Assembly (NCBI RefSeq): GCF_004310325.1
Contig: NZ_SIRT01000006.1
Location: forward strand, 124,001-188,000
DNA: 64,000 nt
DNA from: Hyunsoonleella flava
GTDB lineage: Bacteria > Bacteroidota > Bacteroidia > Flavobacteriales > Flavobacteriaceae
Direction: 5' to 3'
Translations under genes and position numbers: made by a program
Notes under the pieces: model-generated
The model's database searches: none
What the model was told of the DNA's origin: nothing
The model's input: the letters and a program-made list of their open reading frames with translations, nothing else
In this document: positions 1 to 64,000 of the stretch, piece by piece
How positions within the stretch are numbered: position 1 is the first letter of the stretch
Layout of the letters: every line of letters begins with the position of its first letter

Positions 1-2117
1 ATAAAATCAATTTTTATGCATCTGCCAATTACTTTAAGCAAGATGGTATTCTGATTAATTCTGAATTTGAGCGATTTACTTTTTTATCTAATATAGATGC
101 ACAAGTAACCGATAAATTAAAATTGGGTGTAAACGTATTTGGAAGTAGAGGTGCAGAAAATGGTGTTCCTACTCAATCTACAGGTGAAACAGCCAATGGT
201 GGTGGTGATGACGTAGTTAGTGGTGCTTTCAGGTTTGCTCCTGACTTAGGCGTATTGGATGATAATGGTTTAAATACGGTTAACGGCGTTGGTGATGATA
301 TCGATAATCCTTTTGCAGTTGCAACTGAAGGTGTAAATGAAACCAAAACGGATGTTTACAGGGCTAACCTATATGCGAATTACGATATTTTAGAAAATTT
401 AGCGTTTAAAACAACATTTGGTTTCAGTACAACTAATGAAACTTTCGGACTTTTCAGACCTTCTACACTTATAACAACTGCTGGTGGAAACGTTGGTGGA
501 AGAGCTATAGTGGAAAACTTTAAAAGAACAAATTTAATTAGTGAGAATTATTTAACCTATACAGCTAATATCGATAAAGGAAAATTAACTGTATTAGCAG
601 GGTATTCTTACCAAAAAAATTCAAGAGAAAACTTTGCGACAGGGGCGCAAGGCTTTACTTCTAATTCGTTTTCTTATTTTAACTTATCAGGAGGTTCGGT
701 ACAGTTAATACCAACATCTTCGTTGGTTGAATCTGAAATTCAATCTCAATTCGGTAGAGTAAATTTCGATTATGATGACAAATATTTAGTTACGGCTACC
801 GTAAGACGTGATGGTGCATCAAACTTTGCTGCAAATGAGAAATATGCAATTTTCCCATCTGCGGCTGTAGGTTGGAAAATTTCGAACGAGGATTTTCTGA
901 AAGACCATGATAAAATTTCAAATTTAAAGTTAAGAGCTAGTTACGGTGTAACAGGTAATCAAGCAATTTCTCCATATCAATCTTTGGCACGCTTTAATAA
1001 TATTTATGCAGTTACAAACGGACAAACCGTTAGTGCAGTAACTCCAGATCAAGCTGCTAATCCAGATTTAAAATGGGAATCATCTTACCAAACAAACATA
1101 GGTTTAGACTTAGGCTTATTTAGTAATAAAGTGTCGTTATCTGTAGATTACTATAATATAGATACAAAAGACCTTATTATTAACGACTCTAGCCAACCTG
1201 AATATTTTGGATTTTTAACACCTGCTAGTTTGAGAAATGTTGGTGAGGTTAATAATAAAGGTTTCGAAATCAATTTGAATACCAGAAACATTAGTAATGA
1301 GAATTTCACATGGACAACAGATTTTAACTGGTCTACCAACAAGAATGAATTAGTTACATTATTAGACGGCGAAGACATATTTCTTGATGCTTCTCCAGGA
1401 TATTTTAATATAGATCGAACACACGTTTTAAGAGAAGGCGAATCTGTAGGTACATTTTGGGGCTACGAATACCAAGGTGTATACCAAGGCGGTGCTTTAC
1501 CTGCCGGAACAGCGCTTTTACCAGGAGGTGAAGCGGGTGATCAGTTATTTACAGATGTAGATGGTAGTGGTGATATTTCTCCTGCTGATCAACAAATAAT
1601 AGGAGATCCAATACCAGATTTCACCTACGGTATTACTAACAATTTCACTTATAAAAACTTTGATTTAAACATCTTTTTTCAAGGTGTAAAAGGTGGTGAT
1701 ATTATGAATCTTACAGCTGTACAGTTGTTTAACGGAGATTCAAATGCAACCACGGATATATTAAATTCTTGGACGCCATCAAATACAGGCTCAAATATTC
1801 CTCGAGCAAAACTTAGAGGAAAAGAAATAACGTCTCGTTTTGTAGAGGATGGTAGTTATCTAAGGTTGAAAAATATTGCGCTTGGGTATACATTACCAAG
1901 TGATATTACTGAAAAACTGGGAATGCAACGTGTTAGAGTATCAGTGAGTGGACAGAATTTAATTACCATTACTGATTACTCTGGATTAGACCCTGAGGTA
2001 AGCTATTTTGGCTCAGGAGGAGGAAACAGTGCAGATAATAATACTACAAATGGTTTTGATTTTGGAAACTACCCAACTTTGAAATCAGTTAATTTTAGTG
2101 TAAATTTAAGATTCTAA
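1..2117 (+). CDS. SusC-like TonB-dependent outer-membrane transporter (5' truncated by window)
   Basis: C-terminal part of a SusC/RagA-type TonB-dependent receptor that would import oligosaccharides across the outer membrane. The frame is open from base 3 to the stop at 2115-2117, so the gene begins outside the window; an internal Met at 123 is not the start. Visible features are the repeated barrel strands, the phrase 'DDKYLVTATVRRDGASNF', the late 'NLKWE' and 'DPEVSYFG' motifs common in SusC C-termini, and the terminal aromatic 'NLRF' expected of an outer-membrane barrel. It lies 13 bp before a SusD gene, the standard SusC-SusD order, followed by a GH88. The plug, TonB box and any N-terminal CTD are not visible. 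The family call is firm; the cargo is inferred from neighbours. Confidence 0.93.
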   Translation, partial: KINFYASANYFKQDGILINSEFERFTFLSNIDAQVTDKLKLGVNVFGSRGAENGVPTQSTGETANGGGDDVVSGAFRFAPDLGVLDDNGLNTVNGVGDDIDNPFAVATEGVNETKTDVYRANLYANYDILENLAFKTTFGFSTTNETFGLFRPSTLITTAGGNVGGRAIVENFKRTNLISENYLTYTANIDKGKLTVLAGYSYQKNSRENFATGAQGFTSNSFSYFNLSGGSVQLIPTSSLVESEIQSQFGRVNFDYDDKYLVTATVRRDGASNFAANEKYAIFPSAAVGWKISNEDFLKDHDKISNLKLRASYGVTGNQAISPYQSLARFNNIYAVTNGQTVSAVTPDQAANPDLKWESSYQTNIGLDLGLFSNKVSLSVDYYNIDTKDLIINDSSQPEYFGFLTPASLRNVGEVNNKGFEINLNTRNISNENFTWTTDFNWSTNKNELVTLLDGEDIFLDASPGYFNIDRTHVLREGESVGTFWGYEYQGVYQGGALPAGTALLPGGEAGDQLFTDVDGSGDISPADQQIIGDPIPDFTYGITNNFTYKNFDLNIFFQGVKGGDIMNLTAVQLFNGDSNATTDILNSWTPSNTGSNIPRAKLRGKEITSRFVEDGSYLRLKNIALGYTLPSDITEKLGMQRVRVSVSGQNLITITDYSGLDPEVSYFGSGGGNSADNNTTNGFDFGNYPTLKSVNFSVNLRF

Positions 2118-2130
2118 AAAAAAAATTAAT

Positions 2131-3642
2131 ATGAAAACAACGTACAAATTTTTATTCTTATTGATAGGCTTATCAATAGTAGGATGTTCAGATTTAGAAG
2201 AAGAGCCAGTAGGTTTATTGGCACCTGAGGGATTTTTTCAATCCCCAAAGGATATTCAAACAGCTGTAAATGGTGTTTACGGACATATGACCCATGAAGA
2301 CTTCTGGGGAAGAAAAATGTCTTTAACTCTTATGTTGCGCAGTGATATGGTGGACATTGGTGATCCAACTACTTCAACACGAAGAATTGAGCACAATGAG
2401 TTTAATGTGCCAACTGATAACGGTATGATCTCTGGATATTGGAACAGGGTGTACCAAATTATTGCTGCTGCAAACCAAGCAATAGCTGGTGCAGAATTGG
2501 TGGGAGCTCCAGATGAGCAAAAAAACCCTATTACAGCACAGGCTTATTTTGTTAGGGCGTTTGCTTATTTTCATTTAGTAAGACAGTTTGGTGATATTCC
2601 TTATTTAGACGCACCTGTAACTGACGCAGAGGCAGCTGGATCAATTAGTAAGACTTCAGCAGCAGAGGTGTACGCTAATATTATTGCAGATTTAGAATTT
2701 GCAAAACAATGGTTGCCAAATACGCAGTCTTCAAGAACTATACCAGCAAAGTCTGCAGCACATTCATATTTGGCTTTAGTGCATTTAACCTTGGGAGATT
2801 ATCAGAATGCTTATAATGAAGCAAAAGGGGTTATAGATAACGAAGGTGTTTATGATTTAGATTTAGAGGCAGATTATCAAGACTTATTTGATGCAACCAA
2901 AATTGATGCATCAAAAGAGCCAATATTTGCGTTGGATTTTAATGGATTTAGAGATGGTGATGCTGGTCAAGATTATCAGGCAGCTTTAACAGGTATCAGA
3001 AGCGACGAGCAATATGGTATTGGTGGTGGCTGGTCTGTTGCTGTGCCTTCTTTAGCGGTTTATAATTCATGGAACGATCAAGATTATAGAAAGGCAGTAA
3101 GTTTTGATGCTACTGGTGTTTTTAATGGTAATGTTGAACCGTTCACGAATTTTAGAGATTTTAATAGTAGAGCAGTAAATCGCCCACATATCGCGAAATA
3201 TACGCGTGCAACAGGTGTAACGGCAAATAATAATGGTAGAGCTTCTCAACACAATCATTCCATGATGCGATATGCAGAGGTGTTATTGATTGCTGCTGAA
3301 GCTTTAAATGAGGTGTCTCCGGGTTCTTCTGAAGCGGAGGGTTATGTAAATAGAGTAAGAGCTAGAGCGAGAAATGGAGGAAGTTTTCCTGCCGATGTTT
3401 CTGGATTATCTCAAGATGATTTTAGAACTTTAGTTTTAGAAGATCGTAAATGGGAACTTGCTTTTGAATTCAAAAGATGGTATGATATAGCAAGAAGAAG
3501 ACTGGGATCCGAAGTATTTAGCGCTTCTGGATTGGAAGGTGAAAAGCCAAATTTTGATCCGAATCAAGATTACTTATTTCCGTTACCAGCAGATGAGTTA
3601 GCCAGAAATTCTAACTTATTACCTCAGAATCCTGGTTACTAA
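2131..3642 (+). CDS. SusD/RagB-family surface glycan-binding lipoprotein
   Basis: 503-aa partner of the preceding SusC; SusD proteins cap the SusC barrel and deliver glycan. The N-terminus is a lipoprotein signal with Cys19 (SIVGCSD) and an acidic stretch after it, fitting surface export of lipoproteins. The N-terminal helical region contains the 'AQAYFVRAFAYFHLVRQFGDIPY' type TPR segment diagnostic for SusD. The C-terminus has the conserved 'EDRKWELAFEFKRWYDIAR' segment and the final 'LFPLPADEL...LLPQNPGY' ending. Length is normal for the family. It is co-transcribed with the SusC before it (13 bp gap) and the GH88 after it (16 bp gap). Confidence 0.95.
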   Translation: MKTTYKFLFLLIGLSIVGCSDLEEEPVGLLAPEGFFQSPKDIQTAVNGVYGHMTHEDFWGRKMSLTLMLRSDMVDIGDPTTSTRRIEHNEFNVPTDNGMISGYWNRVYQIIAAANQAIAGAELVGAPDEQKNPITAQAYFVRAFAYFHLVRQFGDIPYLDAPVTDAEAAGSISKTSAAEVYANIIADLEFAKQWLPNTQSSRTIPAKSAAHSYLALVHLTLGDYQNAYNEAKGVIDNEGVYDLDLEADYQDLFDATKIDASKEPIFALDFNGFRDGDAGQDYQAALTGIRSDEQYGIGGGWSVAVPSLAVYNSWNDQDYRKAVSFDATGVFNGNVEPFTNFRDFNSRAVNRPHIAKYTRATGVTANNNGRASQHNHSMMRYAEVLLIAAEALNEVSPGSSEAEGYVNRVRARARNGGSFPADVSGLSQDDFRTLVLEDRKWELAFEFKRWYDIARRRLGSEVFSASGLEGEKPNFDPNQDYLFPLPADELARNSNLLPQNPGY

Positions 3643-3658
3643 AAAGGACTTTAGTTTA

Positions 3659-4840
3659 ATGTTTAGAGTTAGTTTATTATTTCTTATCCTTGGGTTTACA
3701 TGTTTATCATGTAAGTCCGAGGATAAAAATAATGTAGGTACTACAGAGGAAAATATTGATGCTTTATTACAGGCGAGATACACTAAACTTCTAAATTATG
3801 ATGTAGATTCTACAGCGTTTCCAAGGAGTTATTCACCAGAAAAAAAACAGATTAAACAAGTACCTTCTAAAGATTGGACTAGTGGTTTTTTTGCTGGTAA
3901 TCTGTGGCAAATCTACAAGCTAACAGGTGATAGCCGTTTTAAACAAAGAGCAAAACAGTGGACTGCCTTTTTAGAAAAGGAAAAGTTTAATGGACGAACC
4001 CATGATATGGGGTTTAAGGTGTTTTGTAGTTTTGGCAATGGTTTATCTGTAGAAGACAACCAGAATTTCAAAGATGTTATTGTTAAAAGTGCTAAAACCC
4101 TTAGTACACGATTTAATGAAAATATAGGAAGTATACGTTCTTGGGACTTTGGTAAAGATAGATGGCAGTTTCCGGTTATCATTGATAATATGATGAATTT
4201 AGAGTTGCTTTTTGAAGCAACAAAAATTTCTGGGGATAGTTCATTTCATAAAATTGCAGTAAAACATGCTAATACCACTTTAAAAAATCATTTCAGACCA
4301 GATGGCAGTACTTGGCATGTTTTGGATTATGATACAATCTCGGGTCAGGTTAGAGGTCGCGTGACACATCAGGGTATAAATGATGATTCGTCTTGGGCTA
4401 GAGGACAAGGTTGGGCCATAAACGGTTATACCATGGCATACCGTTATACAAAAGACAAAAAGTATTTAGATCGTGCAACGGCAACCGCAGATTATTTTAT
4501 ACACCATAAAAATTTACCTGAAGATGGAATTCCGTACTGGGATTTTAGTCATCCAGATATTCCAAATGTTTCAAGAGATGTTTCAGCTGGAGCTATTGTA
4601 GCCTCAGGTTTAGTGGAACTTTACAAGTACACAAAAAACGATACCTATTTAAATTACAGCAAAAAAGTAGTAAACAGCTTAAAAACGGAACATTATATTT
4701 TACCGAAAGATTTGGAGGTGCCTTTTATATTGGACCATAGTTTTGGGGATTGGTCCAAACGTCATGAAATGGACGAACCAATTGTTTACGGAGATTACTA
4801 TTTTTTACAAACCTTATTGCGCCTTAAGGAAATAGATTAA
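3659..4840 (+). CDS. Unsaturated glucuronyl hydrolase, GH88 family, lipoprotein
   Basis: 393 aa. GH88 enzymes remove the 4,5-unsaturated uronic acid left at the non-reducing end by polysaccharide lyases. The signal peptide ends in a lipobox with Cys18 (CLSC), so the protein is periplasmic or membrane-anchored. The two Asp residues that define the family are visible: Asp116 in HDMGF and Asp176 in DNMMNLE. Their 60-residue spacing agrees with the pair known in Bacillus unsaturated glucuronyl hydrolase. Other family motifs are 'DWTSGFFAG' near residue 72 and 'SWARGQGWAINGY' in the C-terminal half. Last gene of the SusC-SusD-GH88 unit. With the GH105 at 51114 it means the locus expects lyase products. 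Confidence 0.93.
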   Translation: MFRVSLLFLILGFTCLSCKSEDKNNVGTTEENIDALLQARYTKLLNYDVDSTAFPRSYSPEKKQIKQVPSKDWTSGFFAGNLWQIYKLTGDSRFKQRAKQWTAFLEKEKFNGRTHDMGFKVFCSFGNGLSVEDNQNFKDVIVKSAKTLSTRFNENIGSIRSWDFGKDRWQFPVIIDNMMNLELLFEATKISGDSSFHKIAVKHANTTLKNHFRPDGSTWHVLDYDTISGQVRGRVTHQGINDDSSWARGQGWAINGYTMAYRYTKDKKYLDRATATADYFIHHKNLPEDGIPYWDFSHPDIPNVSRDVSAGAIVASGLVELYKYTKNDTYLNYSKKVVNSLKTEHYILPKDLEVPFILDHSFGDWSKRHEMDEPIVYGDYYFLQTLLRLKEID

Positions 4841-4843
4841 ATT

Positions 4844-4888
4844 CAGGATAGAGCAGCAGCGCATTCATCCTTACCTTGCATAAATTTG
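4844..4888 (+). promoter_or_regulatory. Tandem CAGGATAG operator and -7 box upstream of GH2 (site A)
   Basis: First repeat CAGGATAG at 4844-4851, weaker second repeat CAGCAGCG at 4854-4861 (10-bp period). After exactly 19 bp comes TAAATTTG (4881-4888), a perfect Bacteroidetes TAnnTTTG -7 box. The site lies three bases after the GH88 stop and 86 bp before the GH2 start, so GH2 has its own promoter. One of seven such sites in the window. Confidence 0.7.
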
Positions 4889-4973
4889 TATTTTGCAGCA
4901 TGCTGTTTTAAATCAATTATCCTGATATATGTGATGCATAGCTATACTAGTATTATCAAATAAACCCGACTTA

Positions 4974-7394
4974 ATGAAATTTGAAACTCCTGTTACTAAA
5001 TTAGTTCTGTTTTTCATTTGTATTATCATGTTTTCATGTAATTCAAATACAGAAACAGATTTTGAAAGAACACAAAAAAACATTAACGAGAATTGGTTGT
5101 ACCTTGAGAATAGTGCGACTTCTTTAAATGATGCATTATCCCAAAGTAATTGGGAGCAGATTAATTTACCGCACAGTTGGAATGCATTGGATGCCACAGA
5201 TATTACACCAGGCTACAGAAGAAGCGCAAGCTGGTATAAGAAAGATTTAACCATTGACGCTACAGCTAAAAACAAGAAATATGTATTGTATTTTGAAGGT
5301 GTAAATATTGAAAGCGAAGTTTATGTTAATGGAAAAAAACTTGGCGGTCATACAGGAGGATATATAGGTTTTAGGGTAGATATTACAGATGCTGTTTCTG
5401 ATGGAGAGAATGAAATTTTGGTTCGCGTAGATAACAGCTACAATCCAGAGGTTATCCCTTCTCAAAAAAGCGACTTTTTTATTTTTGGAGGTATTACAAG
5501 AGACGTTTGGTTAGAAACTTTGCCAAAGCAGCATGTATCGCATGTAAAGATTACTACACCGCAAGTATCTAAAAATAATGCCGAATTACAGGCTGAAGTG
5601 ATTATTAGTGGTATAGAAGAAGCTTCTGAATTAAAAATTAAAGCTTCACTTTTAAATCCTAAAGGAGAAATAGTAAGGACTTCAAGTTTTGATATAAGAA
5701 ACGAAATCGCAAATGTTACATTCAAAGATATTAACAAGCCAGAACTCTGGCATACATCTGCACCAAACTTATATACCCTCAATATTGAGTTAGTTGATGG
5801 GGATATCGTCAAAGATAAATTATCTGAAAAAGTAGGTTTTAGATGGTTCGAGTTTAAAGACCATGGTGCATTTTATTTAAATGGTGAACGTCTTTTGCTT
5901 AGGGGAACGCACAGACATGAAGAGCATGCCCGAGTAGGGGCGGCAATGTCCAATGAGCAACATAGAGCTGATATGGAGCTGATAAAGGATATGGGTGCTA
6001 ATTTTGTTCGTTTGGCACATTACCCTCAAGATCCGGAAGTTTACAAGGCTTGCGATGAGTTGGGGCTGTTGGTATGGGACGAATTACCATGGTGTCGTGG
6101 AGGATTAGGTAATGCAATCTGGAAAGAAAACACGAAAACTATGTTAAAAGAAATCATCAACCAAAACTTTAATCACCCAAGTATCATTTTATGGTCATTG
6201 GGTAATGAAATCTATTGGTTGCCAGATTTTGAAAATGGGGACGACAGAGAGAAAATAAACGAGTTTTTAAAAGAATTAAACGATTATGCGCATGAACTTG
6301 ACCCTTCAAGGAAGACAGCAATAAGAAAATATTATGAAGGTGCAGATATTGTTGATGTATTTTCGCCATCAATATGGTCTGGCTGGTATTCTGGGAGTTA
6401 TAAAAGCTACCAAAAGGCTATAGATCAATACAAAGCAGAATATCCGCATTTTTTACATGCCGAATACGGTGGATCAAGCCATGTAGGACGACATACAGAA
6501 AACCCGATCACTGGTGAGGGTAAAATTCAGTCAGATGGATGGGAAGAAGCCATTGTACAAACCGATGTGGCAAATATTGCCCAAATAGGAGATTGGAGTG
6601 AAAATTATATTGTGGACTTATTTGATTGGCATTTACGTATTTCAGAAAACGATTCAACCTTTGTTGGAAATGTGCAATGGGCATTTAAAGACTTTGGCAC
6701 GCCATTACGTCCAGAAAATGCTATTCCTTACATGAATCAAAAAGGGCTGGTAGATAGAACGGGAAAACCAAAAGATGCGTTTTATGTGTTTAAGAGTTAT
6801 TGGAGCGATGAACCATTCACATATATAGAATCGCATACGTGGACAGAGCGCCAAGGGCCAAAAGGAAAACCAAGAGATATAAGTGTGTATAGTAACTGCC
6901 CCGAAGTAGAACTTATTTTAAACGGAAAAAGTTTAGGAGCAAAAAAGCGAAACACAAGAGATTTTCCTGCTGCTGGTTTAAATTGGACTGTTAGTTTTAA
7001 AGAAGGCGAAAATATTTTAACCTCTGTTGGTAGCACTGAAGATGGTAAAAAAGTGAAAGATGAGTTAAAAATCAATTACAGGTTTACCAAAAACGGTAAA
7101 GCTAGAAGCTTAAAACTAGAACATAAAAAGCTAGACAATGGCAATTATTTAATTACCGCTAAAGCAATAGATAATAAGGGCTTGCGATGTTTGGATTATG
7201 AAGAGCGCGTATATTTTCAATGCTTAAATGGGGGAGAGGCCATAATTAGTCAAGGTACCCCAACAGGGAGTGAAGTTATAGAGATGGCAAATGGAAAAGC
7301 ATCAATTGAGGTCAAGCGGTTTTCAGAAGATGAATTGCTACAGGTGATGGTGCTCAATCAAAGCTTTAAAGGTACTTATCTAAATATTGATTAA
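4974..7394 (+). CDS. GH2-family beta-glycosidase, lipoprotein
   Basis: 806 aa, predicted exo-acting beta-glycosidase (galactosidase, glucuronidase or similar; specificity not readable). Lipobox Cys22 (IMFSC). Domain order is the usual GH2 one: N-terminal sugar-binding jelly roll (about 35-185), immunoglobulin-like domain (about 190-290), TIM barrel (about 295-590), then C-terminal Ig-like domains, one being the DUF4982-like stretch around 630-710. Acid/base Glu412 lies in SLGNEIYW and nucleophile Glu497 in HAEYGG. 'LLLRGTHRHEEHARVG' is the conserved barrel start. Single-gene unit between site A and the regulator. No truncation seen. Confidence 0.92.
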   Translation: MKFETPVTKLVLFFICIIMFSCNSNTETDFERTQKNINENWLYLENSATSLNDALSQSNWEQINLPHSWNALDATDITPGYRRSASWYKKDLTIDATAKNKKYVLYFEGVNIESEVYVNGKKLGGHTGGYIGFRVDITDAVSDGENEILVRVDNSYNPEVIPSQKSDFFIFGGITRDVWLETLPKQHVSHVKITTPQVSKNNAELQAEVIISGIEEASELKIKASLLNPKGEIVRTSSFDIRNEIANVTFKDINKPELWHTSAPNLYTLNIELVDGDIVKDKLSEKVGFRWFEFKDHGAFYLNGERLLLRGTHRHEEHARVGAAMSNEQHRADMELIKDMGANFVRLAHYPQDPEVYKACDELGLLVWDELPWCRGGLGNAIWKENTKTMLKEIINQNFNHPSIILWSLGNEIYWLPDFENGDDREKINEFLKELNDYAHELDPSRKTAIRKYYEGADIVDVFSPSIWSGWYSGSYKSYQKAIDQYKAEYPHFLHAEYGGSSHVGRHTENPITGEGKIQSDGWEEAIVQTDVANIAQIGDWSENYIVDLFDWHLRISENDSTFVGNVQWAFKDFGTPLRPENAIPYMNQKGLVDRTGKPKDAFYVFKSYWSDEPFTYIESHTWTERQGPKGKPRDISVYSNCPEVELILNGKSLGAKKRNTRDFPAAGLNWTVSFKEGENILTSVGSTEDGKKVKDELKINYRFTKNGKARSLKLEHKKLDNGNYLITAKAIDNKGLRCLDYEERVYFQCLNGGEAIISQGTPTGSEVIEMANGKASIEVKRFSEDELLQVMVLNQSFKGTYLNID

Positions 7395-7484
7395 TTCTTC
7401 AGTATTTAAAAATTCGAAAAACACAAGCGTTTTACATTTGGCAACTTTCGCTACGAATACTTTATAGAGCACAGCCATATCGTA

Positions 7485-7530
7485 GCGGACAGTACAGGAT
7501 AGTTTCTTTAAGCAATTTTACTTAATTTAA
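7485..7530 (+). promoter_or_regulatory. Tandem CAGGATAG operator upstream of the GntR regulator (site B)
   Basis: Degenerate first repeat GCGGACAG (7485-7492) and perfect second repeat CAGGATAG (7495-7502), period 10 bp. The -7 box is the poorest of the set: TAATTTAA at 7523-7530 is 20 bp away and TACTTAAT at 7519 is 16 bp away. Placement in front of the only plus-strand regulator gene suggests that the regulator gene itself belongs to the regulon. Confidence 0.55.
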
Positions 7531-7536
7531 TTTTTG

Positions 7537-7626
7537 GAGGGAAACTGAGCTTTTGGAATTTCTTAATAGGTATTTAGTTTTCCTCTTTATCTTTATTAAT
7601 TGCTTAATCTGCATTAAGGTTTTTTT
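7537..7626 (+). promoter_or_regulatory. Structured leader with terminator-like hairpin before the regulator gene
   Basis: Two inverted repeats lie between site B and the ATG at 7633. The first is GAGGGAAACT (7537-7546) pairing with AGTTTTCCTC (7576-7585), ten pairs including one G-T. The second is CTTAAT (7603-7608) and ATTAAG (7613-7618) with a 4-base loop, followed by G and seven Ts (7620-7626), the outline of a weak intrinsic terminator. It could be a weak attenuator or only AT-rich coincidence. Confidence 0.35.
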
Positions 7627-7632
7627 GTATTT

Positions 7633-8634
7633 ATGTTAAACGCTACGATAAATTTGAAGAATATAGACGAAAACGATGTTCCAAAATACAAAAGAGTATT
7701 TAATGCATTTAAGGAATCTATAGAATCCAATGCTTTTAAATCAGGTGATAGCATTCCTTCAATAAATGAGTTTAGCAGAAATTATAAGCTGTCCAGAGAT
7801 ACCGTTTTTAAAGCATACACCCTTTTAAAACAAGAAGGATTCATTAAATCTACTCCTCACAAAGGCTATTATATTGCAGACAATAAAATTAAAGTCCTTT
7901 TACTCATCAGTACCTTTAAGGCTTATAAAGAAGTTTTGTACCATTCCTTTATGCAAAATTTACCAAAAAACGTGATTGTTGATTTGCAATTCCACCATTT
8001 CAATGTAAAAAGCTTTAAGTCAATGCTTAATACGGAGAGTGGCGAATACTATAAGTATATTATAATGGGTTTTGATCATCCTAAGGTCAAGAAGGCCATT
8101 TCAAAAATTAATAATGACAAGCTTCTATTAATTGATTGGGATTTGGGTACAAAAAAGACGAAAAATTATCTTTTGCAAGACTTTGGGAGAGGATTCTATA
8201 ATTGCTTAGAAGAGGCTTCGCATTTATTTAAAAAATACAAAGGGATTCATTTTGTTTACCCTGAATACACCTTTCATCCTTGGGAAAGTGTAAAATATTT
8301 TAAAAAGTTTTGCGAGAAGAATAGTTTTGAGTTTAAGGTATTAAAAAACTCCAAAGAGTTTAAGGTTGAAAAAAATATAGCATATATTACTGTTAATGAC
8401 AGAACGCTTTATGAATTGCTCGATCAATGTATTGCCAACAATTTTGAGTTGGGTAAAGATGTAGGCTTGCTATCCTACAATGAAACACCAATAAAAAGAT
8501 TTACTTTTAAGGGAATTTCTGTAGTTTCAGTTGACTTTAAGGAGTTTGGAGCAATAGCTGCGGAATTTGTATCCAAAGACACTGCCGTTCGAAAGTTTTT
8601 AGAGACCAAACTTATTTTGAGAGACTCTTTGTAA
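7633..8634 (+). CDS. GntR-family transcriptional regulator with periplasmic-binding-protein-like sensor domain
   Basis: 333 aa, cytoplasmic (no signal or membrane segment). Residues about 15-84 form a GntR winged helix: 'VPKYKRVFNAFKESIESNAF', then 'SGDSIPSINEFSRNYKLSRDTV' and 'LLKQEGFIKSTPHKGYYIAD'. Residues about 87-330 resemble the LacI/periplasmic-binding-protein sensor fold (for example 'VGLLSYNETPIKRF' and 'ISVVSVDFKEFGAIAAEF'). This architecture is used in Bacteroidetes for intracellular sugar sensing, as in the FucR/AraR-type regulators. It is the only one-component regulator on the plus strand and sits behind operator site B, making it a candidate for control of the plus-strand units. 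GntR dimers normally bind inverted repeats, whereas the shared operator is a direct repeat, so that link is unproven. Confidence 0.88.
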   Translation: MLNATINLKNIDENDVPKYKRVFNAFKESIESNAFKSGDSIPSINEFSRNYKLSRDTVFKAYTLLKQEGFIKSTPHKGYYIADNKIKVLLLISTFKAYKEVLYHSFMQNLPKNVIVDLQFHHFNVKSFKSMLNTESGEYYKYIIMGFDHPKVKKAISKINNDKLLLIDWDLGTKKTKNYLLQDFGRGFYNCLEEASHLFKKYKGIHFVYPEYTFHPWESVKYFKKFCEKNSFEFKVLKNSKEFKVEKNIAYITVNDRTLYELLDQCIANNFELGKDVGLLSYNETPIKRFTFKGISVVSVDFKEFGAIAAEFVSKDTAVRKFLETKLILRDSL

Positions 8635-8709
8635 AAGTGTGAAAATAAAACTTAACCACACTGTTTTCTTGCTAACAAAAAAAAGTGTTTATCGTTTTCA
8701 ATATTTAAT

Positions 8710-8820
8710 TTGAAAGCTCAAATAACTTATGGTGCACCAACCTTAGGTGAAATTATTTTAGAAGGATATAACCAGCAAGCACCAATAGAATTAAGAAGAC
8801 ATGCAAAAGATAAAAGATAA
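8710..8820 (+). pseudogene. C-terminal remnant of an unidentified gene
   Basis: Between the regulator and the lyase-like gene there is a protein-like stretch of about 36 codons ending at TAA 8818-8820, reading 'AQITYGAPTLGEIILEGY' then 'NQQAPIELRRHAKDKR'. The frame is open back to 8656, but the residues before about 8710 look like random AT-rich translation. There is no suitable start codon. It looks like the surviving tail of a deleted gene. I do not recognise the family. Confidence 0.4.
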
Positions 8821-8875
8821 TAACTAAATTGCATTAACAAAGTTTCAATGGAATTTATCTAACAATATCCTAAAT

Positions 8876-10045
8876 ATGAAAAGCAAGTACTTTATTCTCC
8901 TTTTCTTAATGTTGCTAGTTTCATGCTCCAACTCGCCCAAAACTCATTTTGATATAGTTGAAACCCTAGTAAAAGATAAAGTGCTAAATGATGCTGAGAA
9001 ATTCTTGGATTTAGAGCCCATTACAGTCACAGCGCATACATCAAAGCGAAGCGCTGGCACCAAGCATGATTTTTATTCTGAAGGTGATTATTGGTGGCCA
9101 AACCCAGAAGACCCTAATGGACCTTATATACGTAAAGATGGATTGTCAAATCCAGATAATTTTGTAGCTCATAGGCGCTCCATGATTCGGTTAAGTCAAA
9201 TATCTGGAGCTTTGGCATCTGCATACCTTATTACAAAAGATGATGTTTATCTACAAAATCTGATGCCACATCTAAAGGCTTGGTTTGTTGATGACGGCAC
9301 CAAAATGAATCCACATTTACTTTACGCGCAAGCTATTAAAGGCAGAGTTACTGGAAGGGGTATTGGCATTATTGATACCATTCACTTAATAGAGGTGTCA
9401 TTGGCGGTGGAAGTTATTGAAGACTCCTATATATATAATAAGGAAGATATAATTGCCATTAAGGATTGGTTTTCTAAATACCTAAATTGGCTTACTACAC
9501 ATGAATATGGTATTAAGGAACGTGATAATGGAAACAATCATAGCACCTGTTGGGCGATGCAAGTTGCTGCGTTTGCACGTTTAGTTGGAAATAAGGAGCA
9601 AATGTTATTTTGTAAGAATCTATTCAAAAAAACACTTCTACCAGAGCAAATGGCGAAGGATGGTAGTTTCCCAAAAGAATTGGCTAGAACTAAGCCATAC
9701 GGGTATTCCATTTTTAATCTAGACGCCATGACTGGATTAGCTCAACTCCTAACCTCAAAAGAAGAGAATATTTTTAAATATGTAACTAAAGATGGTAAAA
9801 GCTTGAAACTTGGTATGCAGTTTTTATATCCTTATTTAAACGATAAAAATACTTGGCCTTTTAAAAAAGACGTAATGCACTGGGACGAATGGCCTACAAA
9901 ACAACCGTCACTCCTTTTTGCAGGGTTGCAGTTTCAACAAAATAATTATATAGAAACATGGGCAGTTCTCCCCCAGATACCTAATAATCCTGAAATCGTA
10001 AGAAATATGCCAATTAGGTATCCGTTACTATGGGTTAAAGAATAA
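8876..10045 (+). CDS. Alginate-lyase-fold lipoprotein (PF05426; PL38/PL5-like)
   Basis: 389 aa. Lipobox Cys17 (LLVSC). The protein has the alginate lyase (alpha/alpha)-barrel layout. 'KHDFYSEGDYWWPNPEDP' lies near residue 63; an Asn-Asn-His motif (Asn220, Asn221, His222, NNHSTCW) and 'RTKPYGYSIFNLDAM' with Tyr275/Tyr277 and Arg271 supply the His, Tyr and Arg expected of beta-elimination. The family includes lyases for mannuronan and glucuronan, and CAZy PL38 members from gut Bacteroides look closest from memory. In this uronate-containing locus a glucuronan- or oligouronate-directed lyase is plausible. No operator site precedes it, so it may be read through from the regulator gene. The stretch 10046-10090 after it is an AT-rich spacer. 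Confidence 0.78.
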   Translation: MKSKYFILLFLMLLVSCSNSPKTHFDIVETLVKDKVLNDAEKFLDLEPITVTAHTSKRSAGTKHDFYSEGDYWWPNPEDPNGPYIRKDGLSNPDNFVAHRRSMIRLSQISGALASAYLITKDDVYLQNLMPHLKAWFVDDGTKMNPHLLYAQAIKGRVTGRGIGIIDTIHLIEVSLAVEVIEDSYIYNKEDIIAIKDWFSKYLNWLTTHEYGIKERDNGNNHSTCWAMQVAAFARLVGNKEQMLFCKNLFKKTLLPEQMAKDGSFPKELARTKPYGYSIFNLDAMTGLAQLLTSKEENIFKYVTKDGKSLKLGMQFLYPYLNDKNTWPFKKDVMHWDEWPTKQPSLLFAGLQFQQNNYIETWAVLPQIPNNPEIVRNMPIRYPLLWVKE

Positions 10046-10097
10046 ATTATAGAAGTGTATTCTAATTCCTGTTTTTTTATTAAAAAAAAGAGCAATA

Positions 10098-10142
10098 CAG
10101 TATAGTGCAGGATAGTTAAATTGCTATTATGTTGTAAAATTG
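10098..10142 (+). promoter_or_regulatory. Tandem CAGGATAG operator and -7 box upstream of the double SusCD operon (site C)
   Basis: CAGTATAG (10098-10105) and CAGGATAG (10108-10115), 10-bp period, then 19 bp to TAAAATTG (10135-10142), one mismatch from TAnnTTTG. The five-gene operon 10215-21314 begins 73 bp further on. Confidence 0.7.
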
Positions 10143-10214
10143 TTAACATATATTTAAGACAAATGTTTTTGGCAGATAATTAAATATATGACCGGCTAAA
10201 TAAAAACAATTTTT

Positions 10215-13200
10215 ATGTTAAAACTTAAACTCAAAATGAAACAAAAATTTAGAAGACAATTTCCTGTCTTTGGGTTTGTGCTAATGCTTATCATGGTCTT
10301 TTCCAGTTTTACAAGTATTAGTGTTCAAGCTCAAGAAAGGATTTCGGGAACAGTCTCTGGGCCTGATGGATTTCCTATACCAGGGGTGAATGTTCTGCAG
10401 AAAGGGACTACCAATGGTGCAGTTACTGATTTTGATGGGAACTACAGTATTACTTTACGTGAAGGAGGTAAAATATTGGTTTTCTCTTATATTGGCTATA
10501 AAACAAAGGAAGTAAGTGTTGCAGGTCAAACTTCGGTTAATGTAGCATTAGAAGAAGATGTTGAAGGATTGGACGAAGTAGTCGTTATTGGTTATGGTGT
10601 TCAGAAAAAAGAGAGTGTTGTAGGTGCTATTACCCAGGTAAAGGGTGAGGATCTTCAAGAACTAACTATGGGTATCACTAATGTTGAGGAAGCGCTGCAA
10701 GGAAATCTACCTGGTGTTACCACAATACAAGGTAGTGGTGTTCCTGGACGTAACGATGTACAGATTTTTATTCGTGGTCAGGCTACTTGGAATGGTTCTG
10801 GGCAACCTTTAATACTTGTAGACGGTGCGCCTCGTGATATTGATAATATTGATTTCAATGATATTGAAAAAATTTCTGTGCTTAAGGATGCTTCTGCTAC
10901 GGCGGTTTTTGGTGTACAGGGTGCAAATGGAGTTGTATTAATTACCACAAAAAGAGGTCAAAAAGGAAAAGCACAATTATCATTACAAGCTAACACAACA
11001 GTTAAGGTTGTCTCTAAGTTACCGGAAAAGCTAGATGCTTACAGTGCTATATTAGAAGCAAATTCGTCTGTATTAAGAGAACTTGCTCAGGATGAAGCAT
11101 CTTGGGGTTTCTATCGGCCATTAGCTATAGCGGAAAGGTTTCGTAATCCAGCAAACGAGCAGGAAAGCTTTATTTATCCTAATGTAGATTGGAGAGAAAC
11201 ACTTTTAAAAGATTTTGCGCAAGATTATCGTGTAAATTTATCAGTTCGTGGAGGGGGTGATAACGCAAAGTATTTTGCAAGTTTAGCATACCAAAAAACA
11301 TCTGATATTTTTGACGGTAAGAGTTTCGACAATGGTAAAGGCTATGAAAGTGAATTTAGTTATGATAGGTTTAACTTTCGTAGTAATATAGATTTTAATA
11401 TTACAAAAAGCACTGAGCTTTCTGTAAATCTTGGAGGTTTTTACGGTATACAGCAAACCCCAGGTAATTTAAATTTGGTTACAAATGCTATTTATGAGCT
11501 GGCACCGAACGCTTACATACCTGTTTTCCCAGATGGGTTTTATGGTAGGGATAATAATGATGTATTTGCTAATACAAATCCTATTGTTACTTTAACAAAT
11601 ACGGGATACAGTACTACGAATACGTTTCAAATAAATACCGATTTTATCTTAAAACAAAACTTGGATTTTATTACTGATGGTCTAAGAGTTCAGGGACGTC
11701 TTTCTTTAGATAATAGATCACAAAGTAGACAACAATTACAAGATCCAGGTGCTGACGGTCAGGAAAATGTAAGATACCGAATATATAATGAATTTTTTGA
11801 AGAGCGAATTGAGTCTCCAGATGGCGTAAATGATTTTGATTTTGTACCATTTCCATGGACACTTGGGGCTGCTAATATTCAGGATGGTACAATACGCCGT
11901 AACTTCTTATATGACTTCTCCGTTAACTATAGTAAAACGTTCGCAGATAAGCATACGGTTACAGGACTGGCATTGGTAAGACGCCAAGAGCGAGGTACCG
12001 GTAATGGGTTTTTAACCTATCGAGAAGATTGGGTAGGAAGGGTAACTTATGACTATGATAAGAGGTATTTCTTAGACATTAGTGGTGCTTACAACGGATC
12101 GGAAAAATATGGTCCAGGATTCCGTTTTGATCTTTTTCCTGCTATGGCGGCAGGTTGGACGGTGTCCAACGAGGCATTTATGAGCGACATTGATTGGGTG
12201 AATTTACTCAAAATTAGAGGGTCTTATGGAGAAATTGGTGATGACCAAGGTGGCAGAAGGTTCGAATATCAAGCCACTTGGAATATTGGTGGAGGTGCAT
12301 TTATAAATCCAAACGCCTCTAATCAACGTGCACCATATGTGTTTTATAGTGAGGCTAATGTAGGTAACCCCAACCTACAATGGGAAACTGCAATAAAGTA
12401 TAATATAGGTGCAGAGATTGGATTGTTTAAAAATTCAATAACCGCTGAGGTTGATTTCTTTGGAGAAGATCGTAGTAATATACTGATTCCAAGTACTCAA
12501 AGAGCGGTACCAGAATGGTTTGGTGCAAGTCCTCCAGCATTTAATAGAGGTCAAGTGGAAGTACGAGGATACGAAATTGTACTAGGAGCTAATCATACTT
12601 TCGGAAACGGAATAAACATTTTTGGTAATTTTAACTTTACACAGGCGAAAGATGTGGTGATTGATAGAGAAGATCCAGAGTTACGTCCGTTTTACCAAAA
12701 AGCAGCTGGTTATACAATTGGCCAACCAAGATCTGCTATTCCTGGTGGGATTCTAGGTAGTTTAGATGATTTGTATAGTTCTACGCCAAGAGTTAATGGG
12801 CAAGGTAACATTAGAACTGGATACTATAATTTGGTTGATTATGATGGTGACGGTGTATACAATGGCGCTTTTGATAATGTACCTTTTGGTTTTCCTGTGC
12901 GTCCACAACGAAACTGGGCTGCTACAATTGGAGCTAAATATAAAGGCTTAAGGTTATCTGTACAGTTCTATGGTACACAAAACACAAATAGAAATTATAC
13001 CAGTAGAACATTTAGTAACCAAACGGATACATTTTTTGCACACGAATTAGGGTATTGGACTAAAGATAACCCAACTGGTACTCGAACCCAGCCTACTTTT
13101 AATTTTAATCAAGGAGCTAGTGATCCAAGACGTAGCTTTTGGGATGGTTCTTTAACCAGATTAAGGGCAATAGCTTTGAACTATAGTATACCGAAGAAAA

Positions 13201-13379
13201 CCTGCGAAAAACTAGGCGTTAAAGCAATTAGTGTTTTTGCTAATGGTAATAACCTATTCTTATGGACAGATTTACCAGATGATAGGGAATTTAACAGTAG
13301 TCAAACTGCTGACTCAAGTTTTAGAGGAGATTACCCTACTATGGCAAGATTTAACTTCGGTTTAAATTTAGATTTTTAA
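10215..13379 (+). CDS. SusC-like TonB-dependent transporter with N-terminal carboxypeptidase-like domain
   Basis: 1054 aa, complete. Signal peptide with likely cleavage after SVQA. CarboxypepD_reg-like domain about 44-115 ('GTVSGPDGFPIPGVNVLQKG'), TonB box/plug start 'LDEVVVIGYGVQKKES' near 118-133, plug motif 'ISVLKDASATAVFGVQGANG', then a 22-strand-type barrel ending 'NFGLNLDF'. A Met at codon 8 (10236) is an alternative start that leaves a more usual signal peptide. Followed 11 bp later by its SusD. The pair differs clearly in sequence from the SusC at 15342, so the tandem arrangement is not a recent duplication. Confidence 0.96.
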   Translation: MLKLKLKMKQKFRRQFPVFGFVLMLIMVFSSFTSISVQAQERISGTVSGPDGFPIPGVNVLQKGTTNGAVTDFDGNYSITLREGGKILVFSYIGYKTKEVSVAGQTSVNVALEEDVEGLDEVVVIGYGVQKKESVVGAITQVKGEDLQELTMGITNVEEALQGNLPGVTTIQGSGVPGRNDVQIFIRGQATWNGSGQPLILVDGAPRDIDNIDFNDIEKISVLKDASATAVFGVQGANGVVLITTKRGQKGKAQLSLQANTTVKVVSKLPEKLDAYSAILEANSSVLRELAQDEASWGFYRPLAIAERFRNPANEQESFIYPNVDWRETLLKDFAQDYRVNLSVRGGGDNAKYFASLAYQKTSDIFDGKSFDNGKGYESEFSYDRFNFRSNIDFNITKSTELSVNLGGFYGIQQTPGNLNLVTNAIYELAPNAYIPVFPDGFYGRDNNDVFANTNPIVTLTNTGYSTTNTFQINTDFILKQNLDFITDGLRVQGRLSLDNRSQSRQQLQDPGADGQENVRYRIYNEFFEERIESPDGVNDFDFVPFPWTLGAANIQDGTIRRNFLYDFSVNYSKTFADKHTVTGLALVRRQERGTGNGFLTYREDWVGRVTYDYDKRYFLDISGAYNGSEKYGPGFRFDLFPAMAAGWTVSNEAFMSDIDWVNLLKIRGSYGEIGDDQGGRRFEYQATWNIGGGAFINPNASNQRAPYVFYSEANVGNPNLQWETAIKYNIGAEIGLFKNSITAEVDFFGEDRSNILIPSTQRAVPEWFGASPPAFNRGQVEVRGYEIVLGANHTFGNGINIFGNFNFTQAKDVVIDREDPELRPFYQKAAGYTIGQPRSAIPGGILGSLDDLYSSTPRVNGQGNIRTGYYNLVDYDGDGVYNGAFDNVPFGFPVRPQRNWAATIGAKYKGLRLSVQFYGTQNTNRNYTSRTFSNQTDTFFAHELGYWTKDNPTGTRTQPTFNFNQGASDPRRSFWDGSLTRLRAIALNYSIPKKTCEKLGVKAISVFANGNNLFLWTDLPDDREFNSSQTADSSFRGDYPTMARFNFGLNLDF

Positions 13380-13390
13380 AAAGAATTATT

Positions 13391-15292
13391 ATGAAAAATT
13401 TTAAAATAAAAATAGTTTTAGTACTAGGGCTACTGTTTATGTTTGCCTGCGAAGATTATCTGGACATAGCTCCAGAAGCTGAAATTGATGTAACAGATGT
13501 ATTTGAAACCTTTGAGACTTCACAAGGTTTCATTGAAGAGGCGTATAATTTAGTGGTTGACTATGGAACAAATGGTTGGTCCTTTCAAGATTACATACTG
13601 GGAGATGATGGTTATAATACACAAAGTTTTAAGTACAGTAATATTTTAGATAGAGGAGAACTAAATAGGTGGACTACTGGTAACTTATATTATTTAGCCA
13701 AGAGAAATAGATTTCAAACCGGTTCAAATAATGGTACTATTGGAAGCACCAATGAAGAGCAAGGTAGAGGTAGGCCAAAAGTATGGACTGCTAGTATGCT
13801 GGGTATTCGTAAGGCCAATGTAGTACTAGCCAACGAGGATTTGATGGTGGGTTTAACCCAAGCAGAAAAAAATGTAATTCTTGGTCAAGCCTATTTTTTC
13901 AGAGCTTTCTTTCATAATGAGATTATGAAATTTTGGGGACGTTTTCCACATATTCAAGAAGTATTTACAGGAGCGATAGATATACCCCGTCCAGAAACTT
14001 ACAAAGAGGTGGCTTTATCTATTAATGAAGATTACAAAAAAGCCATTGAATTATTGCCAGTAAATTGGGATAATGAGCCTTACGGCGCCAGAACCCGTGG
14101 CGATAATGCAGGTAGACTAACAAAAGGTGCTGCTTATGCTTTCCAAGGCAAAAATTTACTTTTTGCAGCAAGTCCGTTAATGTTTTTTAATAATCAGCCT
14201 GGGATTAACACGTATACATATGATACGGAACTAGCAGCTATGGCAGCTGATGCTTTTGCAGAGGTGCTTAAGCTAGAACAAGCTGGTGAATATCATTTGG
14301 CAGAAAACATGGAAGATTACAAAAAAGTACTATGGGAAACGCCAAGAAATACATGGCCAGGGCTTGTGCCAGAAGCTAAAGAGTTAATATTTGCTGGTTC
14401 TGCGGGATCACATGTTGGGTCTACTCTTAGTTTTATGGCTACAGGTATGCCAAGACCAATTGCGTCCACTGGGACACAATGTACTAGTGCGACACATAAT
14501 TATATACATAATAATTTTGGAATGGCTAATGGATTGTCTATTGAGGATGATTTAAGTGGAGCATATGGCACACCAACATACAATCCCCTTAGACCATTTG
14601 ACAATCGTGACCCTCGTTTTTATGCATGGGTTTTTGCAGATCGAGACACACTTGGTACAAGAGCAGGAATACCATCAGTAAATAGAACTATGAAGTTATA
14701 TTCAGTTGATGAAAATGGAAATAGTGGAGCGCATAGAGACAGAAATAATTATTCATGGACAGGCTACATGTTCAAGAAGTTCTATCCAGAGATTGATGGT
14801 CAGTACCACTCCCAAAGAGGAAATAATATTATTAGAAACTTTACAGGAATCCGCATGCATATGAGGTTAACGGATGTGTATTTAATGTATGCCGAAGCGC
14901 TCCATGTGGCTAGAGGTGCAACTACAGCACCTGGTTCTTTTTCAATGACTGCGGAACAGGCCATTAACAAATTAAGAGCTAGAGCTGGAATTGCTAATGT
15001 AAATCCTGCTATCGTTGCAGACAACAATAAATTCTTAGATGAAATAAGACGTGAAAGAGCCGTAGAGTTATCTTGGGAAGGACACAGATGGGTGGATATA
15101 CGCCGCTGGGGTGTAGCGCATGAGGATAAATACAGGATTAAGACAAAATTTAATTTTGACAAAGATTGGACCTTCTTTGAAGAAGCTGTAATCGTGGATA
15201 GAGTTTGTGAGTATCCTAAGCATTATTGGATGCCTTTTGAAGCAAATCAAACACAGTTTTACGAAGGCTTTCCACAAAATCCAGGTTGGTAG
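13391..15292 (+). CDS. SusD/RagB-family surface glycan-binding lipoprotein (long form)
   Basis: 633 aa, longer than the roughly 500 aa average, with insertions in the middle. Lipobox Cys20 (MFACEDYLD). SusD hallmarks: 'VILGQAYFFRAFFHNEIMKFWG' in the helical core, 'RMHMRLTDVYLMYAEAL' and 'ERAVELSWEGHRWVDIRRWG' toward the C-terminus, and a terminal 'FPQNPGW'. Partner of the SusC immediately upstream. The large size suggests recognition of a bulkier or branched ligand, which is inference. Confidence 0.95.
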   Translation: MKNFKIKIVLVLGLLFMFACEDYLDIAPEAEIDVTDVFETFETSQGFIEEAYNLVVDYGTNGWSFQDYILGDDGYNTQSFKYSNILDRGELNRWTTGNLYYLAKRNRFQTGSNNGTIGSTNEEQGRGRPKVWTASMLGIRKANVVLANEDLMVGLTQAEKNVILGQAYFFRAFFHNEIMKFWGRFPHIQEVFTGAIDIPRPETYKEVALSINEDYKKAIELLPVNWDNEPYGARTRGDNAGRLTKGAAYAFQGKNLLFAASPLMFFNNQPGINTYTYDTELAAMAADAFAEVLKLEQAGEYHLAENMEDYKKVLWETPRNTWPGLVPEAKELIFAGSAGSHVGSTLSFMATGMPRPIASTGTQCTSATHNYIHNNFGMANGLSIEDDLSGAYGTPTYNPLRPFDNRDPRFYAWVFADRDTLGTRAGIPSVNRTMKLYSVDENGNSGAHRDRNNYSWTGYMFKKFYPEIDGQYHSQRGNNIIRNFTGIRMHMRLTDVYLMYAEALHVARGATTAPGSFSMTAEQAINKLRARAGIANVNPAIVADNNKFLDEIRRERAVELSWEGHRWVDIRRWGVAHEDKYRIKTKFNFDKDWTFFEEAVIVDRVCEYPKHYWMPFEANQTQFYEGFPQNPGW

Positions 15293-15341
15293 AACCTGAA
15301 TAAAGTTGTTTTAACTAATACTAAATACTAAAGAAAAAAAA

Positions 15342-18300
15342 ATGAAGATAAATAAATTATATAGGTTGTATGCCCTTGTGTGCTTCACCATATTCTGCTT
15401 TTGTGGTACGGTGACAGCTCAGTCAACAGGTACAGAGGTGTCAGCTACCGTGGTTGATGAGCAAGGGAACCCTTTAAGCGGGGTCAACATTTACGGTCCT
15501 GGAGGTTCTCGGGCATCTACCAACGACAATGGTCTATTTAACATTATGCTACCCAATGATGAAGCGGTAGTTATTGAGAAAAAGGGTTATGAGTCGCAAT
15601 TTATTAGCTTGTCTACTGTTACCGGTAATATAACGCTCGTAAAGTCAGATTTCCTAGCCTCAGAAGACGACGAAATAAAGATGGGTGTCTCAACTAGGGA
15701 TAGACGTGATATAGTAGGTTCTGTATCGTCCATAAATACCAAAGATCGTTTAGTCTATGATAACACTCAGTTTGTAAGGGATTATATTTCAGGGTTAACT
15801 GTGGGTGTAAGAGGTTCCTCTAATATTAGGGGTATAGGAAACGCATTGTTTGTGATTGATGGTGTTTTTGGTCGTGATCCTAATGTGTTAAACATGGAAG
15901 AGGTAGAACAAATCACGGTTCTTAAAGATGCAAATGCGGTTGCCCTATATGGTAGTCAAGGACAAAATGGTGTAATCATTATTAATACAAAACGTGGTAG
16001 TGTAAATAAAAGAGAGGTAAATGTGAATGTGCGTTCTGGGATCCGTACACCTATTGCTTTACCTAATTACCTAAGTGCTGCTGCTTTCATGCAGCTTCGA
16101 AATGAAGCTTTCGCAAACGATGGCTTAGATCCAAGTGTTGTAGGTTTTCCTCAAGAACAGATTCAAAATACAAGAAGCGGTTTAAATCCTATCGAATTTC
16201 CAGATGTTGATTTGTATGAATTTGTGCAACCGTTTATTAATACCACTAATGTTATTTCAGAATTCTCTGGAGGTAACGATAAATCTCAGTATTATGTTAA
16301 TGTAGGTTGGTTATATAATGAAAACTGGGTTAATATCAACGAAGATATAAATGCCGGATCAAATCGCTTTAATGTTAGAGGTAATATAGATTTTAGAGTT
16401 AATGATTGGATTACCAGTAGTATTGATGGTGTTGCAATTATAAGTACTTCAAAAAGTTCTAGAGCGAACCTTCTAAATGCTGCTACTACATTCATACCAT
16501 TTGATTATGCACCGTTAATTCCAATAAATAGTATTGATGCAACTAATAATCCAGAGCTTCAAACCTTATTGGTAGGGGCCAACACTTTTGATGGTAATTT
16601 ATTAGGTTCTGCACAACAAATTGGAGTGGATGCACCAGTGGCACTAGCCATTGCTGGTGGTTATCAAGATAGAAGGTTTCGTGTCACTCAATTTAATAAC
16701 TCAATAAATTTTGACCTCTCTGGTATTACGGAAGGCTTATCAGCAAAGACCTATTTAAGTTTCGACTTCTTTGATACCTTTACAACATCTATACGTAATC
16801 AGTATAGAACCTATGGAGTTACAGACTGGGTACAAAATGATGGAGTAGATCCTTTACGAGATTTCGGTGAAGACAGAAGGGATCTTTCAGAAAACGTTGC
16901 ATCGAATGGATTTGTATCTAGAGTGGGTATGTACGCATTATTAAATTATGAAAAAACCTTTGCCAGTAATCATTCCTTGAATACAACGTTTTTGGGATAT
17001 TATAACTCAGAGAAGAGAGACGGTGTCCTTCAAACAGATAGAGATTCTCATTTGGGTCTTCAAATGACCTATGACTTCAAGAAAAAACTCTTTGTTGATT
17101 TTTCTGGAGCTTACGCGCATTCCTTGAAGTTACCAGAGGGTAATAGAGGTGGTTTTTCACCAACAGTTGGAATAGGTTATATTTTAAGCGAAGAGCCGTT
17201 TTTAAAAGATAGTGATTTTGTAAATTATCTAAAAGTAAGGGCTTCTGGAGGAATCATAAGTTCTGATAGAGGTATTGATGGATATTATTTATATGATGAA
17301 AACTATTCTGATGGTGCAAGCTTTGGTTGGGCAGATGGACTATTCTCAAATAATAGACAAAATATTTCGCAAGGTGCAAATCCTGATATGGGATTTGAAG
17401 AGCGTATAGATTTAAACATAGGTTTTGAGAGTTATTTAATGAATTCACTGTGGCTAGAAGCTAATTATTTTAGAACCGAATTGGATAAACAATTAGGATT
17501 TTTAGCAGATCAGTATCCTTCATATTATAATACGTTTAGACCGTTAAATAATTTCAATGCCAATTTATACACTGGTTTCGAATTAGGTCTTAATTTCAAT
17601 AAAACCTTCAATGATCTTTCAGTTGGTATTGGAGCAAACGTTTTATACAGTCAAACGGAAGCTTCAAAAAGATCTGAAACTAACGAGTTTGAATATCAGA
17701 ACAGACAAGGGCTGGAGTTATCATCAATTTTCGGATTTGAAGACTTAGGGTTCTATTCAGAATCTGATTTTACTGCAGATACAGATGGAAATCTTGTTTT
17801 AAACAGTAATCTACCCGTACCAAACTTTGGCGCGGTGCAACCTGGAGATATTAGATATGCCGATCAGAATGGCGATAATGTTATAGATCAAGATGATCAA
17901 GTAGCGCTAGGCCAAAGTGCTAGTCCTTGGACTTATGGTGTTAATCTTAACTTAAAGTACAAAAGATGGAATTTATTTATATTAGGTACTGGACAAACAG
18001 GTGCTCTTGGTAATAAGCTAAGTGGTAATTTTAATAATTATTATGCTCCAAATGGAAATGATAAATATTCTGAGGTGGTATTAGGACGTTGGACACCACA
18101 AACAGCGAATACAGCAACGTTTCCAAGATTAACATCTGGGGATAATCAAAATAACTTTAGAACATCATCATTTTGGTTATACGATACTAGCTTTTTCAGA
18201 ATTAATCGTGCTCAGGTAACCTATGAGTTCGCTGATACATTATGTGATAAGATAGGTGTGGAAGATTTTAGTTTAAACTTCCAAGGAACCAACCTTTTAG

Positions 18301-18392
18301 AGGTAGCCGAAAATCGAGATATTCGTCAGCTTAATATTGGCGGTAACCCACAAGCTAGAACATATACTCTAGGTATAAGAATGTCATTTTAA
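15342..18392 (+). CDS. SusC-like TonB-dependent transporter, divergent N-terminus
   Basis: 1016 aa with a signal peptide ending near GTVTAQ. A CTD-like domain (about 30-100) has 'VVDEQGNPLSGVNIYGPGG'. The usual DEVVVIGYG TonB-box segment is absent; the equivalent stretch reads 'ASEDDEIKMGVSTRDRRD'. The plug retains 'ITVLKDANAVALYGSQGQNG'. The C-terminus ends 'GIRMSF' as a barrel should. It lies 49 bp after the previous SusD and 25 bp before its own SusD. The altered TonB-box region means energy coupling may use a variant sequence. Confidence 0.94.
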   Translation: MKINKLYRLYALVCFTIFCFCGTVTAQSTGTEVSATVVDEQGNPLSGVNIYGPGGSRASTNDNGLFNIMLPNDEAVVIEKKGYESQFISLSTVTGNITLVKSDFLASEDDEIKMGVSTRDRRDIVGSVSSINTKDRLVYDNTQFVRDYISGLTVGVRGSSNIRGIGNALFVIDGVFGRDPNVLNMEEVEQITVLKDANAVALYGSQGQNGVIIINTKRGSVNKREVNVNVRSGIRTPIALPNYLSAAAFMQLRNEAFANDGLDPSVVGFPQEQIQNTRSGLNPIEFPDVDLYEFVQPFINTTNVISEFSGGNDKSQYYVNVGWLYNENWVNINEDINAGSNRFNVRGNIDFRVNDWITSSIDGVAIISTSKSSRANLLNAATTFIPFDYAPLIPINSIDATNNPELQTLLVGANTFDGNLLGSAQQIGVDAPVALAIAGGYQDRRFRVTQFNNSINFDLSGITEGLSAKTYLSFDFFDTFTTSIRNQYRTYGVTDWVQNDGVDPLRDFGEDRRDLSENVASNGFVSRVGMYALLNYEKTFASNHSLNTTFLGYYNSEKRDGVLQTDRDSHLGLQMTYDFKKKLFVDFSGAYAHSLKLPEGNRGGFSPTVGIGYILSEEPFLKDSDFVNYLKVRASGGIISSDRGIDGYYLYDENYSDGASFGWADGLFSNNRQNISQGANPDMGFEERIDLNIGFESYLMNSLWLEANYFRTELDKQLGFLADQYPSYYNTFRPLNNFNANLYTGFELGLNFNKTFNDLSVGIGANVLYSQTEASKRSETNEFEYQNRQGLELSSIFGFEDLGFYSESDFTADTDGNLVLNSNLPVPNFGAVQPGDIRYADQNGDNVIDQDDQVALGQSASPWTYGVNLNLKYKRWNLFILGTGQTGALGNKLSGNFNNYYAPNGNDKYSEVVLGRWTPQTANTATFPRLTSGDNQNNFRTSSFWLYDTSFFRINRAQVTYEFADTLCDKIGVEDFSLNFQGTNLLEVAENRDIRQLNIGGNPQARTYTLGIRMSF

Positions 18393-18417
18393 TAAAGTAA
18401 AAAATTAGATATATAAA

Positions 18418-20142
18418 ATGAAAAATTTAATAAAATATATTGTAGTTATGTCGGTCTTTACAGGCATAATTAGCTGTGATACTATCTTAGAGCCTATTGA
18501 TGAGAATAGATTGGACTTTGAGTTTATTAGTACTGATCCTGCATCTGCTGAAGGCATATTATTAAATGGCTATTCACGCTTGGTAAATCAGTTCTCATTT
18601 AATGAAGCTGCTACAGATGACGCCGTAAATAACCAGTTAGATAATAATTTTAAGCGTATGGCACTGGGAGAGCTAAATGCACAGTTTAACCCAGCTTCGC
18701 GATGGAATAATTACGAGAGTGTATTATGGGTAAACAAATTTTTGGAAGTTATTGAAGCTGGTGAGATTAAATGGTCTCAAGATGAAGAAATAAACGAAAT
18801 GTTCTATTTGCGTATGGAAGGAGAGGCTCTAGCATTAAGAGGGTTACACCATTATTATGCGCTGCAAGCTCATGCGGGTATTGGTACATCTGGAGAACTT
18901 TTAGGAGTACCGTATATAACTGAGTTTATAGAGGCTGACGGTAATTTTAATAGACCTCGTTTATCTTTCGAGGCTACCGTACAAGCTATCATGGCTGATT
19001 TTGATGCTGCACTTACACTATTGCCAACAGATTATGGATTAAGTGAAGGAGATGTAGACCCATGGTATGCAGGTTTTGATTATAATAAATACGAAGTAGT
19101 TAATGGTTCTCCATATAACTTAAGAATTTCTGGTAGAATAGTAAGAGCGTTGAAAGCGCGTTTAGCACTTTTAGCAGCTAGCCCATCATTCTTAAACGAT
19201 CAAGGGTATTACGATATGGCTGCGACGGATGCAAGTGAATTGTTAAATGATATAGGAGGTGTCTCAGGTTTGCCATCTAACGGTGTTGATTATTTTACAA
19301 CTTATGGTACAAATACCACTGATGAAATGATTTGGAGAGGTAACATACCTAATGGTACAAGCTCAGGTATTGAAAGACGTATGTTTCCACCATCTGTAAA
19401 CGGAAATGGAGAAATAAATCCTACACAAAATTTTGTAGATGCATTTCCTATGCAAAGCGGTTTTCCAGCAACACAAGCTAATGGTTATGACCCACAAAAC
19501 CCATATGCAAATAGAGATCCTAGATTAGATAAATTTGTTGTGCTTAATGGTACCTCTTTTGGAGGTGGAACTATCAATACTGGTGTTGGTGGTGGAATAG
19601 ATAGATTAGATTCTATTCCGGAATTTTCTACCAAAACGGGCTATTATCTTAAAAAAACATTACATCCAGATGTGAGATTAAATGATGACGGCTCTTCAGT
19701 TGGTCAAAGAACCTACAATGTATATTTTAGATATACTGAATTGTTTTTAATCTTTGCTGAAGCTGCCAACGAAATTGGTGGACCAGACCAGCAAATAAAT
19801 GGCATATCACCTAGAGATGTCATTGCTGCTATACGTCAGAGAGCAGGAATTGATCAACCTGACAGCTATCTGGCATCCATTACAACTAGAGATGCAATGC
19901 GAGAGCTTATTAGAAATGAACGACGTATTGAGCTTAGTTTTGAAGGACACAGATTTTGGGATATGAGACGATGGGGACTACCTTTAAACGAAGCAGCTCA
20001 GGGCTATTTCTTTAATGGATCTAACTATATTAGCATACCATCTGTTGAGATAAGAAATTATCCTTCATTTGCTACATATATGCCGATTCCTAATAACGAA
20101 ACCTTAAGGTTTCCGGAACTGGAACAAAACGCCGGATGGTAA
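18418..20142 (+). CDS. SusD/RagB-family surface glycan-binding lipoprotein
   Basis: 574 aa. Lipobox Cys20 (GIISCDTI). Core helices contain 'EALALRGLHHYYALQAHAG'. The C-terminal signature 'NERRIELSFEGHRFWDMRRWG' and the terminal 'PELEQNAGW' are typical. Second SusD of the operon, pairing with the divergent SusC before it. Standard size. Confidence 0.95.
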   Translation: MKNLIKYIVVMSVFTGIISCDTILEPIDENRLDFEFISTDPASAEGILLNGYSRLVNQFSFNEAATDDAVNNQLDNNFKRMALGELNAQFNPASRWNNYESVLWVNKFLEVIEAGEIKWSQDEEINEMFYLRMEGEALALRGLHHYYALQAHAGIGTSGELLGVPYITEFIEADGNFNRPRLSFEATVQAIMADFDAALTLLPTDYGLSEGDVDPWYAGFDYNKYEVVNGSPYNLRISGRIVRALKARLALLAASPSFLNDQGYYDMAATDASELLNDIGGVSGLPSNGVDYFTTYGTNTTDEMIWRGNIPNGTSSGIERRMFPPSVNGNGEINPTQNFVDAFPMQSGFPATQANGYDPQNPYANRDPRLDKFVVLNGTSFGGGTINTGVGGGIDRLDSIPEFSTKTGYYLKKTLHPDVRLNDDGSSVGQRTYNVYFRYTELFLIFAEAANEIGGPDQQINGISPRDVIAAIRQRAGIDQPDSYLASITTRDAMRELIRNERRIELSFEGHRFWDMRRWGLPLNEAAQGYFFNGSNYISIPSVEIRNYPSFATYMPIPNNETLRFPELEQNAGW

Positions 20143-20177
20143 AAGCATAATTTTAAAAGAATTAAAAAATATTTAAC

Positions 20178-21314
20178 ATGAAAATAAAATTAGTTGTAGT
20201 TTTCGCAGTGCTTTTAAGCATTATGGCTTGTGAAAATCAAGATAATATAGTTGAGGACTTTGGGTCAACCTCGGTATTCTTTCCTTATCAAAGGCCTGCT
20301 AGGACTTTGGTCTTAGGTGAGTACGACTTAGGTTTTAACGATAATGACAACAATGGTCGATTTGAAATAGGCGTTGTGATGTCAGGAGTTTTTGAAAACC
20401 AAATAGATAGAAGAGTACACTTTGAATTAGCACCAGACTTAATTAATGCAACAGCTCTCGGGGTAGATTCTGTAAATGTAAAAGTACTACCTTCCTCTTA
20501 TTATACAATAGAACAACAAAGCCCAGTAACAATTCCAGCAGGTTCTATAAATGGTCGTATACCAATCCAATTGGAAGATGCATTTTTTAATGATACACTT
20601 TCTTTTGCTCCTGAAAATGAGACACATTATGTGATTCCTTTAAGAATAACAGATTATGAGGAGTTAGATTCCTTATTAACAGGTGTACCTATTGTAGATA
20701 ACCCAGTTAAAATATTAGACGATAATTGGAATCCAGCTCCTAAAGATTACACATTATTTGGTATTAAGTTTATGAATCAATATCAAGGGGTCTATTTACG
20801 TCGCGGTGCGGATAAGATTGTAGGAACCTCAGAAAAAGTTACTATTGCAACAGGTGCAACAGAAACAAGTAATATTGATACGACTACTGTTTACAGAGCA
20901 GAATTTGTAGAACAAGATGAAGTTGTTCCTGTGTTTACGTCTGGAAGGAATAGCGCTACAGTAAAAAATCGTGTTAGAAGGGGGCTTATTCCAAGTGATG
21001 ATAATGTCACTTTAAATTTGGCAATTGATTCTAATGGTAGTATTACGGTAACAAATGTTGAAGGAGATAAATTTACCGTAACAGGAACAGGAAGCTGGGT
21101 AGTAGACGGAGATGAATGGGGTGGAGAAAAACGTAATGTTATTTATTTAGAGTATCAGTATAGTGATGTTCAAGTTGTACAGGAAGTTCGTTTTGGTTCG
21201 GTAATCTCTGAAACTACAGTTGATTTAATGCACACCGTTAATGATACATTAGTAATTAGAAACAGAGATGTGAGATTCGAACAGTTTGATATAGAACTGA
21301 CAGTCAACCCATAA
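20178..21314 (+). CDS. DUF1735-like surface glycan-binding lipoprotein
   Basis: 378 aa with lipobox Cys18 (IMACEN). The N-terminal half resembles the BT_3987-like domain (DUF1735, PF08522): an Ig-type fold with 'ALGVDSVNVKVLPSSYYTI' and 'SPVTIPAGSINGRIPIQLED'. The C-terminal half is a separate beta-rich domain, possibly DUF5627-type. Such proteins usually follow SusCD and act as accessory surface glycan-binding proteins. Last gene of the five-gene operon, with a strong terminator 40 bp downstream. The ligand is unknown. Confidence 0.75.
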   Translation: MKIKLVVVFAVLLSIMACENQDNIVEDFGSTSVFFPYQRPARTLVLGEYDLGFNDNDNNGRFEIGVVMSGVFENQIDRRVHFELAPDLINATALGVDSVNVKVLPSSYYTIEQQSPVTIPAGSINGRIPIQLEDAFFNDTLSFAPENETHYVIPLRITDYEELDSLLTGVPIVDNPVKILDDNWNPAPKDYTLFGIKFMNQYQGVYLRRGADKIVGTSEKVTIATGATETSNIDTTTVYRAEFVEQDEVVPVFTSGRNSATVKNRVRRGLIPSDDNVTLNLAIDSNGSITVTNVEGDKFTVTGTGSWVVDGDEWGGEKRNVIYLEYQYSDVQVVQEVRFGSVISETTVDLMHTVNDTLVIRNRDVRFEQFDIELTVNP

Positions 21315-21354
21315 AATATTATTTGCTAAGAATAAATTAAGCATTAATTAAAAG

Positions 21355-21386
21355 AAAAAGCAGGAATGGTTGTTCCTGCTTTTTTT
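21355..21386 (+). terminator. Intrinsic terminator of the double SusCD operon
   Basis: Perfect 8-bp stem AGCAGGAA (21359-21366) and TTCCTGCT (21373-21380) with a 6-base loop, an A-rich 5' side and a run of Ts after it. Confidence 0.88.
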
Positions 21387-21619
21387 ATGCCAAAAAGTTG
21401 TTAGAATTAGAATAGAGAGAGTCAAAACTACTTTATAGATGATGTATGCGCTAAATCATACTCACAGTTGGGAGTTATTTAACTGCTTTTTTAATTTCAA
21501 AATAGCTCCTTTATCCATACCGCAATTAATGAGCCTTATTCTCGAACTTTTACTATTGGATGGATTTTTAGATGCAGGATTAATCAATGTAAAAGAATAA
21601 CTTTTATTAAACATAATTT
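21387..21619. other. Intergenic stretch with one doubtful small minus-strand ORF
   Basis: Part of the only gene-free gap over 300 bp (21315-21789). Between the terminator and operator site D the only coding hint is a 50-codon minus-strand frame (21462-21614, ATG at 21614, ending NNSQL). It contains 'SSRIRLINCGMDKGAILKLK', which looks protein-like. It has no recognised family and could be a gene remnant. No RNA gene seen. Confidence 0.3.
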
Positions 21620-21664
21620 CAGGATAGAACAGGATAGATAAAGTTTTTCAATTTTATACTTTTA
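21620..21664 (+). promoter_or_regulatory. Perfect tandem CAGGATAG operator and -7 box upstream of the DUF1080/oxidoreductase operon (site D)
   Basis: Two identical copies of CAGGATAG at 21620-21627 and 21630-21637, the best site in the window. TACTTTTA (21657-21664) follows after exactly 19 bp. The same octamer at the same distance occurs at site E. Confidence 0.75.
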
Positions 21665-21721
21665 GTCAAAAGTTAGTTTGATATTATAAAATAAGTTTAT
21701 TAAGTGTTTGAGTTAGTCAAT

Positions 21722-21768
21722 GCTTTCCATCATATATTTTAGTTTTGTTATGATGGAAAGCTTTTTTA
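21722..21768 (+). terminator. Terminator-type hairpin in the leader of the DUF1080 operon (candidate attenuator)
   Basis: Perfect 12-bp inverted repeat GCTTTCCATCAT (21722-21733) and ATGATGGAAAGC (21750-21761), 16-base loop, then TTTTTTAATTTT. It lies downstream of the site D promoter (-7 box ends at 21664) and only 22 bp before the ATG at 21790, so transcripts from that promoter must pass it. This favours attenuation or a short leader RNA over simple termination of an upstream gene, which already has its own terminator at 21355. Confidence 0.7.
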
Positions 21769-21789
21769 ATTTTAGTAAAAAATCATACC

Positions 21790-23193
21790 ATGAAATTCTT
21801 GTATTCAAATGTATTATTGTTGGTTTCATTAGTTCTTATTACCATTACACAGTCGTGTAACAAAAAAGGTGACGTTGCGCCTTGGGTAGATTTAATTCCA
21901 AATCAAGGGCTAGAAGGCTGGAATATTAAAGGAGGTAATGCAACCTACGAAAATTTAGATGGCGTTATCATAGGTACAACAAAGCTTGATACACCGAATA
22001 CATTTTTAACTACTGATTCCATTTATGGCGATTTCATTTTTGAAATTGATTTTAAAGTGGATTCTACAATGAATTCGGGCATTCAGATACGCAGTAATAG
22101 TTTGCCATACTATAGAGATGGTATGGTTCATGGCTATCAAGTAGAGATCGATCCATCCAAACGTGCATGGAGCGGAGGGATTTATGATGAAAAAAGACGC
22201 AAATGGTTGAATCCACTTAAAGATAATCCTGAAGCGCAAAAGGCTTTTAAACAGAATGAATGGAATCATTACAGGGTTGAAGCCATAGCAGATACCATTA
22301 AAACTTGGATAAATGGTGTACCAGCCTCCTATTTAGTTGATGATAAAACAGCAACAGGATTTATTGGTTTGCAAGTACATTCTATTGGTAATAGAAAAGA
22401 GAAATTGGGTAAGACGGTGATGTGGAAAAATGCCAAAATTTTAACTGAAAATTTAGAACAGTACACCACTAAATCTCCATTAGAGCCAATAATTACAAAA
22501 AACCAACTTACATTCAACGAGAAAAGATCGGGTTGGAAAATGCTGTGGGATGGTGAGACAACAAAAGGTTGGCGAGGAGCAAGACTGGATCAATTTCCCG
22601 AGACTGGTTGGGTAATTGAAAACGGTGAGCTCATTGTTTTGGCATCCGGTGGTGGAGAATCTGAAGCTGGTGGAGATATCGTAACAACACAGGACTATAG
22701 TAATTTTGAGCTTCAAGTAGATTTTAAACTCACACCGGGAGCAAACAGTGGTATAAAATATTATGTAGATACTGAAATTAATAAAGGTCCAGGTTCTTCA
22801 ATTGGACTAGAATATCAAATTTTGGATGATGATCTTCACGCTGATGCTAAGTTGGGGTCGCATGAGGGTAGCAGAACGGTCTGTTCACTTTATGATTTAA
22901 TAAAAGCAGACCCTCAAAAACCGGTCAATCCAATAGGAGAGTGGAATACAGCTTATATAAAGTCTGTGAACAATCATGTAGAGCATTGGATAAACGATGT
23001 TAAGGTTTTGGAGTATGAACGTGGTAGCGATGCATTTTTAAAATTAGTTTCAGAAAGTAAATATGCCAAATGGCCAAATTTTGGATTGTTGGAAAAAGGG
23101 CAAATTCTACTGCAGGACCATGGTGATAGAGTAGCATTCAGAAACATAAAAATTAAAGTTCATAAGCCTAAAAAGAATAGTAATGGAAAATAA
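21790..23193 (+). CDS. Double DUF1080 (3-keto-disaccharide hydrolase-like) lipoprotein
   Basis: 467 aa. Lipobox Cys23 (ITQSC). Two tandem concanavalin-like DUF1080 domains (PF06439): about 30-218 with 'EIDFKVDSTMNSGIQIRS' and about 242-460 with 'LQVDFKLTPGANSGIKYY'. Both keep the NSGI motif and the 'W.NG..L..Y' type end. DUF1080 proteins have been linked to cleavage of 3-keto-glycosides formed by Gfo/Idh/MocA oxidoreductases. Two such oxidoreductases follow directly; the first overlaps this gene by 11 bp, which implies translational coupling. The glycoside substrate is not readable from the sequence. Confidence 0.85.
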   Translation: MKFLYSNVLLLVSLVLITITQSCNKKGDVAPWVDLIPNQGLEGWNIKGGNATYENLDGVIIGTTKLDTPNTFLTTDSIYGDFIFEIDFKVDSTMNSGIQIRSNSLPYYRDGMVHGYQVEIDPSKRAWSGGIYDEKRRKWLNPLKDNPEAQKAFKQNEWNHYRVEAIADTIKTWINGVPASYLVDDKTATGFIGLQVHSIGNRKEKLGKTVMWKNAKILTENLEQYTTKSPLEPIITKNQLTFNEKRSGWKMLWDGETTKGWRGARLDQFPETGWVIENGELIVLASGGGESEAGGDIVTTQDYSNFELQVDFKLTPGANSGIKYYVDTEINKGPGSSIGLEYQILDDDLHADAKLGSHEGSRTVCSLYDLIKADPQKPVNPIGEWNTAYIKSVNNHVEHWINDVKVLEYERGSDAFLKLVSESKYAKWPNFGLLEKGQILLQDHGDRVAFRNIKIKVHKPKKNSNGK

Positions 23194-24526
23194 GAGAAGA
23201 AATTTCATAAAAAAAACTGCTTTAGCAGGTGTTGGTGTTAGTTTAGCTGGGGGTGTAAACGCTATGACAGCAAAAAGCTATTCAAATATTATTGGTGCAA
23301 ACGACCGAATTAATGTAGCAATACAAGGGCTCGGGAGGAGATATGGGGCATTTATTCCTGCAATAGCTTCAAAAGACAATAATGTCAGATTGAAATATTT
23401 GTGTGATGTTCTTCCTAGCCAGATGAGTAAGGCAGTAACTAAGGTTGGAGAAAAAATTGATTATAAGATTGCATTAGAAGCTGATATTAGAAAAATACTA
23501 GACGATAAAGATATCGATGCTATTTTTATGGCAACACCAGATCATTGGCATACTCCCGGTGCTATAATGGCGATGAAAGCAGGTAAGCATGTTTATTTAG
23601 AAAAACCATGTAGTCATAATCCACGTGAAAATGAATTGGTTGTTGAGGCACAAAAGAAGTTCAACAAAGTTGTGCAAATGGGCAATCAACAACGATCCTC
23701 TCCCCAGAGTATTGAAATAATTAACGAAATTCATAATGGTATTATTGGTGAGGCATATAAAGCCATTGCTTTTTATACGAACAGAAGAGGGAAAGTGCCA
23801 CACCCTGTTAAATCTGCTCCTCCAGAAGGTTTAGATTGGGAGTTGTTTCAAGGGCCTGCACCACGAAAAGATTATATGCATGATACTTGGAATTACAACT
23901 GGCATTGGTATGGATGGGACTACGGTACTGCCGAAATGGGTAATAATGCAACTCATGAACTAGATATTGCACGTTGGGCATTGGACGTGAAATACCCTGA
24001 ATATGTTGACGTCATTGCCGGAAAACATCAGTTTGTAGATGATGGATGGGAAATGTATGATACCATGGGAGCCACGTATAAATTTGGCGGTAATAAAACA
24101 ATTCAATGGGATGGCAGTAGTAGAAACGGTTACTCTAAGTATGGTAGAGGTAGGGGAACTCTAATTTATGGATCAAAAGGCTCTGTAATGGTAGATAGAG
24201 GAGGTTACGAGTTGTATGACCTTAAGGGTAAACTTATCAAAGAAAATAAATCCGGCGGTAAAGAAGGAGGAGTTGCACTGGGCGGTGGCGGAAATTTATC
24301 AACACGACACGCCGTTAATTTTTTCAATACTATAAGAGGTAAAGAAGAGCTTACCTCGCCTATTGACGTAGGAGCCATGTCTCAAATGTTAACACATTAT
24401 GCAAATATCTCTTACAGAATAAATAAAGGTTTTGATGTAGATGAGCATTCTGGAAGGATATTTGATAGAGAGGCTATGAAACTCTGGTCCAGAACTTATG
24501 AACCAGGTTGGGAACCTAAATTATAA
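23183..24526 (+). CDS. Tat-exported Gfo/Idh/MocA-family oxidoreductase
   Basis: 447 aa. Twin-arginine signal (Arg5-Arg6, KRRNFIKK) and hydrophobic segment, so the folded, cofactor-loaded enzyme would be exported to the periplasm. The Rossmann domain begins about residue 42 with a glycine-rich turn (Gly49, Gly51). 'DAIFMATPDHWH' and the catalytic-lysine motif Glu140-Lys141-Pro142 (YLEKPCSH) follow. The C-terminal domain (about 160-447) is the alpha/beta substrate half with 'EMGNNATHELDIARWAL'. Overlaps the DUF1080 gene by 11 bp. Likely oxidises a sugar, often at C3, for the DUF1080 partner; that function is inferred. Confidence 0.9.
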   Translation: MENKRRNFIKKTALAGVGVSLAGGVNAMTAKSYSNIIGANDRINVAIQGLGRRYGAFIPAIASKDNNVRLKYLCDVLPSQMSKAVTKVGEKIDYKIALEADIRKILDDKDIDAIFMATPDHWHTPGAIMAMKAGKHVYLEKPCSHNPRENELVVEAQKKFNKVVQMGNQQRSSPQSIEIINEIHNGIIGEAYKAIAFYTNRRGKVPHPVKSAPPEGLDWELFQGPAPRKDYMHDTWNYNWHWYGWDYGTAEMGNNATHELDIARWALDVKYPEYVDVIAGKHQFVDDGWEMYDTMGATYKFGGNKTIQWDGSSRNGYSKYGRGRGTLIYGSKGSVMVDRGGYELYDLKGKLIKENKSGGKEGGVALGGGGNLSTRHAVNFFNTIRGKEELTSPIDVGAMSQMLTHYANISYRINKGFDVDEHSGRIFDREAMKLWSRTYEPGWEPKL

Positions 24527-24529
24527 CAA

Positions 24530-25723
24530 TTGAAACGACGATCTTTTATAACAAAAACTGGGCTGGCAACTATAGGTGTTGCCAGTGCAAGTTATCAGTA
24601 TGCCAATCCACTATCTATTTTAGGGGCCAATAGTACCATTAATATTGGTATTATCGGTGCAGGAGATAGAGGCGGAGGTCTTGGTTCTATAGCTAAAAGT
24701 ATCGAAGGCATAAAAGTTATTGGTTTATGTGATATTTTGCCTTTCAGATTAGAAAAAGGGTTAGCTAAGGTGGATTCCAATTCAAAAGGATATGCTGATT
24801 ATCGCAAACTTTTGGATAATAAAGATATTGATGCCGTAATAGTAGCAACCCCCTTCAATTTACATTCAAAAATTGCAATTGATGCGCTAGATGCAGGTAA
24901 ACATGTGTATTGCGAAAAAACAATGGCAAAAGGATATGACGGTATTAGGGCTTTGGTGAAAAAAACAGAAAACTCAAATCACATTTTTCAAACTGGACAT
25001 CAATACCATAGTTCAAGGTTATATACACATGTAGTAGATTTAATTAAGAATGGAAAGGTTGGCAAAATTACAGCCTTTGAATGTCAATGGAATAGGCATG
25101 GTAATTGGAGGCGCCCTGTTCCCGATCCTAAATTTGAAAAAGCTATCAACTGGCGGATGTATCGAGAATTTTCTGGTGGGCTGCTTGCAGAATTATGTTC
25201 ACATCAAATTGATTTCGCTAATTGGGTGTTGGAGGAAACACCAGAGAAAGTAACAGGTTTTGGAGGTGTTAATTACTGGAAAGATGGAAGGGAAACCTAC
25301 GACAACATCCACTTGATTTATAGTTATGCAAGTGGTGTAAAGGCATCATTTTCCTGTTTGACTAGCAACGCCAAAGACGGCTATCAAATAAAGGTAATAG
25401 GAGATAAGGGTACTATTATAATTGATACAAAGCATGCATGGTTTTACCCTGAAGGCAAGAAAAAAAACAGAGTAATTAAGGACGTAGATGGCGTTAGTGG
25501 AGCAACGGCAATGTGGGATGCTGAAAAAGGTATGCGCATTAATGTTGAACACTTAGATCCAAGCAAGCAAGCATTGTTAGATTTTAAAACTGCAATTCTG
25601 GATAATACAAACCCAGTATCAAATGTAATTACAGGAGCTAAAGCATCTATATGTGTTCAAATGGGATTAGATGCTATGTACAATAATAAAATTGTAGGGT
25701 GGAATAATACAATATTAGGTTAA
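24530..25723 (+). CDS. Second Tat-exported Gfo/Idh/MocA-family oxidoreductase (TTG start)
   Basis: 397 aa. The start is TTG at 24530, chosen because it restores a full twin-arginine signal (Arg3-Arg4, RRSFITK) directly at the N-terminus; no ATG fits. Rossmann motif GIIGAGDRGGG at about 40-50 and 'DAVIVATPFNLH' near 101. The catalytic Lys130 sits in Glu-Lys-Thr (YCEKTMAK) rather than the usual Glu-Lys-Pro. 'LLAELCSHQIDFANWVL' marks the C-terminal domain. It follows the first oxidoreductase after 3 bp. The two share only family-level similarity, so they may act on different positions, sugars or directions. Confidence 0.9.
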   Translation: MKRRSFITKTGLATIGVASASYQYANPLSILGANSTINIGIIGAGDRGGGLGSIAKSIEGIKVIGLCDILPFRLEKGLAKVDSNSKGYADYRKLLDNKDIDAVIVATPFNLHSKIAIDALDAGKHVYCEKTMAKGYDGIRALVKKTENSNHIFQTGHQYHSSRLYTHVVDLIKNGKVGKITAFECQWNRHGNWRRPVPDPKFEKAINWRMYREFSGGLLAELCSHQIDFANWVLEETPEKVTGFGGVNYWKDGRETYDNIHLIYSYASGVKASFSCLTSNAKDGYQIKVIGDKGTIIIDTKHAWFYPEGKKKNRVIKDVDGVSGATAMWDAEKGMRINVEHLDPSKQALLDFKTAILDNTNPVSNVITGAKASICVQMGLDAMYNNKIVGWNNTILG

Positions 25724-25728
25724 GAATA

Positions 25729-27147
25729 ATGCCTAACATCAGATTAGTTTTTCTATTTTTTATCCTTTGCACTTTGTCTATACAAGGTCAAATCGAACTG
25801 CCTGCATTCTTTGGAGATTATATGGTGTTACAACAAAATGAAGAGGTTTCAATTTGGGGTAAAGACATTCCGGGTACCACGATAGAAATACGTTCAAGTT
25901 GGGGAACTACCGCAAAAACTACAACAAATTCAAAAGGGTTTTGGTCAACAACCATTAAAACGGCAAAGGCATCTTTTCAACCTCAAAGTTTATCTATTAC
26001 AGGAAGTAATACCAAAGAACTCAATGATATACTTTTAGGAGAAGTTTGGTTCTGTTCAGGGCAATCTAATATGGAAATGCCATTAAAAGGACTTAGAAAA
26101 TCAAAGGTTTTAAACGCCAGTAACTATCTTGAAATAGCGAATAACAAAAATATCCGATTGTTTAACAATGCAAGAACAGCAAGTGTTTCTCCAAGTTTTG
26201 ATGTCAATGGAAAATGGCAAGAATCAAATAAGGAATCAGCTTTTTCCTTTAGCGCGATTGGCTACATTTTTGGCACAAAGCTCTATCAAAACCTAAATGT
26301 ACCTATCGGTATTATCGAATCTTCTTGGGGCGGTACGAGAATTGAAAGTTGGATTCCTAAAGAAAAGTTGCTGAAATATAAAAACATCAAGTTTTTTGAC
26401 AATTTGCCTAAAGAACAAAACAAACAGAAAAAGCCTTCATTTTTATATAATGCTATGGTTTATCCATTTCAAAATTTTAACATAAAGGGAGTGTTGTGGT
26501 ATCAGGGCGAGTCCAATAGAAGTGAGCCTGAACCCTATTATAACTATATGAACGATTTAATCACGTCATGGCGAAGTCAGTGGAAAAATAAAAATCTTCC
26601 GTTTTATTTTGTGCAAATTGCACCATACGATTATACAAAACATAGAACATCTCCAGGCATAAAGGCAAATATGATTAGGGAAGCCCAATTGAAAATAGCT
26701 CAGGACATTAAAAACGCTGAAATAGTGGTAACTACCGATGCAGGAGATTGTGAAGATATTCACCCTTCTAAAAAAGAAATAATAGCAAAGCGCTTAAGCA
26801 ATATAGCGCTCTCGGAGCAATATGGTTTTAAAGACATCATTTACAGAAGCCCTGAGTTCAAAAATATTTCAATTGCAAATGATCAAGTCACTTTGAAATT
26901 TAAATTTCATAAAAATGATTTTTTCATTCAAAATAATAATATATCAGGATTTGCTATAGTATCTTCAGATAGGGTGTTCTATCCAGCAGAAGCGCGATTA
27001 AGTAAGGACAAAAAAAGTATTATACTTTATAGTGATAACGTTAAAAAACCTGTTGCCGTAAGATATGGTTTTGAGGACTGTTTTGAAAATACACTTAATA
27101 CAAACTCTGGTTTGCCAATTTCTGTTTTTAGAACAGATAATTGGTAA
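25729..27147 (+). CDS. Sialate O-acetylesterase-type carbohydrate esterase (SASA/SGNH)
   Basis: 472 aa with a signal peptide cleaved near SIQG-Q, so periplasmic or secreted. The N-terminal beta domain (about 22-100) starts 'LPAFFGDYMVLQQNEEV' as in SIAE proteins. The SGNH core has nucleophile Ser113 in CSGQSNM, the 'GVLWYQGESN' block near 254-263 and Asp343-x-His345 in CEDIHP, completing the triad. Bacterial homologues in polysaccharide loci generally deacetylate glycans other than sialic acid. It starts 5 bp after the second oxidoreductase. No sialic acid genes are present, so an acetylated plant or algal glycan is the more likely substrate. Confidence 0.87.
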   Translation: MPNIRLVFLFFILCTLSIQGQIELPAFFGDYMVLQQNEEVSIWGKDIPGTTIEIRSSWGTTAKTTTNSKGFWSTTIKTAKASFQPQSLSITGSNTKELNDILLGEVWFCSGQSNMEMPLKGLRKSKVLNASNYLEIANNKNIRLFNNARTASVSPSFDVNGKWQESNKESAFSFSAIGYIFGTKLYQNLNVPIGIIESSWGGTRIESWIPKEKLLKYKNIKFFDNLPKEQNKQKKPSFLYNAMVYPFQNFNIKGVLWYQGESNRSEPEPYYNYMNDLITSWRSQWKNKNLPFYFVQIAPYDYTKHRTSPGIKANMIREAQLKIAQDIKNAEIVVTTDAGDCEDIHPSKKEIIAKRLSNIALSEQYGFKDIIYRSPEFKNISIANDQVTLKFKFHKNDFFIQNNNISGFAIVSSDRVFYPAEARLSKDKKSIILYSDNVKKPVAVRYGFEDCFENTLNTNSGLPISVFRTDNW

Positions 27148-27178
27148 GTTTTAGAATTGGTTCATTAAATGGTAGTTT

Positions 27179-27432
27179 ATGATTGCTTTAAGAAGAGCAA
27201 ATATTTTTTTTGTATTAATCTGTGCGATGTCAATATTGACATGCAAAAATTCAAAATCCAATCCTAATAAAAACGTTTTAAGTAGTTCTTCTAATACCCT
27301 GAAAATCGTAAAATTTGGTAATCCAATAGTGAAAGATGTTGGAATGGCAGATCCTCATATTCGCATTTTTAACGGAAAACCAATGCACTTAAAGATTTTA
27401 CCGTAAATTTTTCAAGTTTAAAGACAAGATAG
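27179..27432 (+). pseudogene. GH43-type gene reduced by internal deletion and frameshift
   Basis: The intact N-terminus encodes a lipoprotein signal (ILTCKN) and the start of a GH43 blade, 'DVGMADPHIRIFNGK', matching 'QGLNDPHIHIFND' of the GH43 at 47463 and including the catalytic-base Asp. The reading then stops at 27404-27406. One frame over, from 27385, the codons give 'ALKDFTVNFSSLK' before TAG at 27430-27432, which resembles the C-terminus of the 47463 protein (GIKDKSFTLNRFQFK). This is most simply an internal deletion that joined head and tail out of frame. No catalytic activity is possible. Confidence 0.65.
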
Positions 27433-27519
27433 ATATATGTCTCGTTCTTAAACCTTAAGATGCGGGATTAATAGTTTTAGATTGGTTAAGTTTTATGTAA
27501 AAAAATGCTTGTTTCATTT

Positions 27520-27564
27520 CAGGACAGAGCAGGATACAATTTGAACTATTAAATTTTACTTTTA
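27520..27564 (+). promoter_or_regulatory. Tandem CAGGATAG operator and -7 box upstream of the sulfatase-GH78 gene (site E)
   Basis: CAGGACAG (27520-27527) and CAGGATAC (27530-27537), 10-bp period, 19 bp to TACTTTTA (27557-27564), identical in box and distance to site D. The ATG lies 59 bp after the box. Confidence 0.7.
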
Positions 27565-27623
27565 ACCTCTATGGGGTTGCTGCTAATATCCCCTTAATTA
27601 ATTCTATAAAATCGAAGACTAAA

Positions 27624-30600
27624 ATGCTTAAAAACAGTTTTTTACTAATCTTATTATCAGGCTTGTACAGTTTAAATGTTATTCATGCTCAACAAAAAGA
27701 TAATTCAGAAAAGCCAAACATTATTTTTATTTTAACAGATGATCAACGCTTTGATGCCATTGGTTATGCAGGTAACGAGTTTGTTGAAACTCCAACAATG
27801 GATAATTTAGCACAATCGGGGACCTATTTCCACACGGCTATTGTTACTACGCCAATTTGTGCTGCCAGTAGAGCAAGTCTTTTTACTGGGTTACATGAAA
27901 GAGCGCACAACTTTAACTTTCAAACAGGGAATGTACGTGAAGAATATATGGCGAATTCATATCCAACATTGCTTAAAAATAACGGGTATTATACTGGTTT
28001 TTTTGGTAAATATGGTGTGCGTTATAATGATTTAGATAAACAATTTGATGAATATGAATCTTATGATAGAAATAACCGTTTTAAAGACAGAAGAGGTTAT
28101 TATTATAAAACTATAGACAATGATACTGTACATTTAACACGATATACAGGGCAAAAAGCATTAGATTTTATTGATAAGAATGCATCTAATGAAAAGCCAT
28201 TTTGTTTGTCATTAAGTTTTAGTGCGCCACATGCACACGACGGTGCTCCAAAACAATACTTCTGGCAAGCTGGAATGGATGAAATGCTAGAGGATACTAC
28301 AATACCAGAACCAGAATTGGGTGATGATAAATACTTTTTAGCGCAACCAAAAATTGTAAGAGACGGGTTTAATAGATTACGTTGGACATGGCGTTATGAT
28401 ACCCCAGAGAAATATCAACATAGCTTAAAAGGGTATTACAGAATGATTTCTGGTGTGGATTTAGAGATCAAGAAAATTCGTGAAAAGCTAGCACAAAAAG
28501 GACTAGATAAAAATACTGTTATCATTTTAATGGGAGATAATGGTTATTTCTTAGGTGAACGTCAATTCGCAGGTAAATGGTTGATGTATGAAAATTCTAT
28601 TCGTGTACCACTTATAGTTTTTGATCCTCGTGTTAATAAGCATCAGGATGTGAAAGATATGGTGCTTAATATTGATGTACCACAAACCATTGCTGATATT
28701 GCAGGAGTTGAAGCTCCGGAAACATGGCAAGGAAAAAGTTTATTACCAATAGTAAAACAAGAAACAAATACTATTGCTAGAGATACTATCTTAATTGAGC
28801 ATATCTGGGATTTTGAAAATATTCCACCAAGTGAAGGTGTTCGTACCGATGAATGGAAATATTTTAGATACGTTAATGATCAATCTATTGAGGAACTTTA
28901 TAACCTAAAGAAAGATCCAAAAGAAGTTAAAAACTTAATTGGTAAGAAAAAATACAAAGCTGTTGCTGATAAATTAAGAGCTAAGCTTGATGAACTCATT
29001 AAGAAAAATAGTAACGAATTTAGAGCTGCACCAACAGATTTAACGGTAGAATTAATTAGAGAACCTTCTTCGGATGTCGAAATATTTGACTTAAAACCAG
29101 AATTTGGTTGGACAGTGCCATTAGGTTCTAAATTTCAAGGCGCATACCAAATTTTAGTAGCATCAAATAAAACCGATATCGATCAAAATAATGGTGATGT
29201 TTGGGATAGTGGTCGAGTGGCTTCAACAAAATCAACAGATGTTGAGTATGCAGGTAATCCTTTAGAAATAGGGAAAACCTACTATTGGAAAGTTAGAATT
29301 TGGGAGCAGGAAAATAGATTGGTAGATTATTCTGAAGTTCAAAAATTTACAACAGGAAAACCAGATAATTATATTATTTCAACAGAAAATAAATACCTTA
29401 TAGATAAAGTAAATCCTGTGCGATTTGAAAATAGAGGCGATTTTTACTTTATAGATTTTGGTAAAGCTGCTTTTGCAACCATCGATTTTAATTATGAAGC
29501 TAAAGCACCACATACTTTAACGGTTAGAATCGGCGAAATGCTAGATGATAAGGGGAATGTAAACAGAACACCTCCAGCAAAAAGTAACATTCGCTATCAA
29601 GAAATTAATGTTGATGTAAAACCTGGAAAAACAAAATACCAAATAGAAATTAACCCTGTTCCAGACAAGCGTATGAAAGGCCCAAGTAAGGCTATTCCTT
29701 TACAAGAAGGGTGGCCTGTTTTACAGCCGTTTAGATATGCAGAAGTTGAAGGAGCGCAAACAGCTTTAAAAGCTGAAGATTTCGAACAATTACGATACAC
29801 AAGCTATTGGGATGATAATGCAAGTAGTTTTACAAGTAATGATGATATTTTAAACCAGGTTTGGGATTTCTGTAAATACTCTATTAAAGCCACTACTTTT
29901 GCTGGCCTTTATGTAGATGGTGATAGAGAACGTATTCCTTATGAAGCCGATGCTTACCTAAATCAGTTAAGCCATTACACTACTGATAGAGAGTATGCTA
30001 TAGCAAGACGTACTATAGAGTATTTCATGAAGAATCCAACATGGCCAACAGAATGGCAACAACATGTAGCACTATTAATTTATGCTGATTATATGTACAC
30101 CGGAAACACGGAACTTATAGAACGTTATTACGAGCCATTAAAACATAAAACGCTTTATGAACTTTCTAATGAAGATGGGTTGATAACATCTACGAAAGTT
30201 ACCGAAGAGTTTATGTATAAGCTCGGATTTGAAAAAGGCTATAAAAAGCCATTGACTGATATTGTAGATTGGCCTTCAAAGAATTTTGCAGGAAGCAAAA
30301 CAAAAGGAGAACGAGATGGTTTTGTATTTAAACCTTACAGTACAGTTATTAATGCGTTCTTTTATGAGAATATGAAAATCATGGCTGAGTTTGCTACCTT
30401 ATTAGGAAAAACACAAGAAGCTTTAGATTTTGAATATAGAGCAGCAAAAGCTAAAAAAGCAGTTAACGAACAAATGTTCGACAAAGAACGTGGGGTTTAT
30501 GTAGATGGCATTGGTACAGATCACGCATCTTTACACGCAAATATGATGCCTTTAGCATTCGGATTAGTGCCAGAAGAACATTTTAGTTCTGTTGTAGATT

Positions 30601-31157
30601 ATGTGAAATCTAGAGGAATGGCTTGTAGTGTTTATGGTGCACAATTTTTAATGGATGGTTTATATAATGCTGGTGAGGAAGATTACGCTTTAGAGTTATT
30701 AGCCAGTAAAGCTAAAAGAAGTTGGTACAATATGATCCGTATTGGCTCAACAATTAGTTTAGAAGCCTGGGATTATGAATATAAAGTAAACCTAGATTGG
30801 AACCATGCATGGGGTGCAGCACCAGCTAATGTAATACCAAGAGGGCTATGGGGAATTAAACCTAAAACTCCTGGGTTTGGCATTGTTACTATTAAACCAC
30901 AAATGAGTAAACTAAAACATAGTGAAATTACTGTGCCAACCGTAAGAGGACAAATTAAAGCAAAATACACCTATAATGGTGCTAGACTACAGACATATGA
31001 TATTGAAATCCCAGGAAATATGGTTGCAGAGTTCTCCTTGAATGGACTGGATGGAAAAGACTTAATACATAATGGGGCTAAAGTACCCTCGGCGTTTGAG
31101 TCTATAAGATTAGCCCCTGGTAAACATGTTATTCAGCTAAAAATAAATTCTTTTTAG
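27624..31157 (+). CDS. Bimodular sulfatase (S1) - GH78 alpha-L-rhamnosidase fusion
   Basis: 1177 aa. Signal peptide about 1-22. Residues 28-465 are a type I sulfatase: '[11 protein letters not shown]' with metal ligands Asp39/Asp40, and the formylglycine motif Cys79-Ala-Ala-Ser-Arg83 (CAASR, Ala form of the C-x-A/P-S-R signature). Residues about 470-1177 are GH78-like: an Ig-like N-domain ('[13 protein letters not shown]', '[14 protein letters not shown]'), then the (alpha/alpha)6 barrel with '[15 protein letters not shown]' (Asp765, Arg768, Glu769) and '[20 protein letters not shown]'. Such fusions are described in ulvan loci of Formosa, where desulfation and rhamnose release are linked. The acidic motif is the DGDRER variant, one residue shorter than DCPxRE in the GH78 at 59597. 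A terminator follows the gene. Confidence 0.92.
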
Positions 31158-31182
31158 AAAATAAAACGTATGAAAATGTTTT

Positions 31183-31216
31183 AAAGCCAGTAATAGTCTA
31201 TTTTACTGGCTTTTTT
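31183..31216 (+). terminator. Intrinsic terminator after the sulfatase-GH78 gene
   Basis: Perfect 11-bp stem AAAGCCAGTAA (31183-31193) and TTACTGGCTTT (31203-31213), 9-base loop, T-run to 31216. The next gene starts 50 bp later with no operator repeat, so the lyase and DUF5060 genes depend on read-through or on a promoter I could not identify. Confidence 0.8.
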
Positions 31217-31266
31217 GTAATTTATGCATAAGAGCAAGGACGCATCTATAATTAAAAAACAGAAAA

Positions 31267-33363
31267 ATGAAAAAGTACTACTTAGGGTTATGTTTGTTAT
31301 TAGTGTTTTGTTCTTTAGTTGAAGCTCAAAAGGAACTACTTGCTACTTTAGATAGCTCAACTAGAGTATCTGGTAATGGTGAAGGCGGACTGTTTTTTGC
31401 AGGAACAAAAGATGTAAATTATAGATTTTCGCGAAGAATAACGCCACATGGCGATTGTGTAGATGTTGTTAATGGTTATGCCTTTGTTACTTGGTACAAA
31501 GGAGGAATGGATGCACGAAATTTAATGTTGTCAAGAAAGAATTTGAATGTACCAAATTCCAATTGGGTTACTATTGAATTTCCGCACCAACATGTAGGAC
31601 AAGGCGGTGAACTTCTAAATGGTACAGGTATACGTGGCGATTCTCATAATACTGCAGCCATAGGTGTAAGCACTATAGATAATACCATTCATATTTTATA
31701 TGATATGCATGCCTATAGGTCATCTTCGTTGCCCAATCATTTCTTTAATTATTCGGTATCCATTGCAAACAAAGCTTTTGTGCCTGATAATGAATTTACC
31801 CTTGATGTTTTTAACTCTAAGCGAAATTATTTGAAATCCGGAGAGGACTATGAACGCATGACTTATCCCATGATTCATAGAGCTGATGATGGAAGTTTAA
31901 TTGCTAGATATAGACAAGGCGGCTCTGGTAATGGCGATATACTTTTAGCACATTATGATGGTAGTGTTTGGAGTGATAATTGGTTGTTTCATGAAGGTAC
32001 GCTTGCGTTACCTAATAGAAACAATATGTATGGAGGTGAGCGCTTTTTAAACGGTAAGTTTTATTCTGGTTTTTCCATACGGTACTCTACTAATAATAAT
32101 ACGGATACAAGTAACGGCTACATGCTAAATAGTGGGCTATATTATGCCCATACTAACGACATTCCAAAAGATGCATCTACACCATGGTTTGATGTTAATG
32201 ATGCTTCTATTTCATTACCAATTAGAAATAATATCAACCCAAACCAAGATCCAGTTCAGATAGCACAACCAGGTGATGATTATGGGACAGCTTCATTGCC
32301 TCGATCGTCTTCAGATCCAGCGTGGACCGTTACTGCAAATGGTGCGATTCATTTTGTGCAACGTGTTGATAATAGAAATGTGCACTATTATAAGTTGGCT
32401 ACTGATACTAATTTTTCTAGCAATGTAGGTGGGCTTATCCCAAATCCACAAGTTCGTGGGGAAGTTTATAGCTATAAAAATCATGTATTTATGGTAGAGC
32501 TTATAGCAGGAAAAGTCAATATAAAAACAACCTTAGAAGGTGCAAGTGATTGGGAAATAGTTTACACTGGAACAGAGTCTATAAATTTCGCTCATTTTGA
32601 TGCTTTAGTTACTGGTAATAAACTATATGTTTATCTCATGGAAGATACAGGGAACAATACACCAGGAGTTGGAGATAAGCGCCCATTGTATTTTCAGGAA
32701 TTTATATTATCTGAAACCAATGCCCCAGTTTTAATAGCGTTAGAAGCAGAAGATTATACAACAGCTAGTACTGACATAAATATAGGGTCGAGTACTTCGG
32801 CATCAGGAGGGGAATATATAGACTCCTTTGCTTCAAATCAGTTTATAGAACATAAATTTCAAGTTACTACTGCTGGTACTTATGATTTTATTCTTTTTGC
32901 CGCAAATAGAAATAGAGATGATTCCATCATGGATATTGAAATAAACGGAACTTTATATGACGATGTTTTAATTACAAGGACCTTCGATTGGAATGTGTAT
33001 TTAGAGACTAAAATCCCAGATATTACCTTAAATCAAGGCGAAAATACAGTAAGACTTACGCAACGAAGATCATTATCAAGCGAACCTGATAAAATTGAAT
33101 TTCAGCTTCAATCGTCTTTAAGCACCATGGATTTAACAAATCAAGAGGTATTAGTATACCCTAACCCTAGTGGAGGTGTTTTTAATATTCAATCTAATGT
33201 TCAAAACCTTGAATATACTTTAGTTAATATACAAGGACAAATTTTAGATAAAGGCAAAGTTGTACAAAACCAAGTTGATTTTTCAAAGTTTAGTCAAGGT
33301 GTGTACTTTCTACAATTAACAAACCAAAATAATACCTTAGTAAAGCGTATTGTAATAAAATAA
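31267..33363 (+). CDS. BNR_4 beta-propeller polysaccharide lyase (PL24/PL25-like, ulvan lyase type) with CBM and type IX sorting domain
   Basis: 698 aa. Signal peptide about 1-20. Residues about 45-480 are a BNR_4 seven-bladed propeller. His127 (RGDSHNTA), His148 (YDMHAY), Tyr200 (MTYPMI) and Arg216 (ARYRQGGSGNGD) have nearly the same spacing as the catalytic His/His/Tyr/Arg set that I recall for PL25 and PL24 ulvan lyases. Residues about 490-618 are a CBM6-like beta-sandwich ('IALEAEDYTTAS'). The last 75 residues form a Por/type IX sorting domain ('VYPNPSGGVFNI' through 'LVKRIVIK'), so the enzyme is exported to the surface or medium. This is the best endo-acting entry enzyme in the window. 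The exact PL family cannot be fixed by eye. Confidence 0.85.
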   Translation: MKKYYLGLCLLLVFCSLVEAQKELLATLDSSTRVSGNGEGGLFFAGTKDVNYRFSRRITPHGDCVDVVNGYAFVTWYKGGMDARNLMLSRKNLNVPNSNWVTIEFPHQHVGQGGELLNGTGIRGDSHNTAAIGVSTIDNTIHILYDMHAYRSSSLPNHFFNYSVSIANKAFVPDNEFTLDVFNSKRNYLKSGEDYERMTYPMIHRADDGSLIARYRQGGSGNGDILLAHYDGSVWSDNWLFHEGTLALPNRNNMYGGERFLNGKFYSGFSIRYSTNNNTDTSNGYMLNSGLYYAHTNDIPKDASTPWFDVNDASISLPIRNNINPNQDPVQIAQPGDDYGTASLPRSSSDPAWTVTANGAIHFVQRVDNRNVHYYKLATDTNFSSNVGGLIPNPQVRGEVYSYKNHVFMVELIAGKVNIKTTLEGASDWEIVYTGTESINFAHFDALVTGNKLYVYLMEDTGNNTPGVGDKRPLYFQEFILSETNAPVLIALEAEDYTTASTDINIGSSTSASGGEYIDSFASNQFIEHKFQVTTAGTYDFILFAANRNRDDSIMDIEINGTLYDDVLITRTFDWNVYLETKIPDITLNQGENTVRLTQRRSLSSEPDKIEFQLQSSLSTMDLTNQEVLVYPNPSGGVFNIQSNVQNLEYTLVNIQGQILDKGKVVQNQVDFSKFSQGVYFLQLTNQNNTLVKRIVIK

Positions 33364-33366
33364 CCA

Positions 33367-35220
33367 ATGCATAAATTCGTATACCTCATTTTTTTGTTGT
33401 GTTTTGTGTTAAATGCATGCAAAAAATACGAAGACATAAGAATAGAAGGCGAATTAAAAAAATGGCACAGAATTGTAATAAATTTTGAAGGGCCAAAAAC
33501 AAGTGAATTGGATGAAGATAATCCATTTCTAAATTACCGTCTAGATGTAGCCTTTAAAAATGGAGATAAAACTTATGAAATCCCTGGGTTTTACGCTGCC
33601 GATGGTAATTCTGCTGAAACAAGTAGTAGTTCTGGAAATATTTGGCAAGTTCGTTTTACACCTGATGCTATTGGAGAATGGACGTATTCAGCTTCATTTA
33701 AAAAGGGCGATAATATTGCGGTTGCAGACAATATGAAAAATGCCTCAAGTGCAGGTTTTATGGATGGTCAAAAAGGAAGCTTTATAATTACTGATTCTGA
33801 TAAGACAGGAATTGATAACAGAGCAAAGGGAAAACTACAGTATGTAGGAGAATCATATTTGAAATTTGCTGAAACCCAAGACTATTTTATAAAACTAGGA
33901 GTTGATGCGCCTGAAAATTTATTAGCATATACAGATTTTGATGTGTCAACAAACGCACTAGGGTTTCAAAAAGCATGGGAGCCCCACGCAAAAGATTTTG
34001 ATGAAACCGCAACACCATATTTATGGCAAGACACTAAAGGGAAAAACCTTTTAGGTGCTATTAATTATTTGGCTAGTGAAGGAATAAATGTGTTTTCATT
34101 TTTAACCTTTAATGTTGATGGCGATGACAGGAATATATTTCCTCATTTACTAAAAGTACCTATTGAAGGGTATGAAGCTTATGCTAGTGTAAAGAAAAAT
34201 AAAGAAGCTTGGGAAACCATGTTTCATAAAACAAGATTCGATATCTCAAAACTAGACCAATGGGAACGAATTTTTGAATATGCCGAAACAAAAGGTATGT
34301 TTCTTCATTTCAAAACCCACGAAACGGAAACCGATCATTTAATGGATAAAGGTGTTTTTGGAATAGAGAGTAAATTGTACTACAGAGAATTAATTGCAAG
34401 ATTTGGTCATCACTTATCTATGAATTGGAATTTAGGAGAAGAAAACAACCAACCCATAGAAGAGGTTAAAAAAGTAGCAGATTATGTGTCTAAATTAGAT
34501 GCATATTATAGTCACTTAGTAATACATACATTTCCAAATAAAGACGATAGGTATGCTGAATTAATAGGTGACCAATCTCCACTAACAGGTGCATCTTTAC
34601 AATTAAGTCATCCAGAATTTATTGATGTTCATCCAAGAGTTTTAAAATGGCGAGAAAAATCCAACGCCACAGGAAAAAAGTGGGCTTTAGCCGTTGATGA
34701 ACCTGGTAAAGCCAATATTGCTCTATTACCAGATGATGAAGATCCAGAACATAATTATGCTAGAGGTAGAGCCATGTGGGGTACACTTATGGCTGGTGGA
34801 TTTGGTGTAGAATGGTATTTTGGTTATGCCAGTCCAAATTCAGATTTAACCTGTCAAGATTTTAGAAGCCGTGATTTATTTTGGGATCAAAATAGGTATG
34901 CACTACACTTTTTTAACAAGTATATTCCCTTTTGGGAAATGGAACCTCGTGATGATTTAATTTCTTCTGAAGATATAGCGTATTGTTTTGCAAAAGAAGG
35001 GGAGATTTATGCTATTTATGCTGAAGCAAATTCAGGTAAAATTAAGTTGAACTTAGAAGATGTAAATCAGACGTTTAAAGTAAAATGGTACGACCCTCGA
35101 AACGGCGGAAACTTACAAGAGGGTTCAGTAACCTCTGTGAAATCGTCAGGCATTGTAGAATTAGGTACTCCTCCTTCTGAAATGGATAAGGATTGGGTTA
35201 TTCTCGTTTCTCTAAAATAA
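33367..35220 (+). CDS. DUF5060-containing putative glycoside hydrolase lipoprotein
   Basis: 617 aa. Lipobox Cys18 (LNACKK). N-terminal DUF5060-like domain (about 28-145) has 'KKWHRIVINFEGPKTSE', 'GFYAADGNSAETSSSSGNI' and 'VRFTPDAIGEWTYSASF'. A TIM-barrel-like middle (about 170-510) includes 'GINVFSFLTFNVDGDD', 'MNWNLGEENNQP' and 'KKWALAVDEPGKAN', where the Glu residues are catalytic candidates. A small C-terminal beta domain resembles the putative collagen-binding domain often found in DUF5060/DUF4038 proteins. Located 3 bp after the lyase gene, so probably co-transcribed and acting on its products. No activity can be assigned by eye. Confidence 0.72.
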   Translation: MHKFVYLIFLLCFVLNACKKYEDIRIEGELKKWHRIVINFEGPKTSELDEDNPFLNYRLDVAFKNGDKTYEIPGFYAADGNSAETSSSSGNIWQVRFTPDAIGEWTYSASFKKGDNIAVADNMKNASSAGFMDGQKGSFIITDSDKTGIDNRAKGKLQYVGESYLKFAETQDYFIKLGVDAPENLLAYTDFDVSTNALGFQKAWEPHAKDFDETATPYLWQDTKGKNLLGAINYLASEGINVFSFLTFNVDGDDRNIFPHLLKVPIEGYEAYASVKKNKEAWETMFHKTRFDISKLDQWERIFEYAETKGMFLHFKTHETETDHLMDKGVFGIESKLYYRELIARFGHHLSMNWNLGEENNQPIEEVKKVADYVSKLDAYYSHLVIHTFPNKDDRYAELIGDQSPLTGASLQLSHPEFIDVHPRVLKWREKSNATGKKWALAVDEPGKANIALLPDDEDPEHNYARGRAMWGTLMAGGFGVEWYFGYASPNSDLTCQDFRSRDLFWDQNRYALHFFNKYIPFWEMEPRDDLISSEDIAYCFAKEGEIYAIYAEANSGKIKLNLEDVNQTFKVKWYDPRNGGNLQEGSVTSVKSSGIVELGTPPSEMDKDWVILVSLK

Positions 35221-35256
35221 AAAAACCCCATACTTTATTGTCGTAGGGGGTTTTTA
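35221..35256. terminator. Bidirectional terminator between convergent operons
   Basis: AAAAACCCC (35221-35229) pairs with GGGGTTTTT (35247-35255), loop 17 bases. A-run and T-run on opposite sides allow it to work on both strands, ending the plus-strand DUF5060 unit and the minus-strand glucan cassette. Confidence 0.85.
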
Positions 35257-35272
35257 AAACTAAACTAACTAA

Positions 35273-36103
35273 TTAAAAGACTATAAATTTCTTCACTAGA
35301 GTATTATTTTCTTTGTTACTAATACGAGCAAAAAACACACCTTTGTTCAAAGTTTCGAGTTTCATAGTCGTACGATTACCGTTAGATTCTTTTGAGATAA
35401 TGGCGCGTCCTGAAAGATCAAACACAGAAATACTCAGTTTGCCTAGGTCTGCATTTTTGGAATTTATTACTAATCCTCGATCTTTATCATAGTAAACAGA
35501 TAATGCATCTGATAAAAACGAATTATTAGTGCTTAAAGTTCCTAAAGCAACAATTTCAAATTCTTGGTTTGCGTTGCCAGAATCTGTTGGAAATGTATTT
35601 ATTTTAGAGCCTGAATTTCCTCCGTCAATATCAAACGCTTTAATAGGCACATTTGTTGAACCAAAGTTACAATCACTATCAAAAGCAATTTGAAACACAA
35701 AGGAGTTGGCATTTGTACCTGCTATAACTTTGAATAATGTGTAAGGACTAGAGTTGTCAAATCCTACTTGCACATCTCCAAAATCTCCGCACCATCCATC
35801 TTTTACTCCTAGGATAGAACTATCACCAACATTTGAAATTTTATAGATATCCCCTCCTTGATGTGAAAAAGACCATTCTTGGTCACTATTACTAGCATCA
35901 TAAACTTGCATACGTGCCCTTCCTATAATTACGTTTTGAGGGTTTCCAGGATCTCCCTCAGCCACCCTATTTACACTTATAACCTCGGAAAGTGTCGGGT
36001 TGAAAATATTGTAGGTACCATCTGCAATAATTTGAGCGTTAACGCTTGTGTTACCAATAAATAAGACTAAAAGCAATAAAACTTTAAAGTAATTTTTTTT
36101 CAT
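35273..36103 (-). CDS. Secreted ricin-type lectin with type IX sorting domain
   Basis: 276 aa. Signal peptide about 1-23 (SVNA-Q). Residues about 25-190 form a RICIN/CBM13-like beta-trefoil ('DGTYNIFNPTLSEVISV', 'DQEWSFSHQGGDIYKISN', 'NANQEFEIVAL' as the recurring QxW-type repeats). The C-terminal 75 residues are a Por/type IX sorting domain ('LSISVFDLSGRAIISKES' through 'LVKKFIVF'). There is no catalytic module: a stand-alone secreted carbohydrate-binding protein. Distal gene of the minus-strand cassette, 19 bp after the GH30 stop. It may bind glucan at the surface; that role is inferred. Confidence 0.82.
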   Translation of the reverse strand: MKKNYFKVLLLLVLFIGNTSVNAQIIADGTYNIFNPTLSEVISVNRVAEGDPGNPQNVIIGRARMQVYDASNSDQEWSFSHQGGDIYKISNVGDSSILGVKDGWCGDFGDVQVGFDNSSPYTLFKVIAGTNANSFVFQIAFDSDCNFGSTNVPIKAFDIDGGNSGSKINTFPTDSGNANQEFEIVALGTLSTNNSFLSDALSVYYDKDRGLVINSKNADLGKLSISVFDLSGRAIISKESNGNRTTMKLETLNKGVFFARISNKENNTLVKKFIVF

Positions 36104-36122
36104 AATTTTTGAATTTTAAAGA

Positions 36123-37604
36123 TTAATATATTATCGATTGCATGGCATGAGCAGGTATATTTATCGATACTTCATTAGCATCAACAATAAGTTTATAGAG
36201 AATGGGGTTGTCAGTTCTATTCATAACTACAGTAATAATTTCACCACTCTCATTAATAAACGACGTGCTTTCTAGGGTGGTTCTGCTTGTTGTTGTACTT
36301 ACTCTTCTAGCGTTAGGTTTTATAAATTTTGAAAAGTGACCAATGTAGTAGTATGATGGTGTATAAATTAATTCATTAGTTCTGGTATCGGCATGAATAG
36401 GAGCAAAGCATAAATTTTGAACATGGTTTGGACCTCCAGTTTCATCTAAAAGAATATTCCAATCGGTCCACCCCACGGTTCCGCTATTAAAATCATTAAT
36501 CATAGAGTTACCATAACGCTCTGCGTTTGACCATCTGAAATAATGTGCTTCACTAAACTTTTCTTGGCACCCTTCTGTAAATAACAAGTTTTTGGTGGGA
36601 AAAGATGCTTTAATATTTTTTAAATTATCATATTTAGGGTCGCCACCAGTCCAGGTTTCATACCAGTGAAATCCAATACCCCAGGCATATTTTGCAGCTT
36701 CTGGGTCTTCAAAAATAGTATTAGCTCTATGTGATATTAAATCTCTATTATGATCCCAAACCACAATATTTTTATCTGCAAAACCTGCTTTTTCAAATGT
36801 TGGTCCTAAATTGTTTTTTAGAAAATCGCGTTCTTCTTCAGCAGAATAAATACAAGATTCCCAGCGTTGTTTTGCCATAGGTTCGTTTTGTATGGTAACG
36901 CCCCAAACAGGAATTCCCTCAGCTTCGTAAGCTTCAATAAACTTTACAAAATAATCTGCCCAAGTTTGGTAATATTCGGGTAAAAGTTTACCACCTTGTA
37001 ACATGTTTTTATTGGTTTTCATAAATGCGGGAGGGCTCCATGGGCTGGCGTAAAACACTAAATCGTCTTTAATTAAGTTTGTGGCCTTTTTTATCATAGG
37101 AATTCTAAACTTTTTATCTTCTTCAATGGAGAACGTTGTAAGACTAGTGTCTCCTTCTTCGATATAAGTATGACTTTTAGAGCTAAAATCACAGCTATGG
37201 ATACTGGTTCTTATAATGTTATAATCAATACCATCTTCACTATAATAGGCGTTTAATAATTCTTCTTGTTTATCTTCGCTTAACTTTGCAAAAACTTCGG
37301 CCGAGGCATCTGTTATAGCACCACCAATACCCAAGAATTTTTGGAATGTTTTTCTAGGATTAACAAAAACCGCAATCTCAGTCTCTAAAGGTTGTGTAGC
37401 CGCTTTGAAATTCTCTTTGTTTGTTAGAGAAATTTTTAAATCTGTACCTTCAGCTGTTGTATAAACCTTAAGTGATTTTCCGATATAGTTTATGACTTTA
37501 GTTGTTTGTTTTGAATCATCTGCAGCCAAATCTGAGGATGCTTTTTTACAAGAAAAAACTAGTACTACAGTAAATAGTGTTATAAATATGTTCTTAAAAT
37601 TCAT
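36123..37604 (-). CDS. GH30-family beta-glucosidase/endo-glucanase lipoprotein
   Basis: 493 aa. Lipobox Cys19 (LVFSCK). The N-terminal beta strand domain is followed by the TIM barrel with 'GIGGAITDASAEVFAKL', 'FYASPWSPPAFMKTN', acid/base Glu241 (TIQNEPMA) and nucleophile Glu344 (LFTEGC), then a terminal beta-sandwich. 'WSPPAFMKTN' and 'QNEP' place it near GH30 subfamilies 1/3, whose members act on beta-1,3- or beta-1,6-glucans. First of the two GH30 genes from the terminator side, 15 bp from the other. Confidence 0.9.
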   Translation of the reverse strand: MNFKNIFITLFTVVLVFSCKKASSDLAADDSKQTTKVINYIGKSLKVYTTAEGTDLKISLTNKENFKAATQPLETEIAVFVNPRKTFQKFLGIGGAITDASAEVFAKLSEDKQEELLNAYYSEDGIDYNIIRTSIHSCDFSSKSHTYIEEGDTSLTTFSIEEDKKFRIPMIKKATNLIKDDLVFYASPWSPPAFMKTNKNMLQGGKLLPEYYQTWADYFVKFIEAYEAEGIPVWGVTIQNEPMAKQRWESCIYSAEEERDFLKNNLGPTFEKAGFADKNIVVWDHNRDLISHRANTIFEDPEAAKYAWGIGFHWYETWTGGDPKYDNLKNIKASFPTKNLLFTEGCQEKFSEAHYFRWSNAERYGNSMINDFNSGTVGWTDWNILLDETGGPNHVQNLCFAPIHADTRTNELIYTPSYYYIGHFSKFIKPNARRVSTTTSRTTLESTSFINESGEIITVVMNRTDNPILYKLIVDANEVSINIPAHAMQSIIY

Positions 37605-37619
37605 AATGTTCTAATGGTT

Positions 37620-39077
37620 TCACCAAACAAATGTGCCAATCGCACCTGCCTCAAGTGCTGTTGAAATTGGTTTATCAGATACTTTAATGTTAAAGTCTTT
37701 TCTAGTGCCTGTATTATTTAAAACGATTACAACAATGTTTCCATCAGGTGTTTTATATGCTACATTTGGCAGTTCTGAAGATGTGTTTGATTCTATCCGA
37801 ACAGAACCAGGTCTTACATATTTTGCGACATGAGCAATAATGTAGTATGCTACATTTCTAGTAACGTCATTCCCCTGAATAGTTAATGCACCAAGACATT
37901 CTGTACAGCCACCATCGGTATGTGGGTCTTGGTTTGCATCGGCGGCTAAATTCCATTCTAAAATAGTTTTAGACCAATTTCTAGGTGCTCCTACTAGTAG
38001 TTCTCTAGCATGCCATTTTAAAGCATCAGAAAAGGCTTCATTTGCACTAACCCATTGTTCAGAGAAATAAATATTCTTGTCAGGGTGTGCATTATGTACT
38101 AAACTTAAATTATCAATTCTTCCTGCATACAAATGAAACGCAGAACCATCAATAAACGGATTTGCCTGCGCATCGTTCAATACGCTAATTGGGAAATCTG
38201 TTCTGTCTGGATTATGGCCGTAAGCAATAATCTTGGTACTTAAACCAGCAGTTTGAAATGCAGGCCCTAAATGGTTTTTTATAAAATCAGCTTGTGCGGA
38301 AGCTTCCATTACCATACTAGGATTGTTGGTAGCATTTAAAGGCTCGTTTTGCGGTATAATGGCACTTATGGTAATGCCTTCTGAAGCCATTGCCTCAATG
38401 TATTTTATAAAATATGTGGCATAAGCTTCGTAATATTCAGTTCTTAAACTTCCACCAACAGTACTTTGGTTGGTTTTCATCCAAGTAGGTGCAGACCAAG
38501 GTGATGCTGCAATTTTGATGTTAGGATTTATGGCTAAAATCTCTTTTAGAACAGGGATTAAGTTTTCTTTGTCTTTGTTGATTGAGAAGTTAGACATATC
38601 AACATCGGTTTCCCCAGAGGATAAATCGTTGTATGAAAAAGGCGCAACGTCCAAATCTGAAGCACCAATACTTACTCTTAAATAGCTTACGCCAATATTG
38701 TTTTCATCCCATTTAAAAAGTTCATTTAGTAATGTGCTTCTACTTGATGCAGACATATTATTGATATGTAAAGCGCTTCCTCCTGTAAGCGAATATCCAA
38801 AACCATCCATTTCTTGGTAGGTTGTGCCGTCTGAAACATTTATTGAAAAATTAGTATTATCGTTAAATGCTGAAATGCCATTTTCTTGTTTTAAGAATAG
38901 TGCGGATTCATCTGCTCTGGTTAGATAAAAATCAACATCGACTGTTTCCGACATTGGTGGCGCAATGGTATTTAAACTATCATCAATATTCTGACAACTT
39001 TGACAACTAAAGAGTGCGGAAACTAATAGGGTAAGTGCAAAACTCTTATACATTATTTTTATATTTTTAATTTTCAT
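37620..39077 (-). CDS. Second GH30-family glycoside hydrolase lipoprotein
   Basis: 485 aa. Lipobox Cys25 (LFSCQSC); an internal Met9 would give an equally good signal. Family motifs: 'MDGFGYSLTGGSALHI', 'AASPWSAPTWMKTN', acid/base Glu245 (IPQNEPLN), nucleophile Glu340 (YFSEQW). The late 'NWSKTILEWNLAADANQDPHTDGGC' block is typical of the beta-1,3-/beta-1,6-glucan-active GH30 branch in laminarin loci. Together the two GH30s could remove beta-1,6 branches and terminal glucose. Sequence divergence from the neighbour indicates complementary rather than duplicate roles. Confidence 0.9.
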   Translation of the reverse strand: MKIKNIKIMYKSFALTLLVSALFSCQSCQNIDDSLNTIAPPMSETVDVDFYLTRADESALFLKQENGISAFNDNTNFSINVSDGTTYQEMDGFGYSLTGGSALHINNMSASSRSTLLNELFKWDENNIGVSYLRVSIGASDLDVAPFSYNDLSSGETDVDMSNFSINKDKENLIPVLKEILAINPNIKIAASPWSAPTWMKTNQSTVGGSLRTEYYEAYATYFIKYIEAMASEGITISAIIPQNEPLNATNNPSMVMEASAQADFIKNHLGPAFQTAGLSTKIIAYGHNPDRTDFPISVLNDAQANPFIDGSAFHLYAGRIDNLSLVHNAHPDKNIYFSEQWVSANEAFSDALKWHARELLVGAPRNWSKTILEWNLAADANQDPHTDGGCTECLGALTIQGNDVTRNVAYYIIAHVAKYVRPGSVRIESNTSSELPNVAYKTPDGNIVVIVLNNTGTRKDFNIKVSDKPISTALEAGAIGTFVW

Positions 39078-39113
39078 AATTTTTTAAAGCAACTGTTTGT
39101 GGTGGTTTTGGGT

Positions 39114-40868
39114 TTATTGTTGAATAAATTCATAAGTTCCAGATGAAAAATCTGGAGTGATTTCAATATTAACCTGATAATTACCATCAGTTGGAATGTT
39201 TCTAATGTTAGAGCCACCTCCGTTTGTAATATTTCCAGATAATTCTGTAGGGGATTCTGAACCAAAATCATTATCCCAAGGGGAGATAAATTTCATATCA
39301 AAATTACCACTTAAGCCAACTGTAGTTGTGAATTTATAAGGGTGTGAGTAGGTCATTAAAAACTCATTTCTTTCTTCCCATTTTTGATTAATTTCATCCC
39401 AATGAAATAAGAAAATATTATAGTAATTCCACTGCAATTTTGCATTTGCAAAATCAATTGCAAATTTGTAGGCTTGATCTCTTTCAACGTTAATAACATC
39501 GCTGCCAGCTAATAAATTAGGACTTTCACTAACATTAATACCATCGGGTTCTGTTGTTGCGCCTATGTTTTCAGAAGTGGTAAAACTATCTCCAGAACCA
39601 TCAACAGCTGTATTAAGTGTTATTTGGTCACCAGCTTGTAAGGCAATGTAGGTACTGCTTCTAAAAATGTCTCCATCTTTAGTGAGTTCACCAACAAGTG
39701 TATTGTTGATAAATAGATAGAGTGTATTTGGTGTTGCAATTGGTTCTGCGGCATTAGGGTCATCTTCAATAGTGTAATTATATGCGTTTGCAGATAAATC
39801 TAAGGTTACTAATTTTGTTCCTAATTGTTCTGAAGGAATATCTTCAAAATTTACGCCTTGTGCTCCAGCATCCGACTCCATTATAAGGTTGTTGGCAGTA
39901 CCAACGATTCGTTTTAGTAAATAGCCCCAATAGTCGCCATCATTTACATCTGCTCTAAAAAGAAAGCCTCCTGTGCTAACAAGTTGTATGGATGCTTGCC
40001 ACACGCCACCACCAATATATTGTAGCGGTTCATCGCTTCCCCAGCCACCAATAATGGGGCTACCCTTCATATTCCATCGTTCAATTTTGAGTAGGGTGTA
40101 TGTGTTGCTATCTAAATCAATTCTTATTCTGTATTGTCCATCTTCAGTTACGGATATTGGATCACCAGATTTAACTATTTGTCCATCTGCTGAACCACCA
40201 TAAATTAAAGCTGGTAAGGATTGCTCACTGTAAAACTGAAACGTACCACCGGCTGTTAAACTGGTATAAACTTCATGTATGTTTGATGGGTTACCTTCAG
40301 AGTCATTCAAGCGTCTTAAAAGAATTGCTTCAGATAAATTATTTTCATTTTCAGTAGCCGTTCCTGATAGAAATAATCGGTTTGGAATGAGTTCATTTTC
40401 AAAACGTTTAATAGTAATATTGTTTGAATCTTGAGATGTTTTATTGATACTATTTGCAATTACTGCCCATGTTAATTCTACATCGTTGTTTGCAGGATAA
40501 CCAGCAAATGATAAAGCCTCGTCTATAGCTTGGTAAGAAATAGAAGTAGATAGGGCTTTTCCGCTATTTGAAGGAGTTAACTCCAAGATAGGTGTGTCGA
40601 AATTGTTAGAACCCAAGGTGTCTACTACTACTTTATAGGTTACTATAAAATCGGCAGAAGATGTTGCTGCTTCCCAACTAAATGTAATAATATCACTTGG
40701 TGTAGTCTCATCTAATATTACTAAATCGTCACTTGGTAGTGTAATGGATGGATTGGTTAATTCCCATTGTCCTTCAGGTTGTAAATTGTCTTCGGTTACG
40801 CATGCTACTGTTGCTATACTAGCAAAAAGCAAAAACAAAAGATTTTTAAATAACGTTTTCATAATCAA
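39114..40868 (-). CDS. SusE/SusF-like surface starch/glucan-binding lipoprotein
   Basis: 584 aa. Lipobox Cys23 (TVACVTED). The N-terminal SusE-type Ig domain (about 35-150) has 'DIITFSWEAATSSADFIVTY'. Tandem CBM-like sandwich modules follow, recognisable by 'NRLFLSGTATENENN', 'GGGVWQASIQLVSTGGFLFR' and 'YNIFLFHWDEINQKW'. Non-catalytic; such proteins hold polysaccharide at the cell surface next to SusCD. It lies 8 bp after SusD in the SusC-D-E order, as in starch and laminarin systems. Confidence 0.85.
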   Translation of the reverse strand: MIMKTLFKNLLFLLFASIATVACVTEDNLQPEGQWELTNPSITLPSDDLVILDETTPSDIITFSWEAATSSADFIVTYKVVVDTLGSNNFDTPILELTPSNSGKALSTSISYQAIDEALSFAGYPANNDVELTWAVIANSINKTSQDSNNITIKRFENELIPNRLFLSGTATENENNLSEAILLRRLNDSEGNPSNIHEVYTSLTAGGTFQFYSEQSLPALIYGGSADGQIVKSGDPISVTEDGQYRIRIDLDSNTYTLLKIERWNMKGSPIIGGWGSDEPLQYIGGGVWQASIQLVSTGGFLFRADVNDGDYWGYLLKRIVGTANNLIMESDAGAQGVNFEDIPSEQLGTKLVTLDLSANAYNYTIEDDPNAAEPIATPNTLYLFINNTLVGELTKDGDIFRSSTYIALQAGDQITLNTAVDGSGDSFTTSENIGATTEPDGINVSESPNLLAGSDVINVERDQAYKFAIDFANAKLQWNYYNIFLFHWDEINQKWEERNEFLMTYSHPYKFTTTVGLSGNFDMKFISPWDNDFGSESPTELSGNITNGGGSNIRNIPTDGNYQVNIEITPDFSSGTYEFIQQ

Positions 40869-40876
40869 TTTTTTTA

Positions 40877-42343
40877 TTAAGGCTGTAAAGCTGGATTTCT
40901 ATCTAATTCTTGCTGCGGAATTGGTAGGAATATTTTATCTGCTGTCATGTTATAATTAACAGGTGTATTTGTTCTTAAATCAATTTCAACAAGGTTATTC
41001 ATGGTAGAAACTATTTCACCAAAGCGCACTAAATCATCCCACCGTTGTGCTTCTTGAAATAATTCCAAACGGCGTTCTTTTAGAATGATTTGTTTCAGAA
41101 CTGCTTTTGAGCTTTTTTGGTCATCTGTTAAGTCTGGTAGTTCAGCTCTATTTCTTATTCTATTAACTTCGGTTACTGCTTCTTCTAGTTGATTGAGTTC
41201 ATTTAGAGCTTCAGCTTTAAGTAGTACAATATCACCGTATCGTATTAAATACGTGTTATCTGCACTTGCAAAACCACTCGCATTTTTCCATTTGTAACTA
41301 AAAGGTATGGTGCTTCCGGCAGAATTACCCCAATATTCGTCTACCCATTGAACTGACTCAAATAAAATTGAGGCATTTTTTCTAACTATATCTCCAGCAT
41401 CATCAAAAGCTTTAATTAAGTCTTGAGACGGCGTTACAAATTTTCTCCAAGTATCTCCAGATATTGATGGAGGTAGTAAAAGTTGAGGTCCAAAGTTTCC
41501 TTCAACACCTCCCAAATATTGTACTTCGATTATAGACTCGGCATTATTAGGATTGTTCCCATCAAAGAGTTGGCTATATGCTATTAATCGGTAATTGGCA
41601 TCGCTATTTTCTACTTCTATAATATGGTCAAGTACAGCCTGATAATCTGGTGATGGCTGTTGTGCATAAGCCTTGGCTGCCAATGCATGTGCAGCACCTG
41701 AAGTAGCTCTAGCTTTATTTGTACTAGCATCATTTCCATAAGTGTCTGGTAAAAGTGTTGCAGCCAATTCTAAATCACTAGTAATTTGAGCATAAATATC
41801 TGCTACTGGAGATTTAGGAATGTTTACACTTTCAGGCGTGGTAGATTTAATTGTACTTGTAATTAAAGGAACGTCTCCCCATAATTTGGCTAAAGAGAAA
41901 TAATGATAAGACCTTAAAAAATAAGCTTCACCCTTAATTTGATTTCTTCTTTCTTCCGTTAAGGTTGGATCTGAAACATCATCCACACGTTCCAATACAA
42001 CATTAGCTTTTGATATGGCATTGTATAAGTTAGACCAATGTGTAAAAAGTCTAGAATGCGTTGGTGTAATGTTTAAAAAGTCTATAGCAAAAATTTCAGG
42101 GTTATCACCACCAGCGTAATTATTATCAGCACGCATGTCGCTAAATAATATATTATCCCAAACATAGTATTCTGAAGATTGAAACGATTCATAAGCTCCT
42201 ACTAGAGCAGCTTCGATTTGGGTAGTTGTATCGTAAGCATTTGCGCTAGTTTCCTCGGAAATTGGTGTTAAATCTAAAAAGCTTTCGCAGTTTGTAAATA
42301 GAACAAGGCTTAAAATTAATAATGTAGATTTTAATATTTTCAT
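40877..42343 (-). CDS. SusD/RagB-family surface glycan-binding lipoprotein (glucan cassette)
   Basis: 488 aa. Lipobox Cys19 (LFTNCES). SusD features: 'QIKGEAYFLRSYHYFSLAKLWGDVPL' in the TPR core, 'LKERRLELFQEAQRWDDLVRFG' and the final 'IFLPIPQQELDRNPALQP'. It follows its SusC by 16 bp and precedes the SusE-like gene by 8 bp. Confidence 0.95.
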   Translation of the reverse strand: MKILKSTLLILSLVLFTNCESFLDLTPISEETSANAYDTTTQIEAALVGAYESFQSSEYYVWDNILFSDMRADNNYAGGDNPEIFAIDFLNITPTHSRLFTHWSNLYNAISKANVVLERVDDVSDPTLTEERRNQIKGEAYFLRSYHYFSLAKLWGDVPLITSTIKSTTPESVNIPKSPVADIYAQITSDLELAATLLPDTYGNDASTNKARATSGAAHALAAKAYAQQPSPDYQAVLDHIIEVENSDANYRLIAYSQLFDGNNPNNAESIIEVQYLGGVEGNFGPQLLLPPSISGDTWRKFVTPSQDLIKAFDDAGDIVRKNASILFESVQWVDEYWGNSAGSTIPFSYKWKNASGFASADNTYLIRYGDIVLLKAEALNELNQLEEAVTEVNRIRNRAELPDLTDDQKSSKAVLKQIILKERRLELFQEAQRWDDLVRFGEIVSTMNNLVEIDLRTNTPVNYNMTADKIFLPIPQQELDRNPALQP

Positions 42344-42359
42344 TGTTATATTTTTTTAC

Positions 42360-45299
42360 TTAAAATGTTACGCTTAAACCAAAAATGGTTGTTCTCGCTT
42401 GTGGATATGTACCAAAATCGATACCTCTTACTGTGTTACTGCCACCAAAGGCATTTACTTCAGGGTCAAAGCCTGAATAATTTGTAAATGTTAATAGGTT
42501 TTCGCCAGTAACATATAATCGCAATGCACTTATATTTATTTTTTCTAAAGCGCTTTTAGAGAATGAATAGCCAAGTGTAACAGCTTTAACTCTTAAATAA
42601 GATGCGTCTTCTATAAATCTAGTAGATACTCTAGAGTTATCAGAATTACCAAATACAGCTCTAGGTATGGTGGTAATGTCCCCTGGTTGTCTCCATCTAT
42701 TAAGTACAGAAGTAGATTGATTTTTTGGATCAATAAGACCTTCCGTTTCTATTCGCGTTGCATTCAACATATCGTTGCCATAAGACCCTTGTAAGTATAT
42801 CATCAGATTGAAGTTTTTATACCTAAAGTTATTAGTAGCAGAGTAGGTGAAATCTGGATTGGCATCGCCAATTATTACTCTGTCATCAGCAGTTGGAGAA
42901 AATGTAGAAACGCCATTTTTATCAATATAAAATGCACTACCCGTTTCTGGATCTACACCACCGTAAATGTATCCAAATAGTATACCTAAAGGTTCCCCTT
43001 CTCGTATTAATGCAGCTTCTCCACGGCCGCCAGCAATACCACCCTCAAAAACATCAGAATCTACAAGGCTTGTTATTTCGTTTCTATTGAATGAAATATT
43101 GAAGTTAGAATTCCAATTAAAGTTTTCGTTATTAATATTTTCACTATTAATTGCGAATTCAATTCCCTTATTTTCTAATTCACCAATGTTTTGAATAGCA
43201 CTTGTAAAACCTGTTGCGTTTGGAAGTGGTGCGTTATATAACAAATCTTTTGTTCTTTTGATGTAAGCATCTGCGGTTAGGTTGATTTTACTATTGAATA
43301 GAGAAACATCAATACCAATATTAGTTTGGTTAGATTCCTCCCATTTTAATTCTAAATTCTCAATGGAGGATGGAAATGTTCCTGGTTGAATTGTGCCGCC
43401 AATTGGATAATTTGCACCAGAACCTACACGACCAAAAAAGGCATAGTTTTGAATTTGGTCATTACCAACAATACCCCAGCCAGCACGAAGCTTCATGTCG
43501 CTTAATACTTCTGAATTTTTTAGAAAAGATTCTTTTGAAACTCTCCAACCAAGAGAAAATGACGGGAAGTATCCCCAACGTTTATCAGGGCCAAAAACAC
43601 TAGAGCCATCTGCTCTAAAGTTTGCAGTAACTAAGTATTTATCATCATAGCTGTAGTTTAAACGCCCTAAAAATGATGAGTTAGCCTTTTCAGCTTTATC
43701 TGCCGTTGCATTAAATATTTCTGAGCCACCGTTTGGAGTAGTCACTGTAGCACTTGCAAAATTCCGTGTTTCAATAGCACTATTCTCAAACTTATTTTTT
43801 TGGTTAACAGAACCAATTAAGGCTTCAATTTTATGTTTTTTTATCTCGTTGTTATACGATAAGGTGTTCTCAAAAATATAATACGAACTTTTGTTGGTGG
43901 TATTTATAGCTCGACCACCCAAAGCAGAACCAAATCCTGTTCTAAATGGATCTAGGAATGAATCAAACACGCCATTGCTATTATCAACACCAAAGTTTGT
44001 TTTGAATTTAAAGTTTTTTAATAGTTTTACTTCAAAGTATATATTTCCCAGAAATCTTTGACTATTAAACTCCCTGTCTAAACCATCAGTTGAGGCTAAT
44101 GGATTTTCCCAGTTTTGAAATGGATTACTTGTAAATGAACCATCTTCATTAAAAATTCCAATAACCGATGGTGTGGTAAGTGCACCAAGTAAAACACCTC
44201 CTTGGTTAACAGCGTTGTTATCGTTAACATCTACATCACGATATTGCGTGTAAGCAATTCTTGTACCTACTTTCAGCCATTCATTAACTTCTTGGTCAAA
44301 ATTTATCTTAAAATTATAGCGCTCAAGCTCTGAACTTTTTACAATACCTTCTTGATTTATGTAGCCTGCAGATACGTAATAATTGCTGCTATTGTTTCTC
44401 CCAGACATCGCAAGTTGGTAGTTGTGAGATAGTCCATTCTGAAAAATTTCTTGTTGCCAATCTGTATTATTATTAAACCGTTCCCAGTCTGTCGTTTGCC
44501 CAAGCTCTGTCATTAAATCTCTATACTGCTCGCCATTTAAAACAGGTAAAGTATTCCATGCTTGCGATATGCCTAGATATGTATCAAATGTAAATTTAGC
44601 TTTTTCGGTAGTACCACGTTTTGTGGTAATTAAAACTACACCATTAGCTCCTTGAGCTCCGTATATAGCTGCTGAAGACGCATCCTTTAGTACAGAAATA
44701 GCATCTATATCTGCAGGGTTTATAGAACGTGTATCTGTTGTAGGAACACCGTCAACAACATATAAAGGTTCGCTACCAGAAGTTATTGAGTTTGTACCTC
44801 GAATTCTTATATTGAGTCCAGCTGATGGTTTACCAGAATTAGCTAAAACTTCTACCCCAGTGGCCTGTCCTTGCAGAAGTGAGCCAATTTGAGCATTTGA
44901 TCGCTGTTCCAGTACTTCAGATTTTATTTGTGCAACCGAACCAGTGATATCACGCTTTTGTTGGGCGCCATAACCAACAACTACAATCTCTTCTAAAGCT
45001 TCTGCGCTTTCCTCTAAAATAACATTAATAGTTGTTCTGCTATTTATGTTTTCTTCAATAGTTGTCATTCCTACATAACTGAAGACTAAAGTTGACTTCG
45101 AATTTATTTCTGTTGTTAATTGGTAAAAGCCATCAAAATCAGTAGAAGTTCCGTAGGTAGTGTTTTTCACCAAAACAGTAACACCTGGAATGGGTTGACC
45201 ATTTGTATCAGTAACTTGCCCCTTAATTGTTTTTTCTTGTGACAAGCAAATTAATGGTACAAGAAAAATGAGAAAAATTATTTTCTTAGCTGTAATCAT
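42360..45299 (-). CDS. SusC-like TonB-dependent transporter (glucan cassette)
   Basis: 979 aa, complete. Signal peptide 1-20 (ICLSQ), CTD about 26-100 ('GQVTDTNGQPIPGVTVLVKN'), TonB-box region 'LEEIVVVGYGAQQKRDITG', plug 'ISVLKDASSAAIYGAQGANG', barrel ending 'GLSVTF'. First structural gene of the minus-strand cassette. The upstream intergenic region carries a -7-like box and a pair of AATCCA repeats. Confidence 0.96.
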   Translation of the reverse strand: MITAKKIIFLIFLVPLICLSQEKTIKGQVTDTNGQPIPGVTVLVKNTTYGTSTDFDGFYQLTTEINSKSTLVFSYVGMTTIEENINSRTTINVILEESAEALEEIVVVGYGAQQKRDITGSVAQIKSEVLEQRSNAQIGSLLQGQATGVEVLANSGKPSAGLNIRIRGTNSITSGSEPLYVVDGVPTTDTRSINPADIDAISVLKDASSAAIYGAQGANGVVLITTKRGTTEKAKFTFDTYLGISQAWNTLPVLNGEQYRDLMTELGQTTDWERFNNNTDWQQEIFQNGLSHNYQLAMSGRNNSSNYYVSAGYINQEGIVKSSELERYNFKINFDQEVNEWLKVGTRIAYTQYRDVDVNDNNAVNQGGVLLGALTTPSVIGIFNEDGSFTSNPFQNWENPLASTDGLDREFNSQRFLGNIYFEVKLLKNFKFKTNFGVDNSNGVFDSFLDPFRTGFGSALGGRAINTTNKSSYYIFENTLSYNNEIKKHKIEALIGSVNQKNKFENSAIETRNFASATVTTPNGGSEIFNATADKAEKANSSFLGRLNYSYDDKYLVTANFRADGSSVFGPDKRWGYFPSFSLGWRVSKESFLKNSEVLSDMKLRAGWGIVGNDQIQNYAFFGRVGSGANYPIGGTIQPGTFPSSIENLELKWEESNQTNIGIDVSLFNSKINLTADAYIKRTKDLLYNAPLPNATGFTSAIQNIGELENKGIEFAINSENINNENFNWNSNFNISFNRNEITSLVDSDVFEGGIAGGRGEAALIREGEPLGILFGYIYGGVDPETGSAFYIDKNGVSTFSPTADDRVIIGDANPDFTYSATNNFRYKNFNLMIYLQGSYGNDMLNATRIETEGLIDPKNQSTSVLNRWRQPGDITTIPRAVFGNSDNSRVSTRFIEDASYLRVKAVTLGYSFSKSALEKINISALRLYVTGENLLTFTNYSGFDPEVNAFGGSNTVRGIDFGTYPQARTTIFGLSVTF

Positions 45300-45362
45300 T
45301 ATTTATTTAGTTTGTGGTTTAAACGAATTACTACTTGGGTATAGCAATAATTCATCGTGGAA

Positions 45363-45417
45363 CAAAATTACAGTGTCAGAGTTGTTAAAAATGGATTAGG
45401 TATTAAAAAAGTGGATT
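45363..45417 (-). promoter_or_regulatory. Promoter of the glucan susC with AATCCA direct repeats (candidate SusR-type site)
   Basis: Read on the minus strand: TAATTTTG (45370-45363), a perfect TAnnTTTG -7 box, 63 bp before the ATG. Upstream are two direct repeats AATCCA followed by T-runs at 45417-45412 and 45397-45392, period 20 bp, with 21 bp between the nearer one and the -7 box. No TTG -33 box is visible, which fits activator dependence. Confidence 0.5.
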
Positions 45418-45572
45418 TTTTAAGTTGTTTAATTGTTTTAATGTATTGAAAATAAAATACTTAAATTTTATTTGCAACTTTTAAAAAGTAGCTGTTTTGT
45501 GAGTCTTAAGAGTGTAAAACTAAGTTTAAAGAGGCTGAATTCTTATTTTTTGTGCGCAATTTATATGTTTAG

Positions 45573-47216
45573 TTATGATATTTTCTTCACATCATCCTCA
45601 AAAGTATCTCTGTATTTTGCGCTATTTTTAACTTTTACCCTATAATTATAAATAGTGTTAACTGAATAGCGTAGAATTTTTGAAATCTTCGTGCTATTTG
45701 TTATTCCCAATCTGATTAAAGCAAATATTCTTAGTTCTGTATTTAGGCTTTGTTCTTCTTTTAATATTATTTGCTCATCATCTTTAAGAAGGTTATTAAC
45801 TTCATTAACAAAGTTAGGGTATATGTGTAAGAAAGATTTATCGAAATTTTCGTAGAATAGATTAAGTTCGTTGTCAATAAGTTGTTTTGATTTGGTGAGT
45901 TCTAATAATGCTTTTGTTTTATTTGAAACAATATACTTTCTCACCATTTTTCTGTAGGTGTCAAGTTTATTGATGTAATCTGAATAAAGGTTTAAAAAGG
46001 TGCCAATATATTGTTCCTTTATTCTATCGGTATCAGATAGTTCGTTGTAAAGTCTGTTTAAATCAGAATTAGTTAAACTTAACTGTTCATTTAAGTTGTG
46101 TAGTTGTGCATTTGCATCTTTGAGTTGCTTTCTAGCAGCAGACAATTTTTTTATCTGTCTGTATATATATATTATGGTTAACAATAGAAATAATACCAGT
46201 ATGCTGATGAATATTAAAAGCTTTTTTAGTTCTTTTTGTTGCTCTAAATTTCTTTCTTCATAAGCCTTCGATATTACAGATAGTTTATTGGATATATTTA
46301 CAAAGCGTAATCTAGAGTTATATAATTCTGCATCTTCTACAGAGAAGACTATATAGTTATGAGCTCTTTCAATATCTCCTTCCTTAAAAAAAATCATTGC
46401 TAACTCTGTAAGCGAAGCATTATCTTTGATTGATAGTTTTATGTCTGATATAGCAGAACGAATTAAAAATTCTTTTTGTTTTGGAATGTTGTTGTCAAGT
46501 TCAAAAAGTAATGCTCTTTCAAAAGCTACTAAGGAGTATAACGGCGACTCTGGTTCCAAATAATTTAAGCGTTTATTATTAATTTCAAGAGCTTTTTTTA
46601 TTTCGCGCTTGTCTCTAAGTTTCTTTTCTTTAAGTGCTAGTGATTCATCCGAATTTTTCTTTAATTGTTGAAGTAAAGTGTCTTGATAGACATTGTATAA
46701 CCTAGAATACTCCTCTTTGTTGCTCCTAACAGACGCATAAAAATTCAAGCCAGAATAAACTTCTTTAAGGCAATAAAAGTATAAGCTATGCAGGATTTCT
46801 GGAAGGTTTTGTCTTTCAATTTCATTTAAAACATCTATGGCTTCTTTATATCTACCAGATGATACAAGTAATTTGGCTAATTTAAGTTGAACTTTGTTTT
46901 TTAAAACAGAGTCATTTAGTTTATTTGCAATCTCAATATTTTTTTCGATTGATGTAAGTGCTTTGTCAAAACTATATTTTTCATATTCAACTATAATTTC
47001 GTTGTATATAAAATACTTGTTTTCATCTGTGGCTTTATCATTATTAAGTAGTTTTTGTAAGTTTTTAATTCTTATTTCTTTTGCTGCGTCGTAAACACTT
47101 CTTTGTTCCATATTATGCTCAAGGGCAATTAATAAAGAATCAAGTTGTGTTTGAGTAAAGCTTTTTGTAAAACAAAGCATACTTAGAAAAAAGAATAGAT
47201 GAGGTTTCAAAAGCAT
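45573..47216 (-). CDS. SusR-like membrane-anchored transcriptional regulator (TPR, DUF6377, C-terminal HTH)
   Basis: 547 aa. Signal peptide 1-21; periplasmic TPR-like helices about 40-320; one transmembrane helix about 333-352 ('LLIFISILVLFLLLTIIYIY'); coiled coil about 355-400; DUF6377-type cytoplasmic region; C-terminal helix-turn-helix about 490-530 ('ELRIFALIRLGITNSTKIS', 'ILRYSVNTIYNYRVKVK'). This is the layout of Bacteroides SusR, which senses alpha-glucan oligosaccharides in the periplasm and activates sus genes directly. Located just upstream of susC on the same strand with a 273-bp gap. Likely dedicated to the embedded glucan cassette; the ligand is inferred from the GH30 genes. Confidence 0.86.
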   Translation of the reverse strand: MLLKPHLFFFLSMLCFTKSFTQTQLDSLLIALEHNMEQRSVYDAAKEIRIKNLQKLLNNDKATDENKYFIYNEIIVEYEKYSFDKALTSIEKNIEIANKLNDSVLKNKVQLKLAKLLVSSGRYKEAIDVLNEIERQNLPEILHSLYFYCLKEVYSGLNFYASVRSNKEEYSRLYNVYQDTLLQQLKKNSDESLALKEKKLRDKREIKKALEINNKRLNYLEPESPLYSLVAFERALLFELDNNIPKQKEFLIRSAISDIKLSIKDNASLTELAMIFFKEGDIERAHNYIVFSVEDAELYNSRLRFVNISNKLSVISKAYEERNLEQQKELKKLLIFISILVLFLLLTIIYIYRQIKKLSAARKQLKDANAQLHNLNEQLSLTNSDLNRLYNELSDTDRIKEQYIGTFLNLYSDYINKLDTYRKMVRKYIVSNKTKALLELTKSKQLIDNELNLFYENFDKSFLHIYPNFVNEVNNLLKDDEQIILKEEQSLNTELRIFALIRLGITNSTKISKILRYSVNTIYNYRVKVKNSAKYRDTFEDDVKKIS

Positions 47217-47381
47217 TTTTTTAGTAAAAACAAATTTAAATATTTTCAGTAATTCATATACATATGTTTAAATTAGTTGGATTTCTTTTATTAACCATAT
47301 ATATGTCAATTTACAAATAATAATATATTTAAATAAGAATTAAATTTTGACATTTTAATACTATAAATTTAAAACTAAATC

Positions 47382-47426
47382 CAGTATAGTACAGGATAGG
47401 TCTCATGCTTATATGTTTTAAGTTTA
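47382..47426 (+). promoter_or_regulatory. Tandem CAGGATAG operator and -7 box upstream of GH43-GH3-GH105 (site F)
   Basis: CAGTATAG (47382-47389) and CAGGATAG (47392-47399), then 19 bp to TAAGTTTA (47419-47426). The leader is short: the ATG follows 36 bp later. The site lies in the 246-bp divergent region shared with the SusR-like gene but points toward GH43. Confidence 0.72.
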
Positions 47427-47462
47427 GCCACTATACATTTATCATATTATATTAAGGTTAGA

Positions 47463-48821
47463 ATGATATATTTAATGAATTTGAAACCGATACATCTTGC
47501 TTATCTATTTCTTCTAAGTTTTAATTTCTTTTCAGCCCAAAACCCTATTGTGCCTAACCAAGGCTTAAACGATCCACACATTCATATTTTTAATGATACG
47601 GCATACGTTTACGCATCACACGATAAATCTAAAGAAAACAAAAAGTTTATCATGGAAGATTGGTGGGTTTGGTCATCACCAGATTTAGTCAATTGGAAAA
47701 AACGTAGCGTATTAAATCCAAAAGATACATATATTGGAAAAGACTTTACAAGATGTTGGGCAACAGATGCCGCTTATAAAAACGGGAAATATTATTGGTA
47801 TTTTTCTGAAGGTAACGAGCAAACCGGCGTTGTAGTAGGCGATACTCCAGTTGGTCCTTGGAAAGACGTTTTAGGAAAACCACTTTTAAATTCAGATTTA
47901 ACACCAACTCACGAATATGATATGGCCGTTTTTGAAGATAACGGAGAACATTATATCATCTTTGGTGTTTGGGACTATTACATAGCTAAACTAAATGATG
48001 ATATGATAAGTTTAGCCGAAACTCCTAAAAAAATTGAGATTACAGGTGTAAGAGGTCCTTACAATACCGATGGAAGTAACAAGGAAATGCCATCGGATGA
48101 TAAACCATTTCTTCATAAATACAATGGCAAATACTATTTGTCTTGGGGCTGTTTTTATGCCATGTCTGATAATTTGTATGGCCCTTATGATTATAAAGAT
48201 TCTGTAATAAAAGAAGAAAGTTTTGCTGAGGGTTACAATGCGCCCACATGGCCAAATGGGTTTTTACAAGGGCGCCATGGTAGTTTTTTTGAATGGCATA
48301 ACCAATGGTATTATGTATATTGTGATATCAGTCAAACAGGAAATCGCTATTTTAGAGACAGTTTTATAAGTTATGTGCATTACAAAGCAAATGGAGAAAT
48401 GGCAACTATAAGAGTTGATGGAGTAGGTGTTGGAAATTATAATGCTAACAATACTATTGAAGCCGAAGATTATTTTAAATCTGAGGGGACTGTTAAAATA
48501 GAAAATACCATAGGCGGTTTTTCAATACAACCACAACATGATGGTAGTTATACCGTATACCCGAATGTAAAAGGGTTGAATGATAAAAATAGTATAGAGC
48601 TACAAGTGATAGCTCGTGAAGCTGCACAAATAGAAGTTAGAGCCGATAGCCCTAATGGTAAATTATTATTTACTTGTAATGTGCCTAAAAATGATATTTA
48701 TACGCTTCAAAAGAGAGCATTCGATATTGAAAATATAGAAAACATACAATCCATTTGTTTTGTGTATAAAGGAATAAAAGATAAATCGTTCACACTAAAT
48801 AGATTTCAATTTAAAAATTAA
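47463..48821 (+). CDS. GH43-family glycoside hydrolase with C-terminal CBM6-like domain
   Basis: 452 aa. Signal peptide about 1-25 (FFSAQ). Five-bladed propeller (about 30-325): catalytic base Asp37 in GLNDPHIHIF, pKa modulator Asp153 in HEYDMAVFED. At the general-acid position, where GH43 normally has Glu in an EGP motif, the sequence reads SDDKPFLHKYNGKYYLSW, so Asp213 would replace Glu, or the acid lies elsewhere. A beta-sandwich CBM6-like module (about 340-452, 'NTIEAEDYFKSEG') ends the protein. GH43 enzymes are xylosidases, arabinofuranosidases or galactosidases; xylose removal fits the locus. An alternative start is Met5. Confidence 0.86.
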   Translation: MIYLMNLKPIHLAYLFLLSFNFFSAQNPIVPNQGLNDPHIHIFNDTAYVYASHDKSKENKKFIMEDWWVWSSPDLVNWKKRSVLNPKDTYIGKDFTRCWATDAAYKNGKYYWYFSEGNEQTGVVVGDTPVGPWKDVLGKPLLNSDLTPTHEYDMAVFEDNGEHYIIFGVWDYYIAKLNDDMISLAETPKKIEITGVRGPYNTDGSNKEMPSDDKPFLHKYNGKYYLSWGCFYAMSDNLYGPYDYKDSVIKEESFAEGYNAPTWPNGFLQGRHGSFFEWHNQWYYVYCDISQTGNRYFRDSFISYVHYKANGEMATIRVDGVGVGNYNANNTIEAEDYFKSEGTVKIENTIGGFSIQPQHDGSYTVYPNVKGLNDKNSIELQVIAREAAQIEVRADSPNGKLLFTCNVPKNDIYTLQKRAFDIENIENIQSICFVYKGIKDKSFTLNRFQFKN

Positions 48822-48842
48822 ACAACTACTAAAAACTCTAAA

Positions 48843-51107
48843 ATGAAGAAATTATTTTCGTTATGCTTATTAATCAGTATTGCTGTTACGTCTTGTGGGG
48901 AGACTGTTTCAAAAGATTATAAAGACGCCTCTTTATCCATTGATGAGCGCGTAGAAGCATTATTACCAAAATTATCCCTTGAAGAAAAAGTGGCTCAAAT
49001 GCGAATTTTTCATGCTAATATCGGAACAAAACCAGACGCTAATGGCAACTTAAAACTGTCAGATAAAGTTATTGAAAAATTAAAACTTGGTATTGCAGGG
49101 ATTAAAAACCCGGGCGAGCATATTGATGCTGTAGCTGCTGCAAAGCTAAATAACGAGCTTCAAAAATATATTATAGAAAATAACCGTTGGGGTATTCCAG
49201 CATTGTTTGTTACAGAATCATACAACGGTGTAGATGCAGAGGGTTGTACGCGATTCGGTCGCCCAATGACATCGGCAGCATCGTTTAACCCAGAATTAGT
49301 GCAACGCCAATGGGATGTTGTAGGAAGAGAAGCCCGTTTACGTGGGATGCACATGTGTCATTCACCAGAAGCTGATGTGGTGCGCGACCCGCGTTTTGGG
49401 CGTATGAGTGAGGCCTTTGGAGAGGATACATATCTAACAACTCAAATGGTAACAAGTGCTGTAAAAGGTGTACAAGGAAATTATGAAGGTTTAGGAAATG
49501 GTACCCATATTGGTGCTGTAGCAAAACACTTTGCAGGATACGGACAAGTATTAGGTGGTTCTAACTTTGCAGCTATTGAGATTTCTGAAAGAACATTAAT
49601 AGACGAAATTTACCCACCATTTGAAGCGGCTGTAAAAGAAGCTAGAACTTTAGGTATAATGGCATCACACGGTGATTTAAATGGAGTGGCGAGTCATGGT
49701 AATCCAGAATTACTAACTGGTGTATTACGCGACCAATGGGGTTTTGAAGGTTATGTGGTATCAGATTCCAATGATATTGCCCGCTTACATTATTTTATGA
49801 ATGTTGCCGAAACTCCAGAAGATGCAGCGCAAATGGGTTTAGAAGCAGGAATCGATATCGATTTATATGCTGAAGATTCTTATGCATATTTACCAGAAAT
49901 GGTAAAGAAAAACCCAGAACTTGAAAAATTAATTGATAGATCTGTACGCCGTGTTTTAAGAACAAAATTCATTTTAGGGCTTTTTGATAATCCTTATATC
50001 AACATTGAAGATGTAGAGAAAGGTAACAGAGCAGCGTCTTCTTTAGCATTAGCAAAAGAATCAGATTTAGAGTCTATTATTTTATTAAAAAATGAAGATA
50101 AAGCGTTGCCATTATCAAAAGACAAACCTTTAAAAGTAGCTTTGTTAGGTCCGCTGTTAAAGGAAAATACAAAAGCCATGTTTGAATCTGTTGCAGGTTC
50201 AAATGTAAAATTCATAGCGGAAAAAGGATTCAATTTAACAAACCAAAAAGGAGGTGCTCCAGAACTTTTAGACAGAGACCCAAAAGCTATTGCAAGTTTG
50301 GTGAATAAAGCAAGGTCTGCAGACGTTTCAATCTTATTTTTAGGAGGTGATGAGTATACTGCAAAAGAAGCTTATTTTAGTAATAGTACCTTAGGTGATA
50401 GAGCAACTATAGATCCTGTTGGCCCTCAAGACGAACTTGTAGAAAAAATTAAGGCGTTAGGTAAACCAGTAATTGTGGTTTTAAAGCATAGAAGAACCTT
50501 ATCCATTAATGTTATAGCAGAACAAGCTGATGCTATTTTAGATACTTGGGACTTAAGTGAATTTGGTGATGAATCTACAGCCAGAATCGTTTTTGGTGAA
50601 GTATCGCCATCAGGTAAATCACCTGTAACTATTCCAAGGTCTATTGGGCAAATACCATTTCATTACAGCATGAAAGAGATTAACTATAAGAAAGAATATT
50701 TATTCATTGGTCAAGGACCTTTATTTCCATTTGGTCATGGCTTAAGTTATGGCGATTTTGAATATTCAGACATTTCAATATCTAACGCAGAAATTACACC
50801 AGATACAGAGCTAGAGGTTAGTGTTAAAGTGACTAATAATGGTAGTATGAAAGCTAAAGAAGTGGTACAACTGTATATCAAAGACGAAATAGGCTCGGTA
50901 ACAAGACCAGACAAAGAACTAAAAGGTTTTGAGAAAATAGAATTAGGTGCTGGGGAAAGTAAAACAGTGTCTTTTAAAATAACACCAAAAATGTTGGAAT
51001 TTACAGGTATTTCGATGGAGAAAGTTTTGGAAGCTGGTGATTATACAGTAATGGTAGGAACATCTTCAAAAGAATATTTAGAAACTACATTCAAACTAAA
51101 AAAATAA
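48843..51107 (+). CDS. GH3-family beta-glycosidase lipoprotein
   Basis: 754 aa. Lipobox Cys18 (VTSCGE). (alpha/beta)8 domain about 30-390 with 'ALFVTESYNGVDAEGCTRF' and nucleophile Asp308 in GYVVSDSNDI. (alpha/beta)6 sandwich about 400-620, where 'SILFLGGDEYTAKEAYF' is the region that usually supplies the acid/base. C-terminal fibronectin-III-like domain about 650-754 ('ELEVSVKVTNNGSMKAKEVV'). GH3 enzymes release terminal beta-glucose or beta-xylose. It lies 21 bp after GH43 and 6 bp before GH105. Confidence 0.94.
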   Translation: MKKLFSLCLLISIAVTSCGETVSKDYKDASLSIDERVEALLPKLSLEEKVAQMRIFHANIGTKPDANGNLKLSDKVIEKLKLGIAGIKNPGEHIDAVAAAKLNNELQKYIIENNRWGIPALFVTESYNGVDAEGCTRFGRPMTSAASFNPELVQRQWDVVGREARLRGMHMCHSPEADVVRDPRFGRMSEAFGEDTYLTTQMVTSAVKGVQGNYEGLGNGTHIGAVAKHFAGYGQVLGGSNFAAIEISERTLIDEIYPPFEAAVKEARTLGIMASHGDLNGVASHGNPELLTGVLRDQWGFEGYVVSDSNDIARLHYFMNVAETPEDAAQMGLEAGIDIDLYAEDSYAYLPEMVKKNPELEKLIDRSVRRVLRTKFILGLFDNPYINIEDVEKGNRAASSLALAKESDLESIILLKNEDKALPLSKDKPLKVALLGPLLKENTKAMFESVAGSNVKFIAEKGFNLTNQKGGAPELLDRDPKAIASLVNKARSADVSILFLGGDEYTAKEAYFSNSTLGDRATIDPVGPQDELVEKIKALGKPVIVVLKHRRTLSINVIAEQADAILDTWDLSEFGDESTARIVFGEVSPSGKSPVTIPRSIGQIPFHYSMKEINYKKEYLFIGQGPLFPFGHGLSYGDFEYSDISISNAEITPDTELEVSVKVTNNGSMKAKEVVQLYIKDEIGSVTRPDKELKGFEKIELGAGESKTVSFKITPKMLEFTGISMEKVLEAGDYTVMVGTSSKEYLETTFKLKK

Positions 51108-51113
51108 GACATA

Positions 51114-52241
51114 ATGAATAAAACAATTTTATCACTTTTCGCAGTTGTGCTACTATTCAATTGTTCAACGGCTCAAAAAATAGCAGAGGTTGAAGCTATA
51201 GATAAAGCTCAGGTAAAAGCATCCATGATAAAAGCTTTAGAATGGCAAGAAGCACATCCTATTTTTGCACTTGCACCAACGGACTGGACAGCAGGAGCCT
51301 ATTATGTAGGTGTTGCCAGAGCACACAAAGCAACCAAAAATATGATGTATATGGCGGCGTTAAAAAATCAAGCCTATTGGAATAACTGGCAGACCTATAA
51401 GCGTTTACATCACGCAGATGATGTTGCCATCTCATATAGTTATATATATATTGATAGAAACGAGAAAAGAAGAAATTTTGTTGATTTAGAGCCTACAAAG
51501 AAATTCTTAGATGCACATTTATATGAAGATGACAATTGGAAATCGGGTAAAAATGCAGGTAAAGAAGGAAAAGACATTTTATGGTGGTGGTGTGATGCCT
51601 TATTTATGGCGCCACCAGTATTAAATTTGTATGCAAAACACACAGAACAACCTAAGTATTTAGAAGAGATGCATAAATTTTATATGCAAACGTATAATAA
51701 ATTGTATGATGAGGAAGAGCAGTTGTTTGCAAGAGATATGCGTTTTGTATGGCAAGGCAACGATAAAGATACCAAAGAACCTAATGGAAAAAAAGTATTT
51801 TGGTCTAGAGGAAACGGATGGGTTATTGCTGGTTTAGCTTTGATTTTAGATGATATGCCAACCGATTATGAACACCGTCCATTCTACGAGAAACTATACA
51901 AAGAAATGGCAGAAAAAATGCTAGCCATTCAACCAGAAGATGGTTTATGGCGTACAAGTTTGTTGTGTCCTGAATCTTATAACCACGGAGAGGTAAGCGG
52001 CAGTGGGTTCCATACCTTTGCTTTAGCCTGGGGAATTAATAATGGTTTAGTGGATAAAAAACACACACCAGCAGTTAAAAAAGCATGGAATGCTATTGTA
52101 AAATGCCAACATGAAGATGGTCGCGTAGGTTGGGTGCAAAATATTGGAGCTTTTCCGGAGCCAGCATCGGCAGATTCTTGGCAAAATTTTGGTACTGGAG
52201 CCTTTTTAATGGCAGGAAGTGAGATATTGAAGTTAGATTAA
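51114..52241 (+). CDS. GH105 unsaturated uronyl hydrolase lipoprotein
   Basis: 375 aa. Lipobox Cys17 (LFNCST). GH105 six-hairpin fold: '[20 protein letters not shown]', catalytic Asp161 in [12 protein letters not shown] with second Asp near 102-103 (HHADDVAI), '[18 protein letters not shown]' and '[19 protein letters not shown]'. It hydrolyses the unsaturated uronic acid from lyase-generated oligosaccharides; GH105 members do this in rhamnogalacturonan and ulvan systems. Overlap in function with the GH88 at 3659 suggests two different neighbouring sugars. A strong terminator follows. Confidence 0.94.
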
Positions 52242-52283
52242 TTTAGTTTTTCCTTTACTAAGGAATCTTTACTATATCAAAAT

Positions 52284-52328
52284 AAAAGCTCATTTTTTCA
52301 ATCAATGTTGAAAAAATGAGCTTTTTTG
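52284..52328 (+). terminator. Intrinsic terminator after GH105
   Basis: Perfect 18-bp inverted repeat, 52284-52301 (AAAAGCTCATTTTTTCAA) with its complement at 52308-52325, 6-base loop, continuing into a T-run. Symmetric enough to work on both strands. Confidence 0.92.
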
Positions 52329-52349
52329 TTTTTATTATTCAAACACACA

Positions 52350-52394
52350 CAGGATGATACAGGACACTATTTCATACTAAAAAAATTATTTTTA
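52350..52394 (+). promoter_or_regulatory. Tandem CAGGATAG operator and -7 box upstream of the distal operon (site G)
   Basis: CAGGATGA (52350-52357) and CAGGACAC (52360-52367), period 10 bp, then 19 bp to TATTTTTA (52387-52394). The leader is about 130 nt before the ATG at 52524. The most degenerate repeat sequence, but with the same geometry. Confidence 0.6.
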
Positions 52395-52523
52395 TTATGT
52401 TGAATTGATATGAATTTAGTTAAAACAACAGTTTTATTCTGATTGCTTTTTTAAATCGTAAAAATAAAAACGACACTCAACTAAAATCATAGACAAATCT
52501 AAATTCTATTAGAATAAATTACC

Positions 52524-55163
52524 ATGATAAAGAAGCTTAAAGTTATTTGTTATTTTCTCATTCTATCTATCTTTGTAGCGAATTTTGCCTACAGTCAGCC
52601 ATTAAACCAAAACAAATCTGTAATAAAAAGTGAAATTTTAATTATTGACAGAACAGCGGGTTCAAATACCACTGACATGCCAGTCGATTTCGGTAAGCGC
52701 GAGTTTTTTAAAGCTTTAAGGGAAGCAGGATTACGTATTTCTGTTTTGTCTGAATTAGACGAAGTAAGCCATGAGTCATTTGTAATTATTGGCACCTTAA
52801 ACGATAGTTTGATAAGTAACCTGCTTAAGGATAATACCAATATTCTAAATGCTTCTGCTGAAAGTGTATTTTATGAAAAAGTAGATGTTAATAAATATAC
52901 AGCGTTGATTATTGGTGGAAGTGACTCTAAAGGCCTGATGTATGCTCTAACTGAAATGTCGGAACAAATTAAAGATAAAGGGTTATCGGTTTTGGAGAAG
53001 CTACAAAGTACTTTGGAATCTCCAGAAAATAAGGTGAGAGGCTTAGATAGATTCATTAAAGACGAAAATGATGATAACTGGTTTTTTTCTGAAGAGTTTT
53101 GGCAGTATTATATACAACAACTTGCCAAAAACCGTTTTAACAGGTTAACACTCATAACTGGATATAATGATGGTAAAAAGGAGGATTTTATGATACCTGT
53201 TTACCCTTACTTTTTTCAAGTTCCTGGATTTCAAAAAACAAAAATTAAGAAAAACCTAAAAAAATCACCTCAAGATTACTTGAGTCAATTGAGGCGTATT
53301 GGTGAAATAAGTCACGATTATGGACTTGAGTTTGTATTTGGTATTTGGGGGCATGGTAGAAGTGAAGGGCTCGTTGAAGGATTGGCTAAAAGTGATATCG
53401 AGTATACGCAATATTGTTCAAAAGGTATGCAGGAATTATTAAAACGTGTGCCAGAGATTGATGGGATTCAGCTTCGTGTAAATTATGAATCTGGTATAGG
53501 TGGCTTTGGTAATACAGCAGATGAGTTTTGGAAAGAAATAATTTATGCAATAGGAAAAGCCAATAGTAATAGAAATGGTAATCTGTTTTTAGATATTAGA
53601 GCAAAGGGATTAACTCCTAAAATACGTAAATGGGCTACTGAAACGGAAATTGATTTTTCTGTAACTAGTAAATATACATGGGAAGGTGTGGGGCTTCCAT
53701 ACCATCCTTTGCAAATGCGAAAGGCAGAATTAGATTTGATAAATAATTTTGATAAACGGCAGCGCTACGGGTATGCGGATTTTTTAAATGAGTCTCGAAA
53801 TTTTGACTTTATTTATCGTTTATGGGGTATCGGTACTAAACGCATGTTTACTTGGGCAGACCCAGATTATGCTAAACGATTTTCGCATTCTTCTAGTTTT
53901 GGTAAGGGAAAAGGGTTTCAAGTTACACCGCCAATGGCAAGAAAGAGCAATACTTGGAGTCTTATTACTAATGAGTCAAAAGTTTACTACAAATGGGAAG
54001 ATGAGCGCTATTGGGCTTGGTATTTATTATTTGGAAGGCTAGGATATTCTACAGACACAAATCCTGAAGTATGGCAAAGAACATTTAAACAGCATTATGG
54101 TAATGCTTACCCTTTTGTTTTAGATGCATATTCAGCTGCAGGAAAAGTGTTGCCGTTAATTACCTCATCCCATCTTACCAATCATCCAGCCAATTATAAT
54201 TGGGCAGAAATGGATAGCGGCGGAGCTCTTTTTACCGCTCATAATGCTAATTGGCTTCATAAAGAAAAAGAAAGAACTTATCAATCTGCTGAACCTGGAG
54301 ACCCTGGAATGTTTTATAGCATTCAAGATTATGTAAAAGATGTACTAAATGAAAATATACAGCCTAAGATTACACCAATTCAGTTGGCGGATTATTATAA
54401 CAAATTAGCAGATGAAATATTAGAAAATCTTTCAAAAGTAAAATTAGGAGTTATACCAGAGGAATCGCAAAAAGAATTTCAAACTAATATTATAGATTTA
54501 AAGATTACTGCTGCACTTTCAACGTATCATGCTGAAAAAGTCATAGCATCCATGAATTTTGTTTTTTATCAAGAAACAGAAGACGAGGCATATTTGCACT
54601 TAAGTATTCAACATTTAAAAAAGGCAAAGTCTCACTGGGAAACGATTGTAAATTTAACGAGTAAAATCTATCATACTGCTCCATTCTTTTTACACGATAA
54701 TGGCACATGGAAGGACAGGTTAACTGAAATAGAAAAAGATTTGGAAAGCCTTGTTAAAATACAGGGAAAATCAAAACAAATTTCAGTTGAAAATGAAATG
54801 CGTAGTTTTGGAAAAACTAAAATATCCTTTAGTAATGGTTTTGATGCAATTGTACCTACCGTTATTGGTGCTAAGGATACTTTGAAAGTAATTTTTAACA
54901 GTAATAAATTTACTAAAGAAACCCAAATTCCAAGCGTACATTATAGATTGGCTGATATGACTTTAGGCGAATTTAATAAACAAAAAATGACGTGGAATGG
55001 GAGTGTTTATGTTGCTCAAATATCGATAGAAAGCCTTAATCCTGATTATGATTTACTTGTTTATTTTTCTTCAATAACAAGTAATGAAGAGGTGGTTATA
55101 TATCCAGGAATATTTAGTGAAAAACAAAATGCTCCATTTTATACAATTGAAATTGAAGAATAG
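52524..55163 (+). CDS. Large uncharacterised GH67/GH20-like putative glycoside hydrolase
   Basis: 879 aa. Signal peptide about 1-24 (FAYSQ). N-terminal alpha/beta domain (about 35-165, 'YTALIIGGSDSKGLMYALTEM') resembles the domain that precedes the barrel in GH67 and GH20. A TIM-barrel-like core (about 170-520) has 'VRGLDRFIKDENDDNWFF', 'HDYGLEFVFGIWGHGRSEG', 'IDGIQLRVNYESGIGG' and 'RLWGIGTKRMFTWADPDY'. A helical part (about 540-760) and a C-terminal beta domain follow. Glu and Asp residues in the barrel blocks are catalytic candidates. I cannot place it in a named family. First gene of the site G operon, ahead of a sulfatase. Confidence 0.6.
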   Translation: MIKKLKVICYFLILSIFVANFAYSQPLNQNKSVIKSEILIIDRTAGSNTTDMPVDFGKREFFKALREAGLRISVLSELDEVSHESFVIIGTLNDSLISNLLKDNTNILNASAESVFYEKVDVNKYTALIIGGSDSKGLMYALTEMSEQIKDKGLSVLEKLQSTLESPENKVRGLDRFIKDENDDNWFFSEEFWQYYIQQLAKNRFNRLTLITGYNDGKKEDFMIPVYPYFFQVPGFQKTKIKKNLKKSPQDYLSQLRRIGEISHDYGLEFVFGIWGHGRSEGLVEGLAKSDIEYTQYCSKGMQELLKRVPEIDGIQLRVNYESGIGGFGNTADEFWKEIIYAIGKANSNRNGNLFLDIRAKGLTPKIRKWATETEIDFSVTSKYTWEGVGLPYHPLQMRKAELDLINNFDKRQRYGYADFLNESRNFDFIYRLWGIGTKRMFTWADPDYAKRFSHSSSFGKGKGFQVTPPMARKSNTWSLITNESKVYYKWEDERYWAWYLLFGRLGYSTDTNPEVWQRTFKQHYGNAYPFVLDAYSAAGKVLPLITSSHLTNHPANYNWAEMDSGGALFTAHNANWLHKEKERTYQSAEPGDPGMFYSIQDYVKDVLNENIQPKITPIQLADYYNKLADEILENLSKVKLGVIPEESQKEFQTNIIDLKITAALSTYHAEKVIASMNFVFYQETEDEAYLHLSIQHLKKAKSHWETIVNLTSKIYHTAPFFLHDNGTWKDRLTEIEKDLESLVKIQGKSKQISVENEMRSFGKTKISFSNGFDAIVPTVIGAKDTLKVIFNSNKFTKETQIPSVHYRLADMTLGEFNKQKMTWNGSVYVAQISIESLNPDYDLLVYFSSITSNEEVVIYPGIFSEKQNAPFYTIEIEE

Positions 55164-55215
55164 CTACTGAAATTATAAAATTTAATTAAAAACACCTTTA
55201 CGTAATACTAATAAT

Positions 55216-56961
55216 ATGAGATTTTTAAAAATAGCGCTATTGCTAGGTTTGTTGATAACAAGTTGTCAATCAAAAAAAGAAAACAAAAATAAAGCGGAAG
55301 AAGATACAGCAGTATTAAAGTTACCAGAACGCCCAAATATCCTTTGGTTAGTCACCGAAGATATGGGTGCTTACATTCCCCCTTTTGGCGATAACACGGT
55401 AGCAACACCAAACTTAAGCCGTTTAGCAGAGGAAGGTGTAATTTATCCCAATTTGTATTCTACTTCTGGGGTTTGTGCGCCCAGTAGAGCGGCGATTGCC
55501 ACAGGAATGTATCCCTCAAGCATTGGTGCTAATCACATGCGGGTAAATTCATATAATGATGAAATAGGGGTGCCAAAATATGAGGCGGTACCACCTGCAG
55601 AAGTAAAAATGATCAGTGAATTACTTCGAAAACAAGGATATTACTGTACTAATAACTATAAAGAAGATTATCAATTTAAAGCACCAGTAACCGCTTGGGA
55701 TGAAAGCAGTCCATATGCACATTGGCGAAATAGAGATAAAGATCAGCCATTTTTTGCAATTTTTAATTTTACTGAAACACATGAATCTGGTTTGTTTGAA
55801 CCCTATGGATTTAGAGAAATAGAAACCAGACATTATCAAGCGGGAGATAGAAATTATAAATGGAAAAATTTTGGAAAATCTCATGCTAAAAATAGAATGG
55901 ACGAAGCTGATACACCAGTGCATTTACCAAAAGACACCAAATTTGATATTCCACCTTACCTAGTGGACAATGAAGTGACGCAACGCGATATGTGGAAGCT
56001 TTATAATAATATAGCTGAAATGGATATGCAGGTTGGTGCAGTTTTAAAACAGCTAGAAGATGATGGCTTATTGGAGAATACTATAGTCATATTTTATGGA
56101 GATCATGGTGGCCCTTTGCCAAGAGAAAAACGTTTAATTTACGATTCTGGTTTAAATACCCCGATGATAATTAGGTTTCCTAATGGACAATATGCAAGAA
56201 CAACAGACAATCAATTAATTAGTTTTATCGATTTTGCTCCTACCTTATTATCATTAACAGGAGAAAAACCAAAAACGTACATGCAAGGTCAAGCTTTTTT
56301 AGGAGAACATAAAGCAGAAGAACGCAAATATATTCATGCCGCTGCCGATAGATTTGATGGTTTTACAGATGCTATTAGAGCAGTAAGAGATAGCCAGTTT
56401 AAATACATCCGAAATTATAGACCAGAGCAAGGTTACTATTTGCCTGTAGCATATCGTGAAAAAATACCAAGTATGAAAGAGCTACTTAGGCTTAAAGATG
56501 AAGGGAAGCTTAACGATATGCAACTACAATGGTTCAGAGACTCTAAACCAAAAGAAGAATTGTTTGACTGCGAAGCAGATCCATACGAATTAACAAACCT
56601 TGCAGATAATCCAGAATATCAAGAAAAACTTAAAGAATTAAGTGCAGAAATGGATAAATGGTTAAGTACAGTTGGAGATAATCCAGATTTACCAGAAGAA
56701 GATCTCATTAAAAAATTATGGAAAGGTGCTGATACACAACCAAAAACAGCTGTACCAAACATTTTAAATCAAAGTGGAACAATTAGTATAAGTTGTGATA
56801 CCAAAGGTGCTTCTATTGGTTATAAAATTATTAAGGACGGAAAGACACCAAAATCCTGGGAGATTTACCATAACCCTATTGAATTGCCTGAAGCATCCAA
56901 AGTACTAGTTCGGGCGCACCGTATAGGTTTTGTGCCAAGCGACACGGTTGAATTCAATTAG
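55216..56961 (+). CDS. Type I (S1) sulfatase lipoprotein
   Basis: 581 aa. Lipobox Cys17 (LITSCQ). 'RPNILWLVTEDMGAYIPPFGD' supplies the first metal ligands (Glu48, Asp49 region). The formylglycine motif is Cys87-Ala-Pro-Ser-Arg91 (CAPSR), the canonical Cys form that requires an anaerobic or aerobic maturase encoded elsewhere. 'FYGDHGGPLPREKRLIYDSG' carries later metal and sulfate ligands. The C-terminal 60 residues form a small added beta domain ('GTISISCDTKGASIGYKI'). It would desulfate oligosaccharides in the periplasm. Subfamily is not readable by eye; no maturase gene is in the window. Confidence 0.93.
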   Translation: MRFLKIALLLGLLITSCQSKKENKNKAEEDTAVLKLPERPNILWLVTEDMGAYIPPFGDNTVATPNLSRLAEEGVIYPNLYSTSGVCAPSRAAIATGMYPSSIGANHMRVNSYNDEIGVPKYEAVPPAEVKMISELLRKQGYYCTNNYKEDYQFKAPVTAWDESSPYAHWRNRDKDQPFFAIFNFTETHESGLFEPYGFREIETRHYQAGDRNYKWKNFGKSHAKNRMDEADTPVHLPKDTKFDIPPYLVDNEVTQRDMWKLYNNIAEMDMQVGAVLKQLEDDGLLENTIVIFYGDHGGPLPREKRLIYDSGLNTPMIIRFPNGQYARTTDNQLISFIDFAPTLLSLTGEKPKTYMQGQAFLGEHKAEERKYIHAAADRFDGFTDAIRAVRDSQFKYIRNYRPEQGYYLPVAYREKIPSMKELLRLKDEGKLNDMQLQWFRDSKPKEELFDCEADPYELTNLADNPEYQEKLKELSAEMDKWLSTVGDNPDLPEEDLIKKLWKGADTQPKTAVPNILNQSGTISISCDTKGASIGYKIIKDGKTPKSWEIYHNPIELPEASKVLVRAHRIGFVPSDTVEFN

Positions 56962-56992
56962 GCTCAGATACGCTAATATTAATACAAAATAC

Positions 56993-59590
56993 ATGAAGAA
57001 AATACTATCGCTGCTAGTGTTTGCAATTGCCGTTTCCAGTTATGCGCAACAGGTAAGACATATTGAAACCATTAATGAATCTTGGCATTTTCACAAGGGT
57101 GTTTTAGATAAGCCGTTTACTAATGACGCGGGAACTGTTTGGGAAAAAGTAACCATTCCACATTCATGGAATACCGAAGATATTTTAGATGATAAAGCAG
57201 GTTATTATCGTGGTGAAGGTTGGTATAAAAAAACTATGGAAATTCCTCAGGTGTATGAAAATCAGCAAGTTTTTTTATTGTTTGAAGCAGCGAATCAAGT
57301 CACCTCATTATTTGTAAACGGAAAGGAAGTTGGAGAAGATCATATAGGAGGCTACACCACATTTGCACTCGATATTACATCGGCCTTAAAAGCTGGAAAG
57401 AATGAGATTGCCGTAAAAGTGGAAAATGCCCATAATGATGAAATTGTACCACAATCGGCAGATTTTTCATTTTATGGTGGTATTTACAGAGATATTCAAC
57501 TTATTATAACCAAGCCAGTTCACTTTGAAGTCGCTAATTTGGGGGCCAACGCCATTTTTATAAGAACACCAGAAGTTTCTGAAACTTCAGCTTCAATATC
57601 GGTACAATCTAAAATAGTACGACCCAAAAAAGGGACATTCTACGTAAGGCAATCGTTATTTGATGCTAAGCATACTTTGGTTAAAACAGTAAAATCAAAA
57701 TCGTCTTTTGGAAAAGATGTTTTTGGAGAGTTTTCAATAGCTAATCCGAATTTATGGTCACCTGAAACCCCATATTTATATAAGCTGGTTTCCGAAATAG
57801 TTGATAAAAAAGGAAATGTGTACGACAGAGTTGAAAACCCTGTTGGTTTTAGATGGTTCAATTTTGATCCGAAGAAAGGCTTCTCAATTAATGGGAAACC
57901 AACCAAGTTAATTGGTACCTGTCGTCATCAAGATTTCTTAGGTAAAGCCAATGCGGTAAGTGATGAGATTCATCGTAACGACATGAAATTACTTAAAGAC
58001 ATGGGTTCCAATTTCTTGAGAATAGCGCATTACCCGCAAGATCCTGCCATTTTAGAAATGTGTAACAAATTAGGGTTTGTGGCCACTTTAGAAATTCCTT
58101 TTGTTGATAAAGCCGCGGCCAACGAAGCGGGAAAACAGAATAGTATAAAAATGCTTAAGGAAGCCATCCGTTTCAATTATAATAATCCGTCAATTGTAGC
58201 GTGGAATTTAGGAAACGAAACAACTATGAAGGCGCCTGATAAATTAGGGGAAGCATATACCAAACATTTTGTGAGCACACATGAAGCTTTGGCAAAAACC
58301 ATTAAGGAAGAAGATCAAACCCGATATTCATATTCTGTGTTTTTTAGAGAACCGGCTTATCAAGACAGATTGGGTATCCGATTTACAGAGTTGGTTGGCT
58401 ATAACAAATATTACGGTTGGTATGTTCAAGAGTTAGAGGATATTGATAAAAATCTAAGAAGCTTGGTAGCGCGTTCATTAGAATTGGATCCCGATAAGCC
58501 TTTTATTTTAAGTGAGTATGGTGGCGGTGCAGATCCAAGACTACGTTCTTACAACCCTACACGATTCGATTTTAGTGTAGATTACCAGTTTTTGTTGCAC
58601 AAATACTACATGAAAACCATTTTAGACATGCCTGAAATTTCGGGTGCTAATGTTTGGAATTATGCCGATTTTCAAGTAGAACACCGTAAAGATGCGGTAC
58701 CGCACATCAATAATAAAGGTTTGGTTTCTGCAACCAGAAAGAAAAAAGACGTCTATTATTGGTATCAAGCCTTATTGAAAAAAACACCATTTTTAGCCAT
58801 AGCATCTAAATCTTGGAATAAAAGATCGGGGATTGCTGATGCCAAAAATGGAACTTACGCTACACAACCCTTAACTATTGTTGGCAATGGGAACGATGTT
58901 GAATTATTTTTAAATGGTACATCACTTGGTAAAAAAGTGTTTGAATTTTCAACAACAACTTTTGAGGTGCCCTTTGTAGATGGACAAAATTTAATTGAAG
59001 TTATTAGTGAAAAAGATGGTAAACGATTAAAAGATGTTGCCTTTATAGATTTCAATCTTATCCCGAAATACCTTAAAAGCAATACCAATCCATTCGAAGA
59101 AATAGCGATTAATGTGGGCTCTTACTGTTATTTTATAGAATCTGACAATATGGATTATTTATGGATGCCAGATAAAGCCTATGAAAAGGGTGGTTTTGGG
59201 TATGTAGGTGGAGAATTCTTAAAACATCCTAGTAAGAGAAGAAATGCCATTGGAACCGATGTAAGTGTAAAAGGCACCGAAAACGATCCCATATATCAAA
59301 CACAACGCATAGGTATTGAAGCCTACAAATTCGATGTGCCTAATGGAACTTATGAACTGTCATTACTATTAGCCGAGTTAAAAACTAAGGATCAGAATGT
59401 TATGGATATCTTAGTTAATGACAAAGCGATTTGGACTAACTTAAACCTAAAGAAGGAATACGGAAATGATCGTGGTGTCGCTAAACGTTTTTTAATTACT
59501 GTTGAGAACGATAAAGGGATTACAGTAAACTTTAAGGCAAAAGAAGGGCAAACACGCCTTAGCGGTATCAAGCTAAGAAGGGTAAATTAA
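56993..59590 (+). CDS. GH2-family beta-glycosidase with C-terminal malectin-like domain
   Basis: 865 aa from the ATG at 56993. That start was chosen because it opens on a clear signal peptide (MKKILSLLVFAIAVSSYAQQ); the frame stays open upstream to an ATG at 56930 inside the sulfatase gene, which would hide the signal. Jelly-roll (25-175), Ig-like (180-290) and TIM-barrel domains, acid/base Glu409 (WNLGNET), nucleophile Glu508 (FILSEYGGG). After Ig-like modules, the last about 160 residues look malectin-like ('IGIEAYKFDVPNGTYELSLL'), a carbohydrate-binding addition that the GH2 at 4974 lacks. Specificity unknown. Confidence 0.92.
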   Translation: MKKILSLLVFAIAVSSYAQQVRHIETINESWHFHKGVLDKPFTNDAGTVWEKVTIPHSWNTEDILDDKAGYYRGEGWYKKTMEIPQVYENQQVFLLFEAANQVTSLFVNGKEVGEDHIGGYTTFALDITSALKAGKNEIAVKVENAHNDEIVPQSADFSFYGGIYRDIQLIITKPVHFEVANLGANAIFIRTPEVSETSASISVQSKIVRPKKGTFYVRQSLFDAKHTLVKTVKSKSSFGKDVFGEFSIANPNLWSPETPYLYKLVSEIVDKKGNVYDRVENPVGFRWFNFDPKKGFSINGKPTKLIGTCRHQDFLGKANAVSDEIHRNDMKLLKDMGSNFLRIAHYPQDPAILEMCNKLGFVATLEIPFVDKAAANEAGKQNSIKMLKEAIRFNYNNPSIVAWNLGNETTMKAPDKLGEAYTKHFVSTHEALAKTIKEEDQTRYSYSVFFREPAYQDRLGIRFTELVGYNKYYGWYVQELEDIDKNLRSLVARSLELDPDKPFILSEYGGGADPRLRSYNPTRFDFSVDYQFLLHKYYMKTILDMPEISGANVWNYADFQVEHRKDAVPHINNKGLVSATRKKKDVYYWYQALLKKTPFLAIASKSWNKRSGIADAKNGTYATQPLTIVGNGNDVELFLNGTSLGKKVFEFSTTTFEVPFVDGQNLIEVISEKDGKRLKDVAFIDFNLIPKYLKSNTNPFEEIAINVGSYCYFIESDNMDYLWMPDKAYEKGGFGYVGGEFLKHPSKRRNAIGTDVSVKGTENDPIYQTQRIGIEAYKFDVPNGTYELSLLLAELKTKDQNVMDILVNDKAIWTNLNLKKEYGNDRGVAKRFLITVENDKGITVNFKAKEGQTRLSGIKLRRVN

Positions 59591-59596
59591 AGCCAT

Positions 59597-62344
59597 ATGC
59601 ACAAGAGTTTTCTAGGTTGTTTATTATTACTAGTTGGTTTTATCGGTTTTGCACAGGTAGAACCATACGATCTTAAACTGGAGTATCTTAATAATCCCGA
59701 AGGTATCGATGTTAAAAAACCAAGGTTCTTCTGGAAGTTAAAATCTGATGAGTCTGGGCAATATCAAAGGGCTTATCAAGTTATTGTAGCCACTTCAAAG
59801 TATAACATAGAGAATAACATTGGCGATGCATTTAATTCCAAAAAGGTAAGAAGTTCTAACACGACCCAGATTATTTATAAGGGAAAGCCTTTACAGCCAG
59901 CATCCCAGTATTATTGGAAAGTAAAGGTTTGGGATAAAAACAATACGTCAAGTTGGAGTGAAACAGCAACATTTTCTACGGGTTTATTTTCAGTGGAGGA
60001 TTGGAAAGGCGCACAATGGATCGCTTGGAGAAATCAAGAAGAATGGGAAACAGAATGGTGGCGTAAAAAAAAGGTGGAGTCTGGTGCTACCGAATTTCAA
60101 CTGCCAAGTTATTTTGGGGCACATTTAAACATGTTTGAAAGGTATCATTTTTTTGATGATAAAAAACACGATCCTGCACCACTTTTACGTAAAGGTTTCG
60201 ATGTGCAAAAAAAGGTAAAACGTGCCAAAGCATACATTAGTGGCATTGGATATTACGAGTTGTACATCAATGGTAAAAAGATAGGGAATTCCGTTTTGGA
60301 TCCCGGTTGGACAGATTACAGAAAAACCATTTTATACGCCACGCACGATATTACCAACGACGTAAAAAATGGCGCTAACGTAGCAGGAGTGATGTTAGGT
60401 CGTGGGTTTTACGGTATGATGGCTTACGACCACTGGGGATTTTATAAAAAAAACGGATGGATTGGTCAGCCAAAATTAATATGTCGCATAAAGGTAGAAT
60501 ATGAAGATGGCACTACAAAAGACATTGTAAGTGATTTAAGTTGGAAAGTTACAGGAGGGCCTGTGGTGTATGATGGGCCACATATGGGCGAAATTTATGA
60601 TGCTACAAAAGAAATTGAAGGTTGGAGTGACGTAGGCTTAGATGATTCTAATTGGGATAATGTAAACCCAGCACCCCATCCAGGAGGAGAACTCGTGTCA
60701 CAAATGTGTGAACCTATTAGAGTGACCAAAACATTTCACCCCATAGCCACAAAAAATTCAAGTAGGGGACAATGGTTTGATGTAGGTACCAACATGTCTG
60801 GTTGGGTACGGTTACGAATAAAAAATGCTAAAAAAGGACAACGGATAACCATTTATTTTGGTGAAAATAAAGACCCTATTACCGTAAGTCAACCCGGAGG
60901 ACTTCAGCAAATGGCCTATGTTTGTAAAGGAGGTGGTGTAGAGTATGCCGAATGTCGTTTCTCTTATAAAGGGTTTCGTTATATAAAGGTGAAAAGTTTT
61001 AGAAAGCTAAAGTTTAGTTTAGAGGATGTTGAGGTAAGATATGTGCATTCTGATGTGCTACGCGTAGGGCATTTCGAGTCCTCGGATAAGACGATAAATG
61101 CGGTTCATGAAATTTGTCGTAAATCGCTCATATTCAATTTACATAGCATTCCTACCGATTGTCCGCATCGCGAGAAAAATGGTTGGTTAGGCGATGCTGT
61201 TACAGGCATGGAGTTTGGTATGGCGAATTATGATTTAGCGGCTTTAATGACGAAGTTCACCAGAGATATTTTTGATGGACAAGATGATTTGGGAGGTATC
61301 CCTGCCATTGTTCCTGCGAATAATTACGGCGCAGGAAAATCCACATTATGGTCCTCCGCTGGTGTTCATATTCCTTGGTATATGTACCAATATTACAACG
61401 ATACACGTTTGTTTGATCTGTATTGGGAAAACATGATCCTTTGGGTAAAACGTTCTTGGGAATACAACAACATGGAAGAAAAAGACGGTATGTTTAAAGA
61501 ACGTTTTAATGACTGGGTAACGCCTTATGATGCAACGTATAGAGGCGGTGGTAAACCTGGAGGGAATGAGGTTATTGCTTCAATGAATTTTTATTTAGCT
61601 CTTAAACGTTTGGCGCATATTGCTGAAAAATTAGGGAAAAGCAAAGATGAAAAAAGGCTAAATACACAAGCGGAGCGCATGCATAAAGGCATACAAAAAT
61701 ATGCATTTGATGAAGAGAAACTAGAGTATGTAGGTTTAAAACCTTTTAATGAGTTTTTACCTGTGGTTAATATTTTGGCACTTAATTATGATATTGTTCC
61801 AGAAAAATACAGAGCTCAACTCGAAAAGAAGATGGTAGATAATATTGTTAAAGATAAGGGTTACCACCTCTGGGGTGGCGTGTTTACGGTACATTCTGCT
61901 TACGAGTATTTGCCTAAAAATGGTTATTCAGACCTTATGCATAAAGTGATGGTTAACGAAGAGTGGCCTTCATTCGGTTGGATGATTAAAAATGGCGCAA
62001 CTACATTGCCAGAAGGCTATAAATTTACCGCCTCTAATATGCATCATTTTATGGGGGCAGTAGATAATTTCTTTTACCGTCATTTAGTGGGTATTAATGT
62101 TAATCCATCCAAACCAGGTTTTCAAGACATCATTTTGAAACCTAATTTTATTAAGGCTATGGATTTTGCTAGGGCTAGCTATAATTCTATCCATGGTGAA
62201 ATAAAGGCTGGATGGAAAAAAATAAATGATAATACCTATGAGTATTTTGGTGTTATTCCTCCAAATTGCGAGGCTAAAGTAATTCTGCCTTTTAAAACAG
62301 AAACTATAAAATCGGGGACTTTTAAATATCTGGTAAACCTCTAA
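59597..62344 (+). CDS. GH78 alpha-L-rhamnosidase
   Basis: 915 aa. Signal peptide 1-19 (GFAQ). Ig-like domain about 25-130; a Bac_rhamnosid_N-type jelly roll with 'AKAYISGIGYYELYINGKKI' about 205-360; second sandwich 360-490; (alpha/alpha)6 barrel about 495-830 and C-terminal sandwich. Catalytic set: Asp521, Arg525 and Glu526 in TDCPHREKNGWLGD, matching the Asp/Arg/Glu spacing of Bacillus RhaB, and Glu806 in TTLPEGYKF. It releases terminal alpha-L-rhamnose, consistent with a rhamnose-rich polysaccharide. It starts 6 bp after GH2. Confidence 0.94.
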   Translation: MHKSFLGCLLLLVGFIGFAQVEPYDLKLEYLNNPEGIDVKKPRFFWKLKSDESGQYQRAYQVIVATSKYNIENNIGDAFNSKKVRSSNTTQIIYKGKPLQPASQYYWKVKVWDKNNTSSWSETATFSTGLFSVEDWKGAQWIAWRNQEEWETEWWRKKKVESGATEFQLPSYFGAHLNMFERYHFFDDKKHDPAPLLRKGFDVQKKVKRAKAYISGIGYYELYINGKKIGNSVLDPGWTDYRKTILYATHDITNDVKNGANVAGVMLGRGFYGMMAYDHWGFYKKNGWIGQPKLICRIKVEYEDGTTKDIVSDLSWKVTGGPVVYDGPHMGEIYDATKEIEGWSDVGLDDSNWDNVNPAPHPGGELVSQMCEPIRVTKTFHPIATKNSSRGQWFDVGTNMSGWVRLRIKNAKKGQRITIYFGENKDPITVSQPGGLQQMAYVCKGGGVEYAECRFSYKGFRYIKVKSFRKLKFSLEDVEVRYVHSDVLRVGHFESSDKTINAVHEICRKSLIFNLHSIPTDCPHREKNGWLGDAVTGMEFGMANYDLAALMTKFTRDIFDGQDDLGGIPAIVPANNYGAGKSTLWSSAGVHIPWYMYQYYNDTRLFDLYWENMILWVKRSWEYNNMEEKDGMFKERFNDWVTPYDATYRGGGKPGGNEVIASMNFYLALKRLAHIAEKLGKSKDEKRLNTQAERMHKGIQKYAFDEEKLEYVGLKPFNEFLPVVNILALNYDIVPEKYRAQLEKKMVDNIVKDKGYHLWGGVFTVHSAYEYLPKNGYSDLMHKVMVNEEWPSFGWMIKNGATTLPEGYKFTASNMHHFMGAVDNFFYRHLVGINVNPSKPGFQDIILKPNFIKAMDFARASYNSIHGEIKAGWKKINDNTYEYFGVIPPNCEAKVILPFKTETIKSGTFKYLVNL

Positions 62345-62401
62345 AGTATGGGCTATCATAATTTACCATAGCTTTATGGTGTTACCTAGACAATATATAG
62401 A

Positions 62402-64000
62402 ATGAGTAATAATTTTAAAACGAGTACAATGCGCTATCTGAATGTTTATCTTTTTCTTTTCATCATGCAAGTCACTTTTTTTGCATGTGATTCAAGCAAA
62501 ACCAGTGATAAAAACCTGGAAAATCCTTCAATTAGTGTTGCAGATTTGAAAAAAGGTTTTAAGAACCCAGAAATACAATACCGTCCAGAAACCTGGTTTC
62601 ACCTTAATGGAAACAATATTTCTAAAGAAGGTTTAACCTTAGATTTAGAGGCCATAAAAGAAGCTGGTTTACAGGGGATTCATTTATTTAATAAAGCAGG
62701 ACGACTTTACCCTAATGTAGAACCCATTAAAATTTTATCGCCAGAATGGGAGGATATGATTCGCCATGCGGCCGACGAGTCCAAACGCTTAGGCTTAAAA
62801 TTTACCATGCAAAACTGCCCGGGTTGGTCTATGACTGGTGGTCCGTGGGTGCCTGCAGAAGAGGCGCAACGCGAAGTAGTAGAATCTGTATATCGTGTTT
62901 CAGGAGGTAAAACCTTTAACGAAGTATTAGAATTAGATTCATTATATCATACAGCTGATTACGATTATAAAGACATTCAAATATTGGCTTTCCCAACGCC
63001 AGAAGGTGATGATATGGAACCTTTCAACCCTTTAAAAATAGAAACCAATAATTCAATCGTGCCGTGGGAAGATATTTTCAATCCTAATTCAAAACTTATT
63101 GTTACTCGTACCACGACGCGATTAGATAAACCCATAAAAGCATACAGGGCAAATGGTATTTCAAAAGTAAATGGAGCTGATACTTGGGTTAAAACAACCT
63201 TTGATGTGCCTGTGACCTTGCGTACCATCAAGTTTCCACAATTGCGACATATCATTATGGGCACACAATATCCAGTAGTAGAAGTTGCGGTTAAAGTTGA
63301 AGCTATTGTTGCTGGCGAATTAAAGGAAATTACAACTATAAATTTACCCGATGCCAATTGGAACGACAGGCGAAAACACCTAACACTTACTATTCCAGAA
63401 ACGACCTCGAATACGTTTGTGTTCACTTTTGAAGGAAATCATTCCATTGCCCCGGAATTTATTAGGTTAAGTTCAAGTCCAAAGCTGCATAATCATGAGG
63501 CTAAAGCGGCTAAAGTGTTAAGGCGTCTTGAAAAAAACGTGCACTACGATTATGCTGACAATACCATTATAAAGGCAAACACTGTTATCAACCTAACGGA
63601 CAAGTTAAACGCTGAGGGTAAATTAACTTGGGATGTGCCAGAGGGCGATTGGACAATCGTTCGTTTTGGGCACATCAATATGCGATTAACCAATAAACCT
63701 GCAGTTCCTGAAGCGACCGGTTGGGAATCTAGTAAATTGGATAAAGTGACCATAGAAAACCATTTGCGTAATGGAATGATTGGCAATTTAATTAAAGATG
63801 GTGGGCCTATAGGCGATGGAAAATTGCATGGTTTATTGATTGATAGCTGGGAAAGTCATGTGCCAACTTGGACGATGAATTCGGAAGATATGTTTACCGA
63901 ATTTGAAACACGAAGAGGTTACAGTATGAAAACATACTTGCCCGCAACAATGGGCTATATTGTTGAAAGCCCAGATGTAACCACAAAGTTTTTAAGAGAT
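62402..64000 (+). CDS. GH106-like alpha-L-rhamnosidase lipoprotein (3' truncated by window)
   Basis: First 533 codons; the frame is open to the last base. The start may be 62402 or, more likely, the in-frame ATG at 62429, which gives a compact lipoprotein signal with Cys20 (TFFACDSS). Family cues: 'IQYRPETWFHLNGNNISKEG', 'LTLDLEAIKEAGLQGIHLFN', 'FTMQNCPGWSMTGGPWVP', a sandwich domain about 220-360, and 'HGLLIDSWESHVPTWT' with 'FTEFETRRGYS', which are typical of GH106 rhamnosidases. It would add a third rhamnosidase to the locus. It lies 57 bp after GH78 in the same orientation. The catalytic region beyond residue 533 is outside the window. Confidence 0.82.
   Translation, partial: MSNNFKTSTMRYLNVYLFLFIMQVTFFACDSSKTSDKNLENPSISVADLKKGFKNPEIQYRPETWFHLNGNNISKEGLTLDLEAIKEAGLQGIHLFNKAGRLYPNVEPIKILSPEWEDMIRHAADESKRLGLKFTMQNCPGWSMTGGPWVPAEEAQREVVESVYRVSGGKTFNEVLELDSLYHTADYDYKDIQILAFPTPEGDDMEPFNPLKIETNNSIVPWEDIFNPNSKLIVTRTTTRLDKPIKAYRANGISKVNGADTWVKTTFDVPVTLRTIKFPQLRHIIMGTQYPVVEVAVKVEAIVAGELKEITTINLPDANWNDRRKHLTLTIPETTSNTFVFTFEGNHSIAPEFIRLSSSPKLHNHEAKAAKVLRRLEKNVHYDYADNTIIKANTVINLTDKLNAEGKLTWDVPEGDWTIVRFGHINMRLTNKPAVPEATGWESSKLDKVTIENHLRNGMIGNLIKDGGPIGDGKLHGLLIDSWESHVPTWTMNSEDMFTEFETRRGYSMKTYLPATMGYIVESPDVTTKFLRD

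Follow-up and report, generated by a model that had tools for sequence, protein, structure and literature searches.

The window (the whole 64,000-nucleotide stretch of DNA analysed here) carries the same paired repeat at seven places ahead of genes of a PUL for the digestion of ulvan, a seaweed sugar, which raises the question of which protein reads these repeats and what it does at the promoters concerned. In Bacteroidota, the control of PULs is for the most part attributed to HTCS, SusR and ECF-sigma systems, the HTCS (hybrid two-component AraC-type regulator) being a usual PUL regulator. A sequence-only reading of the window had taken the repeats for an activator operator with its second repeat at the -33 position. 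The sites, the candidate protein and its two paralogues elsewhere in the genome are as follows (scores refer to the 45-bp matrix described below).

4844..4888, + strand: tandem site with a weak second repeat CAGCAGCG, 19 bp, -7 box TAAATTTG; score 16.7
7485..7529, + strand: tandem site with a weak first repeat GCGGACAG, 19 bp, box TTAATTTA; score 18.2
7633..8634, + strand: candidate site reader, a GntR-LacI regulator of 333 aa with an N-terminal GntR winged helix and a C-terminal LacI-like domain
10098..10142, + strand: tandem site, 19 bp, box TAAAATTG, ahead of SusC/SusD genes 10215-21314; score 35.8
21620..21664, + strand: tandem site, perfect CAGGATAG-AA-CAGGATAG, 19 bp, box TACTTTTA, ahead of 21790-27147; score 37.2
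27520..27564, + strand: tandem site, 19 bp, box TACTTTTA; score 37.6
47382..47426, + strand: tandem site, 19 bp, box TAAGTTTA, ahead of GH43/GH3/GH88 genes 47463-52241; score 33.3
52350..52394, + strand: tandem site, 19 bp, box TATTTTTA, ahead of 52524-64000; score 26.0
G000:C62:110382-111428 and 111498-112544: two paralogues of the regulator beside the rhamnose operon, both over the PF00392 cut-off

The observation of seven sites is real: all were found, on the + strand, intergenic and each preceding a + strand open reading frame. The site at 4844 lies 130 bp ahead of a GH2 gene (4974-7394), that at 27520 ahead of a sulfatase/alpha-L-rhamnosidase fusion gene (27624-31157), and the stretch behind the last site encodes an 879-aa protein, a sulfatase, a GH2 protein and GH78-like and GH106 rhamnosidases. 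The site at 7485 is upstream of the GntR-LacI regulator gene itself, and its second half-site, GTACAGGA, is found upstream of the regulator gene in all seven clade-A orthologues (clades are described below). The common orientation claimed for the sites held within the window; elsewhere in the genome sites also occur on the - strand, and they follow the downstream gene on either strand. The exact distance of 19 bp from repeat to box was borne out, with five octamers matching TAnnTTTR fully (4844, 21620, 27520, 47382 and 52350) and that of 10098 at one mismatch (TAAAATTG). An octamer with one mismatch (TTAATTTA) stands at 19 bp in the site at 7485 too, so that all seven qualify if one mismatch is allowed. 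By their scores with the 45-bp matrix, five sites are strong and two weak; the second repeat of 4844 and the first repeat of 7485 are degenerate.

Shuffled sequence did not reproduce this pattern. Whole-window shuffles (n=100) gave a mean of 0.25 matches at up to 3 mismatches against 6 observed. In the 10 intergenic regions of at least 60 bp, at a threshold of up to 4 mismatches that was picked so that all seven sites qualify, 7 sites with a box at +19 were found; in this control, which the sequence-only reading had itself proposed, equally good repeats with the same spacing appeared in none of 300 dinucleotide shuffles. Both tests use the consensus of that reading, which is avoided by a 45-bp matrix built from 42 exact sites, all of them from other genomes. 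The only matches in the window scoring at least 8 with this matrix were the seven sites (16.7-37.6), whereas 20 random 64-kb sequences reached 15.7 at best. It should be noted that a reversed-pattern control at up to 2 mismatches matched 17 sites, 5 of them with a box at offset 20; for this reason, only sites with at most one mismatch, where the control had none, were used for the spacing analysis.

In that analysis, TAnnTTTR stood exactly 19 bp behind 54 of 98 distinct sites (own genome included), and no other offset had more than 4. A relaxed box was found at the same distance in 85 of 125 sites that had been located without using the -7 box, other offsets reaching at most 8; this second set came from later-retrieved loci, 6 of 80 of which were already in the earlier set. 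The housekeeping promoter consensus of Bacteroidota consists of a -33 TTG element and a -7 box TAnnTTTG. The sites thus carry a box of the housekeeping type, and TTG was present in the -33 region of only 2 of the 85 sites with a relaxed box, which is partly a consequence of the motif itself. The proposal of an activator operator with its second repeat at -33 is therefore supported by the 19-bp spacing in previously unseen sequence, binding and activation being putative.

The candidate protein emerged from comparison across genomes. The exact site was present in 34 of 199 sampled family genomes, every one of which has a homologue of the window GntR-LacI regulator at E <= 1e-25 (90 of 199 genomes overall; hypergeometric P 3e-14), homologues being scored among the best 10 candidates per genome. 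The other 56 of the 90 genomes have a homologue and no exact site; many of them should have other clades only. The window regulator scores 38.4 bits against PF00392 (cut-off 27), which identifies the GntR winged helix. Its structure was predicted with a mean pLDDT of 88.8 and a pTM of 0.74, and the best PDB match of this model by Foldseek was the lac repressor (E 8.7e-13, TMq 0.60), as would be expected of a LacI-type domain. With Pfam Peripla_BP_3 the window protein reached 25 bits, below the cut-off of 26.5, and a clade-C paralogue 29.8; support for the LacI-type domain is weaker by sequence than by structure. On this comparative evidence, the GntR-LacI protein of the locus and its two paralogues appear to be the regulator, for which the sequence-only reading had offered no name. 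The profile searches of the genome for regulators comprised PF19904, PF12833 and PF00392 only. A DUF6377/TPR regulator (45573-47216) was considered as reader and rejected; it is the sole match over the family cut-off in the genome, and a weak match below the cut-off lies on C62 at 158205, beyond the examined 1-134000.

The neighbourhood of the sites points to the same family. We assigned the regulator genes to four clades, setting aside 5 of 97 (L099 and L101, which duplicate L149 and L150, and L109, L126 and L161, which fall outside the clades). Matrix matches of at least 18 between -800 and +1400 of the gene occurred in 7/7 loci of clade A, 31/50 of R, 2/20 of B and 0/15 of C; the figure for R is not independent, because some of these R loci were used to train the matrix and the loci are not equally long in all clades. 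In clade R, 25 of the 31 near-gene matches lay in the divergent promoter and 43 of 50 loci had a match anywhere in the retrieved locus, leaving 19 genes without a match near the gene and 7 without any in the whole locus. Loci of the rhamnose paralogue retrieved after training (80, of which 6 were already in the earlier set and 74 were new) scored at least 18 somewhere in the 700 bp preceding the regulator in 55 of 74, always on the strand divergent from the regulator gene; with one shuffle per locus, the best score was 5.4. Where a tblastn match to rha proteins was present, 51 of 59 new loci had the site. Among the 19 without it, 8 had rha matches and four scored 8-17. These loci include Saprospiraceae, Lewinella and Marivirga records, and many Bacteroidota of marine and freshwater origin show this arrangement.

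The two sister clades have different repeats. In clade B, 14 of 20 regions contained 8-mers repeated in tandem every 10 bp, with the half-site CAGAACAG, and in clade C 12 of 15 regions did so, with a CTAGTAGG-like half-site (0.6 expected in each). Such clade-specific half-sites indicate this protein family as the reader. The same blind test did not single out 10 bp in clade R (8 of 50, expected 2.0; periods 12, 21 and 27 gave 7 each) and found it in only 2 of 7 regions of clade A, because the two half-sites often differ there. The distance from the repeat to the nearest -7 box varies in clade C, and for that reason we propose no sign of regulation for this clade.

The tandem module is not specific to the window locus. 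The examined stretches of the genome contain 29 sites, which precede the window PUL, a rhamnosidase/sulfatase PUL, the rhamnose operon, a PL28 ulvan lyase and a glucuronate pathway; members of this putative regulon include RhaEW, a rhamnose-isomerase-like protein, the PL28 lyase, UxuA and glucuronate isomerase. Across Bacteroidota the module thus seems tied to rhamnose metabolism rather than to ulvan loci alone, a point that the sequence-only reading had missed. Among 29 loci, the 14 whose site reads on the locus + strand were checked at one site each, and in 10 of them the downstream open reading frame matched a protein from the examined stretches of this genome. The window suggested two kinds of site, one 'ulvan-type' with GG in the first repeat and one 'rhamnose-type' with GT there; we do not claim this division, because both kinds occur in genomes without a clade-A-level match among the matches listed (for example, G002).

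Taken together, we consider it likely that the sites are operators of the Bacteroidota branch of GntR/LacI chimeric regulators, in which a GntR winged helix is joined to a LacI-type sugar-binding domain, and that the second repeat replaces the -33 element in an activation mechanism. One such regulator is encoded in the locus, and the genes of two more lie next to the rhamnose catabolic operon of a different contig. A pair of DNA-binding domains would read two CAGGAYAG-type half-sites, arranged head to tail and one helical turn apart, and the second half-site may stand in for the -33 element, with exactly 19 bp between it and the box. From this position, the bound protein could recruit RNA polymerase in a class-II-type activation. 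L-rhamnose, or a compound derived from it, is probably the inducer, by which the depolymerisation of ulvan, the processing of rhamnosides and uronates, and the catabolism of rhamnose would be switched on together. We infer binding, activation, the effector and the assignment of paralogues to sites from the observations above. A LacI-type dimer is two-fold symmetric and fits a head-to-tail site poorly, unless there are flexible linkers or one dimer per repeat.

It seems improbable that the same regulators bind as repressors, covering the -33 region and blocking the polymerase until the sugar releases them. In clade B, sister of the window regulator, the tandem operator does lie just downstream of the -7 box, in repressor geometry: in 11 of 19 loci the best box precedes the operator by 5 bp, and in the remaining 8 by 8-18 bp (range, 40 bp upstream to 5 bp downstream; seven distinct two-mismatch matches were shown, in the 7 of 14 loci whose match is on the + strand). 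When both directions were examined, 10 of 14 loci had a full-match box whose end lies 1-6 bp ahead of the tandem. AraR, a named relative of this architecture, is a repressor, as are, to our knowledge, the known regulators of the GntR/LacI type. However, the operator of clades A and R keeps one exact distance upstream of the -7 box, which a repressor would not need, and it occupies the -33 position, where TTG is found in 2 of 85 sites compared with 7 of 19 in clade B.

An assignment of the sites to the HTCS encoded just upstream of the window (G000:C56:118609-122670) is very unlikely, even though the gene adjoins the PUL and in some genomes also a rhamnose-clade GntR gene. With the best 3 candidates scored per genome, close orthologues (E = 0) were found in 16 of 199 genomes. 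The exact motif is present in 13 of these, an enrichment among motif genomes (13/34, P 4.5e-9) that nevertheless leaves 21 of 34 without a close orthologue. Three genomes have a close orthologue and no exact motif (G010, G143 and G176); G010 has no GntR homologue either, and the other two have strong inexact sites beside their GntR gene. Contig C62, with many sites, encodes a single HTH_18 protein, a 296-aa AraC protein (C62:2194-3084) that is not an HTCS. HTCS and SusR also control PULs and have direct-repeat motifs, but the predicted repeats average 21 bp (HTCS) or 67/77 bp (SusR) apart (PMC3878776), not 10, and clade R showed no excess at 21 bp over neighbouring periods. The HTCS was rejected as the main reader because of the motif genomes that lack a close orthologue and the different repeat period. 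That the repeats are a chance, compositional or generic promoter element has virtually no probability left and is already refuted computationally: two of the seven sites are degenerate, but the intergenic shuffles gave nothing, 34 genomes have exact sites against 2 matching the reversed control, and the sites lie beside clades A and R, scarcely beside B and never beside C.

With some hesitation, we also lean towards a broader reading of the GntR/LacI chimeras, in which the whole cytoplasmic family in Bacteroidota (rhamnose, ulvan, xylose and galactose branches) would read one-turn head-to-tail repeats with branch-specific half-sites, and would activate or repress according to repeat position, which would be that of the -33 element, at a fixed 19 bp, in the rhamnose and ulvan branches and immediately behind the -7 box in the xylose branch. 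On this reading, the rhamnose branch would have become the master activator of a multi-locus ulvan regulon.

Several known systems share parts of this arrangement. PhoB/OmpR-type response regulators on pho boxes use head-to-tail repeats one turn apart that replace the -35 element in class-II-like activation, whereas their protein is unrelated, their period is 11 bp and the promoter consensus is another. The AraR subfamily (GntR winged helix with a GalR/LacI domain; Bacillus subtilis AraR) has the same two-domain architecture and a role in sugar catabolism; AraR operators are palindromic and AraR represses L-arabinose genes, whereas the putative operator here is a direct repeat of 10-bp period fixed at -33 (direct repeats of this period also occur in clades B and C) and the neighbours are rhamnose and PUL genes in Bacteroidota. 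NanR of E. coli, unlike the proposed regulator, has a FadR-type C-terminal domain and is a repressor that binds downstream of the polymerase site. This GntR-family protein binds short tandem repeats, (GGTATA)3, with one dimer per repeat (PMC8012715), and AraR-type chimeras are on record from Firmicutes, where they concern arabinose, xylose and galactose (PMC4494728). The MocR subfamily (GabR, TauR, PdxR) also combines a GntR winged helix with frequent activation in divergons and common direct-repeat operators (PMC5320631); its domain is aminotransferase-like and its repeats are two or three turns apart, in contrast with the LacI-like fold and single turn here, and NCBIfam MocR-type matches cover only approximately the first 87 residues. 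The predicted rha operators of DeoR-family RhaR are imperfect direct repeats of 10-11 bp periodicity (PMC3870299), alike in period and genes, but the protein family is unrelated; the words GntR and Flavobacteri- are absent from the main text of that paper. Bacteroides FucR (BT1272) and ManR (BT2103) are GntR-family regulators of monosaccharide operons for fucose and mannose, likened here by family only, and their motifs were sought as palindromes in the same study that places rhamnose in B. thetaiotaomicron under an AraC-family RhaR (PMC3878776).

The papers listed, from a library with few subscription papers, included no previous description of this operator, nor one of a rhamnose regulator of the GntR type in Flavobacteriia. 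One paper reportedly describes a GntR alginate repressor in Zobellia. The sequence-defined putative operator and its named candidate protein would place the breakdown of the polymer, the processing of its oligosaccharides and the catabolism of the monosaccharides in a single regulon. With this system it can be tested directly how a LacI-type dimer that bears GntR heads recognises a head-to-tail site and takes the place of the Bacteroidota -33 element. The operator can be found in raw sequence with the 45-bp matrix, which provides a regulon-based route to ulvan- and rhamnose-degrading genes outside PULs. The lone PL28 lyase and the uronate operon are such genes of the putative regulon.

The tandem repeats of the window are a true, widely conserved operator-promoter module, which, judging from comparative sequence evidence, most likely belongs to a chimeric GntR/LacI regulator. 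All seven 18-bp tandem sites claimed by the sequence-only reading were present at their positions, all were intergenic and lay before + strand ORFs, and the fixed distance, claimed for six of them, was found in all seven, with a -7 box (consensus TAnnTTTR, ≤1 mismatch) at exactly 19 bp. In the window, six matches to CAGGATAG-nn-CAGGATAG at ≤3 mismatches were counted, whereas 100 shuffles averaged 0.25. The shuffled-intergenic control named by the same reading was also run: the intergenic set (10 regions, each ≥60 bp long, 2,642 bp in all) contained seven sites at ≤4 mismatches; over 300 dinucleotide shuffles of it the average was 0.04 sites per shuffle (maximum 2), and none had a -7 box, which argues strongly against chance. 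A 45-bp position matrix (tandem site, 19 bp and -7 box), trained on 42 exact sites all from other genomes, matched the window at a score of ≥8 at exactly these seven sites, of which 7485 and 4844 were weak, exceeding only slightly the top score from 20 random windows.

The spacing also held elsewhere. Among 98 distinct sites with ≤1 mismatch (H. flava included), TAnnTTTR stood at offset 19 in 54 and at any other offset in at most 4. In later-fetched loci, where sites were found by the 18-bp part alone and the -7 box was not used, the full box lay at 19 in 51 of 125 sites and a relaxed box in 85 (next most frequent offset, 8 sites); reversed 18-mers gave 4 sites. TTG occurred in the -33 region of 2 of these 85 sites. 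Secondary counts at offset 29 fit three-repeat arrays; in some relatives (L048 and L051) at least three repeats follow one another, with the 10-bp period kept.

In the whole 3.8-Mb genome of H. flava (G000), CAGKAYAG-nn-CAGGAYA at ≤2 mismatches had 52 matches versus 22 for the reversed control, clustering on contig C56, of which the window is positions 124001-188000, and on C62. Our regulator search in this genome covered three families (GntR, DUF6377 and AraC-type HTH_18), and the GntR architecture was the only one of them common to both clusters. DUF6377 had a single match above cut-off, inside the window; HTH_18 occurred near both clusters but in unlike proteins, namely the hybrid two-component regulator (HTCS) just upstream of the window (C56:118609-122670) and a 296-aa AraC protein at C62:2194. 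On C62, which carries a large rhamnosidase/sulfatase PUL plus a rhamnose operon, sites sit between the GntR paralogues and the divergent rhamnose operon.

GntR genes and the rhamnose operon
Window 7633-8634: GntR protein
C62:110382-112544: two GntR paralogues (33-35% identity)
C62 rhamnose operon: RhaEW (TIGR02632 above cut-off, from a 621-aa part)
C62 rhamnose operon: L-rhamnose isomerase-like protein (best models are L-rhamnose isomerase, below their cut-offs)
C62 rhamnose operon: FGGY kinase, FMN-dependent dehydrogenase, aldehyde dehydrogenase

The predicted structure of the 7633-8634 protein (mean pLDDT 88.8, pTM 0.74) places a LacI-like fold after an N-terminal winged helix, with lac repressor as the closest PDB match. 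A GntR winged helix with a LacI-type domain is the chimeric architecture of AraR (PMC4494728), and the window regulator has this two-domain layout.

A tree of 97 regulators separated, with strong support, clade A (7, with the window's protein), its sister B (20), C (15) and R (50, rhamnose paralogues), the counts covering 92 proteins. For 25 of the 50 R genes the best matrix match lay in the divergent promoter (the matrix being trained partly on R loci), usually as CAGTAYAG-TA-CAGGAYAG-N19-TAnnTTTG. We also searched upstream regions of regulator genes blindly for tandem 8-mers (≥7 of 8 identical, periods 8 to 31). The 10-bp period was found in 14/20 clade-B and 12/15 clade-C genes (expected 0.6 each), every other period in at most 3/20 and 5/15, respectively; R and A had the 10-bp period in 8/50 and 2/7, frequencies that do not set it apart there. 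The clade-B half-site, CAGAACAG, occurred in 20/20 upstream regions, and that of clade C is CTAGTAGG-like. A clade-C paralogue of H. flava (L158, G000:C1:406137-415108), the fourth GntR/LacI copy, adjoins galactose genes and has CTAGTAGG-like tandem repeats; the -7 distance varies across its clade. Two inspected clade-B loci (L093, L087) have xylulokinase-like neighbours (285 and 291 bits to the XylB model, below cut-off) and carry CAGAACAG-type tandem repeats shortly after the -7 box, a layout typical of repression. Because each branch shares the architecture and period and differs in half-site, a GntR/LacI protein would be the reader of the repeats, and these per-branch half-sites at one period are the strongest argument for it. 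Clade A keeps one good half-site upstream of the regulator's own gene, which suggests autoregulation.

The regulator most likely acts as a class-II-type activator: its two half-sites would lie one helical turn apart, the second standing in for the -33 element at a fixed distance from the -7 box. This proposal is based on that geometry and on operons expected to need induction. That the same regulators repress at these sites seems improbable: the clade-B operator does occupy what would be a repressor's position, 5 bp after the -7 box in 11/19 loci and 8-18 bp after it in 8/19, but in clades A and R, unlike clade B, the operator is upstream of the box. A two-fold LacI-type dimer would here have to read a head-to-tail site; NanR meets a comparable problem by placing one dimer on each repeat (PMC8012715), and for MocR proteins a head-to-tail arrangement of dimers has been proposed (PMC5320631).

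The exact site occurred in 34 of 199 sampled family genomes (reversed control, 2), and a GntR homologue (E ≤ 1e-25) in 90, including all 34 (hypergeometric 3e-14). Among 37 genomes with a fetched R-clade regulator, 30 had the exact site and the other seven inexact ones (matrix scores 28 to 37). It is very unlikely that the HTCS reads the sites, since, although 13 of the 16 genomes with close orthologues carry the exact motif, such an orthologue is missing in 21/34 motif genomes (≤3 candidates scored per genome). With regard to the GntR/LacI protein, a scan of named genomes, using aligned R and A proteins as query, yielded 80 loci, 74 of them new, many from close relatives and hence non-independent events. 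The 700 bp upstream of the regulator held a site scoring ≥18 in 55/74 (shuffled upstream regions, maximum 5.4) and in 51 of the 59 with rha hits; none reached that score in 19/74, Chryseobacterium and Cyclobacterium among them. The new loci include Flavobacterium, Polaribacter, Arenibacter, Zobellia and Maribacter, as well as records named Saprospiraceae, Lewinella and Marivirga.

In fetched stretches of the H. flava genome, 29 sites scored ≥15; 28 were within 400 bp ahead of an ORF (at 193452 the called ORF begins 39 bp before the site). No site lay >60 bp into any ORF of ≥150 aa. Seven 2-mismatch matches inspected elsewhere in the genome had no -7 box with <3 mismatches at 19 bp. Sites also lie on contigs C2 and C34, that on C34 with its -7 box at 18 bp, not 19.

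Genes behind sites on other contigs
G000:C2:62259-63269: PL28 ulvan lyase gene, preceded by the C2 site, distant from both PULs
Downstream of the C34 site: SDR, GFO/IDH-like, UxuA and glucuronate isomerase genes

As the sites precede PULs, the rhamnose operon, the PL28 lyase and uronate genes, they unite the needs of ulvan degradation. The window holds a PUL with SusC/SusD pairs, GH2, GH43, GH3, GH88, GH78-like and GH106 rhamnosidases, sulfatases and a BNR_4 protein; its identity as an ulvan PUL comes from the sequence-only reading and fits the ulvan-lyase-type Beta-tre_PLH30 domains in the next site-controlled gene (C56:190177) and in C62 genes. A protein 81% identical to the PL28 lyase, likewise behind an exact site, is encoded in another family genome (G071). 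On the minus strand, 35273-47216 is an operon of GH30, SusCD and SusE genes that also includes a gene for a TPR-DUF6377 regulator; the matrix scan of the window found no CAGGATAG site ahead of it, and it looks like a separate PUL nested within the locus. The first gene of one site-controlled operon (52524-55163) encodes an 879-aa protein with no Pfam match, and 27624-31157 encodes a single 1177-aa protein that fuses sulfatase and alpha-L-rhamnosidase (GH78-like) domains.
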